From positions 68,022,472-68,086,471 of the forward strand of contig NC_060257.1 of NCBI RefSeq assembly GCF_921293095.1: DNA of 64,000 bases, in the 5' to 3' direction. This DNA comes from Ischnura elegans. Lineage: Eukaryota; Arthropoda; Insecta; Odonata; Coenagrionidae. The notes under the pieces are model-generated. The model made no database searches and was not told where the DNA came from. It saw only the letters and a list, made by a program, of their open reading frames with translations. Position numbers and translations under genes: made by a program. Positions 1-64,000 of this stretch are shown one piece after another. Position 1 is the stretch's first letter, and each line of letters opens with the position of its first letter.

Positions 1-439
1 TTGGAAGCTAATGCTGTAGTGGTTTATCCTAAATACGATTTAATTATTTGAGGCTTTTACTCATGTGGCTTTATCACTTTTGTAACTTTGATTTTGATGT
101 AAATGAGTCACTTGTGAAATGAAACTTATTCGCGACATAACCGAGAAGGGATGGAATAAATCGTTCCCATATTCGTTCCCATCGTTCCCCATCGTTTTCA
201 TCCATGGTTCGAAACAAGGGCACCTACTGCAATTTGGCGATTTTTATTCGTCGTTCATTCATTGTTCAATTTAACATCACAGGTACTCTACCAGTAACGG
301 TAACTTCAAGCGTAACATTTAACCAGTCGTTTCGACCTCTTCCTTCTTCAACAGAAATTCTATCTTCTAGTTTAGCTTAATATGTATAAATTATCCTTAC
401 TTATTTTTTTATAGTTTGGTTCAAGATGATCTTCTTTTC
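1..439. other. Intergenic, nothing recognised
   Basis: AT-rich sequence with scattered stops in all frames. No gene or repeat structure was identified. Confidence 0.6.
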
Positions 440-850
440 TTTCCTTAAATGATCCGATCATTTGTCATGGTTTCTGGTGGAAGACGTTGTTTAACCTCAA
501 TCAAACAAAATAATTATTATCTCTGTGACTATAGGATTTTTCTTAATCCATCTTATTCTATTAATGTCATTTTTCCTGTAAGTTACTGTTGTAATTTTAG
601 GACAAAAATATATTTGGTCTTGTCTTACCTTATCTTATTACTTAAATGATCCGATTATTTGTCATGGTTTCTTGTGGAAAACTTTGTTTTACGTTAATCA
701 AGCAAAATAATTATCTATGTGACTATAGGATTTTCCTTAATACATCTTATTCTGTAAATGTTTTCTCTAAGCTTACTTTATATTTCCTCTAAGTTACTGA
801 TATAATTTTAGGAAAAATTTATATTTGGTCTTGTTCTCCCTTATTTTAAT
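440..850. repeat. Two-copy tandem repeat, about 197-bp unit
   Basis: A unit starting TTAAATGATCCGAT near 445 is repeated at about 642 with substitutions and small indels, including the shared block GTGACTATAGGATTTT. It lies just upstream of the 202-bp array and may be an older relative of it, though I see no clear similarity beyond AT richness. Confidence 0.75.
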
Positions 851-854
851 TTCA

Positions 855-1860
855 GGATTCACAAAATTGTGTGCTACTAATCAATTCTTTACACGTATTA
901 AGTCGGATTTCTTAAAGAGCCATTATCAGAACAAAAACATAATACCATCCTTTACCCGACAAGTTGAGTCATGCATGTTATTGACTGATTAAAAATTTGA
1001 TTATCTTATCAACCACCAATGGATTTAATACTCTATTTGTTTTTCCGGATTCACTTGATAGCATACTGATAACTAACCTACGTACGGATAAAGTCACTTT
1101 TTAAATAGCCATTATATAAGGAAAAAAATAAAAAAAACCATCCTTTACTCGATAAATTGAGCCATGCATGTTATTGGCTGATTAAAAATTTGATTATCTG
1201 ATCAACCTTCAATGGATTTACTCTATTCCTCCAACTGAAAGTTTTGTGCCGGATTCACTTGAGAGCATACTGATAACTAACCTACGTACGGATAAAGTCA
1301 CTTTTTAAAGAGCCATTATAAGAAAAAAAAACAAATAAACCATCCTTGACTCGATAAATTGAGCCATGCATGTTATTGGCTGATTGAAACTTTGATTATC
1401 TGATCAACCTTCAATGGATTTACTCTATTCTTCCAACTGAAAGTTTTGTGCCGGATTCACTTGAGAGCATACTGATAACTAACCTACGTACGGATAAAGT
1501 CACTTTTTAAAGAGCCATTATAAGAAAAAAAAACAAATAAACCATCCTTGACTCGATAAATTGAGCCATGCATGTTATTGGCTGATTGAAACTTTGATTA
1601 TCTGATCAACCTTCAATGGATTTACTCTATTCTTCCAACTGAAAGTTTTGTGCCGGATTCACTTGAGAGCATACTGATAACTAACCTACGTACGGATAAA
1701 GTCACTTTTTAAAGAGCCATTATAAGAAAAAAAAACAAATAAACCATCCTTGACTCGATAAATTGAGCCATGCATGTTATTGGCTGATTGAAACTTTGAT
1801 TATCTGATCAACCTTCAATGGATTTACTCTATCCTCTGACTGAAAGTTTTGTGCTCGTAT
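855..1860. repeat. Satellite-like tandem array, 202-bp monomer
   Basis: Monomers containing GAGAGCATACTGATAACTAAC occur at 1261, 1463 and 1665 (exact 202-bp spacing and almost no differences), with an older copy at about 1057 (204-bp spacing) and a strongly diverged one near 870. Homogenised central copies with decayed edges are typical of unequal exchange. The last copy is truncated near 1850. Confidence 0.9.
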
Positions 1861-4800
1861 CGGAGTGAGCCATTGCATCGGAGAACTAGAGTTTTTCCGA
1901 GGTGCTCCAGAAAGTTAAATGTTTCCGTAAACACAAAAGCACCAATCATGAAACCATTTGGTTGCGTGTTTAATCTCTTTAGGTTCTAGCGTAACCTTGT
2001 CTATCAAAGGATGGCATCCTACCCATACCTTCAATTCGTCCAGACTAGAATAGAAAATCAATTATCCATCAATTTTCCTGAAGTCGACCGAGTTGGAGAA
2101 ACTAGGCTAGGATTGTTCGCTATTTGAAGGGTCCAACTACAAAGCTATTCATATTTTTTATGATAATAGAATTTTCTTTGGCCAGGAAAAACTGCAACTT
2201 GCTCAGCTTACTTTTAGAAGGAGGAATCATTTTCCAAAGTTCCATTTTCCGAGAAAGCAATGTAAGAGATCTCGTATTATGATAACCATATGTATCTCCA
2301 AGTATCAGAAAATCTCTGATACGTTAATTCTGAGATTTTAAATATAATTCTAAAGCACGAATAAGGAAAATTTAATGTAAAAACTGGTTTTACCCGTGAA
2401 CGCATTTGATTAATGATTAAATTAGGATTTCTTTAATGATACCAAGGATTTGATTATCATAGAAGAGTAACTAAATTTTGAAAAACCATGTATATTTAGT
2501 GAAGGACAGCGGCCTTGTAGTGTAAAGTATGATAGTAAAAATATGATTTTTATTTATTTTTAGTTGTTGTTTACTTATTCATAAGTAAAATCGTCATAAG
2601 TAAAATCAAATATCTCACCGCATTGCTGAGTGAACCTGTCAATCACTAGATGTCCTACATTTTTTCAGTTGAAGGATATTAAGTCAAGTGCGGTTAAATG
2701 TCCCCGTGATAGTATTTAAAGAATTTCAGCACTTTATCTGTATTTGTTTGTCCTGTCCTGGCATTACCTGGATTTCCGTATGTGTAGATAGCGGTACTTA
2801 TCAAAAATTCTGATATTATGAAGGTATTGCTATTTTATAAAGCCTTGCTCTCTCTGTCTTGCGTTATAATAGATGTGGGAAATTCATTTAAAATAGAGGA
2901 GGGATTTTGAGCCATTGACAGAGGGTGGTTTAGTTATAGCAGGAAAATCAATGCCCTCATGTTCTGGTATTATTACTATAGTTTGGCTTTCGTATCGATA
3001 AGGTTCAAGTTATGTAGTTGTATTTTCAGTTCTTTTTTCTTGTCTTCAGCTATAATGAAGGAAATTTCAAGCTACTGGTTTAGTCATAAATTGGTACTTA
3101 ATTTTTAATCGTTTCCTAAATGCCTATATGAAGAATCCTTCTCATTATAAAACATGGCAAGGCATTATGTACGAAATTTGTTTGCATTATTTCTAACGCG
3201 TGCGATTTCATGAAATTTATTTTATGCTATCACAGAAGATATCGGAAAGCATTAGTGTCTTCATAGCCAATCAAGACTGGTGCTAAAACGATTTGGTCTT
3301 CATTTGTTGCCACTTAAAATTGCTCTGCGTTAATGAGATCAAGAAAATGTCGGTCAAACTTACCTAGGTAGTTGTGTTCAGTTTTGCATCAATTAGTGGG
3401 CTTATTCCTAGATAAGAGCTGTCTTTAGTTTAATGGAATTATAGTTTACTTTAAAAATTTTCAGCGGAATATAATAGGAATTGTGGAAGTGCCTACTGTA
3501 ATTCGAAACATAGTTTCTTCCGTAATAAATCAATGTTAATGCTTAATATCTCACTCCTTTCGCTAGTAATTTTCGTGATATACTTTTTAGAAATGGGAAT
3601 ACCCGCAGTTCTTAGGTTATAAGATATTTTTTTTGTTGCACGAGAAATGTGTAGGGTAGGTAAATTTCCGATTGTTTTGTCACCATTTATTGTCATTTAT
3701 TAGTACGCCATGTAGATGGGCAATGAGTAGCATTTACGTGAGATTATTATCTCGATACGGATGTTAGCCACCGCAAACGTTGCATGTACAATTGGGTTTC
3801 ATTGGTGACCCGCAAACCTGAGGAGTGATCAGCCTAGGTACTTGTAGTTGTATTTTCTAGGCCTTATTTTAACATGCTGTGCCCTGAACTCGTACATTGG
3901 ACTGAAGGAAAGCGCTAAAATTATTGCAACAAATATGTGTACTTACATGTCCAGGGTGACTATTTTGCTTTCCCACCAGTCGGTCCTATTTTGTGGAGTG
4001 CCATCATAATCTGTTTTGGTTCTGTTCGAAGGAGACGGTCGACTTGAACCGGCGGCAGTCTTCGCTTTCCCTCCGGCCTGTGGGCGATCCTTCGAATCGG
4101 GGCTTTTCATGTTGTCCGTTCTCTCTGGTTACTCTAATCCAAACACTCCACTTTCCTTTTTGTCCAAATTGTTGTTGACATTGATGTATCACTCTCAATG
4201 TCATTAAAATTTACCCGTTATTTTAGTTACAACTTTTAACCACGTGACACTTCGCTAAGACTCAAATACCGACAAATAACTAAAAATCATAAACAACTAC
4301 TCGTCACCAAGACGATACTATCATATGAAACGGCGAGCCATGGCTGACAATCGCTGATTCCACGAGGCACTGCAGTAAAATCATTGCTAATGCAGCATGT
4401 GTAGTTAATGCTACTGAATTATTCATAATTGTGATCTCATTTAGTACTAATAGAAGGAGCTGGAAAATGAAAAAAACAATAGGATATAATCTTCCATTAT
4501 TTAAAATTGGGAATGAGGCCTTAGTAGATGCACCATAACCATTTTTCTATTACATGAAACCTTGGACTTTTTTCGGATTGTGCTTACTTATTATAAGCCG
4601 GGATGTTTTGCTAAACTGCATTGATACAGCGTTTCATATAGTGATGTAGTATACGAGTAATTATAGTAATGAGCGGATTAAGTTATCGTTACCTTCAACG
4701 AAACGCTTATGACACTTCGACGGAAAAAGCGAGTGTAGGTTTTCTTCAAGGGCCTCATACTAAGGCTCTGACTACATACAAGGGCTAGGGCTTATACTAC

Positions 4801-5382
4801 ATACAAGGGCTCTGCCCCCCATCGAGAAAGGCTAAAAAAGAAAAAGAAATTTCTACGAGCCTGGCAGAGTCTCCAAATTGTTCAATTCAAATACAAAAAA
4901 CGTTGAGACCATGTTCCACTGTAACACCCAATTCGTACATAACATAACGACTTTACGTATTACAATGAAAAACATGTTTGTTAATTATTTTTCACATAAC
5001 TCAACCAAATTCTTGATATATGAATAAGATGTGACAGCTGTTTCGTAAGCTTTACAGAGAGATGGTACACACAGAATTACGTAGGAACTGAATATCAATA
5101 TCTAGTGCAAATGCGGCAGATGGAGTTCCTTGGCATGAATTGGGGCTAGTATGGCGAATTTTATCGAAATATTCTTTATCATGAGCGCGAATGATTTCAC
5201 TTCAGAAATACCTTTAATTAAGTTTTAATGAATCGGGATACACAAACATCTCCCAACAGCTTTAATATCCAACGCAATGCGAAATGAAATCATTTGGTGA
5301 GTAGCAGATGATAGCCTTTGGTGAACAAGAAGACGTTGTCATTGAGCCACTGCTCATCACCACCAATTCAATTGGCCTATTC
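1861..5382. other. Intergenic, no gene seen
   Basis: No ORF with recognisable homology. A short dispersed repeat (CGGAAAAAGCGAGTGTAGG) at 4719-4760 is nearly identical to one at 8430-8471. A short direct repeat (CTACATACAAGGGCT) occurs twice near 4770-4810. The phrase GAGTCTCCAAATTGTTCAATTCAA near 4868 resembles the hAT-like end at 21227, so an old relic may be present. Confidence 0.5.
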
Positions 5383-5645
5383 CACTAGCGTAGCGAGGCG
5401 GAGGTCCGGGGGGTTCGGACCCCCCCCCTCCCCGAAATATAAAAAACAATTACTTTCCTTCGTTTAATGAAACAAAACATTGAAAAATAGTGAATTTACG
5501 AATGATTACTTTGAAAAATGAAGTTTCTTCGATTATGAAAAGTTTTAAAGTTAGTTTAAAACCCTCTACTTAGTACCCTGTTTTTCAAAAAATTTCCCCC
5601 TTGGTTTTGGACTCCCCCCAAACAAAATTCCTAGCTACGCCACTG
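5383..5645. mobile_element. hAT-type miniature element, family A, copy 1
   Basis: Ends CACTAGCGTAGCGAG and CTACGCCACTG form a short terminal inverted repeat; the flanking 8-bp repeat is GCCTATTC / ACCTATTC (7 of 8). The inside has a C-rich block followed by the conserved core GATTACTTTGAAAAATGAAG. Other copies: 49554-49809, 58882-60605 (split), and a degraded one at 20936-21226. The 8-bp duplication points to the hAT superfamily; no transposase is encoded. Confidence 0.8.
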
Positions 5646-5972
5646 ACCTATTCGCTGCATTTGCTTTCACACACAGCACAAAAAGTGTACGTTACGTTTT
5701 AGGAATGAACCACTTTTCATTTTGAGTAGAGGAGTGGATTCCAATCGGTTCTGTGAAAAATGATGCTCTTCTAGAATTTATCTCGCCCTCACAAAAGTCT
5801 CTATGTCCATATATCAATTTTGTAGCGTGTCAGTCTGCGCGGTCACACTTTAAGGTCTATTGAAGTCGTACTAAGTGCTACAGGGATGGGGATCGGTGCG
5901 TTCGACGCAGAATTCTCTGCACGCACATTTTAAACTTGGTCCAGCCCTGTAGCTGCAGAGCTGTAGGTGTAA

Positions 5973-6884
5973 GGGTGCCTTCACAGTTCGGCGTTGCTTT
6001 GACGCCGCGGCTAGCGAGCCAATCAGAGCCCGTCTTTGAGAAATGATGACGTCACGTCTCCAGCTCGCTGCGTCGTCACAAAAAAACTGAACCTGTCGGA
6101 TTTTCTCTGCGTGAAGGCGGCAGTACGCCGACGATTTCGAATTGGTGTTTGTTTATGGGAAGCTTAGGTATACAAATATGCAAGATTAGCTCTAATGGGT
6201 GTGGCAAATGCTGTTTATTTCATTAATTACTAATATTTTGAAGTGTTAAGCATAGATACTTCGTATCTTTCCTAAACATAGGATAAATGTTAACCCTAAA
6301 TTAGGTTACAATCACCGAGGAGCGTAGATTAACATGACACATACCCGTCATGGTATCACAAGCTAAATACAGCGTGAGAGCTCCTTGTTGGTGACTACGG
6401 TCGTTTAAATTCCAATTGATATCTAATAATTGTGCCCTCATGATCTACTCAGTTAGAGCTATTTAGATAACATGACTAGGACAATCTGTTTGAACAACAG
6501 TTACCATTAATAAATATTCCTGATAACATTCCACGTTACTCATGTTCACTGAGTGTGTGTAATTAGCTATTTTTCGAATATTCCGAGTTAGGAAATAAAA
6601 TTTAAAGATCATAATAATGCATAGGCAAGGGCCATTTTTACATGCATGATTATCAACATTATGGTCGCCATATTACCTTCAAATGCTATTTATAGTTAAG
6701 AAGAATATTTCAAGAAATGAAATTGCGTAAAAATACACAAAACAACATATGTATTGCGCGTTTGGCTCGAAATCGCTCGACGCAGTGCTGTGAAGGGTAA
6801 AATAAGCTGGCGGGGCGGGAGCTCTTGTGGCGTCGTGGCGTTTGCGTCGACGCGTCGACGCAACGCAGAGCTGTGAAGGCACCC
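5973..6884. mobile_element. PIF/Harbinger-like non-autonomous element (912 bp)
   Basis: Inverted ends of about 35 bp start GGGTGCCTTCACAG on the left and its complement on the right, flanked by TAA on both sides. A 3-bp TWA duplication with GGG ends is typical of PIF/Harbinger. The interior contains TGATGACGTCAC near 6047 and CpG-rich ends; no transposase ORF. The 88-residue minus-strand ORF inside is not conserved-looking and is rejected. Confidence 0.7.
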
Positions 6885-7328
6885 TAACGATTAAGCAGTT
6901 ACGCTGTAGCTGTAGTGCTGAAGCTCCACTGGCACGCCGCGCCATCTAGCGGGTGCGGAGTTTACATCTAGAGCTCTCGCCATGCAGTATGTATTTTACG
7001 TAGAAGCGGACAACTCTTAGGTTGCTAGTTTTATCTCGGAAGATAAGAGTTATGAGAGGTGAATTTTGTCCGGGATTTGAAGCGATACTGATAAGCCGGC
7101 GCTGCCATTTCCTTGAACGATGATTCGCGAAGAACTGTTCCCAAATTCTGAGAAATCATATCCAGGTGATTTGTTCAGGGGTGGCCAAACCCGCTTGCTG
7201 CTTGACACTACTGTCTTGGCTACAATTCCCACATTTTCACTATAATTATTCTACTTACAGTAAGTACCAGGTGGCTTATTCATAAATTGTGCTAAATACT
7301 TTTTGCATTGCGTGAGATAACAAGACCG

Positions 7329-7377
7329 GCGAAGAAGCAAGTTTCATGATCACCGATCATGAAACTTGCTTCTTCGC
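7329..7377. repeat. Perfect 49-bp hairpin (23-bp arms, 3-base loop)
   Basis: Left arm 7329-7351 and right arm 7355-7377 are exact reverse complements around ACC. It lies about 170 bp upstream of the NRF-1-type sites. The inner part contains ATGATC/GATCAT, followed by further GATCA repeats to about 7397. It could be a recent miniature foldback, a DNA-repair product or a transcribed hairpin. Confidence 0.9.
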
Positions 7378-7479
7378 GGATCACTGATCAATGATCATTA
7401 GCGGCTCCGTCACGACTGACGGGAAGTTATCTGTGAACTGCACAGAGGCGCAATTTCAGTTTACAACGTACTATACCGG

Positions 7480-7640
7480 CACTAATAACGAATGTCTGCA
7501 CTAAGAGCCCCTAGACTCTACCTTTCGCTTTATTTGGACTAAGCGCATGCGCACTTGAACAAGATTCTCGAACTATTTTGCGCATGCGCAGAAGCAGGCA
7601 AGGATTTCCTCGTCATCGGATCGTGGTATGTACCTCTCTT
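7480..7640 (+). promoter_or_regulatory. Candidate promoter / first non-coding exon of the caspase gene with two NRF-1/Ewg-type sites
   Basis: Two near-identical palindromes GCGCATGCGCA start at about 7545 and 7581, some 36 bases (between three and four helical turns) apart. This matches the NRF-1 consensus, bound in insects by Erect wing. Such sites mark CpG-type promoters. Just downstream, about 7622, a potential donor (TCGTG|GTATGT) could close a 5' non-coding exon that splices to the acceptor at 10167. Distance and orientation fit the caspase gene, but no transcript evidence is available. Confidence 0.4.
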
Positions 7641-7939
7641 TTTACTTCTCTCTATGTTCTAATGCATATATATGATAATTCTTGTGTAGAAGAGGTTCCC
7701 AGCAAGCAAAAAGGACGCGGGATTATTTATTTAGTTAATGCAGTCCAAAAACAGCACGAGGCCAATTACAGTGGACTCACAATAACAAGTAAGACAGTTT
7801 AAATTTTGCTAATTATGTGTTAGCAATGATGAACAAAATAATATTAAACAGTACTATGAATTAAAGAACATAGAATAATAATGTCGTCTGTATTTCACAA
7901 GCGAATTTAGGACTAGATAGTCCTCTCTTACAATTAACT

Positions 7940-8062
7940 CGTTTGACAATCACATACATCCATGCCCTGGATGGTGGTCAAACCACCCAGGCGGGATTCG
8001 AACCCGCGACCTCTAGGTGAGCAGTCGGGGACTTTACCCCGGCGCCACCGAGGCCGGCATAG
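7940..8062 (-). mobile_element. tRNA-derived SINE head, minus strand
   Basis: Read on the minus strand, the segment starts GGCCTCGGTGGC, has a split A-box-like stretch and a perfect B box (GGTTCGAATCCC), and is followed by a non-tRNA body. It does not fold as a full tRNA with a recognisable anticodon stem, so it is called a SINE and not a tRNA gene. Confidence 0.7.
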
Positions 8063-8767
8063 AATCGTATTCATGGGGTGATGCAAGGAGTAGAGGGAAA
8101 ATTACGTTAGAGATGGTGAAAAATGGATGAGGGATGAAAATAAGGATCAAATTCTGGAACACATTTGAAATAGGAGTTCATGGAAGAAGGTAGTCTGAAT
8201 AGAATAGAATGTTTAGAGACAGAAAGGCGGTAGGTAAAACAATGAAATAGGTCACTTGATCTCATCATGCGCAAAGGAACACGAAGAGGGAAAAGACACA
8301 GATCTGTATTTGCCATTAATACTATTTAAGAAGAGTCTCCTGTCATTGAGGACATGGCGATCAGCTAGGGTGGCAATACCAAGAAGTAAGTTTGTAAGAA
8401 GTAGTTATAGGTACCAGGTGCATTATAAGACGGAAAAAGGGAGTGTAGGTTTTCATCAAGAGCCTCATACCATTGTGAAGATATTTAGACACATTACATT
8501 TTTTGATGTTATTAAGTAATGCATTGAAATTTTTGGTGACACATCTACTAGTTTTTTCAGAATGAATCGAAGCCAAACAGCTACACTGGGTGGTAACAAG
8601 GTCAGAATTACGAATCCTATGTCTAAAATAAGTCTTGTATACAAGAAGTTTAATTTAAAAAATTGTTATACAACTGTTACAACAATTGTTTTACAAAAAT
8701 GAGTGCAATTTTAACTCTACTAGAGATTTACTATTTGCATGTCAATGCTAGTGTTGTCTGGGATATC

Positions 8768-9870
8768 CATATAAATAAAAGAGAATGCCTGTTTGACTGT
8801 CCATTAAACGTTTCCATAAGGCTACTAGGATTATGACCGAAGTTAGTAAGTAGGTGCACCTCATGCTTACAAACTCCGTACTGCTACTTTCAGTTGCATA
8901 CGACTTATACTTTGTGTCGTTTGCTCATTAAAATTGGTTACGTCACGTTATACAACTTCAATGGTTGGATATCCTTCCGGGTAGGCACGCCTCTCTACAC
9001 GCTCAAAGAAAATTGGAAAACATAACTCATTGGATTCTACACTAAACCAATCATCTTCTCGGTGCAAACCTTTTTGCTGGGGTGTGCGTTCATACTGGGG
9101 ATGGCAAGTGAAACGAAACGAAAAGGTTTCGTTTCGACACCGGAGGGAAGCGAAAATACGAGGCCTGGGTTTAGTTTCGGTCCAGCACGAAATTAAAATC
9201 ACCAGGGAGTTGAGTTTCGACCCGGGATGAAACTTTACTCCCGGGAACGAAGCTAAATTAATCGAAACTCCGCTGCTCATAATATGGTTTCGATCCCATA
9301 AATTGAGTGGAGGGGATAAGAGAGAATAGTTTTGACCCATTACGTTTAACACGCGTGTAGAGAGGTTAAAACATTGAGCTTAAAAATAGAATGAACAGTT
9401 TGCGTTCACCGTTCTCCTGTTAGTGGTAAAAATATGAGTGCTTCATGCATCTATTGATGGTAGGTCAAACCTCTACTTTATTCATCCATACTTCGTATTC
9501 GGTGGGTGGGTCGAAACTAAACCGTTCAAAGGTGAAGCACGTGGTTCCTTCGGTGCGAATCATTAGCTGAGTTTCGTTTCGTGCCACAGTTTTAGTTTAG
9601 TTTCCACCCGAAGTAGTTTCGTTTAGTTTCGATTGCCATCCCTGTTTCACAGGACGTTTCGGTCTGCGCACTAACGGACACATAAAAATAACCAATGTTG
9701 TGGAGCGGGTAAAATCTGATCCCGTGCGCGTAATACGGAAATCGTTCATTGTTTGCTGTTCAGCGCGCCTAAAAATCCTGCCTTTTGACCACGAATTCCA
9801 ACTTCAAAATTTCCCTCTTCCGTGGGTGCTATCCTTCCTGAGCAGCGCCGGGTGACCTGATAGGTTCTAA
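8768..9870. repeat. Dispersed repeat family E, copy 1 (interrupted)
   Basis: Starts ATAAATAAAAGAGAATG and contains the blocks CCGGGTAGGC, CTTTTTGCTGGGGTGTGCG and CTAAAAATCCTGCC, which recur in the same order in copy 2 at 18545-20670. Copy 1 carries one insertion (9097-9649). Class unknown; no coding capacity seen. Confidence 0.75.
9097..9649. mobile_element. Miniature inverted-repeat element nested in family E
   Basis: Ends GGGGATGGCAAGTGAAACG and CGATTGCCATCCC are inverted repeats; internal GTTTCGTTTCG motifs are repeated in both orientations. Comparison with the uninterrupted copy at about 20470 (GTGTGCGTTCACACTACC) shows that the block is an insertion. Confidence 0.7.
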
Positions 9871-10167
9871 TAAACGTAATCAGCACCCACACTTTATGCT
9901 TCCAGAGATTAAAAACTTATTTTTTACTTTTAAGTGCATTTCATGATGTTTTTTGGAATATCGTGCTTATTTAATATTTTTAAAATTTTTATTTTCATAT
10001 CAATATACTTTGCGCTGGGAAGAAAGTGTTACAAGTCGATGTTGATAAATGGCTAATATACGTGTCTTTTATTTATTTTAAGAGATTTTTTAAAAATCTT
10101 ATTGCTATTTGAATTACTCTGCATTACTTATTGATCAAAGGAGCAGTATATTTTTTTGTTTTCACAG
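9870..10167. other. AT-rich upstream or intronic DNA before caspase exon 1
   Basis: No repeat or ORF. Ends in a long T tract and CAG acceptor at 10167. Confidence 0.5.
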
Positions 10168-10199
10168 AGTACTGGCTGTAATATTTTCGAAGTGTCTCA

Positions 10200-10425
10200 A
10201 TGGACGGGTCAGTAAGCAGTGAAGTCGGCCGCAGCCATGACATTTATGATCTTGACGGGAAAAATGTCGCTCTCATCTATCTGATGAAACCCCACGAGGA
10301 AACATCAGCGGTGGATATAGAGAATGACATTGGAGAACTAACAAGTGAATTGAAGAAAAGGGGATTTGAAGTTAAACGCAAAGATTATTTGGATGTCTCT
10401 GACCTCAAGGAGCACTTGAAACACG
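10200..10425 (+). CDS. Caspase gene exon 1: start of pseudocaspase large subunit
   Basis: Encodes residues 1-75 plus one base (phase 1). The ATG at 10200 is the first in frame: a TAA lies at 10179-10181, and an acceptor (pyrimidine tract then CAG, ending 10167) shows that the exon starts in the 5' UTR, so at least one upstream non-coding exon is expected. The peptide contains NVALIYLM (first core beta strand) and GELTSELKKRGFEV, which match the first strand and helix of caspase large subunits. The Arg that normally opens the substrate pocket before this helix is not present; the stretch reads HEETSAVD. Donor is G|GTAATG. Reading through the donor gives an artificial 124-residue ORF, which I reject. 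Confidence 0.85.
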
Positions 10426-13400
10426 GTAATGGATGCTTCGATACACAATTTTCTGTAAAGGATAACATCTCATTATTCTCTAATATTAAAAGTATGGGTA
10501 AGGAATCAAGCAATATTAACATGAAACCATGTTTTTTTCCCATAATATTTTTCGCCAACTTACCGTTTGCATGACTTTATCGTTGCTATATCAAGTGCCA
10601 ACTTTGTGCAATTCAACAGCACTATCTTTATGCGTAGTTTTCCGCGGCGTTGTCTAGATGATGTCTCCATGTTTCTGGGTTTCACCGCGTTTATTTTCTT
10701 TTTGACAACAGTTTCTCCGGTATTCCAACCGGCGTCTTCAGGTCGATGTCGGGATTCAATTTTTGGTGACTTATATAGTTCATTTTTGGCGCCAATTTTT
10801 CATGCTGGATGCTGATTGGTCCACCTTCTTTTTCTCTCGTATGACCCTCTTCCACGAGCTGTGGAGAGGGTAGCCGTCTTCTCTATTCATGTTTTCCGGG
10901 AGAAAGACTACATAGGAGAGACGTGTAGATCAATGAAAGTGCGCATCCAAGAACACAGAAGAGCCACAAGAATTAAGCAATTTCAGCTCTCCGCCATTGC
11001 GGAGCATGCATGGAGCGAACCCGGACACCAGATACTGTTTGACGATGCAACAGTTGTGGCAAAAGAAAATAGATATTATCCCAGGCTAATAAAGGAGGCT
11101 ATCGAAATATTCAAGACACCGGAAAATATGAATAGAGAAGACGGCTACCCTCTCCACAGCTCGTGGAAGAGGGTCATACGAGAGAAAAGAAGGTGGACCA
11201 ATCAGCATCCAGCATAAAAAATTGGCGCCAAAAATGAACTATATAAGTCACCAAAAATTGAATCCCGACGTCGACCTGAAGACGCCGGTTGGAATACCGG
11301 AGAAACTGTTGTCAAAAAGAAAATCCACGCGGTGAAACCCAGAAACATGGAGACATCAGCACTATCTTAATTTCTCTACCTTCATTTTGCAGTGTGTCGC
11401 ATCAACTTACTTAGCTGTCGGCGTAGTTATACGGTTAACACTGTAGTCGGAAGATAACTTATCGCAGTCGTATACATATACCTTTAGATCAAGGAATAGG
11501 ATAACATTTCCTATAGCTACTGCTTCCCACCGGTAAAAAAATGGACACTGTCATTTTTACAATCAAATTATCCATTTTTTTGCCGCACTAATTGCGTCAT
11601 CGAATATCCCATCACAGGTGAAAGACATTCAGTTGGTAGAATTCAAACATTACTCTTACTTTCCAGTAACACACACCCAAACTCTTTCTCTTATAGTACC
11701 CCAATTATGAATGCAAATATTTGGGCACACATTAGCGTCATTAAAAGGCAAAGATTAAAACCTCATGTACAGATGTACTCACTAAAGAAAAACATTTCCA
11801 GTTTTTAAAATTAAGCGTGTTCCTAAAAAAATGACATATCTCAGTGCACCTAGACAAAAATGTACTCTATTTACTCACTTTGGGCTAGGGGTTGCGTCAG
11901 AATGGTGGCCCTCTCGATATGATTGCGTTACGACAACAACTGTTCTCGAAGGGTTTTATGTTAAGAAGTTAGCGAAGTGTCGGAAGGCGAAAAAATACGG
12001 GTCTCTTTATTTTAAAACTCTATCACAATTGATAATAAAACCAATTTGATATACCAGGCCATTGCTTGATCGTCATCTAAGTTGTGTGTCTTATTGCATC
12101 TATGTTTAAGACTTTTTCCCGCTCCTAAAATAAATTTAGTAAGACGGAAGTGCAAAAATGAATAGTCTAGTTAAGGAAAGCTTTTGATGCATAGTATAAC
12201 TGGTGAAGATATTTTATTCATGTTATTCAGCAATGCTTTTGATCCATCATTCAATTACTCAGTTTTTTATGGTTTCATTGTCTCTTGCAACCGATTATGT
12301 CGGAATTTTTGAGAAAAGCTGTAACGAAATGGAAAAATAACGTCTGGTGCTTACTGATGAAATTAATTATAATCAATTCTGAATAAAAATTTAACTACCA
12401 ATCCCTACCGCAAAGTAATATCTCAAAAAAATCATTCCTCAAGTGTATCTTACATTTCTAGTCTAGAAAATCGTGAGTGTAACATCCGAGCAATATGTGT
12501 CTGAAATTTCGGCTATAAAGTTCTTTTTCAGAATATCAGTTTTTTCGTTTTTTTTCCCAAATTTCGTTTTGAGATCTCCATTCACACTATTTTGTTCTTA
12601 AATATATTTTGCAAATAAGCAGCATTTTGGTGTCTCATCTCTAAAAATCCATTTTCTCGGTTTCAACAATCTGATACATAGGATGGGGAGATTTGGCTTT
12701 TTATATCGTTTTTATGAAGTCGCTAATGTTGTCTGTAATCTTGTCCGGGTCAAATTTTCCGATTCAATTTTAACCTTTTTTTCCAATTACCTATCAAGCT
12801 GAAATTTTTAGGATAACACAGAACCTGGTGGCAATGCAATATCCTAATACTTTTATTGTGATTTTAACTTTATCTCGAATGTTATTCAGGATTTCAAATT
12901 AGATATGGGAATTAGTTTGAAACATCGCCACCAAAATGAGAATGATAGAGAAACATATCAACACATTTGTTTACTTCAAAGTTCATTGAATAATTGATTG
13001 GACAAAAATTTACTTGTATGCTTTTTATAGCACGACAATAACTTTGCTTTTTTATTGTTATTTATTTGTATTATTATTTTTGATTTATTCTATATTTTTA
13101 TTTGTAGATATTAATTGACTCTATTTTGCAGATATTAAAATAAAATTATGATTTAATGAAAACAAATGAAAATCAAGTTCACAAAAAGAATATTAAACTA
13201 TTGACCGGGATACGGCTTAGCGGACTGGTATTCTGGCGTTAGATTTTATGGATGAAATTTCACATACGATTGCATGGCTCAGGTTTCACACATACCTACG
13301 ATTTTGTGGAATAAGAATTCAAGATACGCCGGAATGGAATTATTTTTTGAAATACTACTTTGCGGCTAGGGGCGGTCATTATTATGAAAGCTTATGATTC

Positions 13401-16400
13401 TTATTTTTGTTTATTTTTAGTGACGTTATTATTTTTCTTACAAAGAATGACGGAGGCGTCAGCAGATCTGCTTGAAATCTAGAAAAATGCATATTTCAAT
13501 CATTGCAGGGCCGCCGAAATCACTGAAGAACACTTGGAAATAAGCTGTTATATTCTACAAATTCAGTTTATTATATTTACAGTTGCAACAGAAGTTGGTA
13601 ATTTGACCTGTTTATGGGTTTTCGTATTCACGACCCGTGACATCGACAATGAGTGCATCCAGTGTCTTTCGGGGGTTATTGAGCTCAAACAATTATGGCA
13701 CCCATTCACTGCAGAAAACTGTACAAGATTATTTGGTGCGCCTAAGTTGTTCTTCGTAGAGGTGAGTATTAAGTGACTTCCGGACACCCTTTAGCAACTT
13801 TTAGTGGTAATGAGATGACGAAGATCATACATAATTTATAAATTCACCGTTCAAAAATCACTCATGGCAGAAACGTTTCTAACTTGAATTTACTTGGAAA
13901 AACATATGGCGATTTCTATGGAAACCGGCGACTTCAGACTTTACCAGTCGATTGGACTTGAGGCGATTAAAATGTACTTTGAATCAGCCTAAGTTACCCA
14001 TTTGATATCTCTTTGTGCAAGGGAAGCTTCTCTTTTTTTCGCGCATTAACTGATTCACATGTCAATGTTTCCCATTTGTATTTTGCCATCATTACGGCAA
14101 TTTTCAAGGCAAGGTTTTCTTAAACCCGTCCGATATAGTGCAATTAATTGGCCAAAAAATTGAATATTGAACCTCAATATCGGACTTTATGCTGTACATG
14201 ACAAGCACCGATATTGGGGCCAGTATCGGAGAAGGGACTAACGAATTTATCATCGTAAACCGTCGTTATTGCTTCCTTCCGTCGATAATTCTGTGCAAAT
14301 TCAACGTCAACGGGATGTGTTGCCAAGAGCCAGTTTTGGCCGTTAGGGCGCGATTTAGCTAATTTCTGATTGGAGATTGGACGGATGAGAATGAAGCTTG
14401 CTCTAAATACCAATTTTTCGTGAGAAATTATCAGAGAGATTGTGGGATTGAGATAGAATTGAAAATTGTAATGGCGCGGTAATTGTAATAGATTGTGCAT
14501 AAAAGGGTATTACCTTAAGTACGTGTAACCTCAAGATCTCGTTCAAGTTTAACTAGGCGATAGGAAATGGATACTCTAGAGGCGTAGTTTTTGTTTTTCA
14601 GCCGCCAACGCGCAATACTTTTTTCCATATTTGCGACGGGAAGCATCGGGGAACCGCCTACGTTTATATGCAACCCACATGACAAATATATACCGTCATT
14701 GGTCTTCGTCCTAAAAAGAGTATGAAGGCTGTTTTACACGGAGCACGTCATTGTGCAGGTTGGCATTGAAAATTTGTTGAAATTGCGAGAATGTGCTCAT
14801 GGAATTAGAGCAGGGGCTATTTTGCCGTCTCGCATCCACGCATTCTCGCATGTGATCTAACAATGTACCGCTTTACGCGACGCAATTTTGATTGCACCTT
14901 CGCAAATACGTCAGGTTGCGAATTGACGTGCCACGTGTAAAACGGCCTTAGGGATCTATTGTTGTACCGTATAAATAAAGACGTTTTTTGTGGTACTTTC
15001 CATTGCTAATGTCTCGAAAAGAATTGAGTGTTGGCGGCTGAGACAAAAACTAAACCTCATGAGTATCCATTTCCTATCGCCTAGCAAAATTTGAACGAGA
15101 TTGAGGGAAATTCCTTGTTAGATAGGCTTAGAGCTGGTCTACAAAGGAACATAAGCAGGCACAAGCCGTAAGGCAGAGGATATAAAATGTAAGAAAAAAT
15201 TTCAAAAATAAGGCGCAGACGGAAACAGCTGAGTTCCGGTATCACATACTGGCACTTGGAACCTTGTAGGTACATATATTCGGATATAATAATAATAGTT
15301 CAAGAGCAATTCACAATCACTAAAATAGAAACACATAAAAAAAAGAAACACTAAAATGGGAAAAACATATTTTGGAGCTTTCGAAGTTGTAGCTTCTTTC
15401 TCAACATCTGAGGAACAAATGGGGAGCTGGAAAAGGAGTATGTTGGACAAGGGAAAGGGGAGAGACAGCATTATCAGGCGACGTTCAACCCAGTGAGGCT
15501 ATTTGCTTGTAGATGGCAAATGCACGCCAATTCCAGGGTGTGGATGTTGAGGGCAGAGTCAGTGGGAGGGGGAGAATGCTGCAATAACTACTACTTTGAA
15601 CCAATTATTGAAGAATACAAGATACAAGAATCGCCATGAGAAAAAATTTCCCTGGACCGGGAATCGAACCATGGACCTTTGGCTTTCCAGGGCTCTCAAC
15701 CACTTGTTGGAAGTCCTTTCTCCCTCGCATTGCCATCCTTGATGGACCGCAAGGGCCTAACACAAAAACGAAAAAATGCATAACTCGCAGGATACTCGCA
15801 GAACAAAGAATTCATCTTTATGACGGCTTCCGCGGGTTGATGCAATTGAAAATTCAGCTCTTCCGGGCTCTACTCCGCATCAGTCCATATTTTTTTCTGA
15901 CCATAAGTACCATGAGCCTCGGTTAATTGCCATGGGAATTAAAGAACCTGGATAGCGTAGTGGTCTGCTCAGTGGCCCGGAAACCCAAAGGTCCGTTTTT
16001 GATTCCCGGTCAAGGGGAATTTTTACATACGGCAATTCTTGCATATTTCACCACTGTTCACGTGGCAGGATTAGAAATATTACACATACCACTTTGCGTG
16101 GCTTTAGTGCAGGTTTGAGGCTCTCAACCGGTTGTGGCTTTTTGGAAGTCCTTTCTCCCTCACATTGCCATCCTTGATGGACCCCGAGAACCTAACACCT
16201 AGTACCATGAGCCTCGGTATAATTGCCATGGGATTTAAAGAACCTGAATAGTGTAGTGGTCTGCACAGTGGCCCGGAAACCCAAAGGTCTGTGGTTTGAT
16301 TTCCGGTCAAGGGGAATTTTTTCATGTGGCAATTCTTGCATATTTCACCGCCATTCACGCGGCAGGGTTAGAAATATTGCACAATTATTGACAAGCGAGC

Positions 16401-19400
16401 CGTGGGAGAATGTGAGAGGACTGTGAGTGATGCGTATGGGGAGGATGGACAGCAGGAGGCACGGTGATTATTTATTCTGAGCTGAAGGGGGGTGGTGCAT
16501 TGGCCTACGTAGAAAGTGGGGCAGAAGTTGCAATGAAGAAGGTAAATGAGGTTGGTGGAGGGAAATATCGGGAGGCATTTAAGTTTGGGAAGAAAAGAGG
16601 CTGGGAGTGCATGTATTTGAAGGATTGGGGTGTCTCGATACTCACAACATTTGACACTACATATAATATATTCTTCTGGGGAACACCAGTGAGTAGACCA
16701 TGTGATGTATATAAAGTGCTAAGTGTTCAATGTTTTGTTTACAGGCATTGTAATAATACTTGCAGCCCCTATTGACAATACCAAGTCAGCTTGGGCCAAT
16801 ATGGATAATCATTAGACCGTGGAAGTATGCAAGCATGTGTAGTCTGCTCCTGTAGTAAAAAACTGTTTTATGTGTGGAAAATTAACACCAGGCTCAGAAT
16901 AAAATTTAGTGAGTTGCGGACACTCTGTAGCTACCTACTTTTAGTGGTGATGAGATGATGAAGATCATAAATTCACCATTCAAACATTCCTTTTGGCAGA
17001 AAATGTTATACATAACTTGAATTTGTTAGAAAAAAAAAGAGCAATCTCCATGCATACCAGCTATAATGACGTTAGACTTTACCAGTCAATTGGATGTGGG
17101 ATGAATAAAATGTAATTTGAATCAGCTCTTGTAACCCATTTTCTATCTCTTTGTATACGGGAAGCTTCTCTTATTTTCATGCATTACTGATTAACATATC
17201 AATGTTTCCCATTTGTATTTTAGCATCATCAAGGCAATATGCGGTCGATATATAGAATTACAATCTAAGAAATACATAATTAGCATAATGAAGGAATGAC
17301 CAACAAATATGCTTATGAGTTAATACATAAATTAGTGCATAAACATTATCTTGGCAATTTTTTGCATAGTTTATTGATTGTTTTTTCATCTTTTAAATTT
17401 TTGATTCTTTAATCATAGTGATGTATTTTCATGGTAACTGGCCCTGATAATGCAAAAAATACAGTTTCGAAAAATAAGCAAAAATATAAGCAAATTAAAA
17501 AAGAGTAGATTGACTTTTCTCCAATGACAGCAAGACATACATATATTTTTTCTGTATCCATTTTTATTTAATTTTTGTATCTGAACTCACTCCACAATAT
17601 TCTTTAGCCAGCAGTGAACCAAAAAAATTCCTTTTTAATTCTTTTAGACGATCACAGAAGAAGAAGATACAGAAATTTCATTGATGAACAAACTAAGTGG
17701 GGAACTCAAGAAAGATATTGTTGTCAAAACCTTACCAGCATCGGTGGATATTATGTTGGCATTATTTAAAAGACATGGTATGTGATCTGTTTTTTTTCCA
17801 TCAATGCCTTTATGCAATACATATTTAATTTTTAATGCATAAATGTGCTAACTAACACATCAAAATGGCCAGATGTTTTATAGTGTATTGATTTTCTGGA
17901 AAAAGCGCACTACCGTCACAAATAAAATAGAAACGCCTTACGTGTCATTTTGATGGAAGTTGGTCATTTAAGGTAGGCAGATGGTTTGACTCCATCTCTA
18001 TGTGTAATACTTATATTATATTTTAACAGAATATGTACCATAAGATAAATAAAAGTCTGAAAATATTAAGACGACATAAAAACATTTCTAGGTAATATGG
18101 TTAAGTAAGTAGAGGTTACCCATCAAAATTATGTGTATGGTCCTTCTGGTATTACATCAAGCAAAATACAGAGACCTTTCTTGCTAAAAAATAAAATAAC
18201 CTCCGACACATTCATAACTTCCGATTCCATTATTAAGTAACTTCTACCACTAAATGTATCCAGTTTTTAAATTCGTGGTTACAGTTAATGGACAATCACA
18301 CACTGAACAGGAGGTGATGTTTAATGCGTAGGTTAGTCAGACTAGAATGATGGTGAACTTTGGGTACATTCAAGCCTGGATGTAAAATAGTTATGAAGTC
18401 TGGCATCTTATTGAATTCAAAAGAATTTCAATCTTTTCTCTCCTGTAGGTATGAGTGTTGCGGTGGTGAATTATGAGTGTTTTCCCAGATGATCGCTTCT
18501 GTTGTGTTTAGAGCAGAAATAATCTTTTTCTGTTATAATAAAGCGAGTATGTATACATAAATAAAAGAGGATGTCTGTTTGTCTGCCCGCTATGCATTTC
18601 TATAGGGCTGTGCAGATTGCAACCAAAGTTAGTACATAAGTGCATCTCATGCTCCCAAAGCCTGTAGTGCAACTTCTGGTTGTATTTGATGCGTTCTTTC
18701 TGTTGTATTCTCATTACTGTTTGTTATGTCACATCATTGCTGGAAGGTTTTTTGGATGAGAAAGTGAAAGAAAGGTGCCATTTCGCACTCGTCCGACCGC
18801 ACCTTGAATATGGGATCCTGTGCAGAAAGACTTAATCCACAAACTGAATAAAATACGAAGGAAGGCTGCATGGTTCGTCAAAAACTACTATGGGCATACA
18901 GGCAGTGTTATCCAAATGTTAACCAAATAAGGCTGGGAGCCGCTGGAGACTCGGAGGCTGCGCGCTAGGCTTAGCTTGTTTGAACAATTGAGAATGGACA
19001 TCTTTAAGAGAGACATGGAGAACATAATTAGAGCTCCACTATATTTCCAGGTCAAACAAAGCGATAAATTGAGAGAGATATTTTGCAGAACAGATAGATA
19101 TGTGAATTCTTTTTTCCCTCGAACTATGAAAGGACTTTAATAAATGCCAGTGGTAATTTTTTTGGAGCATTTCCTTTTTATGTGTAAATGGCTGGTGTCC
19201 TAACACATGCCCCCTTCCACATCCCTTTTAGGTGGATTGCATGGTAGTATGTAGATGTAGATCATACAACTTCCGTAGTTGGACATCCTGCCGGGTAGGC
19301 GCACCTCTTGACACGCTCAAATGGAAAATTCAACACTTACAGTCCAGCAGTGGCGGCGCGTGCGTACACGCACGTTAGCAAGTGCACACCCAAACATGAA

Positions 19401-22400
19401 TGAATTATAAAAGAAAACTATTCCTTTGCAACGAGAAGGATAAAAATCCTGTCTAGATATGCAAGAAACATGAAGCTCCGAACGCTACAGCTATAGCCTT
19501 TTCGAATTCACCACTCTACAAGTGTGCGATCCCGTGGCATCGTGCCGGTCGCATATTAGGTTTATGCAATCGCTTGTGGGTGCTCTGGCGGGACGAAGTA
19601 AGCGGGGGGGTATGCACTGTTCAAATGGGTGATGGGAGCAGACTCAAAACGATGCGAGTGCGCACGCGCATATTTTTGGTGAGTGAGTTGCAGGTAGCGT
19701 AGCGGTGTAGCCGCCACCTACACTACGTGCGCCCAGGATCCTAGTCCATCTACAGAGTCATCTATATGGCCGTTTTCTACACTACTTTCTCATAGGGTGT
19801 AAGGAAAGGAGAATGAATTTCACCTACCGTCAGTTGTAAAGGTGTGTTTAGAATAATTATTTTCATGCATGCTAAAATTATTTCTGTTCATGCAATTTTA
19901 AGGGTAGAATATACCAGTGATATGTTTTGCTTGCTATGTATTCTATTACGACGAAATATGATGCTCATGGATTAGTATTAACATAATATAATTAAATCAT
20001 CCTATATCTGCTCTAATGCACACCCTAGATAAATTACCACCAGCCGCCACTGCAGTCCAGCCGGCAAGAGTTGTCCGTTGGCACTTTAAAAGTAGGGGGC
20101 GAGAACCCTACGCCAACATGGTTTGCAACCAATCCCTGCCCTCCAAATGCACCTCACATCCTTGCCTAGTCATACAATGTTGTCACATGCATATGAAGCA
20201 CTGAAACAAGCCTGAACCACCAAAACAAGCCCTCTCTGCGAATCGCCAAAACAAAGGATTCTTCCTTTGGGTCCTTCGTGCTTGTCGTCCCTTCTGGCTG
20301 CTTTCTTCACGGAACCCTTTTGTTTACATCTTACATGGGCGTTTCCCTTTCTTACCTGGCAACCTTGCCCCCTACCCCTGCTAGCTGTCAACGGACAACT
20401 CTTGGCGGCCAGGCTGTAACCACATATTAATCCTCTTGTTGCAAACCTTTTTGCTGGGGTGTGCGTTCACACTACCTTTGTGGACTATGCACGTAGGAAC
20501 ACATAATGAACAATGTTGTGGATGTTACATATACGTACCATCGTCATACCTGCTTCGTTCCTTTACCTAAAAATCCTGCCATGCGGCAATGAATTCCAAA
20601 TTTCTAATTTCCCACTTCTCTGGGTACTGTCCTTTCCAAGTAAGTCCCGGTGGCCTGCTAGGATGACTTAGAATATAGTAGTATGGGTAGAAGGAAATAC
20701 TCTGCCATGTAAACTAAATTAGGTAAATCAAAAAGGAAAAACTACCTGGTTTTCATTACAGGGTAGTTTAAGACTATTGGGTATTGCAACAGCCCTATGC
20801 GCATTGAATGTCATGGCACCATTGCTTTCTTGAAAGTTATAAATATGGATCATTTGATAGAAAAGGAGTGATCACGCAGAGAAATAAAAACACGTCTGTT
20901 CTCTTTGAGAGTAGAAGAATCACTCGTTTATTCACCAACCCAGGGGTAGGTGGCATAGGGAGAGGAGGAGTCTGGGGAATCTGAACCCCCCATAAAATAT
21001 GTATACACAATTAATTTGCTTCTTAAAAGAAAACAAAATAATGAAAAATCATGAATTTCCAAAAGATTTCTTTGAAAAATGGAGTTTTTTTCGATTTTGA
21101 AAAGTATTTAAATTAGTTTAAAACCCTCTTCATAGTACCCTGTTTTTCAAAAACTTCCCCCCTAGTTTATGGACCAGCCCCCCTCCCCAACTCTCCCCCA
21201 AATGCATTTCTGGGCTACCCTACTGCCAGGGGTCTCCAAACTTTTCAATTCAAGAGCCACTTTGTATATTTCCCACATTTATGTGGGCCAAAGGAATAAA
21301 TAAATAAAAAACAAATCAGTGCCAGTAATTTTATTTCCTCACAAATTTGAGTATAAACGTTGAAAAATTTAAATTTCTGGAACAAATCAGGGTAAAATAA
21401 GTATATTCCTGCCTTTATTTTTATGCAACTACATTAGTTTGACGAATTATAGTTAAGTTTTGACTTCAAAATTTTATTAGAATCAGGTTCCAGATTAGAT
21501 GAGCAAATTTTAACCAACACACAGAGATTTGTTTCCAGGTGAAATTATGTGTCTGGTCAGATGTAGCCCGCTGGCCATAGTTTGAAGAACCCATACTAAC
21601 ATATATGCCAACCATATCTAGTATACTCTAGCTCATGCTCTAGCATGCATTAATAGGTCATTAAAAAAAGAATCATGATACTGAATCAAAAAAATGCAAG
21701 AAAAAATGACAATGTAAACAAATGTGGTAAACTTCGATGGTATGAGCAGAAAGCTAATGATTTTCTTTCTTTTCAGGAAAGGACTTAAACAAATCTATGG
21801 CATATTTAATTGCCAAGGAGCTGGAGAGCAAACCAGGTCCTCAAAATATCTTCTCGATCATGAGTTCCCTTTGTGGAAGACGCGTGACATATGCTCCAAG
21901 ATTCACAACCACTATCTGCAAGCAGTTGTATCTGTAAGCAAAATTCTCATCTGTTCATCTCTGAAAGTATTTCAAAAACGTCTACCTCAAATGACAACAA
22001 GAGTTTATCAATGGCAACAAGTCCATTTAGCATGCTTTCTAAAAAATATGCCTCAAAGTTAAGTCGAAGGCACTGGTTTAAGGCATCAATCATGGCTACT
22101 CTGAAGGCACCTTTAATTGGTACCTTTAACTGGTACCTTTAAGGTGCCTTTGAGTAACATTTTTTCAAGACTCAAGCACTCCTTCAACGCATGTGAAATA
22201 TCAACATCGTTAGTCAACAATCCTTAGATTGGTTTGACGCAGCTCTCCATTTCTCCCTCCTATTCGCTAACCTTTTTATAGCGACGTATTTCTTCTCTTC
22301 TACATCCTTTATAACCTGTCCTATGTAACTCATTCGGGGTTGTCCCTTGACCTTCTTCCCTTCCACCTGTCCTTCTACAATGGTCTTCATCAGGCCATCA

Positions 22401-25400
22401 TGCCTCATAATGAGGCCAACTAAGTTCTTCCCCGTCTTCTGCTTAAGGTCGTTTCCAGCATTATTCTTAGCACCTTCTCGTTACTTACATGGTCGATCCA
22501 TTTTATCTTCATCATTCTATGGTAGCACCACATTTCGAATGCTTCCAATCTAGACATCTCCGCTGCTGTCAACGTCCAAGCCTCGCTTCCACAGAGAAAC
22601 ATACTCCTTATGTATCACATGATGAATAAACTCCTTACTTCTATGCTTGTATTCTCAGCTGTAAGAAGATTCTTCCTTTTGTAGAAAGATCTCTTTGCCT
22701 GATTGATTCTACTGACTATGTCTTTCTTGCTTTGTCCATCATTGGTAATTCGACTTCCAAGGTAAGAAAACTCATTCACCTCTTCAAGCATATGCTTCCA
22801 TATAGGTTATTGTTTGTCTTAGCTTCTGCTCTGTTGCTGTATCTTAGTCATCTTTTTGTTGATACATATTCAGCTGATACTTGGCCATTGTCCTTTCCAT
22901 ATTTGTCAAAGTTTTCTTTGAATACTCTGTCTCAGCTATGAGTGCTATGTTGTCAGCAAATAGCAGCATACTGATTTTCTCTCCATGGATATCAACACCC
23001 GAAGCCTTCCCCTTGATTTTATTGTTGGCTTTCTTGATGTAAATATTCAAAATTATGGAGAAAGTGTACAGTGTACACCCTTGTCTCACCCCTTTTCCTA
23101 TTCTTGGTTCTGCACAGTTCGGACCACATTTGATCACAGTTACTTGGTTTTTATACAAACTATGAACAATTCTACAATCGTTGTGGAGCACTTCGATTTC
23201 TTTCAGAATTCTAAGCATTTAATTCCATTCCACATTATCAAATGCCTTCTCTTAATTGACAAAAGCTATGTAATTGGTTTTTTTCTCTTGCACTCTCTTT
23301 TCTATGAGCAGCCTAAGAGCCAAAATTACTTCTCTTGTGCCCATGCTTTTGCTAACTACAAATTGGTCCTCATCCAGGAATTCTTCTGCTCTTTTTTCTA
23401 TACTTCTGCAAATAACTCTTGTCAGAATCTTCAATGCATGTGTCGCCAGGCTTATGGTCCTAAAATCTTCTCACTTCTCTGCTCTCTTCTTTTTGCGTAT
23501 GGGAATGATGATGTTCTTCTCAAAGTCACAAGATAAATCTCCTGTTGCATACATATCGCAGATAGTGTTACACAGCTGAGTTAAGAGCTTTTCTCCTGCA
23601 TTTTTGATTAGGTCTGCTGGAATGTCATATATTCTTGGGGCCTTATTCTTTCACAGGTCTCTTATTGCAGTGTCAAATTCTGATCTTAACCCTTTCGAGA
23701 CCGCGGAGTTTTCGTCTTAGCTTGACTGCTGTACCGAGCCCCAAGAGACTCTTCTTTCTCGTGGTACGGAGCATTTTTGGAGGGCATTCGTTAAGAAGGG
23801 TCTCGCTGAGCCTTTTTCGACCCCTCCACGGTGGGACTCCGCATTATCTCGGACTCCGAGAGTAGTTGTGCTCCCTCCTTTCCGGGTTTACGACCATACC
23901 TGCGGCATTGTTTCGCGGACAACTTATGTATTGCTTATATGTATTTAGCAAATGGATAATTGTTGCTTGCACGTAAATTACAGACATAGAATATAATTCC
24001 TCATTTTTATCTGAGCATTGTCAAATTTTAAACGAAGTTCTAAGGCCATTATCAAAGCATTTAACGCAGCAACAATTTCCATGTTCATGTTTATACATAA
24101 CTCGAGATATAAGTTAATATTTGTCGTAGAATTTTGTTTAAAAATTCTAAACGCTGCTCAAAAGACAAACAATTCAATTCTTAGTTTATATTTCTTGAGA
24201 AATTAACAAATATTTATTTCGAAAATTGACTCTATAAACAATTGTATGACCGCTGTCCCTTACCGCTGAGAGGGGTTATAAAAGACGAAGGGTCCGGGTA
24301 CCTGCTCCCGGATTCGGAGGGTTAATCCTAAACCCCGAAGCGTTGGGTCCCGAGACAAAGGCGACCTAAACCCACGACCGTCCTGAAAGGGGGAGAGCTA
24401 GAAAACGTATATATACGGGTTTCGTTTTCTTGACCGGGAAAATCTCACACGTATATATACGCCCGTGGTCTCCCGGGTCAGGAAACGTCCACACGTATAT
24501 ATACGTGTACGGTAGGGAAAAGGTTAAGATGATCGCTCCCACGTGTGCTTTTCTACTTCAATGTGCAATAGGCTACCCAAAAAGAAAAAAATCCTCATGA
24601 GGGCAATTAACAAATCCTAGAGCTGACATTGGTATAAATTGGCATTCTATCACTTGATATGAAAATAATCTTTAAATTATTTTGAAGTTAAGTCCTAATA
24701 CATTTCAAAATTTCTTATCATATTTTCCTGTATTATTTTAAAATTATTAAAATATTGTAAAATTGGATTCCAAAATGAGCATAATTTAAAGTTGGCATGT
24801 TGCAGATTGCACACCCTAATTCGCTTGTTGAAGTCTTACGTAAATATGTATGTATATGAAAATAAGGTTAACACCAAGAGGGTAAAAATGTTGTGATACT
24901 TCTATATTCAAAAATCATTTTCCTACATAATTTGCTACATACTTGGGATTTATATATGCATCAATATGGAACCTATCACAAAAAAAGGCGTACACAACAC
25001 CCATTTTTTAGTCGACATTGTTATTTATGGTGTTATAAACTTTTTCAGGCCAAAACAAATGGTTAGTAGCGATCCAGCAATGACAGTTGCAGTTGAAACC
25101 TCTTTGGAGCAGTATGCTATGTCTGGAAAGCGGGTGGCATATTCATTTATTTTCAGAGATTTTCTGCATGATTTTAAAGATGATCCGCTGAGGGGATCAT
25201 ATAAAGACAAGATAACAATAGAGAAAGCAATGAAATCAATGAATTTTGAATATGAAGACTGCAACAAAAATTGGAAATTAACTGCAGATGAAATGAAAGC
25301 AAAACTAAAAGAGAGTATGTATTTCCTTATATCATTGCTGAGAGCTCAGGGATGAGGAATACCAAGTACCCCAATCTTTGATATTTGATCGCAATTCAGT

Positions 25401-28400
25401 TCTTCGGTTTTAATGGACTTTTTCTGTGGCTAGAACTGAATTGCCCTTGAAATTCAATGTTTCAACTCTTGTTTAACATCTCATTTCATTTGATCCAATC
25501 ATAAAAGAGTGTATTTGCTCCTTTAAGTGTCTCATTCCTCAATCATCATGATTATTAATTTGTATGTATATAGGAGGATATATTATGTACATATGTATAT
25601 GAACCACTTATTGAACGGATGGGGTTTTTGTTTAGAGGTAACAAATGTTTTTGCCAATAATACCTACTTGGAAGGGCATATTCCTTTTTAAAGTCTTCCT
25701 TTCCTCCTATTATCATCCATTTCTAGGCTTTTATTATGACAAGGGCATTAAAAATAAATGCTGTCAGGAACCTACACACACAAATTAGCTGCATTTCATT
25801 ACCACGATGCCATATGAATACACACCATAGTTTTCCATGATTATAAATTTTCCTTAATCCTTTCCTGCAGGTGCCTATGAGAGGATGAGGAGAGGAGGAG
25901 AAAATGTTTTTGTGCAACGATTATTTTTTTAAACCTCTCTGTTCAAACCTCTATTTTAGGCAGTAGTTGCCCTGGTATCCTCATTCCCCTGATTTGGGAT
26001 CTAACTCAAAAGGGCACCCGGCCATTACCCCGTTCACTGGACTAGACTCTCTACCCCAACAGCACACATTTGGATATACATAATGTATTTATATTGTATT
26101 TTCATGGGTCACATACATATTTATTTTTGTTATGTATAACATGTGTAATACATATGTATTATTGGATGTATTTCCTTTGTATTCATACATATGTAAAAGT
26201 GGTACGTGTTACACGATAAATACATTTGTATTTTTGAAATTTGAATACTTATGTAAATGTGGTCAAAAATACAAATGTAAATATCGTGTAACACTTACTA
26301 CTTTTACATATGTATGAATACAGAGGAAATACATATGTAAATGTGGTCAAAAATACACAAAATATACATTATGTATATTTCCTGTAATTTTTGAGAGGTG
26401 GATTTTCGTGGCGTCTAGTGAAATGTTCAGAAACATTTCTGCAGAAATAATATGTTCACTGCAAACGCCAGATTTCCTCATTTCAATGATCATTCATCCA
26501 TTCGAATTTATACCCAGGAAGCTTAAAAATAAATCATATACTGATCGATGTGAGCAAGGGTAGTATGGCGACCATATTTATGTTAATTTGTAAATGCACG
26601 CGAAATACAGACGTATTACATATGTAAAATTCAGTTTCCATCCGCGAAATATACACATGGAAAATGGTTCACAATACATGAAAAATACAAAAAATAGTTC
26701 TTGCACAGCGCAAAAGTAAAAGCGAAGTTTAATTTTTTAAACAATATTTTAAATTAACTGTTTAAACAAAAAAATTAAATTCTCAATTCTGTCGCAACAA
26801 GCTAGGGAAGTGAGTGGGAGTGATAATCTCGTTAACAGTTAGCTCGGCATTTCGTTCGAGACTACGAGAACGTCAAGAACGTGCTGTAGGAGGAACTCCG
26901 GCTACTGATGTATAGTTAATTTTATATTTGTTTGTATTATTATACGTATTGGAAGAATTGACATAGTGATTTAATCCTCGATAACCGGTGCGTGTGGATG
27001 GTGCGCTCAAACCGAAGCTATGTTTTGCTGGAAATGTGCTTCAATCCCGCACGTTATTGCGATTCGTGCAAGCCAGCTCCAACAGTTTCCTGTCACTGGA
27101 TAATTAAGGTAAGGTATGATTTATCTTTTATTATATTGTACGCATAAATAGACTACATTAATTATGTTATTTGAGTATATTTGGATACAACTACCACATT
27201 GACCACATTGCGCCAATAGAGGTAATTATTTTGTTTATGTTTGGCTATTGTTTTCCTTTTTTGTTGAGTTATGTATCGAGGAGACTGGTGTCCATTGAAG
27301 TTATATGGTAAAACATAGTAATGTCAATCTTGTACGTATAAATTAATAGATTATGCGTCGTATAGTAATTCCGTGCTTCGCGGCTGAAGTTACATTTTTT
27401 CTTCTCTTAATTAAGAGCAGAAAAAATTGTTTAAAGGAATGTTTTCGTTCACGTGTAAGTTGTTTTATCGCTGTTTATTACCACAACCTACTGTATTGTA
27501 GTTCTTGCATTCCTAGTTATCCTATGCTTTAGTCATAACATCTTTGACCTTAGACTTATCAGCGTAGCCTTGTCACTAATAGATTCCTCGAGGTTCCGAG
27601 CGGTTTTGCCCTCTACTTCTAATTATTTAACGAGCAAGAAGTATTGGTCGTGTAATATCGGTTCCCTTAAAGCAAAATGTAATATTTCTTTCATCTTGAA
27701 ATGCAGTCAATCAAGGTGCATTTCGTCATTATTATTAACACAAGATAAATACGTAATTTTCATGCGAAAGTTTGTCATTATATGTAAGAAAGAGGTGCGT
27801 ATGGGCCAAATTAATTAATTATAATTTTATTTTCATGCTCTTTCGCGCATACCCAGGAGGCGACGATGTAAATAGCTTGGCCTGGACAAGAGGAGAATGG
27901 ATTACGGAAAAGACGACGAAGCAAAGCCAGAAGACCAGGTGGAATTGTTAATACCGAGGTAAGGTTTGAGGGAAAAAAATTTTTTTATCCATGATGGAGA
28001 GGTTTCTTAAAGTTAAGCCTGAAATTATCGGTTATGTATGAAATTTATTTGTTTGAAAATTTGATATCACAAGTTTATATTTTTTCAGTGTGAATCATCC
28101 GATACTAAATCATGGTACTAATAAATTAGTATAATGTACTAAATAACCCAGATAGCACAAAGTAAGTGAGTTAACCGTTTCTTATGGTTTTCTTACGGAA
28201 AAAATTGATAAGCAGCTTATCGTAAGCTAAGGGACTTATATAAGGCAAGGGTAAGACGTTAAGGGCGTTTAGGTAAGGAATGCCGTCAAATATCCTCAGG
28301 CAATGTAAGTCACTTCTGTTGGAGCGCCAAAGGCGGCTGAACAGCGTACTACACATGCTACGCGGCTCATCTTGACATGAATTTAAAGGCTATTGGGGAA

Positions 28401-31400
28401 ATTTAGCGAGTTTTTAGAAGGGCTGAACAACTGATAACAGATTTTCCCGTAAATAGAAAAAAATTAATAACTGCAAGCAACCAGCTAGTGAAGATATAAA
28501 GCATAGTACAAGTACTCTATCCATGCGGCGGAAAGAAAAAAAAATAACGTCAGGGTGGAACCGAACGTGCGACCCTCGGAACCGAAGTGCTACTCGCTAA
28601 CTACTACACCACGGCAGTTGTTAAGAATGGGTGGCGTAGTTACTAACTAAATATCCAATTATGTAAAAAAACTTGTTTGGCATGTGCATGGAAAACTGAA
28701 TTTATTCAAGGTCCATACATTTTAACATTTATGAATTTTAAATTATGGTTTGATAACCCGACGACTACAATACGTATATTAGATGTTCCTTCCAGCATTT
28801 TTATATTATTCTACGTTGGTATTCTTGTGAAATTGTGTTTTTCTTACGACCTTCGTTAAGCTATCAGTTCATAAATGTGAATGATTTTCAAATTATGGCG
28901 GTATGATGTTATTTCTCCTCATAATATAGAAGCGCCAATAATAAAAACATTTTTTTAATGCATAAAGGCCTTAATTAACACTCTGTAACGATGGGATAAT
29001 AACAGCATCTACGGAAGTGCTGAAAGTTTGGCATCCATTTTGCCATTACTCTGGATGTTTGTCGCCCTGGCCGTAAGAAACCCATAACAAGCTTACTTGA
29101 GAAGCGACTTCCTTATTTCTTCCTTTCACCTTATCTCAATGACTTATAATGTGCTAGCTGGGAAGCATACCAATGGATTCACGTTTTCCCTAGTTAATTT
29201 ATATTTAAAAGTAGTCATATGATCTTTTCTCATATTTCTCATTCTTCTTAAGAGAAAGGCTATTAATTTTGTAAAATGAAAGCATATCCCCAAAATATAT
29301 GATTTCTCAAAGGACAATGTCAAATCTGTGCTAGCTGGGACCTCGACATAATTGGTAAATGAAAAAATTTAAAACTTATGTCTGGAACCTAGCAGAGAAG
29401 CCAAACTTTCATTTGCATTCAGAATACAGAATTAGTACTAAAATTACAGACTTCACAGAATTCAAATTGAAAGGCCTTGAGCTCCTATTCAGATCTTACA
29501 AAAAGATATATTTTTGCATGACTTTTAAACTTGACTTCTTCTTTTCTCCTTTCAGAAAGTGGTTAATTGTGCAGAGTTGGTTTCCTGAATTCAGGTTTCT
29601 TCTTGTGCAATGGGTTACAACGCTTGTTCCATGCTAACATTTTTTTCTATTTTCCAACTCAAACCATTGTTTGTACTTGATTTATCTTTGTGCCATTTTT
29701 TAAAACTAAGTTTCACCTACTGTTTGCTGGCCCTTAATGCTTGTTAGCAATATTCATGGCCACACTTGTTATTTGTGTGTATTATTTTATTTTTCTCTTT
29801 GAATAAATGTTTTATTATCTGTATGTTCTGGTTTCCTTATATTTATTCATCCGTTTGATCCATATTGATATTAAGTGGATGTGGGTCAGAAAATCAATAT
29901 GTATAATTCGTGTACGAGGGCCTGCAGATACATATGTATATTACATGTAAGGATATTCAGATTTCCAATTTGTAATACGCATGTATACATACATCCTGAG
30001 GGACTTTTGAGCCACTTTTACGTGAAATATACAGACGTAATACGATTGTATTCCTTTGTCCCAGATAGCACAAAGTAAGTGAGTTAACCGTTTCTTATGG
30101 TTTTCTTACGGAAAAAATTGATAAGCAGCTTATCGTAAGCTAAGGGACTTATATAAGGCAAGGGTAAGACGTTAGGGACGTTTAGGTAAGGAATGCCGTC
30201 AAATATCCTCAGGCAATGTAAGTCACTTCTGTTGGAGCGCCAAAGGCGGCTGAACAGCGTACTACACATGCTACGCGGCTCATCTTGACATGAATTTAAA
30301 GGCTATTGGGGAAATTTAGCGAGTTTTTATAAGGGCTGAACAACTGATAACAGATTTTCCTGTAAATAGAAAAAAAATAATAATTGCAAGCAACCGGCTA
30401 GTGAAGATATAAAGCATAGTACAGGTACTGTATCCAAGCGGCGGAAAGAAAAAAAAATAATATCAGGGTAAATCCGAACGTGCGACCTTCGGAACCGAAG
30501 TACTATACGCTAACCACTACACCACGTCAGTTGTTCAGAAGAAGAGGCGTAGTTACTAATTAAATATCCAATTATGTAAAAAAAAACTTGTTTGGCATGT
30601 GCATGAAAAACTGAATTTATTCAAGGTCCATACATTTTAACATTTATGAATTTTAAATTATGGTTTGATAACCCGATGACTACAATACGTATATTAGATG
30701 TTCCTTCCGGCATTTTTATATTATTCTACGTTGGTATTCTTGTGAAATTGTGTTTTTCTTACGACCTTCGTTAAGCTATCAGTTCATAAATGTGAATGAT
30801 TTTCAAATTATGGCGGTATGATGTTATTTCTCCTCATAATATAGAAGCGCCAATAATAAAAACATTGTTTTAATGCATAAAGGCCTTAATAAACACTCTG
30901 TAACGATGGGATAATAACAGCATCTACGGAAGTGCTGAAAGTTTGGCATCCATTTTGCCATTACTCTGGATGTTTGTCTCCCTGGCCGTAAGAAACCCAT
31001 AACAAGCTTACTTGAGAAGCGACTTCCTTATTTCTTCCTTTCACCTTATCTCAATGACTTATAATGTGCTAGCTGGGGTATACATATGTATAAATCATGT
31101 ATGGGTATTCAGATTTCCAATTTGTAATACGCACGAATACATACATCTATAGGGACTTTTGAACCACTTCTACGTGAAATATACCGATGTAATACGATCG
31201 TATTCCATCTTATACATATGTATTTGGGCACGTATTTTTTGTGTATTATTGATGTAATACAAATGCCGTGTTATCTGGGTAACCCTATCTTCGTGAGTCC
31301 ATGATCAACTTATTGCACCACCAGTGTTTTTTGAAACCAAATATGTATTGGTTTTAATTTTCAATAATTTACTCTTCTGTAAGTATAACCATAGAGTAAG

Positions 31401-34400
31401 TATATTCATAGTTATATGCAAGCAAATTCAAAAAATAGCAAAAAATTGTTCCTTGCCATCTCATTAATTGTTCCAGAACTACATCAAAAACGTATACAAT
31501 TTTTGTACGTGCAGTGAGCCCTCTACATATACTTACTCTATGGTATATAGCTAACATTTTTTTAAGCATTGTGGAATTTTAAATTGATTTATAGCATTGA
31601 TAATAGCAAATTTTGAAAACACAGGGTACTATTAAGATTAACTCCAGAATTTGGTTAATGGTAATACTAAAATTTCATTTGAAAATTGCTTACGCACATG
31701 AAAAACAAATGATTAATTTCAAAATATAAAAATTGGAGAATGCAACAAAATATTTCTTTCCAAAAACCATTGACAGTATATATAACCACTTCACAATGGA
31801 CTCCTGCAGAAAGGAGGATCACAAATGAGTGAGAGGGTTGGGCTTAATTGTCAAGGAGAGGCTCCAAGGTCTCACTTAGCTGGGTCTCAGACAGGGCCTG
31901 AATACATTCAACCATTGCTACCTCAGTGGTAACTTCCCTTCTCCCGTGCCAGCTGTAGCTGACATCTGGTCCTTTGCACTGAAAAATCCACACCAGCTAT
32001 ACCTGACATTCAACGCAAAAGGGTTAATAGATTTTTATTTGTAGGCTTAAATTCACAGTGTAAAGGTAGAAATATCTACTTTAGGAGTTAGTATTTTTAG
32101 AAAGTATTTTGAAAATTCAATTATATTTTGCATTGAAGGTACAACTTTTTAAGAGCTGTTTATACTTTGTATTTTTTTTGGGCCAAAGATGGCTGCTGCA
32201 GCAGTTCCTCATATGCTTGGCATCCCATTTTTATTGCATTTTCTTTTCTGTGAAAACCCAATAGTTAGCCAGTTTTCACTCATTTCAAACATGTGATTCT
32301 ATTACCCCTTCCACCAACAGCTTCCCATAAACTATTTATGTCATTTTTTTCTGTGTTCTATTTTGAGTTTTGTGCTTTCCTACTCACCATGATGTGGCTT
32401 CCCCTTCATCCCCTCCATCTTGCAGCAATCCCCTTGGCCCTGCCGGTGGGACTCATGTGCCCCTACAGAAAACATTTACATTCCTAGAGAGTGACTTCTC
32501 AAGTAAAAATTTCTCCCTTGAAACTTGACTGAAACTGGGCTGAAACAACCTTGAAATGAATGAAACTCCCTTGGATAGCTACACTGAAACTCCCTTGGCT
32601 ACTAACTAGACTGAAACTCCCTTGGTTACCAGCTAGACTGAAACTCCCTTAGCCAGCTAGACTGAAACTCCCTTGTATGCCAGGCTGAAACTCCCTTGTT
32701 TGGTTGAATACAATTCCCCTACCCAATCCATTAAAATTCCCTTGTCAAATCATATGAAACACATTAAATTAACTACTTGCGCAACCCAGCCAACAGTGGA
32801 TGATCACATAACAGGTTTCTCCCACAATTTTGCATGCATGATAAAAGATAAAGGGTGGACAGGTGATTGCGATCAACAATAGTTATAACTGCAATGACCA
32901 CAACATTTTTCAAGACACAATTTATTAGAACATGAAAATACATCAATAAATTAATAACTTTTAAAAGCACATACAAAAATATTCTAAATGAAAGAAGTCA
33001 TGGAAGTTAGATGCTCCTGCAATAGAGAAGAAACATGACTGATTAGAGTCACAAACGACTGAACTCAAAATCAAATTAGCAAAATTGCACATGAAAAAAA
33101 CTCTCCTTTACTTGGCTTATTAGTTATATGGTGCATTAATGTGAAGCATTCAAATTATAGAAAGCAAAACTGAAATTATAACTGAGGAAGCATGCACTTT
33201 GCATCATAGGTCAATGATAAACGAAGCTATGGCTTGTTACTTAGGTTATGTGTGAAATCCAAACGAAAACCATGCAAGCTTCCAAAACTATCGGTAGTAA
33301 CTAATAAGTATAAGTAGTAAATATACATTGCACTATGGCGATACCCACCAGCATTCCTTATTTCTTCGAAAGCCTGCTCGAGCTCACTGAGTCCGTTAGT
33401 CCTCCGTAGGATGACTAACGAACGGCGCGGCATCCGCGGCATTGATGACCGGTCGGTGTATTCTCCTCCTCGTCGGGGGTATCCATGAGGCAGGAAAACT
33501 GGACGGCAGTCGCCAAGGCGTTGAAAGAAGAATTCATTATTGGCTGCATGACCCCCGAAAAAGGAGCTCGAAATCCTTAAACCTGCCTGGATTAAAACAC
33601 GAATTCAATGCCAATGTTCTCATGGCTAAACATATGGAAGAAATAAACATGCCATCAGAGAAGTTAAAACGCTTACCTCCAATTTTGACTGCAGTCACCA
33701 CCACCGACCTCGTTCTCCCCTTCACCTTAATTTCGATTAATTCTTGCCATTAACAACCGTCGAAGTACCGGGAAAATATTTATGTCATCAATCTTTTCAT
33801 GCCAAAACCCACGCTCACCACTCGTCTTTCGCTCCAAAGCAACTTGAGAGAAATAAAGGCAACCGACAGCTTGACATGCAGGAAAAGATATACGTGTTGC
33901 CAAAAGTTAAATTTAAAAAAATACATTGCCGCTGAAAACAGGGGTCGCGTATGTGTCCGGTAGATGGGTTCCGTATGTTGGCAAAACTTACGATGGGTAG
34001 CACACGTGCAGCAAGGGAAAAGCAGTTCAAATTCATGAGGGAGAGGGGATACCCAAATGCTGCAGCAGCTCTGTGGCAGGGCAGTAAAGACATGCGGCAA
34101 GAGAGATGCAGTGGTGTCATAAATTCGGCCTGGCCTGAGCCTTTTGTCCAGTTCAGTATCAGTGGGGCACTCATGCAGCAAGGGAGAAGCAGTTCAAATG
34201 CAATGGACTTGCAAGGGAGAATGGCATCAGAGTTTCAGTTGAGTGCTCTTTTTCTTGTTGAGGAGAAGGCAGTGCAGTGCAGTTACAAGGTTGTTTCAAG
34301 GCAGTTTTCACACATTCAGTGGAGTTTCAGCCCAGAATCAGCTCTGTTTCAAGGGAAAAATTTTTACTTAGGTTTGGTAATTTCTCTGTCTCATTCCATA

Positions 34401-37400
34401 ATGGAAACGCCTAGCTCACCCATCTTGCTGGTGATGTGATTTTTAATCTGGGTCTGGCACTTCATAAATTTCATTTTAACTTTTACTACCAAAATATGAG
34501 GAGCATTCACAACAAGTTATCTTTCATGAATATTAATCATATATTTCATAAAAAATATCTTTTATAAATTATCTTTGATAACCCCCCCCCCCAGAGCTCA
34601 GAGAATTTTTTAAGTTTAATCCATTTCACTTAATTGGATTAATATTACTTATAGAATAGTGTAAAGATTAATAAAATATCCCTCAAAAGGCCATAAAGCC
34701 TGAAATCATTGGTTACAAAATGATATTATATTTTGTTTATAAGTTAATTAGCTGGAGGCAAAATTATCCATCTTATGTGTACCTTAGCCATATGTGTATT
34801 TGGCATTTGTATGTCTATTTTCAGTTGCTGAAAATAAAGAGAATGCTGACTGTGTGATGATATTTGTCTCAACGCATGGATCAACTCGTAACGGCATCGA
34901 AATATACTATGCATATGAAGGTTGTTTGCCATTGTCTGAGATTGTGCGGCCATTCAAGGAATCCAAGGGTTTCAGGGGGAAGCCAAAGATCTTCATTGTA
35001 GATGTAAGTACAAAGAGATGAAAGATGAAAGTTTTTTTCAAATTTTCTGCTCCAGGAACAGCCATAAAATTGCTAATGATTCATTTTGGTTAGCTCTTCA
35101 CTCAATAGAAGTTGATCATATAAGTTTTCCATGAATACTCACTTAACATATTGTGGTGATAATGATATAAATTGTAATGCAAAACGCATCAATGATTTCT
35201 ACCGCAGCACCTATTACCTATCTCAGAAACTCTTATGTATAATGGTGTGAGTAAGATCTGAAGATACTTATCCTCAAAAGTGAATTGGATAACTCCTTGG
35301 CATCATCAAATGCTATACTACAGAGTCTCCAAATTGGTATATTGATTCATTGTTACTACATTGTGATAAGAAATGTGAAGACAATGAAAATACATATGTA
35401 GTTGGTATTAGAAATTCATGGAAAATCATTGTTTCTGGAAAGTCGTAAAGAGGTTTGGATAATTCGATACTTTAACTCACTTCAAAGACATACATGAAGG
35501 TAAATTCGACCATGTTTATTTGGATGCCAAGTGATGCAGATGTGTCTATCAATGTACCATGGTCTCTTGTGGGAATGAGTTGCTGTTCTGTGAGGATCTC
35601 CTCATGGTACCATCCTGGCACTTATAGACTCAGTGTACCCTGGTGACATCGATAGGGTCATCAGTCAGGTGGCTTTGGTGGTAATACTTGAAACTAAAAG
35701 CTCTGCCACATCATGTAATATCAATCAAGTTGTGATTAAATAATCTGGAAACGCCATATTATGGGTAGGTGCAATACAGTGAGTCCTCGTTTAACGTCAC
35801 TTACCGTTCCTGAAAAATGTGACGATAAACGAAATGACGTTAATCGAAGCACAATATCCCATAAGAAACAATGTAAAAAGTGAATATCGGCTCCAAGACC
35901 TCACAATTCCTACGCGAAAAAAATTTAGCATATCATATTTGGGCCATTTTTTACGATGGGAATGCCAAACTATGGCATAAATACGAGTCCCTGTCTTCAT
36001 CGACGGCAATACCAGTAGCGACGTACATCCTTCTCCATTTTTGTATCTTCCCGCATATTTGTTTTTTCGGCTTAGCTATGGTGGTCACCCGGTCGAGCGT
36101 CGCCTGGGCATAATCATCGCTGAAACATCGTCGCAGTTACAGGAGCCAAAATTATTGAGAACACGGCGAAAAAGTGACGACAAATACTCAAGAGTTCTAC
36201 TCGCAAAAATTCCTAGAAATCACTTTTCAGGTTCCAGAAAACCGTTATGTCAAGTAAAATTTGCTAAAACTTTACTTGACATTTACGCATTTAACATTTG
36301 CGCACCTACCTAAGAATTCATTTTGCAGAAAATTTGCTATAAACGTAATCGAAATTGACAATAAACACACCGTTTTACACTTCGTTTAGACTGACTGTAT
36401 TACCGCCCACAAAACGAACAACCTACAACGCCCGCCGCTTCGCATTTTTTCTCGCGCGAAATTTAAAAGATCTGACCAACCTGACGTTATCGCGAAGCAA
36501 AGGTGCGATAAACGAATCACGGTCTCAAAATTTTCGTGACGTTATCGCGAAATGACGTTAAACGGGGTGACGTAGAACGAGGACTCACTGTATATAGATA
36601 CTATACTCCCATTCTCTTACATGTAATGCATGCCTTTAGTATTTTCTACCACTGGATAATTGTGCCTACAGATAACACTCTTACTTTGTGCTATCTGGGT
36701 AATATGCATGAAGAGAAAACCAATTTTAGTAAAAATATTAATTATTTCAGGCTTGTCGAGGTTCATGTAAAGAGAAAGTTGCAAAAAAAGCAGTACTACA
36801 TTGCAAAGCAAACTGTTTTGGAACAATGAATTCAGAGAAGAGGGAACCTGAAAAGTCTGACATCAAGTCAAAAAATGCAGTTTCCTGTATGCAATACAAT
36901 ATGGAGGTGCTTGAAGAGATTCCAAATGGTTCAGATATATTAATTGGACAAGCAACACTAAGGAGTGAGTCTACGCAAAAGTCATCAGTTTATGTAATTT
37001 TTACAAGGGGCTCTTTTTACCAAATTTATGCAGTACAAAAAATGTGAAGACCTGCAGATATTGCCTTCCAGCAAGAATAGAACAATTTTGGTTTTTATTC
37101 AAATGAAATAATATATTATTTCTGAAATTTGCCTCAACCCAATTCATAATGCTTTTTTGTATCTAAATTATATATTTTTGTTCATAAATAAAATGTCATG
37201 TCACAAGTATCACTTTTATGTCTGCATCTCTTAAGAGAAGTGATATAATTTAGGATATATAAATCGTGTATCACCAAATAGTTAGTATTGACTCTTATGG
37301 TATTATCAATGTTTTGGTCAAAGCAGGCATTCCCCCATTCCTGCCACACTGCGCTCAACGCTCGGAGCCAGTGGTGTCCCCTAAAGTATATTTACAGCCT

Positions 37401-40400
37401 CCTAGGGTACAGTACATTGCCATCTATGTGTACTGGATAGAGAACACTGCCATCGATGTGTCAGCATGGACAACACACCAGTGGCAACTGGTGGTAATTT
37501 ATGTAGGGTGTGCATTAGAGCAGATATAGGATGATTTAATTATATTATGTATGTTAATCCTAATCCATGAGCATCATATTTCGTCGTAATAGAATACATA
37601 GCAAGCAAAACATATCACTGGTACATTCCACCCTTAAAATTGCATGAACAGAAATAATATTAGCATGCATGAAAGTAATTATTCTAAACACACCTTTACA
37701 AGTGATGGTCGATGAAATTCATTCTCCTTTCCTTACACCCTATGAGGAAGTAGTGTAGAAAATGGCCATACAGATGACTCTGTTGCAGACGGACTAGGAT
37801 CCTGGGCGCAGGTAGTTTAGGTGGCGGCCAAGGTGATAAATGGTGATACATAAATCACCTTGGGTGGCGGCTACACCGCTACACTACCAGGGAGTCACTC
37901 ACCAAATATATGCGTGCGCGCACTCGCATCATTTTGAGCCTGCTCCCATCACCCATTTGAACAGCACATACCCCCCCGCTTACTTCGTCCCGCGCGAGCA
38001 CCCTCAAGCGAACTCATAAACCGAAAATGCGACCGGTGCGATGCCACGGGATCGCACACTTTTAGAGCGGTGAATTCGAAAAGGATATAGCTGTAGCGTT
38101 CGGAGCTTCATGATTCTTGCATATGTAAACAGAATTTTTATCCTTCTCGTTGCAAAGGAATAGTTTTCTTTTATAATTCATTCATCTTTGGGTGTGCACT
38201 TGCTAACATGCGTATATGCACGCGCCTCCACTGCAACACAGACATCCCCATTACCAGTATCAATGAAAAACACCACACTCTTAGTGATCCCCTACTTTGC
38301 CTTTTTATCATTTTGAGGTAGGCAATGACCCAGACAGCATAACTGCTTGTACACAAATAGTACCTAAATCCCTTGCACAGTTACAAGTAGTATTAATAAG
38401 CCATTCTATGACAGTTGTATTCCAAAATCTCCAAACAAATCAATTGCAATACAAAACAAAAATACCTACTAGCAAAATCCAACTTTTCAAACCATTATGG
38501 AATTTCACAGCTTATAAAATTTAATAATGCATTAAGGTTCATTATCCATTATTTAGTGTATTCTTTCCATGAAATCGGGCAGAAATAAAAAAAAAATAGC
38601 CTTTTCGAATGACCCTTTCAAAAAAAATCAAGTTCTCTTTTATCTTCTGACATCTTTATTTTATTTTTATTTAATCTCATCACACAGAGTATGTCATAAA
38701 TAAATCAACCAATGAAAACGTAGAATTTTATAACAGCAAAAACAGACTTTGGTTCAGGTACTCTTGGCTCTTTTTATTACACTTTTCATACACGCTTCAA
38801 GATAAATGCGAGCATTGAGGGGGCCCCCTAAGGTCAGGGCCCTCGGCGATCGCCGACCAGCCGACCTGGTCAGACCGCCCCTGCGAGGGACTACCACCTG
38901 TTCCTATGGATAAAGACGTGGCTCGCTACACAGAGATCTGACACTGACAATGAACTGCATGCTGGTTACATACATATATACATAAACCAGTAGTTGAACT
39001 CGTAGGTGGCAGATTTCTACAGAGAGAGCATTGAACAGCTTTTACCACATCATGATTAACCCTTTCACTGCTGTGGACGTACCTAGTACGTCCGCACGGC
39101 AGACTGCGGTGGACGTACTTTTTCTTCCTCCTCGCCATGCGGTCAGCACTTTCGCCGAAGCACTTCGAAGGGACCCACTAATCAAGGACCCTTTCCTCGA
39201 CGAACTCACCCACGCAGGACCGTCTCATCGGCCCTACCAGCGGGGGCCCTACCTCCGGAAAAGTGACCGCTCTGACTGCAATTTGAAAATCAATCAATCA
39301 ATCCGATCATCACAATATGATTGTCTTCATCGCACTCCAGCCAATCAAGCAATCAAGTACGTCTTTGAAACGTGTTTCTGCGATGAAAAATAATGATTTT
39401 TTTAACTTTGATATAATGGCCGTTTTCCGGTGGTCCGCAGCCACGTTTTGTTGCAAAGTTAACAAAATCGTTATTTTTTATCGCAGAGACACGGTTCAAA
39501 GACGTACTTGATTGCTTGATTGGCAGGAGTGCGATGAAAACAATCATATTGTGATGATCGGATTGATTGATTGATTTTCAAATTGCAGTCAGAGCGGTCA
39601 TTTTCCGGAGGTAGGGCCCCCGCTGGTAGGGCCGATGAGACAGTCCTGCATGGGTGAGTACTTCGAGGATAGGGTCAGGGATTAGCGACCCTTCGGAGGG
39701 TGTACCACACCCATCCTGGAAGTACCTGCTCTATGGGCCCAGGAAACGCATTTTAACATTTTCGCCGCATGTGAGGAGAAGGTTTCCGGAGATTGAACAG
39801 CAGTGAAAGGGTTAATGCCTAAATTTAAATGGTGATTATGGATAAAAATAGCCTAAGAATTAAACTTCAAAATAATTGTTATTTTGACTTACAATTAGTT
39901 TATTTTTTATTTCAAAATCATCTGTCATTTTCTGGACAGCTCTCATAACTTGCCTTTTTTATTTTATTTTTTTCATTTATTAGTAAAAGTAGCATTTTTC
40001 ATGCAAGTAAAGACCGATACACTATTACTTTCAGATATGAAGGCTTTTCATCATTCAGAAAAGGGATCCTTCTACCTGCAGGCTTTCTGTAATAAATTGG
40101 TGAACCAAAGTTTTAGCTCCAACATACTTGATGTAATGGTCGCAACAAATGATAAAATTTCAAAATTTCCAGAAACTGAGGATTTTAAAAAGTGGATTGT
40201 AACGACAGTATTTACTTCAAGTTTTCGGAAGATATGTGCATTACTTAAGGCTGAAAGGTAGGTGATGCAATGTCATGCGGCTATATTCTGCGCTGGTATA
40301 TCATACTCCTCAAAAATGGCTGGGAAGAAAAACATGGTTAACTTCACTAAAGTTGGGAAAGCATGAAAAAGTGAAAAAGCAATAAATGCCTGTACATGTA

Positions 40401-42603
40401 GATATTAATTTTTTGATTATCTCACAAATTCCTCTCAGAGATGCTCAATATATTTGAGACTTTGGTGAGACATCTTTGAGCACTTTATTGCTCTACATCT
40501 CAATCCAATCTTTACTTATCTCAGTAGCGGATACAGAAAAAACTCAAGGGGGGTACAAAAGATGCCTTGAGTTACCTTTACTCTTATCGTAATAAAAAAT
40601 AATCAAGTCACATGCCAAGTTTAATAAGGTTTACATTAAAGTGATTATGTAAAAATACAAGATAAAGCCATCTATTGATATAAAAAAATTTAAAATTGTG
40701 GTTCTGCAATATTTGGCAATCCCCCTGCACCCTCCATCTGTATCCGCCACTGACTTATTTTCTATAATCCTTTTTTCCTTTGACAGTAAATCATCATGAA
40801 ATCAGAATTGTAGGTACCAACTGTCACTTCTATATAAAGAAGTTCATTTATTTAAGGGTTTAGGTAGATCAGTGTCATTATGATCATCACTGGTGAACAA
40901 TCCTAAGATTGGTTTGTGAAACTCTCCACTCAGTCCTCCAACTAGTTAATCTTTCCACACATATGTATGAATATATTCTCTTTCACATCCTTCTTTACCT
41001 GTTCCATATATTTTGTTTGAGGTCTTCCTTTTCCGTTCTTGTCATTTACTGGTGCCTTAATGATTGCCTTCATCATGCCATATTGTCTCGAGAAATGGCA
41101 CATGGGACTGCTCCATCTTCTTGTAATTGTTTTCATGAGGCTTCTTCTCTTAGGACTTCTCCATTACTAATTCAATCAAACCATTTGAGACTCATCATTC
41201 ATCTGTAGCACCACATTTTAAAGACCTCTGTCCTTGATTTCTCAATGCTGTCATTGTCCACGCCTCACTTCCGTAGAGAGGCATACTCCAAATCTAAGTT
41301 TGGATCGGTGTATTTTTACACATTTTTTAAACATTAATATCAGGCATGGTCGGATCGGATACCACAATTGCGGAAGACATCGGATCTGGATCTGAAATTT
41401 TTAATAATATATTCTGTGAATGCATCGCTCCATAAGGGTGGAAAGAGTTCCGATTCTATCTTCGAATGCACCGTCGTGTGCAATTCTTGTCCTACTCATG
41501 AACCATTTTTTTTTTTTTTTAACTCTCGCAGAGGTTAAGTAACAGAATTTCAGCCATGGAAAATAAAAAAGGCAAAATAAGACTGGCACATAGTGTAACT
41601 CTTCCCAAGAGATTCAACAATCATCAGGAATCTAGGCATTGTAGGATAATAACCACATCAAAAGTAACTACGTCGCAGATTTCAGAAAACCACCCTCGGT
41701 CCATCAGCCCGTGCTGTTATTTTTTTGTTTCCGAAATCACACTGATCTAAATCTTGTCTAAAAATTGTATTCCAAGGAAAATATCAAATTACACGAGAAC
41801 AATTGAAGCGTGTTTCATCCCTACCCTGTCTCACCAACTGACATTTCTTGGCCTACCTGCTTCAATTCTCTGTTTCTAGACAACAAATGCTAGGTGAGGA
41901 ACTTTATGGGCCCAAAGACATCTCAATGGCTTCGACAATTAGAGACATGCACGAGATTTGAAAAAGAATCACACCAAACGCGATGCATTCCTGATGATAT
42001 TTCTGTTTATTGTTCAGCTCTAATTGATTGCCACTATGTTTTCTATTAACAATTAGACTATACCAATATGCAACATTGTCCATACAGCACAATTTTCAAA
42101 TAAACAAGGGCAGCTAATCAACGCGGTGTAAACCCGGAAAACTATCACCAAACAAGCGCAGCATTGACCCCTCAAAAAAGTAGAGACGGATTGGAAACGC
42201 CAACTGCATATATCACGTAGTGCGCCTGGCTTCGCTTTGAAGGCAACGACGTCACTGAAACAAGATCTGCCTGATCCTTGACTGCCTCATATGTAGCCTC
42301 GTTGCTTGAAATACACAAGGAGCATGCTCCTTCCCCTCCACCTCTACGCAATTTTTCTTTATTGTACATTATGCGGTTTATCTTTTTTGTACTTTTAACA
42401 TGGAAGGAAACACTCCCAAATTATGTGGCAGATAAATGAATTATCTATTTCATGAAAGCAGTTCAGAGAATCCTAGCAGTTACATAATTTTTTTCTAAGT
42501 TGATGAATGAGAGGTATTTTTTTTACACATAATACAATTAAAAAATTTCTGCTTACATTTTAGTGAAGCTGCACCTCCAACAGAAGAAATGGAATGTGAA
42601 TGA
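10200..42603 (+). CDS. Tandem caspase: pseudocaspase domain fused to a caspase domain (9 coding exons, 537 aa predicted)
   Basis: Spliced gene: 10200-10425, 13583-13761, 17648-17777, 21777-21933, 25049-25314, 34825-35003, 36751-36964, 40035-40257, 42564-42603. All introns are GT-AG and every junction keeps frame. Caspases are cysteine proteases that cut after aspartate, in apoptosis and immune signalling. Residues 15-231 form a first caspase-like domain ending near QLYL; residues 250-537 form a second. In domain 2 I see S1-pocket Arg279 (LRGSYKD), catalytic His337-Gly338 (STHGS), Cys381 in DACRG, and a small-subunit segment GSFYLQAFC (461-469). In domain 1 the same positions are Thr93-Arg94 and Ile137, so it should be inactive. 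Intron phases 1-0-1-2 repeat in both halves. There is no CARD or DED prodomain. A regulatory or intramolecular-dimer role for domain 1 is inference. I do not recall a named insect family with this layout. Two separate genes remain possible, but the exon 4 to exon 5 splice is clean. Confidence 0.85.
10629..11356 (+). mobile_element. Truncated Penelope-like element with inverted pLTR arms and GIY-YIG endonuclease end
   Basis: A 12-bp direct repeat CAGCACTATCTT (10617-10628 and 11357-11368) flanks it. Arms of about 240 bp (10660-10899 and 11120-11355) are near-perfect inverted repeats. Between and into the right arm, the + frame (10900-11217) encodes YIGETCRSMKVRIQEHRRA, then IAEHAWSEPGH, ENRYYPRLIKEAIEI and a short tail: this is the GIY-YIG endonuclease of Penelope-like retroelements (Y-I-G, the R of the helix, and the downstream Glu in the EAIEI region are present). 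The reverse transcriptase is absent, so it is a 5'-truncated copy. The arms are the pseudo-LTRs typical of the group. It lies 200 bp into intron 1 of the caspase gene. Confidence 0.85.
11369..13582. other. Caspase intron 1, remainder
   Basis: AT-rich, no repeat or coding signal recognised. A long T-rich stretch lies near 13020-13140. Confidence 0.5.
13583..13761 (+). CDS. Caspase gene exon 2: pseudocaspase large subunit, catalytic His lost
   Basis: Residue 76 is split with exon 1; residues 77-135 follow. The acceptor is the TTTACAG ending at 13582, chosen because its two extra bases complete the phase-1 codon, giving Val as in the matching exon of domain 2. CLWVFVFTTRD takes the place of the usual strand plus S-H-G motif: Thr93 and Arg94 stand where His and Gly should be. 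LWHPFTAENC and the end GAPKLFFVE are classic caspase large-subunit sequence just before the cysteine box. It has 59 whole codons, exactly like exon 6, so the two align without gaps. Donor E|GTGAGT, phase 0. Confidence 0.88.
13762..14103. repeat. Intron-2 segment, copy 1 of a direct duplication
   Basis: Begins right at the exon 2 donor. Shares order and wording with 16898-17237 over about 335 bp: AACTTTTAGTGGTAATGAGATG, GACTTTACCAGTC, GGGAAGCTTCTCT, TCAATGTTTCCCATTTGTATTTT. Moderate divergence suggests an old duplication. Confidence 0.8.
14528..15107. mobile_element. Foldback element with about 85-bp inverted ends, interrupted by a second element
   Basis: Left arm from CCTCAAGATCTCGTTCAAG through GGCGATAGGAAATGGATAC to GCCGCCAACGC is matched in reverse at 15022-15107. 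The centre holds a different miniature element at 14726-14948. Confidence 0.8.
14726..14948. mobile_element. Miniature element with AGGC(T/C)GTTTTACACG ends
   Basis: Inverted ends AGGCTGTTTTACACGGAGCACG and GTGCCACGTGTAAAACGGCCT. Relatives: a similar two-ended copy at about 58539-58782, and a single end at 50502. The internal TCGCATCCACGCATTCTCGCA is shared with the 58.6-kb copy (reversed). Confidence 0.75.
15108..15635. other. Intron 2, nothing recognised
   Basis: No ORF or repeat with support. Purine-rich GGGAAAGGGGAGAGACAG near 15450. Confidence 0.4.
15636..16400. mobile_element. Cluster of three tRNA-derived SINE copies
   Basis: One copy on the minus strand (head at about 15645-15705, B box GGTTCGATTCCC) and two on the plus strand (heads at about 15945-16015 and 16242-16312). 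Heads read TAGCGTAGTGGTCTG (A-box region) and, after a CCCGGAAACCCAAAGGTC segment, a decayed B box. The two plus copies lie in a direct duplication of about 296 bp that also contains ATTGCCATCCTTGATGGACC and AGTACCATGAGCCTCGG. CDS-like ORFs here are chance. Confidence 0.75.
16401..16897. other. Intron 2, purine-rich segment with an open frame of unknown meaning
   Basis: A 103-residue open frame (16464-16775) is rich in Gly, Glu and Lys and has no motif I recognise. It lacks a good start and does not fit the caspase reading frame. Confidence 0.3.
16898..17237. repeat. Intron-2 segment, copy 2 of a direct duplication
   Basis: Second copy of the sequence that follows the exon 2 donor at 13762. 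The stretch just upstream (16780-16897) shows no readable copy of exon 2, so any duplicated exon has decayed. Confidence 0.8.
17648..17777 (+). CDS. Caspase gene exon 3: lacks the QACRG box; start of pseudocaspase small subunit
   Basis: Residues 136-178 plus one base. In an active caspase this exon would open with ACRG after the preceding Q or D; here it opens TITEEED, so the nucleophile position is Ile137. The end, LPASVDIMLALFKRHG, aligns with domain 2 EIPNGSDILIGQATLRN, the first strand of the small subunit, with the same phase-1 donor (G|GTATGT). It has 43 codons against 71 in exon 7; the loss lies in the intersubunit linker, which here has few Asp residues and may not be processed. I found no separate cysteine-box exon by eye in the intron before it. 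Confidence 0.82.
17778..18544. other. Intron 3, first part, nothing recognised
   Basis: AT-rich with no repeat recognised. Confidence 0.4.
18750..19263 (+). mobile_element. 3' end of a CR1/L2/Jockey-type LINE
   Basis: The plus frames read VRPHLEYG, then LNKIRRKAAWFVKNYYG, then WEPLETRRLRARLSLFEQL and NSFFPRTMKGL: the C-terminal part of the reverse-transcriptase ORF common in arthropod LINEs, with at least one stop. It ends in an AGTATGTAGATGTAGAT-type simple tail, typical of CR1/L2-like 3' ends. Confidence 0.75.
19348..20052. mobile_element. hAT-type non-autonomous element, family F, copy 1 (705 bp)
   Basis: Perfect 8-bp duplication CAGTCCAG (19340-19347 and 20053-20060). Ends CAGTGGCGGCGCGTGCG and CAGCCGCCACTG. 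A second copy lies in reverse at 37479-38233, in intron 7 of the same gene. No transposase. Confidence 0.9.
20063..20406. mobile_element. Miniature element with GCCAAGAGTTGTCCGTTG ends
   Basis: Left end GGCAAGAGTTGTCCGTTGGC and right end TGTCAACGGACAACTCTTGGC are inverted. It abuts the right duplication of the hAT copy. The 73-residue minus ORF inside is rejected. Confidence 0.7.
20936..21226. mobile_element. Degraded family A hAT-type element
   Basis: Contains the family A core (AAAATCATGAATTTCC, AGATTTCTTTGAAAAATGGAG) and C-rich terminal blocks; ends decayed to GGTAGGTGGCATAGGGAG and GGGCTACCCTACTG. Confidence 0.65.
21227..21592. mobile_element. hAT-type element with CAGGGGTCTCCAAACTTTT ends
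   Basis: Left CAGGGGTCTCCAAACTTTTC, right GGCCATAGTTTGAAGAACCC. This end sequence resembles the Charlie-like hAT termini found widely in animals. About 366 bp, no ORF. It starts exactly at the end of the family A copy. Confidence 0.65.
21777..21933 (+). CDS. Caspase gene exon 4: end of pseudocaspase small subunit
   Basis: Residue 179 is split; residues 180-230 follow, then two bases (phase 2). NKSMAYLIAKELES aligns with EKGSFYLQAFCNKLVN of domain 2, the GSW-helix region of the small subunit, but the substrate-binding loop before it is missing. The end TTTICKQLYL resembles the final strand of caspase small subunits (typically ending in a KxLYF-like motif), so the first domain is complete. The donor CT|GTAAGC continues in frame to exon 5, arguing that translation goes on into a second domain instead of ending here. 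Confidence 0.83.
22104..22150. repeat. Short palindrome (AAGGCACCTTTAA arms)
   Basis: AAGGCACCTTTAA on the left pairs with TTTAAGGTGCCTT on the right, with GGTACC repeated in the loop. Lies about 170 bp into intron 4. Confidence 0.6.
22205..23684 (-). pseudogene. Decayed LINE reverse transcriptase, minus strand
   Basis: Frame-shifted pieces of one ORF. From 5' to 3' on the minus strand: SIEKRAEEFLDEDQFVV (about 23390), EKAFDNVEWN (about 23235), GKGVRQGC (about 23090), LLFADNIALIAE (about 22930, where the catalytic Y/F-A-D-D has become FADN), FLCGSEAWTL and RLEAFEMWCYHRMM (about 22580), and a 3' part with KGQPRMSYIGQV. This is the non-LTR reverse transcriptase type with a Trp-rich C-terminal segment common in arthropods. 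Multiple frameshifts and the changed catalytic site make it dead. The 5' side is cut by the TTAA element at 23686. Confidence 0.85.
23690..24523. mobile_element. piggyBac-like non-autonomous element (TTAA flanks, 834 bp)
   Basis: Exact TTAA at 23686-23689 and 24524-24527; ends CCCTTTCGAGACCG and GGTAGGGAAAAGG. CpG-rich ends around an AT-rich centre. Near the right end the palindrome CGTATATATACG appears three times within about 100 bp (near 24405, 24451 and 24495). Inserted into the LINE relic. Confidence 0.75.
24528..25048. other. Intron 4, last part
   Basis: AT-rich. Contains an ATG at 24966 that is in frame with exon 5 (see exon 5). No TATA or initiator motif stands out. Confidence 0.4.
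25049..25314 (+). CDS. Caspase gene exon 5: interdomain linker and start of the second caspase domain
   Basis: Residue 231 is split; residues 232-319 follow, then one base (phase 1). Residues 232-252 are a linker with no recognised domain. KRVAYSFIFRDF (258-269) is the first core strand; LRGSYKD (278-284) carries Arg279 in the place of the S1-pocket Arg of the usual R-x-G-T-D motif; MKSMNFEYEDC and the following helix match caspase large subunits. The reading frame is also open upstream to an ATG at 24966, and another ATG lies at 25059, so a shorter protein holding only domain 2 could start here from an internal promoter. Donor A|GTATGT. Confidence 0.87.
25315..26049. other. Intron 5, first part, nothing recognised
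   Basis: AT-rich with no repeat recognised. Confidence 0.4.
26167..26331. repeat. Long inverted repeat, about 70-bp arms
   Basis: TGTATTTCCTTTGTATTC, CATACATATGTAAAAGTGG and GTTACACGATAAATACATTTG on the left are matched in reverse on the right with few mismatches, around a 24-bp loop. Could form a cruciform or a long RNA hairpin. Confidence 0.8.
26985..29810 (+). other. Candidate small spliced transcription unit inside intron 5
   Basis: Possible exons: a segment ending ATTAAG|GTAAGG at 27111; 27857-27957 (acceptor CCCAG, donor CCGAG|GTAAGG) containing ATGGATTACGG at 27896; and a last exon from 29556 (acceptor TTTCAG) with TGC TAA at 29632-29637 and AATAAA near 29802. The splice joins MDYGKDDEAKPEDQVELLIP in frame to RKWLIVQSWF and so on, for roughly 48 residues. 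No homology recognised; it may be a transposon transcript or chance. Confidence 0.25.
28147..29162. mobile_element. 1-kb DNA element with CCCAGATAGCACA / TGTGCTAGCTGGG ends, copy 1
   Basis: Inverted 13-bp ends. Nearly identical over its whole length to 30060-31077. Contains at 28550-28621 a minus-strand tRNA-like segment (A box TGGTGTAGTAGTTAGCGAG, B box GTTCGGTTCC), so a SINE sits inside or its promoter was captured. Single ends of the same family occur at 29328-29341 and 36688-36701. Confidence 0.75.
29925..30056. repeat. About 130-bp repeat on both sides of element copy 2
   Basis: The block with TATTCAGATTTCCAATTTG and CGTGAAATATACAGACG recurs at 31080-31205 in the same orientation; the 1-kb element lies exactly between the two. 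Confidence 0.75.
30060..31077. mobile_element. 1-kb DNA element with CCCAGATAGCACA / TGTGCTAGCTGGG ends, copy 2
   Basis: Second copy, about 1018 bp, differing from the first by scattered substitutions only. The internal tRNA-like segment lies at about 30463-30535. The high similarity points to recent movement or duplication. Confidence 0.75.
31388..31546. mobile_element. Short inverted-repeat element (about 160 bp)
   Basis: ACCATAGAGTAAGTATAT near 31389 is matched by ATATACTTACTCTATGGTAT near 31530. Non-coding. Confidence 0.6.
31547..32496. other. Intron 5, nothing recognised
   Basis: No supported feature. A 64-residue open frame at 32293 has no motif. Confidence 0.4.
32497..34372. repeat. 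Inverted-repeat-bounded region with minisatellite left arm
   Basis: Left: 32497-32735 has AAGTAAAAATTTCTCCCTTG followed by about seven irregular copies of AGACTGAAACTCCCTTG. Right: 34290-34372 holds the reverse pattern (CAGTTTTCAC, TTTCAGCCCAG, CAAGGGAAAAATTTTTACTT). The 1.9-kb region may be a single mobile element with degenerate repeated termini. Confidence 0.5.
33430..34440 (+). other. Open frames of unknown origin between the inverted repeats
   Basis: Higher GC than the surroundings. Frames include KRSSKSLNLPGLKHEF and MAKHMEEINMPSEKL (33442-33753) and MLAKLTMGSTRAAREKQFKF and MRERGYPNAAAALW (33951-34439). The latter runs into the inverted repeat, so its end is not coding. I recognise no domain; a decayed transposon ORF or retrocopy is possible. 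Confidence 0.25.
34577..34710. mobile_element. Fragment of hAT-type family B
   Basis: A C run, then AGAGCTCAGAGAATTTTTTAAG, TTAATCCATTTCACTTAATTGG and ATAAAATATCCCTCA, as in the intact copies at 46056, 46943 and 55435. Both termini are missing. Confidence 0.75.
34825..35003 (+). CDS. Caspase gene exon 6: large subunit with catalytic His337
   Basis: Residue 320 is split; residues 321-379 follow, ending in phase 0. DCVMIFVSTHGSTRNG contains the catalytic His-Gly pair on the expected strand. LPLSEIVRPFKESK and GFRGKPKIFIVD match the large-subunit segment that leads to the cysteine box (the human caspase-3 equivalent is GKPKLFIIQ). His337 to Cys381 is 44 residues, close to the 42 of caspase-3. 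The codon count is identical to exon 2. The acceptor is TTTTCAG ending at 34824; the donor is D|GTAAGT. Confidence 0.9.
35004..35776. other. Intron 6, first part, nothing recognised
   Basis: No supported repeat; GAGTCTCCAAATTGG at about 35323 is a possible hAT relic. Confidence 0.4.
35777..36590. mobile_element. pogo/Tc1-mariner-like non-autonomous element (814 bp)
   Basis: Flanked by TA on both sides (35775-35776, 36591-36592). Ends CAGTGAGTCCTCGTTTAACG and CGTAGAACGAGGACTCACTG; subterminal ACGTTA-TCGCGAAATGACG motifs repeat. End sequence and TA duplication resemble pogo/Tigger-type elements. No transposase ORF. Confidence 0.8.
36751..36964 (+). CDS. Caspase gene exon 7: cysteine box DACRG, intersubunit linker, start of small subunit
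   Basis: Residues 380-450 plus one base. Opens ACRG, which with Asp379 of exon 6 gives DACRG in place of the common QACRG; Cys381 is the predicted nucleophile. A Lys/Glu-rich linker of about 50 residues follows, with Asp416 in EKSD as a possible processing site (inference), then EIPNGSDILIGQATLRN, the first small-subunit strand. Cys is frequent in the linker (C385, C397, C401, C425). Donor A|GTGAGT, phase 1, same as exon 3. Confidence 0.9.
36965..37478. other. Intron 7, first part
   Basis: A short imperfect repeat ACTGCCATC(T/G)ATGTGT lies near 37420-37460. Otherwise nothing recognised. Confidence 0.4.
37479..38233. mobile_element. hAT-type non-autonomous element, family F, copy 2 (reverse)
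   Basis: Flanks CAACACAC / CAACACAG (7 of 8). Ends CAGTGGCAACTGGTGG and GCACGCGCCTCCACTG. Reverse orientation relative to 19348-20052; internal landmarks such as CATATCACTGGTA and TCGCATTTTCGG-like blocks are shared. It includes a small local duplication (AAGGTGATAAATGGTGATAC). Confidence 0.85.
38234..39055. other. Intron 7; short GC-rich repeat fragment of family G
   Basis: 38795-38888 (GGGGGCCCCCTAAGG, CTGGTCAGACCGCCC) is the reverse of a segment at 44886-44990. The rest is unassigned. Confidence 0.45.
39060..39811. mobile_element. piggyBac-like foldback element, nearly one perfect palindrome (752 bp)
   Basis: TTAA flanks at 39056-39059 and 39812-39815; ends CCCTTTCACTGCTG and CAGCAGTGAAAGGG. 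From about 39220 to 39640 the two halves are almost exact reverse complements (for example CGGAGGTAGGGCCCCCGCTGG on the right against its complement on the left), meeting at about 39440. Open frames on both strands are mirror images of each other and not genes. Confidence 0.85.
40035..40257 (+). CDS. Caspase gene exon 8: small subunit
   Basis: Residue 451 is split; residues 452-524 follow, then two bases (phase 2, as in exon 4). SEKGSFYLQAFCNKL matches the canonical small-subunit motif GSWFIQxLC. The substrate-binding loop that normally reads S-W-R just before it reads A454-F455-H456 here, so the usual Arg is replaced. The remainder, with an unusual VFTSSFRKICALLK ending, is the last helix and strand. 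The acceptor CAG at 40034 and the donor AG|GTAGGT fit. The longer ORF upstream of the acceptor is intronic. Confidence 0.88.
40522..40752. mobile_element. hAT-type miniature element, family C, copy 1
   Basis: Flanks ACTTATCT / ACTTATTT (7 of 8). Ends CAGTAGCGGATACAG and CTGTATCCGCCACTG. Core GTGGTTCTGCAATATTTGGC. Relatives: 46690-46912 (truncated) and 59123-60577 (reversed and interrupted). Confidence 0.85.
40890..41290 (-). pseudogene. LINE C-terminal relic, minus strand
   Basis: GKGRPQTKYMEQVKKDVKEN and the downstream CVWSMPLYGSEAWT-like coding traces match the same 3' segment as the LINE at 22205-22600, heavily mutated. Confidence 0.6.
41291..42563. other. Intron 8, nothing else recognised
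   Basis: A GGATCGGAT-type short repeat lies near 41350-41395, and a long T run before CTCTCGCAG at 41530 looks like an acceptor, but no frame follows it. Confidence 0.4.
42564..42603 (+). CDS. Caspase gene exon 9: C-terminal tail and stop
   Basis: Completes Ser525, then adds 12 residues (EAAPPTEEMECE) and TGA at 42601-42603. The acceptor is TTTTAG ending at 42563. Too short to find by ORF scanning; chosen because it is the first acceptor after exon 8 that I found which completes the phase-2 codon and gives a short acidic tail. No canonical AATAAA was seen in the next 500 bases; an ATTAAA near 43078 is a possible poly(A) signal. The tail has no counterpart in domain 1. Confidence 0.65.
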
Positions 42604-43873
42604 TGGATATGAACCCAGTTGGACATTTACATCAGGGAAAGGATTTTTTAATGGAGTTCATGCACTTACCTCTCTGTTCTGAGCCCTTTTGGAAGATTAA
42701 TACAACTAACACTTGGGCTAACGTGGAGGAGTGTACCATGAGGCTTTTATCAATCACTAAACTGCTCATGTAACTGAGCACTAAATGTTTTTTGAAGCGA
42801 TTAAAACCAGTTTTCATTGCAGTGTCTTAATTCAGCAAAAGACGAGACAGAATTAGATTGACAGATAAGAAGTGATAGTGTGAAGTGGCTCGTGAGTCAA
42901 ATGCTGGGAGGACACACTCCACTGGGGAGGGGGGGGGGGTCAAAATTTTTGAATATTTTGTGTATTTTAGTGAGTTTTCATGGCAATCTAGAGTACCATT
43001 ATGACTCACTTATACTCAAAACAATCATTAACACTAAAACACCAACTTGATTAACTCAGATACAACTAGGCCTATTTACATTAAAACAATTTACACATAA
43101 TAAGTCAACTGGTCACCAAAACAAGGTATTCTGCAACACTGCAACACCAAGATTATACCGCCGCATCAGCATGCTGGGTGGTGCGGCGATGTCATATCAC
43201 TAGATACGTCGCTCTGCGCATGCTCAGGCAGCATCCCAAGACTTCCATAAGGCGCATGCTTAGACGCGTCATAGCATCAGCAGCCCCCACCACTGCCACT
43301 CTTCATATAACTGCATGGTGATGGATTGGGACGTTCTGGCCAGTGCCCCACGGCTACAAATACCGACTTCTTGAACTAATTTTGTGTGTTTTTCCTATAT
43401 TTTTGATGTATCCGATTGAAAAAAACACTTTTGTGAATTTGAAGTATAATTAAAATTGAATGGGTGTACATATTTTTTTCCTTTTTTAATTTTTTGGGAG
43501 GTGCGGCATCCAAGAGTCCTTACGGGCAAGCTGCCACTGGAAGAACTGACATCCCGGCACCGCTGTACAGTAAAAACACTTCCAATAACACTAAGTAGTA
43601 CCACCATACAGCTAACAGATTACACATTTCAATATATGTAACACTCCTCCTTAATCTGATTGCTGTATCAAACCTAACATTAGAAACAACATTGTTAAAC
43701 TTAATTTTATACAATGGCTTTGTGAACAAATCTGCACATCATTACCTGCATGGCAATGAAATAATGAGCCAAAAATTTAGCCATATTTGGAATGCCCAAA
43801 AATTCCATCCATTGTACTATATTTCTCATGATTTTGAATTTATTCCACGTTTTATATTTTACTTATTCAGAAT
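42604..43873. other. Caspase 3' UTR and downstream DNA
   Basis: The 3' UTR probably lies in the first 0.5 kb (ATTAAA near 43078). A G run at 42926-42941 and a CpG-containing patch near 43150-43280 were noted, without a gene. Confidence 0.4.
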
Positions 43874-44138
43874 CAGGGATGCCCAGTTACAAAAAAAATA
43901 TTGGGGGGGGGGCCTAACCGGGGATCATGCCCCGGGAAATTATATATGTAGCGAGTTTTAAGTTTTTTACGCATTTTAGAAGAGTCACATGATCAACATT
44001 AGAACCCTGATAACTTAAATCTCGATATCTGGACACTCAAGGGATAATCGGCAAGCCTGACACTTTTTTTCCTCACACCCATAATGAATTTTTGAGGGGG
44101 CTCGGGCCCCCTCAAGCCCCATGGAGTTGGCGCCACTG
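43874..44138. mobile_element. hAT-type miniature element, family H, copy 1
   Basis: Ends CAGGGATGCCCAGTTAC and GTTGGCGCCACTG; core TTTTAAGTTTTTTACGC, GATCAACATTAGAACCC and GGGGGCTCGGGCCCCC shared with 48935 and 50122. Flanking duplication poor. Confidence 0.75.
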
Positions 44139-44879
44139 TTTATCATTGGAATTATAATAAAAAGTTTACTTAACCTTAAACATGGACAACGAGGCATTAA
44201 TTAACAATGGACCATATCCTCCTCATGGTACTGTAACTTTGACATTTGATGACAATGACCACTTTGGCTTCCTTGATATGTTTGTGTATTGTGGAAAACA
44301 TAGCCTGCACCAAATCAGAGTGCCACTGTTACTTTCATGTGGTAAAGTAAAATGTTTCTTTATTTGCTCAGTAGTCATGTGGTAGATCCTGGTGAAATCC
44401 TTTTGAGCTCAATGCTTGTCTCATATTCCGTCCGCACTTGGCTGGAACTTGAAAGAGCTATAGATATTCCGGACATTTCGTAATTAAACAAAATAGTGGA
44501 CTGTACAAAAAAAAGAAAATTTGCTGAGAGCACTGAGTGATTTACCCCAAGTTATAGGCTCTACCATCAGCACGCGTCAGGCATCTTTATGGTTCGATGA
44601 TAGTACGGTGAGTCGGCCAGTGAGGCCGGGTTTGTAGCCTCATTAACCCTGGAAAACATTAGATAGCCAAAACATTTACCGACAGGTGTCTGGATAAGGA
44701 GCAAATACATCACTTCCCTTCTTTAGGCCATAAAAAGAAACTAGATCAGAGAATTATTCATTATAGAATTATTCGTTAGAGAAAATTCTAGACCAGAGAA
44801 TTAATCTTTAGAGAAATTCTCTACTCCAAACCAGAGAATTTGCCATGATGATTCAAAGGGGAGTGATTCAATTGGTCCA
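44139..44879. other. Unassigned DNA
   Basis: Repeated AGAGAATTATTC-type short units near 44740-44840. No gene. Confidence 0.4.
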
Positions 44880-45440
44880 TTCTTGATGGGTGCGGTCTGG
44901 CCACGTCAGCTGGTCAGCAATTGCTGGGGGCGCTGAGCTTAGGGGGCCCCCACAATGTTTGCGTATATCCTGAAGCATATATGAGAGGTGAAATGAAGAA
45001 AGGCTCAGATTACTTCATTATATCATTACTTCCACCATTTTTTTTTGGCAATTATAAAATACTAAGTTTTCATCAATTGGCTTTGTTTACAACATACTCA
45101 GTGTAAGGAAGTCATATATGTAAAAATAAATAAAATAAAGCCAGATGAATAAAGGTAACCTGATTTTTTGTTGCAAGGGTTATTTGAATAGCTATTTTAG
45201 AGTTCATTTATATTTGTATTATTAAATTTTTCAAGCAGTGAAATTTTTCTATCACTTTTCACATTATTATTTTCTCACAAAATTTTTATCAACTTTCAGC
45301 TAGTTTTCAAGAGCCAGAATAGCATTAAAATCCATTTCCTGGCATACAACTTCCTAAAATTTTCCTGGGGAGGCCCCCATTCACCCCAGACCACCCCTGA
45401 GTCTTGGGCGGGACCAGTTGGTCTCGTTGAACTCCTTTCG
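44880..45440. repeat. Dispersed repeat family G
   Basis: GC-rich ends (GCGGTCTGGCCACG, TTAGGGGGCCCCCAC; then CCCCAGACCACCCCTGAG) around an AT-rich middle. Related to 38795-38888 (reversed) and 49978-50121 (partial). Confidence 0.5.
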
Positions 45441-45450
45441 TGGTTTGGAC

Positions 45451-45747
45451 ATAGGCGTACCCAGCAGGGGGGGGCAGGAGGTGGCAGCTGACCCCCCCTA
45501 GAAGCAAAAGTAAATGTAGTTCAAGACAAAACCTTCGAACAAATTTTCTTTAAATCCAAGAAAAGTGATATTAGCATAAAACATGTAGTTAAAATATAAA
45601 TATTTTATTTTTCAGCAAACAATTAAAAAACTAACAAAGTGCTGTTATAATTTTCTTGGCGTTTTATTTTCTTTAACTTTTTCTTTGTTGCAACTTGAAC
45701 AACCACTGCTTCCCCCCTTTTGGTTTGGATCTTGGGTATGCCTCTGA
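45451..45747. mobile_element. hAT-type miniature element, family K, copy 1
   Basis: Flanks GTTTGGAC / GTTTGGAG (7 of 8). Ends ATAGGCGTACCCAGC and TTGGGTATGCCTCTG; core CCCCCCTAGAAG, CAACAAATTTTCTTT. Second copy at 56777-57080. Confidence 0.75.
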
Positions 45748-46055
45748 GTTTGGAGGAAAGCCATTACATGCAGAATGCTCCAATACAGTTCAATTCTATG
45801 TTTTCTTTTTTTCCCTCTGCCGTTTAGGCTTGTACAAGACAGTGGTTGATTAAAGGGGATATTGAAGCACTTAGCTGTGAAAATTCTTTTTCAGCAGACC
45901 TGTTTTTTCGAGCCCTGAGGACCACTTCCAAGACTTTCATCAAATATTGTTTTGGGGCCACTGTTTCAAATATATCTTGAGCAAGGTTTTTAATAAATTT
46001 TATGGAAATCATTGTCATTCATTCATTTTACAATCTCAGGATTGGTTCACTGAAA

Positions 46056-46356
46056 CAGTGGCGCAGCGAGGGGGGTGTGTTGGGGGATAAAACCCTCCCC
46101 AGAGCTCAAAGAAATTTTTAAGTTTAATCCATTTTACTTAATTGGATTAATATTACTCATAGAATAATGTAAAAAATAATAAAATATCACTCAGAAGGGT
46201 GTAAAACTCACCATCTTGAATCATTTACCTTAAAATTCCGCAATTTATTAATATCGCATCTCCCGCTTCCCCTGGAGGATATTCCATGCCCCCAAACTCC
46301 CCAGTATTAGTTGTGCCTAAAACCACCGCTAGACTTAATTACTAGCTGTGCCCCTG
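46056..46356. mobile_element. hAT-type miniature element, family B, copy 1
   Basis: Perfect 8-bp duplication CACTGAAA. Ends CAGTGGCGCAGCGAGG and CTAGCTGTGCCCCTG; core TTAATCCATTTTACTTAATTGG. Confidence 0.9.
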
Positions 46357-46477
46357 CACTGAAACACTCTTTGTTTCCTCTCCTTTCTGGTTTAGTCCTA
46401 ATTGGAAAAGATTTTTAAGAAATTGAAAATGAAAAAGAATTGAGAGAGGAAAAAACTGAAAAACCAAGATGCAGTGG

Positions 46478-46912
46478 TGCTGTGGCGTAACTATGGGGGA
46501 GGGATGAGGGGATAGATCCCCTCCTCCCAAAGACTCAGAGAAATAAAAAAATATTTAAAACTATTGTTTAGTTTTGAAAGATATTGACCACATCTGCTAA
46601 AGTTTAAATTTTCAGTTCCAAAATGATGTAAAACATATTTCCGGGCTAATCAATTTTTAAAAAATTTCCCGGTCCCCCATTAAGTATCGCGCAAAAGATA
46701 TCTTCACCTACCTTTACTCTTATCGTAATAAAAAACATATTCAAGTTACGTGCAAAGCTTAAGAAAGGTTTATTTAAAGAAATTATATATAACAAGACAA
46801 TGCCACCTTATGATGTATAAAAGTTACCTTTGTGGTTCTGAAAGGTTCGGCAATACGGGCTGCGGGCAGCAAAGTGGGTGGCGCCCCCATATTCATCCGC
46901 CACTGCCAAGAT
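46478..46912. mobile_element. Two abutting hAT-type fragments (B-like, then family C)
   Basis: 46478-46690 starts TGCTGTGGCGTAACTATGGG and has AGACTCAGAGAAAT as in family B, but the body is divergent. 46690-46912 carries the family C core (GTTACCTTTGTGGTTCTG) and the end CATCCGCCACTG. Confidence 0.6.
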
Positions 46913-46942
46913 GCACATTGGCTTAACGAATGTTATGTAGAC

Positions 46943-47245
46943 CAGTGGCGTAGCAAGAGGGGGTTTAGGGGATAAAACCCCCCCCCCCCCCAAAGCTCAG
47001 AGAAATTTCATGTTTAATCCTTTTACTTAATTTGATTAATATTACTAGTAGAATAGTGTAAGGATCAATAAAATATCCCTCAGAAAGCCGTAAAACTCAC
47101 CATTTTGAGCAATTTTTCTTAAAATTCCACAATTTATTTATCTCGCACCTACCGCTTATCCTGGTGGATATTCCATACCCCCACACACCCGGTATTGGTT
47201 GCACCTAAACCACCCCCCCAGCCTTAATTCCTAGCTGCGCCCCTG
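46943..47245. mobile_element. hAT-type miniature element, family B, copy 2
   Basis: Perfect 8-bp duplication ATGTAGAC (46935-46942, 47246-47253). Ends CAGTGGCGTAGCAAGAG and CTAGCTGCGCCCCTG. Confidence 0.9.
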
Positions 47246-47253
47246 ATGTAGAC

Positions 47254-48480
47254 ACTAACGAGTCACATTTTATTGATGGGCCGTGTCGGTGAAGATTTGG
47301 AGGGTTGGCACTTTATGCAAGTTGCATCCTTCGCCTTTACGTCGCCGAGAGCCGACGACAAATGAGGATACTCAGGTCGGCTTTGTAATGTGTTGTCGCC
47401 CACTGCGCATTTAAATGGGTTTACAGAAGTCGCCGCTCGCGTCGCTGACAGACAAATTGATCCGAGTTTCACGGGGAAATAAGGTATAATACGGGGTTTA
47501 AAGAGAAATTTACATTCAAGATAATGTTATTGATCATATTTTTAACTCTTCAATGCTATTCCTCGCAGATATATACTGTATTATATTGGAGAAAAGTGGA
47601 TCGCATTGCAGTCATCGCCGCGCCACGGGCATCTTTGAAAACCTATTAAATTGCGACCGAAGTGGCAACAGAAATCAGCCTTCAATGAAATGGCGTTGGG
47701 CCTCCTTAATGCAGTCCCCTTGGCCGACGAGTATACCTCCGTCAAGCGAAATGGGAGTCGAACTACTGGGGGAAATCCCTATCGGATGGAATGCATTGAG
47801 GAAACTCACGTTTACGCACAGGTTGGGCCGTCGAACAGTGGGCTAGAATCGAAAAAAGCTGGCCAAAACCTCAAAAACGATTTTTTAAGCTAGGAAGTTG
47901 AAACTTCGCGTACATGTTCTCAAATAAATTGTGCATAAGTTTCCACATAATTTCTTTCATGTGTTTTCACGTTAACAATATATGCGAGGTCAAAGTTGAA
48001 CAAATTTAGCGAAAAACGACCACCCTCGATTTTTTCTGAAAATTGCCAACTTTATCCTCGTACAGTGGTTTCATGAATAGTTTTATCGACAAAAATGTTA
48101 TACCATCTTAATAGACACTTCTTTTTCTTTCATTTGAAGGGTTTTTAAAGATTTGTTTCATCATTAACCATAGATATATAACAAAATGGCGGAGCCTGTT
48201 TTCAGCCCATTTTTTTACATAAACGTAGAGAAAAAGTAGATATTACCATGGACTTCCGTCAAGTGACTGATACCACGTCCTTCTATGAAGCTTCTACATT
48301 GTGGGTCTAAAGTAAAACCTTGCACCAACTTGCAACACCGAATTTTAAATCGTTTTTTCGAGCGTGCGGTCGACTCCGGTTCTGGCCGGCGGCGGCGGAG
48401 AGTACGGCGAGTACGACGGTTCTTGCCTAGAAATAGAGTTTGTTTGTTAATAAAAGAGGCCGTTTCCCTACTTTAAGCTC
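47254..48480. repeat. Dispersed repeat family D, copy 1
   Basis: The block with CAGTGGGCTAGAATCG, AAAAAAGCTGGCCAAAACCTC, GTTGAAACTTCGCG and GTCAAAGTTGAACAAATTT is the reverse of 60110-60325, and AAAATGGCGGA near 48184 recurs there. The termini of this copy are not defined. It encodes nothing recognisable; the 60-97-residue frames are not conserved in the second copy. Confidence 0.6.
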
Positions 48481-48769
48481 ACGAGTTAAGTCCATTCTCC
48501 GTAGTAGTATATGGAATACACTCAAAGAAAGAAGCCTTTCAGTGCACCTCTTGTAGTGCCCAGCGATTGCAGAATAAGAGTTATTCGTAGCAATATTTAT
48601 TAATTTTACTTTCTGGTGATTATTTTATATCACTATTATATCTATTATCCACATATAAAAATGAATGAGACCATGTTGCATCCACACGCTTGCCGCGTGG
48701 CCAATCAATTTACACTAGATAGAATGGTAATTTTTTCCGACCCCCAGTACTGCTGGAATTTTAACCCCC

Positions 48770-48812
48770 TCTTAGCCCCACCTTGTCCCTATCCTGGATC
48801 CGCCACTGCTCA
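48770..48812. mobile_element. hAT end fragment (family L)
   Basis: CTTGTCCCTATCCTGGATCC followed by GCCACTG matches the right end of the 57960-58230 copy. Confidence 0.6.
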
Positions 48813-48934
48813 ACGTATATACTCTTATTACAAGGCTCGGCATTAGAAGTTTTATCCAAGGTTTATAAACTTCAATGATTTTTATAGTCATCCGGCCATA
48901 GGCAATGCTTAAGCTAAAATATGGCATACAGTAG

Positions 48935-49197
48935 CAGTAGCACCGACTCCATGGGGCCTGAGGGGGCCCGAGCTCCCTCAAAAATTCACTATGGGTGTAA
49001 AGAAAAAAATGTGTCAGGATTGTCGATTTTCCCCGGAGTGTCCAGATATCAATATTCGAGTTATCAGGGTTCTAATGTTGATCATATTGCTCTTCCAAAA
49101 TGCTTAAAAAACTTAAAACTCACTACTTATAAAATTTCCCGGGGTAAGATCCCTCGTTTGCCCCCCCCCCAATATTTTTTGTAAGTCGGTATCCCTG
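48935..49197. mobile_element. hAT-type miniature element, family H, copy 2 (reverse)
   Basis: Flanks TACAGTAG / TACAGCAG (7 of 8). Reverse orientation of the 43874 and 50122 copies. Confidence 0.85.
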
Positions 49198-49553
49198 TAC
49201 AGCAGTATTGCTACAAGTAGTTACCATGCAGTCTATAACAGAATTATTGTAAAGTGAACGAAATAGCCCCACTCAACCATAAAACGGAAAAATGGTGGTG
49301 TAATTCCGGCATCACAAGTACGAAGATCAGCGGCGTCGTGGAAGTAGGAAAAAAGACGTCCCGTGACGTTTCATGGAGGAAATAATGCGCTGGAATAGAT
49401 AAAGCACTTCTCCGCGATCTCTTTTGTCTTGGCATGCCTTCCGGAGGCCTTGACAGAGAGAGGGCGGTGACGCAACACGTAAGGACTCTCCTTTTGAGTC
49501 TATTGCCTTGTCGCACGTGCCTTGCGGCTGATGATATACTTCAAGTCCTCAGC

Positions 49554-49809
49554 CAGTGGCGCAGCGAGGGGGGTCCGGACCCCCCCAATCCCCCGAAATA
49601 TAAAAGCACACTTACTTCGCATCACAAAAGAAAACAAAATATCGAAAAATCATAACCTCACAAAAGATTTCTTTGAAAAATGAAGTTTTTTCGATTATGA
49701 AAAGTGTTAAAATTAGTTTCAAACCCTTTAGTTAGTTTAACCCCTGTTTTTGAAATAATGTCCCCCCCCTGGTTTAGACTTCCCCCCCGAACAACTGGCT
49801 GCGCCACTG
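49554..49809. mobile_element. hAT-type miniature element, family A, copy
   Basis: Flanks TCCTCAGC / TCTTCAGC (7 of 8). Ends CAGTGGCGCAGCGAGG and CTGGCTGCGCCACTG; core AAAGATTTCTTTGAAAAATG. Confidence 0.88.
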
Positions 49810-49977
49810 TCTTCAGCGCTGGAGGTTAACTATATATTAAACAAGTGTTTCCACCGCAGAGTTTCAGCCGCTTTACAAAACCATAGCACATTTTTGAATT
49901 TTATAAGCCGTGAAATTTTCACTTTTCATTGTATTTTTTCTAAAAAAAATTGCCATTTTTATTTACTTTTATTTGGT

Positions 49978-50121
49978 TTCAAAGAGCCGGAATAGCGTCT
50001 AAATATATTTCCGAGTATGCAATTTCCTGAACTTTACCGGTGGGCCGAATCTCTCGGGTATGGGGGTCCCATCATGAGCTTCAGCCCGGGGCCCCCTAAC
50101 ACCCTAGACGGCCCCTGGGTG
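49978..50121. repeat. Family G fragment
   Basis: Shares AAGAGCCGGAATAGCGT and the following G/C-rich stretch with 45310-45430. Interrupted on the right by the family H copy. Confidence 0.5.
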
Positions 50122-50362
50122 CAGGGATGCCGACTTACAAAAAATATTTGGGGGGCCCAAACAGGGGATCTTGCCCCGGGAAAATTTATAAGTAGTGAGT
50201 TTTAAGTTTTTTAGCATTTTAGAAGAGTCATATGATCAACATTAGAACCCAGATAACACGAATCTCGATATCTGAACGCTCGAGCGTTTTTTTCCTCACA
50301 CCCATAACGAATTTTTTGAGGGGGCTCGGGCCCCCTCAGACCCCATGGAGTCTGCGCCACTG
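50122..50362. mobile_element. hAT-type miniature element, family H, copy 3
   Basis: Perfect 8-bp duplication CCTGGGTG (50114-50121, 50363-50370). Ends CAGGGATGCCGACTTAC and GTCTGCGCCACTG. Inserted in family G. Confidence 0.9.
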
Positions 50363-50370
50363 CCTGGGTG

Positions 50371-51128
50371 TATCACTGAACCTTACCAGAGTGGAGTAGG
50401 TGCTGGTAGAGGTGACGTTATATGAGAGGGAATGGGAAATATGCAAGAAATTCTCAGGCTGAGAGTAAAATTGGGCGTTTCAAAGGCTCTCAATTAGCAT
50501 GAAGGCCGTTCTACACGGAGCACGTGGTACTCGCACAATCTGACGAAATTTTACTGACCGAAAATGGACCTATAATTTGCTTTTATAAGTGTTTTTAAAC
50601 CAATTATCATATTTTGTATGGTTAATGAAATTTGAGAAGGGTTTCTAAAGACTATATTATAAAAATGTCTATGTCGGTATGTAAAAAACTGTCAAATTGA
50701 ATTTAATACCTTCCACTTCAATTAATTTTTTGAGTACCGTGCTCCTATCGTATATTTATTTTTTTCTGTGGTTCTTTATAATGGAAAGGTAGGATTGACA
50801 TTATGTAGTTTGTAATCAACGTAGAACAGTGAAATAAAGCGTGATTTTTATTTCAAATTGTAAAATATACAGCTGTCGCTACTCGTATGAAATAAAATCA
50901 TTTTATTACTTCCAATGCATCATATTTCATGAATATATGTATTATTTATCTACACATTTTAAATTTGTTTAACTTTCAAAGTGTACATATTGTTCCCATA
51001 AACAATGCTTAAAATATGAAAATCTGATGACGAGCTACACTTGTCATTGCGCGATTTGTAATTCGAAATTCAAGACGAGCTAGATTCGTCATTTCAGCGC
51101 ATGAAGTTAAGAAATAACATATTTGCAA
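50371..51128. other. Unassigned DNA
   Basis: A single end of the AGGCCGTTCTACACGG miniature family lies at 50502. Otherwise nothing. Confidence 0.4.
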
Positions 51129-51790
51129 TAGGGTAGTTTCCTTCATCAAAGAAAACGAAAGGCATTGATTGCGATTCGTTACCCATCATTAGTGCATTCA
51201 TAATATACAAATTATTTGGTTTTAGAAATCCCATTTTAGACGAATGGCAATGGTAAATTTTATCCTCATATGAAAAAGGCAAGATTGGCGCCCATGCGAT
51301 GCCACTCCACGTGACGTCACAGGGACCTAGTTTCTATACGAGTAGATAGGAGTTTTATATCATCTGAGATTACCAATGCATGCATGAGGCACAGAGCTCA
51401 GGGAAACATGTCTTAATAATCACCTATTAAAATTGCCTATGGTCGGAAAGTTTCCTTCGTTTGATAGGGTATTTATAATCGTAATTTAAGCCAAGCGCTA
51501 CCTGCTAGCAGCCTGCATCGTATCACCGCTCAAAGCCTCGCCCCAAGGTCACCTCACACGGCGACAGTGGGAACCAGAATGACGTCACACGGGGTTTTCC
51601 CAGCATTCATACTTAGCCGTCGCGTTTTCGCGCGCTTGAAAATTTTCACTTTTCGTTAAATCACGAAAAATCGTTATGGTCATAGATAGTTAATAGATAG
51701 ATCATTTAAAAATCTATAAGCGTGAAATACGTTCACCAGGAGTAATTGCCTTTCGATTTAGGCAATAAAAAATAATAGTAAACCACCCTA
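51129..51790. mobile_element. Non-autonomous DNA element, family I, copy 1
   Basis: Ends TAGGGTAGTTTCCT and TAAACCACCCTA; contains CACGTGACGTCACAGGG, GCTACCTGCTAGCAGCC and TCGCGCGCTTGAAAATTTTC. A reverse copy lies at 60663-61301. Superfamily not resolved; TA flanks are possible. Confidence 0.75.
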
Positions 51791-51949
51791 TTGTCATATG
51801 AAAAAAATTCATGTTCCTAAAATTAGCGCTCTGTCTAGTGAGGTATTGTAGCGGAATAAAATTCGTATTTCAGAGCAACTGCGCTGGAAGAAGAGGGGTT
51901 CTTGCCACCAGTAACGAAGAATAAAGAAATTCAAGTCGAGGCTTTTTCT

Positions 51950-52690
51950 TTTCTTCCTACGGCCGCTCGTGACCCCAAGCGACTCGGCACGAAACTCGCT
52001 TCACTATCCCCACCTCCAATCCTAGCCACTCCCTCCCCTTACTCCTACACACAAGCTGGACGCTTCCCCCTCCCGTAAGCAGTTCACCTTGGGACGCCGT
52101 GAAGGCTGGTTGACTGAGGTAAGAGGCCATCGCCTCGTTGAGGTAGCTCACGAAAGTTTTCGACAAATTTCTCCCGTTTATAGCTTTCTCAAATCATATT
52201 GTACAGTTTGCATACACGAACGACATATTATCGTGTGCTTTAGTCGATCCCATTGCCACCAGAGAGCAGCACCGGGGAAAACGCTCGTTCTCCGAACTAC
52301 AACAGCGTGACCTGCTTGACGACGCGTGTCCGCCGTACCTCTTTGTTTTTGTTTACGTCCTGTGGCGTGCGTTGGGAAGGTGTGGTTGCGACTCATGTTT
52401 GGCCCTGTGGATTTACCGTTAAGTTTTGTGTTCTCCGCCCGAATCGATTCCTTACTGGAGCGGAGTCCGGCCGGATTTGGATATCGGTGCGACACCTGGG
52501 AAAGCGGTGTTCTCGTGCTGAATATCACGTAAATATTGAAGCCACTGTTTCATATTCCTCACGATGTATTTCTTTATCCATGAAATTACCTGCCCATGTT
52601 CCAATACTCTGCCAGTCAATTTAGGTTCAGTGACGGTCTCATATCATTGTCTTGATTTTGAAATCAATAAATGAGTGTCGTAAATTATGT
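51950..52690 (+). other. CpG-rich segment, possible non-coding or unknown transcript
   Basis: Markedly more CpG than its surroundings between about 51960 and 52510. A consensus-like donor GACTGAG|GTAAGAGG lies at 52117, and AATAAA at about 52665 follows a TGA-rich stretch. Overlapping open frames of 123 (plus) and 116 (minus) residues show no motif and look like by-products of base composition. Could be a promoter with first exon, a lncRNA or an unmasked element. Confidence 0.3.
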
Positions 52691-53210
52691 ATGTATGGAA
52701 AGTAGTTGTTTTTCTTTTAATTCCCCAATCTAACCGTTCCGACGGGGGTGGGGAGGGGGGAGTCTAGATGTTCAAATCCTCCAGAAATGCTTGGACGATA
52801 CTCACAAAACAAACCCCCTACCCGCGGAATGTACCCCCTCAAAAGGTGAAGCCTCTGAAATATGTTTCTGGCTGCGGCTGTGAGCTTGAGACTACATTTT
52901 TTTGATTATAGATTCTATGAATATAATTGGAAGTGCTGTTAATTTTAAGCCGAGTGAAAATTCCTTGCGTTTCCATGGATCGCAATGAAAAAATATTTTT
53001 CTCAATTTTAGATCGATAAATAATACATCTCGGACCTAATTTTGGACATATCACATAATTTTCAAATATTGAAAGGGTAAGAAACTCCCGTTATTCACCT
53101 AATTGTGTTGATTAATCTGATGCTGGCGTAGTATTTTAGAGACTTCGGTGGTTTGTTTATAATGAATGGTTGATTGTTCTTATTTATGTTGTGTCTCAAT
53201 CACCTTGCAT

Positions 53211-53410
53211 CAGGGGCGGATACAGGATTTCTTTCTGGGGGGGGGCACAACCAAGGCAGTATCCAGGATTTTGATCTGGGGGGGCACAAGGATACCTCGT
53301 AATACACAACGAACGCAATTATAATGGGACCGTATTAAAATATTCCATATTTTTTATGGCTCTGGGGGGGGGGGCACGTGCCCCCTAGTTCCCCCTTAGA
53401 TCTGCCTATG
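53211..53410. mobile_element. hAT-type miniature element, family J (200 bp)
   Basis: Perfect 8-bp duplication CCTTGCAT (53203-53210, 53411-53418). Left end CAGGGGCGGATACAGG, right end TAGATCTGCCTATG. The G-rich start is internally repeated (ATCCAGGATTTTGATCTGGG). Confidence 0.88.
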
Positions 53411-53418
53411 CCTTGCAT

Positions 53419-55389
53419 TGTTCTCTTTGTTTATAGATCGATGAAATATGTTGTAATTTGCTGTCACTTTAATAGAGAAACGGGAGTCGTCATTTGAATG
53501 TAGGTTCTCATTGGCTCTGCAGTTCAAAAAAAATTAGCGCCATACAACAAAAAACATTGCCTTGCATTCGACAGTTAGGTAAGCGTTCAATACCTTAGGC
53601 GATAGTTTGCAGTTCAGTAAAAATGACACGTTAGATAATGCAATACTAAGGTGGAAAATCCAGTCGTGGAAACCAGTGACACTACTACGCTTCGTTTTTC
53701 TTGCTCATTTTTTGCTTTAAAACTCGGGATATCATTTCAATGCCTTTCGACAGGAGAAATCGCTCCGTTGCAAAGGGAGTTGAACCTTTCTCCGTGCGGT
53801 TCCGATCACCAACAGGGGTAATGGTAGCGTCATATTTCTGTATTTTTCTCCTCTGATCTTTAGATAATTACGTAGGTTGTGGGCGTGCTAGATATTCATT
53901 AAAACCTCGACTACCACAATGGGAAATGGAAGGAATTCAATTGAAATGCTTTTAAATTTATTCTTTTTCTATTCTGATTTTTATTATTCTTCGTGAGTGT
54001 AGAATTTTATTAAAGTATCGAATCGAAATACGCAACGTGGATACGAACGTTATCGTCTTTTTCAGACAATCGGACCGATTGCTTGATCTCGGACTTCGAC
54101 ACTTCAAACTGAGTGCCATTCCTAGAATCTCTCTTGCTTATGTTAACTTTCTTCTGTTATGAGGGTGGGCCCCCGAAGTAAGGATGGCAAAGAGCATGGT
54201 GGCTGCCCAGAAGCAAAGGTTAAAACCTCTACCTAAGTATTACTTTGAGAAATGAATCAAATGTAGAAATCTAATACAAATAAATTGATTATCTTAAAAT
54301 GCTGCTAATTGTCCTTCTTATTAAGTTTGAGGAATATTTATTTTCCAACCCAAATCAATAGTTTTAAAGCAAAAGCTATCGCCGTAGCCAGGCAATCAGA
54401 CCCATCACGTGACCTCGATTTTTGCCGTGACGATCTTTGAACCAGCCTAAATTCTCTCGTGTTATAAATTACTCATAAGATTCGCCATGCTAGCCTCGTC
54501 ATTCATAGCGTAGTTAATAATATTCATGGCAGGTAGCTTTGTTCTTAGCTTGAATGTGATATTGGAGCTGTTTATTTTCCTTAATATTGGAGACCTACTT
54601 CGAGGAAAATTTTATTGCTGAAATATCACCAGAGTACGATTTATTGCCTCGTGTAGTTACTAACATAGTCCGTTTCTGCTTTCAGAAAAGGGTCGTCACT
54701 GGATCTTCAAGCTTCAGGATCTTGATGAAAATTATTTTCTTCCCTACCCTTAAAATAAACCATTTTCTTTATTGTAATAATAAATAATAATGTCGAAATA
54801 TTATCCGAAATGGCAGCATTGATCTTCTATAACGCTAAAAAAGGGCAATTTTTTCTTCTTGGCATGCAATTATATATTTTAGCCGTGACAAAATAGCACA
54901 ATTTTTTGGTCTCAGTTCTGTGTGCAAAATTGTTGCGATGATGTACTGAGATGTAAACGGAAAATCCACCTTATCTGTGAGTATCGCAAAGTGATATACT
55001 GTTCTCCTTATTTCTGCTCCTTTTAGTCGGAATTTTGATGATGACTTGGCTGATAGAGTTCTTGATTCTCTCATGAATTCTTGATGTCTCTCTTAAATTG
55101 AACGAGAACTTTTATATTTTACGTGTAGCTATTTACCCATCTCATCATTGTATTTTCTTTTATAGAGAAGAGAAAATAAGAATATTTAGAGTAAAATTTA
55201 AGAGAGGAAAAATATTGAAAATTTTAGCCTAACAATCGAAAAACTCCCTTTATTAACAGTTTTATAATTTTTTAATTTTCTTATGTAAAATCATTTTTAT
55301 TAACTGAAATGAGCTCTAATTCAATTAACGATGGCGTTTTTTTTTCAACCTCCGATGGGTCATGAACAGACGACGAAGTGATTTATTAA
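53419..55389. other. Intergenic, nothing recognised
   Basis: AT-rich sequence without repeat structure or a convincing ORF. A CAATAG/GTCCTT rich patch near 54300 is unremarkable. Confidence 0.5.
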
Positions 55390-56330
55390 AAAATAAAAAA
55401 TATATCATTGCTAAATATTGAGTACACTTGTGGTCAGGGCTGCAGCTAGGAATTAAAGCTGGGGGGGGGGGGGGGTTAGATGCAACCGTTGCAACTAATA
55501 CCGGGGTTTGTGGGGGTATGGAATACCCACCAGGATAAGTGGTAGGTGCGAGATCAATAAATTGCGGAATGTTAAGATAAATGGTTCAAAATGGTAAGTT
55601 TTACGGCTTTCTGAGGGATACTTTTATTAATCCTTACACTGTTCTATTAGTAATATCAATCCAATTAAGTAAAATGGATTAAACTTAAAAATTTACCTGA
55701 GCTCTGGGGGGGGGGGTTAACCCCCAAAGCCTCCCTCGCTGCGCCACTGCTTGTGGTGTCCTTTCGACATATGGCCTCGGAAATGGAGGAATTGGTCTTG
55801 CCTGTGGACAAGTTTAACTATACCTTCTTCAAGGATGTTGCCGCCAATCACTTTCAATGAATTTTACCTTTGTGCTGAAGCTCATAGTCCGTTTGAAAAC
55901 GCTTCACTCCCGGCCACATCTTCATTTCAACGTAAAGCTGGAAGTGACACGGTACAAGGTCGGCATTGCGCGCGCGGCGGGTGATCGAAAATGTCCCATT
56001 GAAATTGATCTAGGAGCAGTTGGGCCGCATCAGCGCTGAGATGACGGGCGTTGTCATGGATCAGAACACTTTAGAAGTCAGCATTTCTCTGTTTTGAATG
56101 GGAATGGGCGTAACGTTTCACACTGTTTCTCACTCTAGCCACAGTGCATGAAAAAATTCTCTTTTATGATCATGAAGGTGAAGACGTGTCAATGCTGAAG
56201 TCATTCGGCGAGTTTTCTGGCTATCTCTCCGCAGTGCACACTTGCCGGGAAAATCATTTGAGGCAGTGTAGTTAATGAGATGGCCACTTACGTAAATCTA
56301 ACAACTTACGGTCAGAAATGACTTAAGCGT
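55390..56330 (-). pseudogene. Broken mariner transposase, minus strand
   Basis: On the minus strand, VLIHDNARHLSADAAQLLLD (about 56068-56009) carries the second catalytic Asp of the D,D34D motif in its typical HDNAR setting; after a frameshift, DLVPCHFQLYVEMKMWPG and KRFQTDYEL match the segment around the third Asp; then KLVHRQDQFLHFRGHMSK is the C-terminal end. Upstream, TRLHLHDHKREFFHALW-like traces are readable near 56180. Stops and frameshifts make it inactive. The family B copy at 55435-55749 is inserted next to its 3' end. Confidence 0.85.
55435..55749. mobile_element. hAT-type miniature element, family B, copy 3 (reverse)
   Basis: Perfect 8-bp duplication CTTGTGGT (55427-55434, 55750-55757). 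Ends CAGGGCTGCAGCTAGG and TCGCTGCGCCACTG. Confidence 0.9.
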
Positions 56331-56470
56331 GTGGTGTGGAGGACGCGCACTCCCCGCCTGTCGTCTGTATGGTGTTTTTGCTGAGAGATCAGAGGTTCGA
56401 AAAAAACGGTTCTCGTATCATGGTAAAGGACTCAGTATTATCAGATTTTACCACCTTATTGTTCTCGTTT

Positions 56471-56550
56471 GAGGAGCATGGTAGCCCAGTGGACAGAGCG
56501 TTTGGCTACTGATCCAAGGGTCCCACTTTGAAATCCGGGGTGAAGGCTTT
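56471..56550 (+). mobile_element. tRNA-derived SINE head, plus strand
   Basis: GGTAGCCCAGTGGACAGAGC (A-box region) and GGGTCCCACTTTGAAATCC (decayed B box). The cloverleaf is not complete. Confidence 0.6.
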
Positions 56551-56776
56551 GGACATCTCTGAACAAAATCCCCGCAATGGTACCCCTATGCTGAATGTGC
56601 GATTCGTACATGCCTGTGCCTTAATTCGGGATCAGCTTTACTCTCACCTATCCAAAAATAACATTCGTGTTGAATCACTGAGTGAGTATACCTACTCTTA
56701 CTTTGAAGGTCATCTCCACATTTTTAAGTAGGTAAATTATACTGTGTTTTATATATTTCTCTGTGGGTTTGGGTTC

Positions 56777-57080
56777 ATGGGCGTACCTAGCGAGGGTCAG
56801 CTGCCCCCCCTAGAAGTTAAAATCGCAAAAGTCTTTAAGCAATATCAATACTGAATTGAAACGAAAGTATTCAACAAATTTTCTTTTAACCCAGGAAAAA
56901 TGATATGTTATGGTATAAGATATGTAACTAAAATAAAACTATTTTTTCAAAGAAATAATATCATTAACTAATAAAGCGCTGATATAATTTTCTTGGAATG
57001 TTGGTTTCATTCACCTTTTCCATGCTAAAATGTTACAACTCGGCTTGCCCCCTCACCCCTATGATCCTGGGTACGCCCTT
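56777..57080. mobile_element. hAT-type miniature element, family K, copy 2
   Basis: Ends ATGGGCGTACCTAGCG and CTGGGTACGCCCTT. Core matches 45451-45747. Flanks GTTTGGGT / GTTTGAAT match weakly. Confidence 0.75.
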
Positions 57081-57841
57081 GTTTGAATCTTTTAAAAATA
57101 ACGTCGGTGACTGCTAATTTTCACTTTTATCTTAGGCTCATTTCACTTTCACTCGGTGATACAACCCGATGGTTTGTTTGGAGGGAAGGTTACCCACTAC
57201 GCTATCACGCTCCTTCTATCCTAGGATATCACAAGTAAAATGCGTAAGCGAAGTTTTGAAAAGTGGGTATATTTTCAAAGGAAGTTACCAGCTACCTTAA
57301 TTTTTTTATGGGTGGCAACACTGTGGATCTGTGGAGGAAATGGACTAGCTCTGCGACTCTTTCTTTTTCCATCGCTTGCTGCGCGTCTGACCAATTAAGT
57401 CCCTCTGCCGTCCTACTTTAGGAGCTTCCGTTCCGACTATGAGGATCAAGACAGACACATACTTCGTTCCACCTTTTTTTGTAAATTATTAGATACGTCA
57501 AAAACATAAGTATCGTGGTAAAAAAAGGTAGGTTGAAGACTTCGCGATTCAACAATACTTCGACTTTTAACACACCTTGTATGAAACAAGGTCCTGGTTA
57601 CAATAAACGTATTCTATCATGATTAAAAAAACAATATACAAGTAATTATTGTGGATAATGCGATCCGTATATTTATGAGTCAAGACTTTTTCCAGCTTTA
57701 TGAAGCGACCGTTGCGCCATTTTCCTCTAACTAGCGTCATTTGACTTAACTTCAGCATTCGTTTCATAATGCTCGAGAAGTGTTACGGTTAGGTAACAAT
57801 ATAATATTTTTATCATTATTAGAGTGGTATTACGAAAAATA
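57081..57841. other. Unassigned DNA
   Basis: No gene or repeat recognised. Confidence 0.4.
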
Positions 57842-57944
57842 CATGATTTTATGTTTAAATTGTGTACAGCGGCGGAGCCAGGGAGGGCCCCCCATAGCCT
57901 CTCTCTGGCTCCGCCGCTGTACACAATTTAAACATAAAATCATG
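57842..57944. repeat. Palindrome: hAT terminus with inverted host flanks
   Basis: Left CATGATTTTATGTTTAAATT, GTGTA and CAGCGGCGGAGCCAG are mirrored on the right up to CATG at 57944, around a 14-bp centre. The outer 26 bp look like ordinary host sequence duplicated in reverse. Confidence 0.85.
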
Positions 57945-58230
57945 GGGCTATGGGGGGCCCTCCCTAGGTTATCCAATTTACACTATTAGATAAAAAGTGT
58001 GACTAAAATAAGAGACTAAAAATATAAATAAATTTTTGTTTTAAATACTTGATTCTTTGGAAAATTAGTATGTAATGACACAGCCTTATAATTTTTATTA
58101 CGTGTCCCAAAATTATCAACATTTTCGTTACCTCCCGGACTCCCATTACTGCTTGGAGGTTACCACCCAGTCTCCCCAACAGCTTGTTGGGGAGGCCCCC
58201 CCTTGTCCCTATCCTGGATCCGCCACTGAA
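57945..58230. mobile_element. hAT-type element remnant (family L)
   Basis: Starts with a repeat of the GGGGCTATGGGGGGCCC block and ends CCTATCCTGGATCCGCCACTG. The left terminus lies inside the palindrome. Confidence 0.6.
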
Positions 58231-58538
58231 TACGTAAGTCTATATGTGCTGGCATCGGTGGTTATTCTGCTCCCGAAATGACAATTCATTCACGTCTTCC
58301 AGTTGCTGCTTTCTTATTTTAACGTTAGTCTAGAAGTCTTTTCTTCTGCTGCATACTAATACTTTTTACTGTCCCTCCAATTGATTTGTAGCTGATATTT
58401 GTCCTTTTTCCTTAACATATTTTCTAGAGTCATCTTCAAATCCTTCTCTGTCTCTTCTAAATCATCTTCAAAATACTTGAATAACTACGTTTGTAATCTC
58501 TGTGTCTCCAACCTTTGCCCATAGATCGTTGCCTGAAG

Positions 58539-58782
58539 GCTAAAGACCATTTTACACGGGGCACGAACTTGCACATTTATACGTGTGTATGAAGGCGCAG
58601 TCAAAATTGCGTCGTGTAAAGCGATGAATTGCTAGAACACATGCGAGAATGCGTGGACGTGAGATGGCAAAATAGCCCCTGTCCTAATTTCGTTCATGCA
58701 TTCGCGCAATTCCACGTCATTCTAAAAAATAAATGCAGTTTTAACCTGCGGAATTCCGTGCCTCGTATAAAATGGTCTTTAG
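58539..58782. mobile_element. Miniature element with CTAAAGACCATTTTACACGG ends
   Basis: Right end CGTATAAAATGGTCTTTAG is inverted; the interior ACATGCGAGAATGCGTGGACG is shared with 14726-14948. Confidence 0.75.
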
Positions 58783-59122
58783 CAAGGCGGAGTTTTGATT
58801 TCCGGCATTGTTGGATGCGCCAGAGAACCGATGCGATGCAAAGATTATAGTATTAAGTTTAAACATAAGAAGGCAAAAATTTAGTGGCGTAGCGAGGGGA
58901 GGTTCGGACCGCCCTACACCCGAAATCAAAATAATAAAATCACTCTGCGTCATCATGAAATAAAAGTAAATATTTAGAAATCATGAATTTAAAAAGATTT
59001 CCTCGAACAATGAAGTTTTTCGATTATGAAAAGTGTTTAAATTGGTTTAAAACTCTCTACTTGGTAGTTGCCCCTTTTTTCGTAATTTTCTGCGGTGGCA
59101 CCTTGGTTTTGGACTTCCCCCG

Positions 59123-60577
59123 AACAGAGGCGGATACATATGGGGGCGCGCCTCCCCTTTGTGGGGCCACCCGTATTGCCAAACATTGCAGAACCACAAT
59201 TGTAACTTTTTTATCCTGAGATGGTATGTCTATAATCTATAATATCTAACGATCTGATCGTTGGATTATTCTTCCTCATAGAATAATCCTCCAAGATCGT
59301 TAGAATATTTATTGCGTTTCGCTTGGTTTCGCTGTTAGTAGGGCCCGCCCGCCTCTGTGATGGTGCGGGATTCCTCGTCCCTTCCCTTCCTTCCCCATCC
59401 CCTCCCAGGGAGCAGCCGCGAACTGCGCGGCACGGTAAAAACATCGTTTTCATTTAGTTTGTTGCAAACGGTCGCAGATGATTTCTGTGGATGAAGACTC
59501 TAAAAGGCTTGATGCAATTACGATGTAAATATCTGAGAGCAGCTCGGTGTCCTTCTTTTTATACAGCCACACACGGGCAAAAATGTTACTGAAATTAGCG
59601 TCCGCCATTTTGTACTGCATCGACGATAAATATTACAAGGCAGTAAAGAAATCAGGTTACAACAAAAGGAAAATAAATGTAGTAATAATATATCATAGCT
59701 TTTATACAATAAACTTGCTTAAAATGATTCACTATCCGACATCCGTCGAGTACGGCAATTCCCGTGGCCAGCAGCCGGCTCCGGGCGGTGCCGCACGTTC
59801 GAAAAACCGATCTTAATTTCGGCGTCGCAGGTGGTCGCAGCTGCACTTCCGATTATCATAATCTATATACTTTGTTGTATATGTGGTGTAAATATCTCGA
59901 GGTAACTCGGTGATCCTTTTTTTAAAATCCTACATAAACACAAAAATTCGACGAAAAACAGGGTCCGCCATTTTGTATCGTATTGGTCACAAATACAACA
60001 ACTAAGTCGTGAAAGTTGATGATAATCGATGATAACAAACCGTTTAACAATTTTATACATTTTTTTTGCTATTGAGTTACTACTAACGGTGTGACATTAG
60101 TTTAAACATGCTGAATTTCGAAAAAAATTCAAAGCGGGCAATTTGCCCCAAATTTGTTCAACTTTGAGGCTATGTATTTTATATAAAAAATTAGCCTAAG
60201 AAAAACATTTTGCGTCAAAAAATGCACTAATGTGTTGGCAACAACTGTGCAAAGTTTCAACTTCCGTACTCAAAAAAACCATTTTCGAGGTTTTGTCCAG
60301 CTTTTTTCGATTTCAGCCCACTGTGGCGGCGCCTCCTTCCTGTCCTCCCCCCTTCCGGGTGCAGAGAAGAAAAGCTCGCCCTGCAGACCCTGCCCCAGGA
60401 GTGTAACCTTGCGAGCCCGCCCTGGAGTCTCGTTTCCACTATAATCTGTAATCATTTGTATTAAAACTTTCTTAAACTATACATGTAACTTGATTATTTT
60501 TTATTACAATAAAAGTTTAGGTAACTCAAGATATATTTGCGCCCCTCCTTGAGTTTATTCTGTATCCGCTACTACCA
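59123..60577. mobile_element. hAT family C copy inserted in family A, itself split
   Basis: Left part 59123-59238 has GAGGCGGATACATATGG and GCAGAACCACAATTG; right part 60439-60577 has ATTACAATAAAAG and CTGTATCCGCTACT. Together they equal the reverse of 40522-40752. Confidence 0.8.
59239..60438. mobile_element. Family D copy 2 inserted in family C (1.2 kb, 9-bp duplication)
   Basis: Perfect 9-bp direct repeat CTATAATCT (59230-59238, 60439-60447). Starts with a hairpin whose arms are CTAACGATCT / AGATCGTTAG (59246-59255, 59294-59303), with a second stem GGATTATTC / GAATAATCC. The inside has a degenerate tandem duplication (59522 and 59887, about 365 bp apart, both with CCGCCATTTTGTA). Termini are not inverted repeats. 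A 9-bp duplication is usual for Mutator-like elements, but assignment is open. Confidence 0.7.
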
Positions 60578-60662
60578 TCGAACGAAATTCCTGGCTTCGC
60601 TACTGCCAAAGTTATGTGGTTCGACAGACCGAACCATCACGTGCTAGAAACGTGAGTCTCAA

Positions 60663-61301
60663 TAGGGTGGTTTCCTATTATTTTTTATTGCCTAAATCGA
60701 AAGATTATTACTCCTGGAGTACGTATTTCACGCTTTTAGATTTTTTAATGACGATATCTATTTTTTGCGATTAAATGAAAAGTGAACATTTTCAAGCGCG
60801 CGAAAACGCGACGGCTACGTTGGAATGCTGGGAAAACACTGTGTGACGCCATTCTGGTTCCCGCTGTCGCCGTATGAGGTGACCTTGGGGCGAGGCTTTG
60901 AGCGCTGGTACGATGCAGGCTGCTAGCAGGTAGCGCTTGGCTTAAATAAGGGTTATTAATACCTTATCAAACGAAGAAAACTTTCCGACCTTATGCTGTT
61001 TTTATAGGTGATTATTATGACATGTTTCCCTGAGCTCTGTGCCTCATACATGCATTGGTTATCTCAGACGATGTACAACTCCTATCTACACGTATAGAAA
61101 CAAGGTCCTTGTGACGTCACGTGGAGTGGCATCGCATAGGCGCCAATCTAGTCTTTTTCAAATGAGGTTAAAATTGACCATTGCCATTCGTCTAAACTGG
61201 GATTTATAAAACCAAATAATCTGTATATTACGAACACACTAATGGTGGGTAACGAATCGCAATCAATGCCTTTCGTTTTCTTTGATGAAGGAAACTACCC
61301 T
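60663..61301. mobile_element. Family I element, copy 2 (reverse)
   Basis: Reverse of 51129-51790 over its full length, with about 25 bp net difference; ends TAGGGTGGTTTCCT and GGAAACTACCCTA. Confidence 0.75.
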
Positions 61302-62454
61302 ATTTAAGTACGTGGTCGCAAGCTTGAGTGGATGGATCAGTTCAACTGTTTGGGCTGCACATTAGAGGAAAACCAAGGGAGTTTCGTCAGTAAAAGAGAC
61401 ATTCATGACCAGGAAAGAGCTGGTTTGAGGTTCACGGTCTATTTTACTCGTAAATCAGGTCTTATTGAGCTTCTCCTCATTTATTTCTTCTTTCACCCTT
61501 ATCTTCTTATTCCTCTACATTCCCGTAAGTCGATGTAACTTGTTGTAATAGCGATACATGATCTGTTTCGTCGTTGATGTCGATACTTCTTCTGTTGAAA
61601 GTTCAACGTTTGAACACGACTGGGCTTGACGACTGATGCTTGCCGTTGAACAAAATAAGCCCACTTTTTGCGACTAAATTTTGAACTACACCCTTCCTTG
61701 TAGTTGCAAAAAAATTAATAAAGGCGTTAAGGAGACGGGCGTAGAGTATGGATTGGCTCCAGTACATTGCGAAAAAACATCCAACCCCATTCCTTTGGAT
61801 CCAGTTTATTGCCAAGTCACACATGGACCTGTTAATACGTACAATCGATAGAAGTATTGTTAAGCAGAAGCTGAGGTAAAGGAAGACAAGCAAATTGCTC
61901 ACGTTTTTTAATACGCGATTGTTTAGCAAAGGATAAGTGTAGGTGATTTTTACTGGAGCTCCATAGACTGAGAGACGGAAATGAATTTTGTGAGCGATTG
62001 GAGTATAAAAAACTTGTATGAGTCGTTTTGAGGCAAACTGCCGATGAAAAAACTGGAATACCCAGTTCTAGCTGGAACTTGAAAGACAGAGGCCTAACAG
62101 CAGCCATAATACTAGGAGAAATTTGTACATACTGATTTCATATGTTCTAAATTTAACCGTTTATCTTTTAAAATAATATGCTCTAAAACATGTGTCAATG
62201 ACTACGGAATAAGATTTTTCATATCTATAAACATGCGACTTGGTGGAGGATAATGAGAATTATCAATGGCTAACGATTGGATATCATCTCGCATGATGGC
62301 TGCCGCAGCTTCCAGGATCTTAAGTCACTCTTCTTATCTTGATTTAATCGATCATTATGATTATCAATTAAGCATATTAATGTTAATTTTCCGGGTTTCT
62401 CAGTGATAATAACCTTATTACCATATTTAATATTAATCGCAGTTAAACACTTCT
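61302..62454. other. Unassigned DNA with long minus-strand frames
   Basis: Minus frames of 108 (61603-61929) and 91 residues (61832-62107) contain QRNGVGCFFAMYW and KKREQFACLPLPQ but no domain I recognise. Possibly part of the same decayed element as 62455-62670. Confidence 0.25.
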
Positions 62455-62670
62455 TTTATCAAGATTTGAATTTTTGCAAGCAGTTTTTAATTCTTCTAGT
62501 GTAGACTGACAGTCATCACTACTCTCGATCTAGGCAAATATTTCTTCCATGGCCAGATTCAATGCTTCATCTCGGAGACGACCAGTTTTACTTCCAATGT
62601 GTGGTTTTAAAAAAGAAAAACTGCAACCATGACAATAACTAGCTTCAGCAGCTACTAAATTATGTTTAAC
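62455..62670 (-). pseudogene. Decayed transposon-type ORF, minus strand
   Basis: The minus strand reads KHNLVAAEASYCHGCSFSFL, then GRLRDEALNLAMEEIFA, a stop, then IESSDDCQSTLEELKTAC. This layout (a LVAAEAxYHxxC stretch followed by an acidic helical segment) is one I associate with uncharacterised multi-copy, transposon-derived proteins in invertebrates. The stop and short length mark it as a relic. Confidence 0.4.
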
Positions 62671-62899
62671 CCTTATGCGAGCGATAATATTTTTTTAATT
62701 ATTATCAGAACGAATTATTATGAGCTATATACAGAATAGATTCTTTGAATGAAAGTGTAGTAACTTTACAAATTCTAAGCCAATACCTCACACCTCGTTT
62801 CCTTTCTATTCTTCATTCTGTTCATCGCCGCAAAAGAAGGAATGATTTTAAAACAAAAAGCTGAGTCATTTACGTGTACTATTGTACGAGGAGGACTTA

Positions 62900-63060
62900 G
62901 GCCCCTTTCAGACGCAACGGCTTTTCGCCGGCCGCCGTCCACGGCACGGCACAATGCCTTTAAATAACCATTGTTAGCAATGGGTGTCTTCAGACGAGTC
63001 GAATCACGCCGTGGACGACACGACGCCGTGGACGGCCGCCGCACAGTGGTTCAAAATCGA
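62900..63060. mobile_element. CpG-rich inverted-repeat element fragment
   Basis: Left GGCCCCTTTCAGACGC and GCCGCCGTCCACGGC; right GCCGTGGACGGCCGCC and an internal TCAGACGAGTCGAATCACG. The inverted CCGTCCACGGC motifs suggest a miniature element whose right end is incomplete. Confidence 0.5.
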
Positions 63061-64000
63061 AAAAAGGTGGTCGAAATTATTACCGCTTTTATTCTTAGTC
63101 ACTGTTGTATTATGAAGAAGCGTCATAAAAGAATTTTGTCCGCTGAATACGAATTTGAAGTTATTTTTGTTGTATCTTTGATATTATTGTTTTTAAATGG
63201 CCTATTATTTAAACAATTAAATGTTAAAAATAGATATTGCATTCAATGATTCATTCAAGGTGTAGATTGATGCGCATCAAATAAGTCGAGGTATTTTTTC
63301 AGATATGTGACTGCTATTTGTTAAATTTAATGTTATTTATAAATTATATAAACAATTAAAGTTGACCGTTTTTAAAGCAACGGTAATTTATGTTCGTATA
63401 TAATTTTTATCTGTTCAGCCTAAGTTAAATTTTTTATGCATAATCTATGATACTTTCATTTTTTTAATGAATTTGCTTAACAATTCAAAATTATAATACA
63501 ATATGGTCAATGACCTTAAGGCGTACTTTAAATTCGTATCAGTGACCCTCAAGTTGTTTGGTGAGGTAAGTACAAGGATTGAAAGCAAACATTTAGGCAT
63601 TCTAACTTTTTCTCTTAATATTTTTTCCAGTTTAACTAAATCACTGAATATTGTGACTAAGGCTATGGGATATCACATAAATAAGGATATTTATGTTCGT
63701 CCCTTTTATCCCTTCCATCGATCACGTAGTTCGACTAATTTCCGACTGAACTCAATATAACTCAAAGCGAAAAATTCACGAAGGATATCTCAAAATAACT
63801 CGCACACATTCAAACATTGTCCTCACTCATGAATTTGTGACTATAGCAAATGCGTTGTTAAACGTGACTTTAAATGCCCGTGGTCCTTCTCTCAGCGAAT
63901 GCGATGCACCGTCTGAGTCCTCTGAATGCCATGCCTCGAGCGTGCGCGGGCGAGACATATCTGCCTGATTTCTTTCTGAGCTTCTTAATTGCCTTTGTTT
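63061..64000. other. End of window, nothing recognised
   Basis: AT-rich. Open frames at 62971-63249 and 63503-63760 have no motif. Confidence 0.4.

Follow-up and report, generated by a model that had tools for sequence, protein, structure and literature searches.

A predicted tandem caspase with an inactive N-terminal domain and a splice donor that overlaps a would-be stop codon at three loci of one genome

On the forward strand of the window, by which we mean the whole 64,000-nucleotide stretch analysed (C12:68022472-68086471; the genome searched was its own, 1.72 Gb in 110 contigs), eight exons located between positions 10200 and 40261 join into a single frame of 525 aa, with GT/AG ends at all seven introns. 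Exon 1 (10200..10425) contributes the start codon and the N-terminal part of a first caspase domain (MDGSVSS...) in an open frame that ends at the donor ACACG|gtaatg; some 30 nt 5′ of the start codon there is a candidate acceptor, as there is in a paralog on the same contig, C12:78.2. Exon 2 (13583..13761) encodes the p20 core of domain 1, including the motif CLWVFVF and the sequence FVFTTRDID at the catalytic His-Gly site, while exon 3 (17648..17777) reads FFVE|TIT at the QAC site, where Ile137 replaces the Cys. The end of the small subunit is encoded by exon 4 (21777..21933), with APRFTTTICKQLYL as its final strand, and the donor that follows, CT|GTAAGC (21932..21939), overlaps an in-frame TAA (21935-21937). 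Exon 5 (25049..25314), entered through a phase-2 acceptor (|GCC), carries a linker (LPKQMVSSDPA...) and the N-terminal part of domain 2. The p20 core of this second domain, with STHG (His337) and FIVD, is located in exon 6 (34825..35003), its Cys381 (D|ACRG) and the inter-subunit linker in exon 7 (36751..36964), and its small subunit (AFHHSEKGSFYLQ), with a His at the site of the P1-binding Arg, in exon 8 (40035..40261), which ends in a TAG stop at 40259-40261.

Two introns hold sequences of other kinds. In intron 1, inverted copies of one sequence flank a GIY-YIG-like open frame (10816-11214, YIGETCRSMKVRIQEH); by eye, the whole arrangement, at approximately 10560-11370, consists of transposon remains. 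Intron 5, which separates exons 5 and 6, contains two pairs of 300-nt direct copies (28147-28446/30060-30359 and 28665-28964/30580-30879); in each pair the copies are 99% identical and lie about 1.9 kb from one another, and a single recent duplication probably gave rise to both pairs.

A preliminary description of this DNA had proposed two caspase domains in the spliced product and a profile search for them. In that search, Peptidase_C14 (Pfam) matched two stretches of the one 525-aa frame (134.1 bits, E 8.1e-39). Taken singly, domain 2 scored 99.3 bits (E 3.4e-28) and domain 1 scored 38.9 bits (E 1e-9), both above the family cut-off of 21.4 bits, so the two-domain match is not due to chance. 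The residue numbers given in that description (Thr93-Arg94, Ile137, His337 and Cys381) also agree with the present frame. Apart from a C13 match under the cut-off (E up to 0.01), Pfam detected no domain besides Peptidase_C14 in the 525 aa, and Rfam at its gathering thresholds gave no match within the window. Domain 2 aligned to caspase-6 over residues 16-260 of a 291-aa query piece (E 4e-12). The best alignments of a three-sequence domain-1 profile were to PDB entries 1m72 (named Caspase-1, 3.1e-16) and 3sir (named Caspase, 3.5e-16), which we take to be Spodoptera caspase-1 and fly DrICE, respectively.

Two observations indicate that the genome is that of an arthropod, probably an insect. For one of its ordinary caspases, 1m72 (6.2e-47), 2nn3 (2e-45) and 3sip, chains presumably of insect origin, outscored all vertebrate caspases. 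Additionally, two loci of bantam, a microRNA that marks insects and their kin, scored above the Rfam cut-off (C6:87820740-87820820 and C9:58405629-58405709), the former with a further match under the cut-off on the opposite strand.

The same order of the two domains, the dead one first, was found at two further loci. The first, C12:78.2 (C12:78.213-78.237 Mb, reverse strand), encodes 533 aa in eight exons with the intron phases of the window gene; at the second, C6:104.9 (C6:104.882-104.897 Mb), exons 2 to 8 were read as 459 aa in one open frame. Identities to the window gene are 39% and 37% for domain 1 and 42% and 38% for domain 2, respectively. A DNA pattern for CLWVFVF, a motif present at all three tandem loci, matched nine places: the three loci themselves and, elsewhere, a sequence present in six identical copies that is probably a repeat. 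Its reversed control matched one place. Using the whole C12:78.2 protein as query, both domains were found at no place beyond the three loci, a count that is a lower bound. Exons 2-8 are free of stops and frameshifts at the three loci, as is exon 1 wherever it was read (the window and C12:78.2). Because three loci, spread over two contigs, agree in exon order and intron phases, it is very improbable that exons of unrelated caspase copies were misjoined by the assembly or the gene model, an artefact that the 9510-base, repeat-containing intron between exons 5 and 6 might otherwise have suggested.

Domain 1 lacks the catalytic His-Gly at all three loci. At the Cys site there is an Ile in the window (VE|TIT), an Asp in C12:78.2 (Q|ADI) and a Glu in C6:104.9 (Q|AET). 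In the window, the Gln that precedes the active-site Cys position is also changed, to Glu, a substitution that the preliminary description does not mention. Its designation of domain 1 as a pseudocaspase is borne out, since His, Gly and Cys are all replaced. Elsewhere in the genome, a caspase-like exon at C6:26855489-26855668 (reverse strand; L018) reads ITKGDQ at the THGE site and is probably another pseudocaspase, within the caspase-rich interval C6 26.85-27.09 Mb.

Whether the two domains belong to one gene or two depends on the junction between exons 4 and 5. Domain 1 has a normal caspase C-terminal strand followed by an in-frame stop of its own, and for this reason the locus was initially read as two genes, a reading overturned by the paralogs. 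At all three loci, the would-be stop of domain 1 is the TAA inside CT|GTAAGC, the sequence in which this domain ends, and domain 2 is preceded by a phase-2 acceptor (|GCC). The first six intron bases (+1 to +6) are invariant across the loci (6/6), compared with 3/54 at positions +7 to +60; fourfold sites are alike in all three loci in 16 of 47 cases. On the forward strand of the window, 57 of 1557 TAA trinucleotides lie within GTAAG, and 9 of 1557 within GTAAGC. Overlap with GTAAG is seen in 3/3 domain-1 stops and in 0/10 other caspase stops (Fisher P 0.0035; P 0.012 when restricted to TAA-ending stops, for which six of the ten were usable), in a small, hand-chosen sample that consists of seven caspase stops, left after five chance pattern matches and one match cut at the locus end were dropped, and the three domain-2 stops. 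These figures count against the alternative that a pseudocaspase gene and a neighbouring caspase gene were copied together and yield two proteins that, if active, would meet in trans, as in the mosquito pair CASPS18/CASPS19.

That alternative has in its favour, besides the domain-1 stop, an ATG at 25059 in exon 5 from which domain 2 of the window could start, and the existence on C11 of relatives that resemble domain 2 and have no detected domain 1. Given that stop, the frames of two co-duplicated genes would be open as well. The ATG has no in-frame counterpart in either tandem paralog: the first domain-2 exon of C6:104.9 has none before the first strand, and the earliest in C12:78.2 sits inside that strand (LMAYSF). 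The missing ATG alone proves little, because a C11 relative (one of four copies, the one whose first exon was read) is likewise phase-2 and ATG-less, which indicates that such first exons can have a different upstream exon. In tblastx comparisons among the three inter-domain stretches, no common first exon was found, although a very short one would escape; by eye, the few matches are shared transposon pieces and chance. Frames running from an ATG to a phase-2 donor do exist in these stretches (nine, two and four), so a first exon of domain 2 that is not conserved could be present. Considering the conserved donor and the comparison with other caspase stops, two separate genes seem distinctly unlikely, and a single fused transcript across both domains is, on this genomic evidence, very probable. 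Both domains in one chain, as first described, is thus the most likely arrangement, with domain order, frame-matched junction and stop-overlapping donor common to three loci.

The 3′ end of the gene differs from the one originally given, which placed it at 42603 and the product at 537 aa. The frame stops at 40259-40261, past the final caspase strand, and both tandem paralogs stop at the equivalent position of the fold. A further exon up to 42603, which apparently relied on a donor over the domain-2 stop, was rejected: this donor is not conserved in the paralogs, because the stop contexts of the three loci differ (AGGTAGGTG, CACTAAATG and TTGTAATGG). The context in C6:104.9 does read GTAATG, which is donor-like.

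Based on the Nei-Gojobori method and one pair of loci, the window and C12:78.2, the dN/dS of domain 1 is 0.52 (bootstrap 0.34-0.77; 220 codons) and that of domain 2 is 0.42 (bootstrap 0.25-0.61; 285 codons); dS is 1.05 and 1.28, respectively, values that point to an old split and make the ratios rough. At the codon level, this pairwise comparison shows both domains to be under purifying selection, and the dead domain has therefore apparently been kept. Within domain 1, the 14-residue stretch with the most invariant columns is the C-terminal strand, the element through which caspases pair: 8 of its 14 columns are invariant, compared with 31 of the other 135 (P 0.01 for a stretch picked after the fact). 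Lying where the small subunit ends, this stretch would correspond to beta-6.

In domain 2 of the window, STHG and ACRG align with caspase-6, so that the catalytic His-Gly and Cys are present. Among the four domain-2 relatives compared (the window, C12:78.2, C6:104.9 and C11:55.8), His-Gly is found in all and Cys in three, C6:104.9 reading DAGLG, with Gly for Cys. All four have Asp in place of the Gln before Ala-Cys (DACRG in the window, a change that the preliminary description likewise leaves unmentioned). As a control, we considered the four other caspase genes of the genome in which both sides of the active-site intron were read: three have Q|ACRG (C10:18.3, C6:27.09 and C10:25.6) and one has N|ACKG (C5:53.8). 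The latter active site was observed at C5:53.76-53.77 Mb (L026, L027) in a caspase with SYRH in the P1 loop. A search of the open-licence PMC literature for DACRG together with caspase returned no paper.

According to the passages available from two MALT1 papers, the residues that form the P1-Asp pocket are Arg64, Gln161 and Arg207 in caspase-3 numbering (PMC4357240, PMC4626109). Compared with caspase-6, the window retains the first Arg, has Asp for the Gln, and has His for the second Arg. In the other three relatives, the first Arg is retained in none, and the second site holds Gln, Arg or a Pro/Thr stretch, so that each pocket arginine is kept in one relative of four; these assignments are by alignment and less sure. 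By its predicted residues, domain 2 is without the full P1-Asp pocket of an Asp-specific caspase, two of the three residues being changed. Of the live domain 2 envisaged in the preliminary description, His337 and Cys381 stand, while the altered P1-Asp residues and the missing Cys of C6:104.9 qualify the claim.

The Gly for Cys in C6:104.9 in particular counts against a conserved protease role of domain 2. Together with the Gln-to-Asp change in all four relatives and the scattered loss of the pocket arginines, it would fit a family in which protease function is fading in both domains, leaving a non-catalytic scaffold or an incipient pseudogene. Such a family would have to be reconciled with exons 2-8 that are free of stops and frameshifts at three loci (and exon 1 at two), with dN/dS ratios well below 1 in both domains, and with a dyad largely kept among the domain-2 relatives (His-Gly in 4/4, Cys in 3/4). 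We consider this decay a less likely account, though not a negligible one.

A second group of caspases related to domain 2 was observed at C11:55.61, 55.74, 55.82 and 83.10-83.11 Mb (L029, L034 and L035). The other copies are 50-69% identical to C11:55.82, exon by exon, and the fully read one has DACRG. Pattern and protein queries found no domain 1 in the neighbourhood of the group, 1.1 kb of upstream sequence having been read for one copy. In a tree of 13 partial sequences (p20 core plus a small-subunit piece) hand-picked from the loci read, the domain-1 rows and the domain-2 rows are each gathered on one side of a single branch, with supports of 100/99 and 97/97. Seven of the ten inner branches are open, and the tree leaves out caspase-like matches on C9, C8, C5:2.66, C3 and C16 as well as several C6 and C11 copies; the two domains are thus unplaced relative to other caspases.

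Our preferred explanation, which we hold to be probable on the strength of the predicted protein and its paralogs, is that the locus is one gene encoding a 525-aa tandem caspase, in which a dead N-terminal domain pairs in cis with a C-terminal domain that retains the dyad and has a changed P1 pocket. The built-in dead/live pair looks real at the sequence level, as two old relatives share the layout. The old stop of a first gene would have become a donor (CTG TAA GC to CT|GTAAGC) that connects, with the frame maintained, to the first p20 exon of a second gene, and this fusion would predate the copying of the tandem unit to three loci. The two domains may pair through their C-terminal strands, comparable to c-FLIP/caspase-8 and to the modelled coral caspase-X. 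The dead domain could then serve as a permanent partner that sets how active and how specific domain 2 is, by permitting or by restraining it, and with such a partner in cis, homodimerisation of domain 2 would be unnecessary. The preference of domain 2 for Asp at P1 may have been lost. A transcript left unspliced at CT|GTAAGC would end at the TAA and yield the dead domain alone. A more elaborate version, which we regard as doubtful, is that domain 2 has left P1-Asp specificity for a basic or other P1 residue by way of a paracaspase-like S1 Asp, that the joined dead caspase restrains or activates it, and that splicing at the stop-born donor continues to determine whether the dead domain by itself or the tandem protease is made.

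If the tandem protein is made as predicted, partner control could be tested in a single chain without mixing two proteins, and the S1 Asp would provide a natural test of the residues that set P1 specificity within a true caspase. Reusing a stop codon as a splice donor would be an uncomplicated way for two genes to fuse. Additionally, a dead/live fusion apparently independent of those in corals and mammals points to a fixed dead partner as a solution that has arisen repeatedly.

Vertebrates tune caspase-8 through dead/live pairing. c-FLIP and caspase-8 are a dead/live pair of caspase domains in two chains that carry death-effector domains. The predicted dead/live layout of the window gene is alike, but death-effector domains are a feature of those two chains, and Pfam detected none in the 525-aa product. 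The comparison with c-FLIP/caspase-8 has also been drawn for coral caspase-X (Acropora), which, in the passages available from that report, has a dead N-terminal and a live C-terminal caspase domain in one chain (PMC4715348). According to the same passages, the second domain is typical in all respects, the authors model the beta-6 strands as the interface of the dead and live domains, and the full-length protein killed fewer HeLa cells than the C-terminal domain alone, which suggests that the live domain is held back by the dead one (PMC4715348). The window gene resembles what is reported there in its N-terminal domain without His and Cys, its C-terminal domain with the dyad and its several copies per genome; it differs in its altered P1 pocket and its arthropod origin.

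In mammals, the available text on CASP16 presents a caspase-14-like protease, with a layout explained by exon duplication and a proposed contact between its two domains (PMC12198278). It shares with the window gene a dead, caspase-fold N-terminal prodomain and a dyad-bearing C-terminal domain in one chain, with corresponding exon sets; the window gene instead shows a stop apparently turned into a donor, and an Asp before Ala-Cys. Four caspases of the bivalve Mytilus coruscus have two CASc domains each, and share the two-domain layout to that extent, the passages available leaving the activity of either domain, and hence any dead/live state, unstated (PMC10967218). In Aedes aegypti, CASPS18/CASPS19 are a non-catalytic decoy and a live caspase, called Decay homologues (PMC4840389), and inactive dipteran caspase homologues are also named elsewhere (PMC3141678); as described there, these are two genes and two proteins, unlike the one predicted chain of the window.

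In the open-licence PMC literature, a search for two or tandem caspase domains returned reports from mussel, mammals and coral and none from insects, and a search for decoy or inactive caspases returned the mosquito decoys, as separate genes, and coral caspase-X. The preliminary description, which named no precedent from insects, agrees with that literature as far as insects are concerned; the layout itself is known from coral and mammals. The lineage of the window gene is apparently independent of both.

In MALT1, the S1 Asp stands two residues before the catalytic Cys. The cited passages equate Arg87, Gln184 and Arg233 of caspase-7 with Asp365, Asp462 and Glu500 of MALT1, which cuts after Arg and is acidic at all three S1 sites (PMC4357240, PMC4626109). 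Domain 2 has, like MALT1 as described there, an Asp at the S1 site where caspases have Gln; its other two sites are Arg and His, so that one site of three is acidic. From this correspondence and the residue changes, domain 2 would have one paracaspase-like acid in a partly lost Asp-binding pocket, and judged by its S1 sites it is not a member of the paracaspases/metacaspases (C14B). Compared with the tandem caspases of coral and mammals, what is new here is the presence of three old copies, the stop apparently turned donor and the altered S1 pocket.
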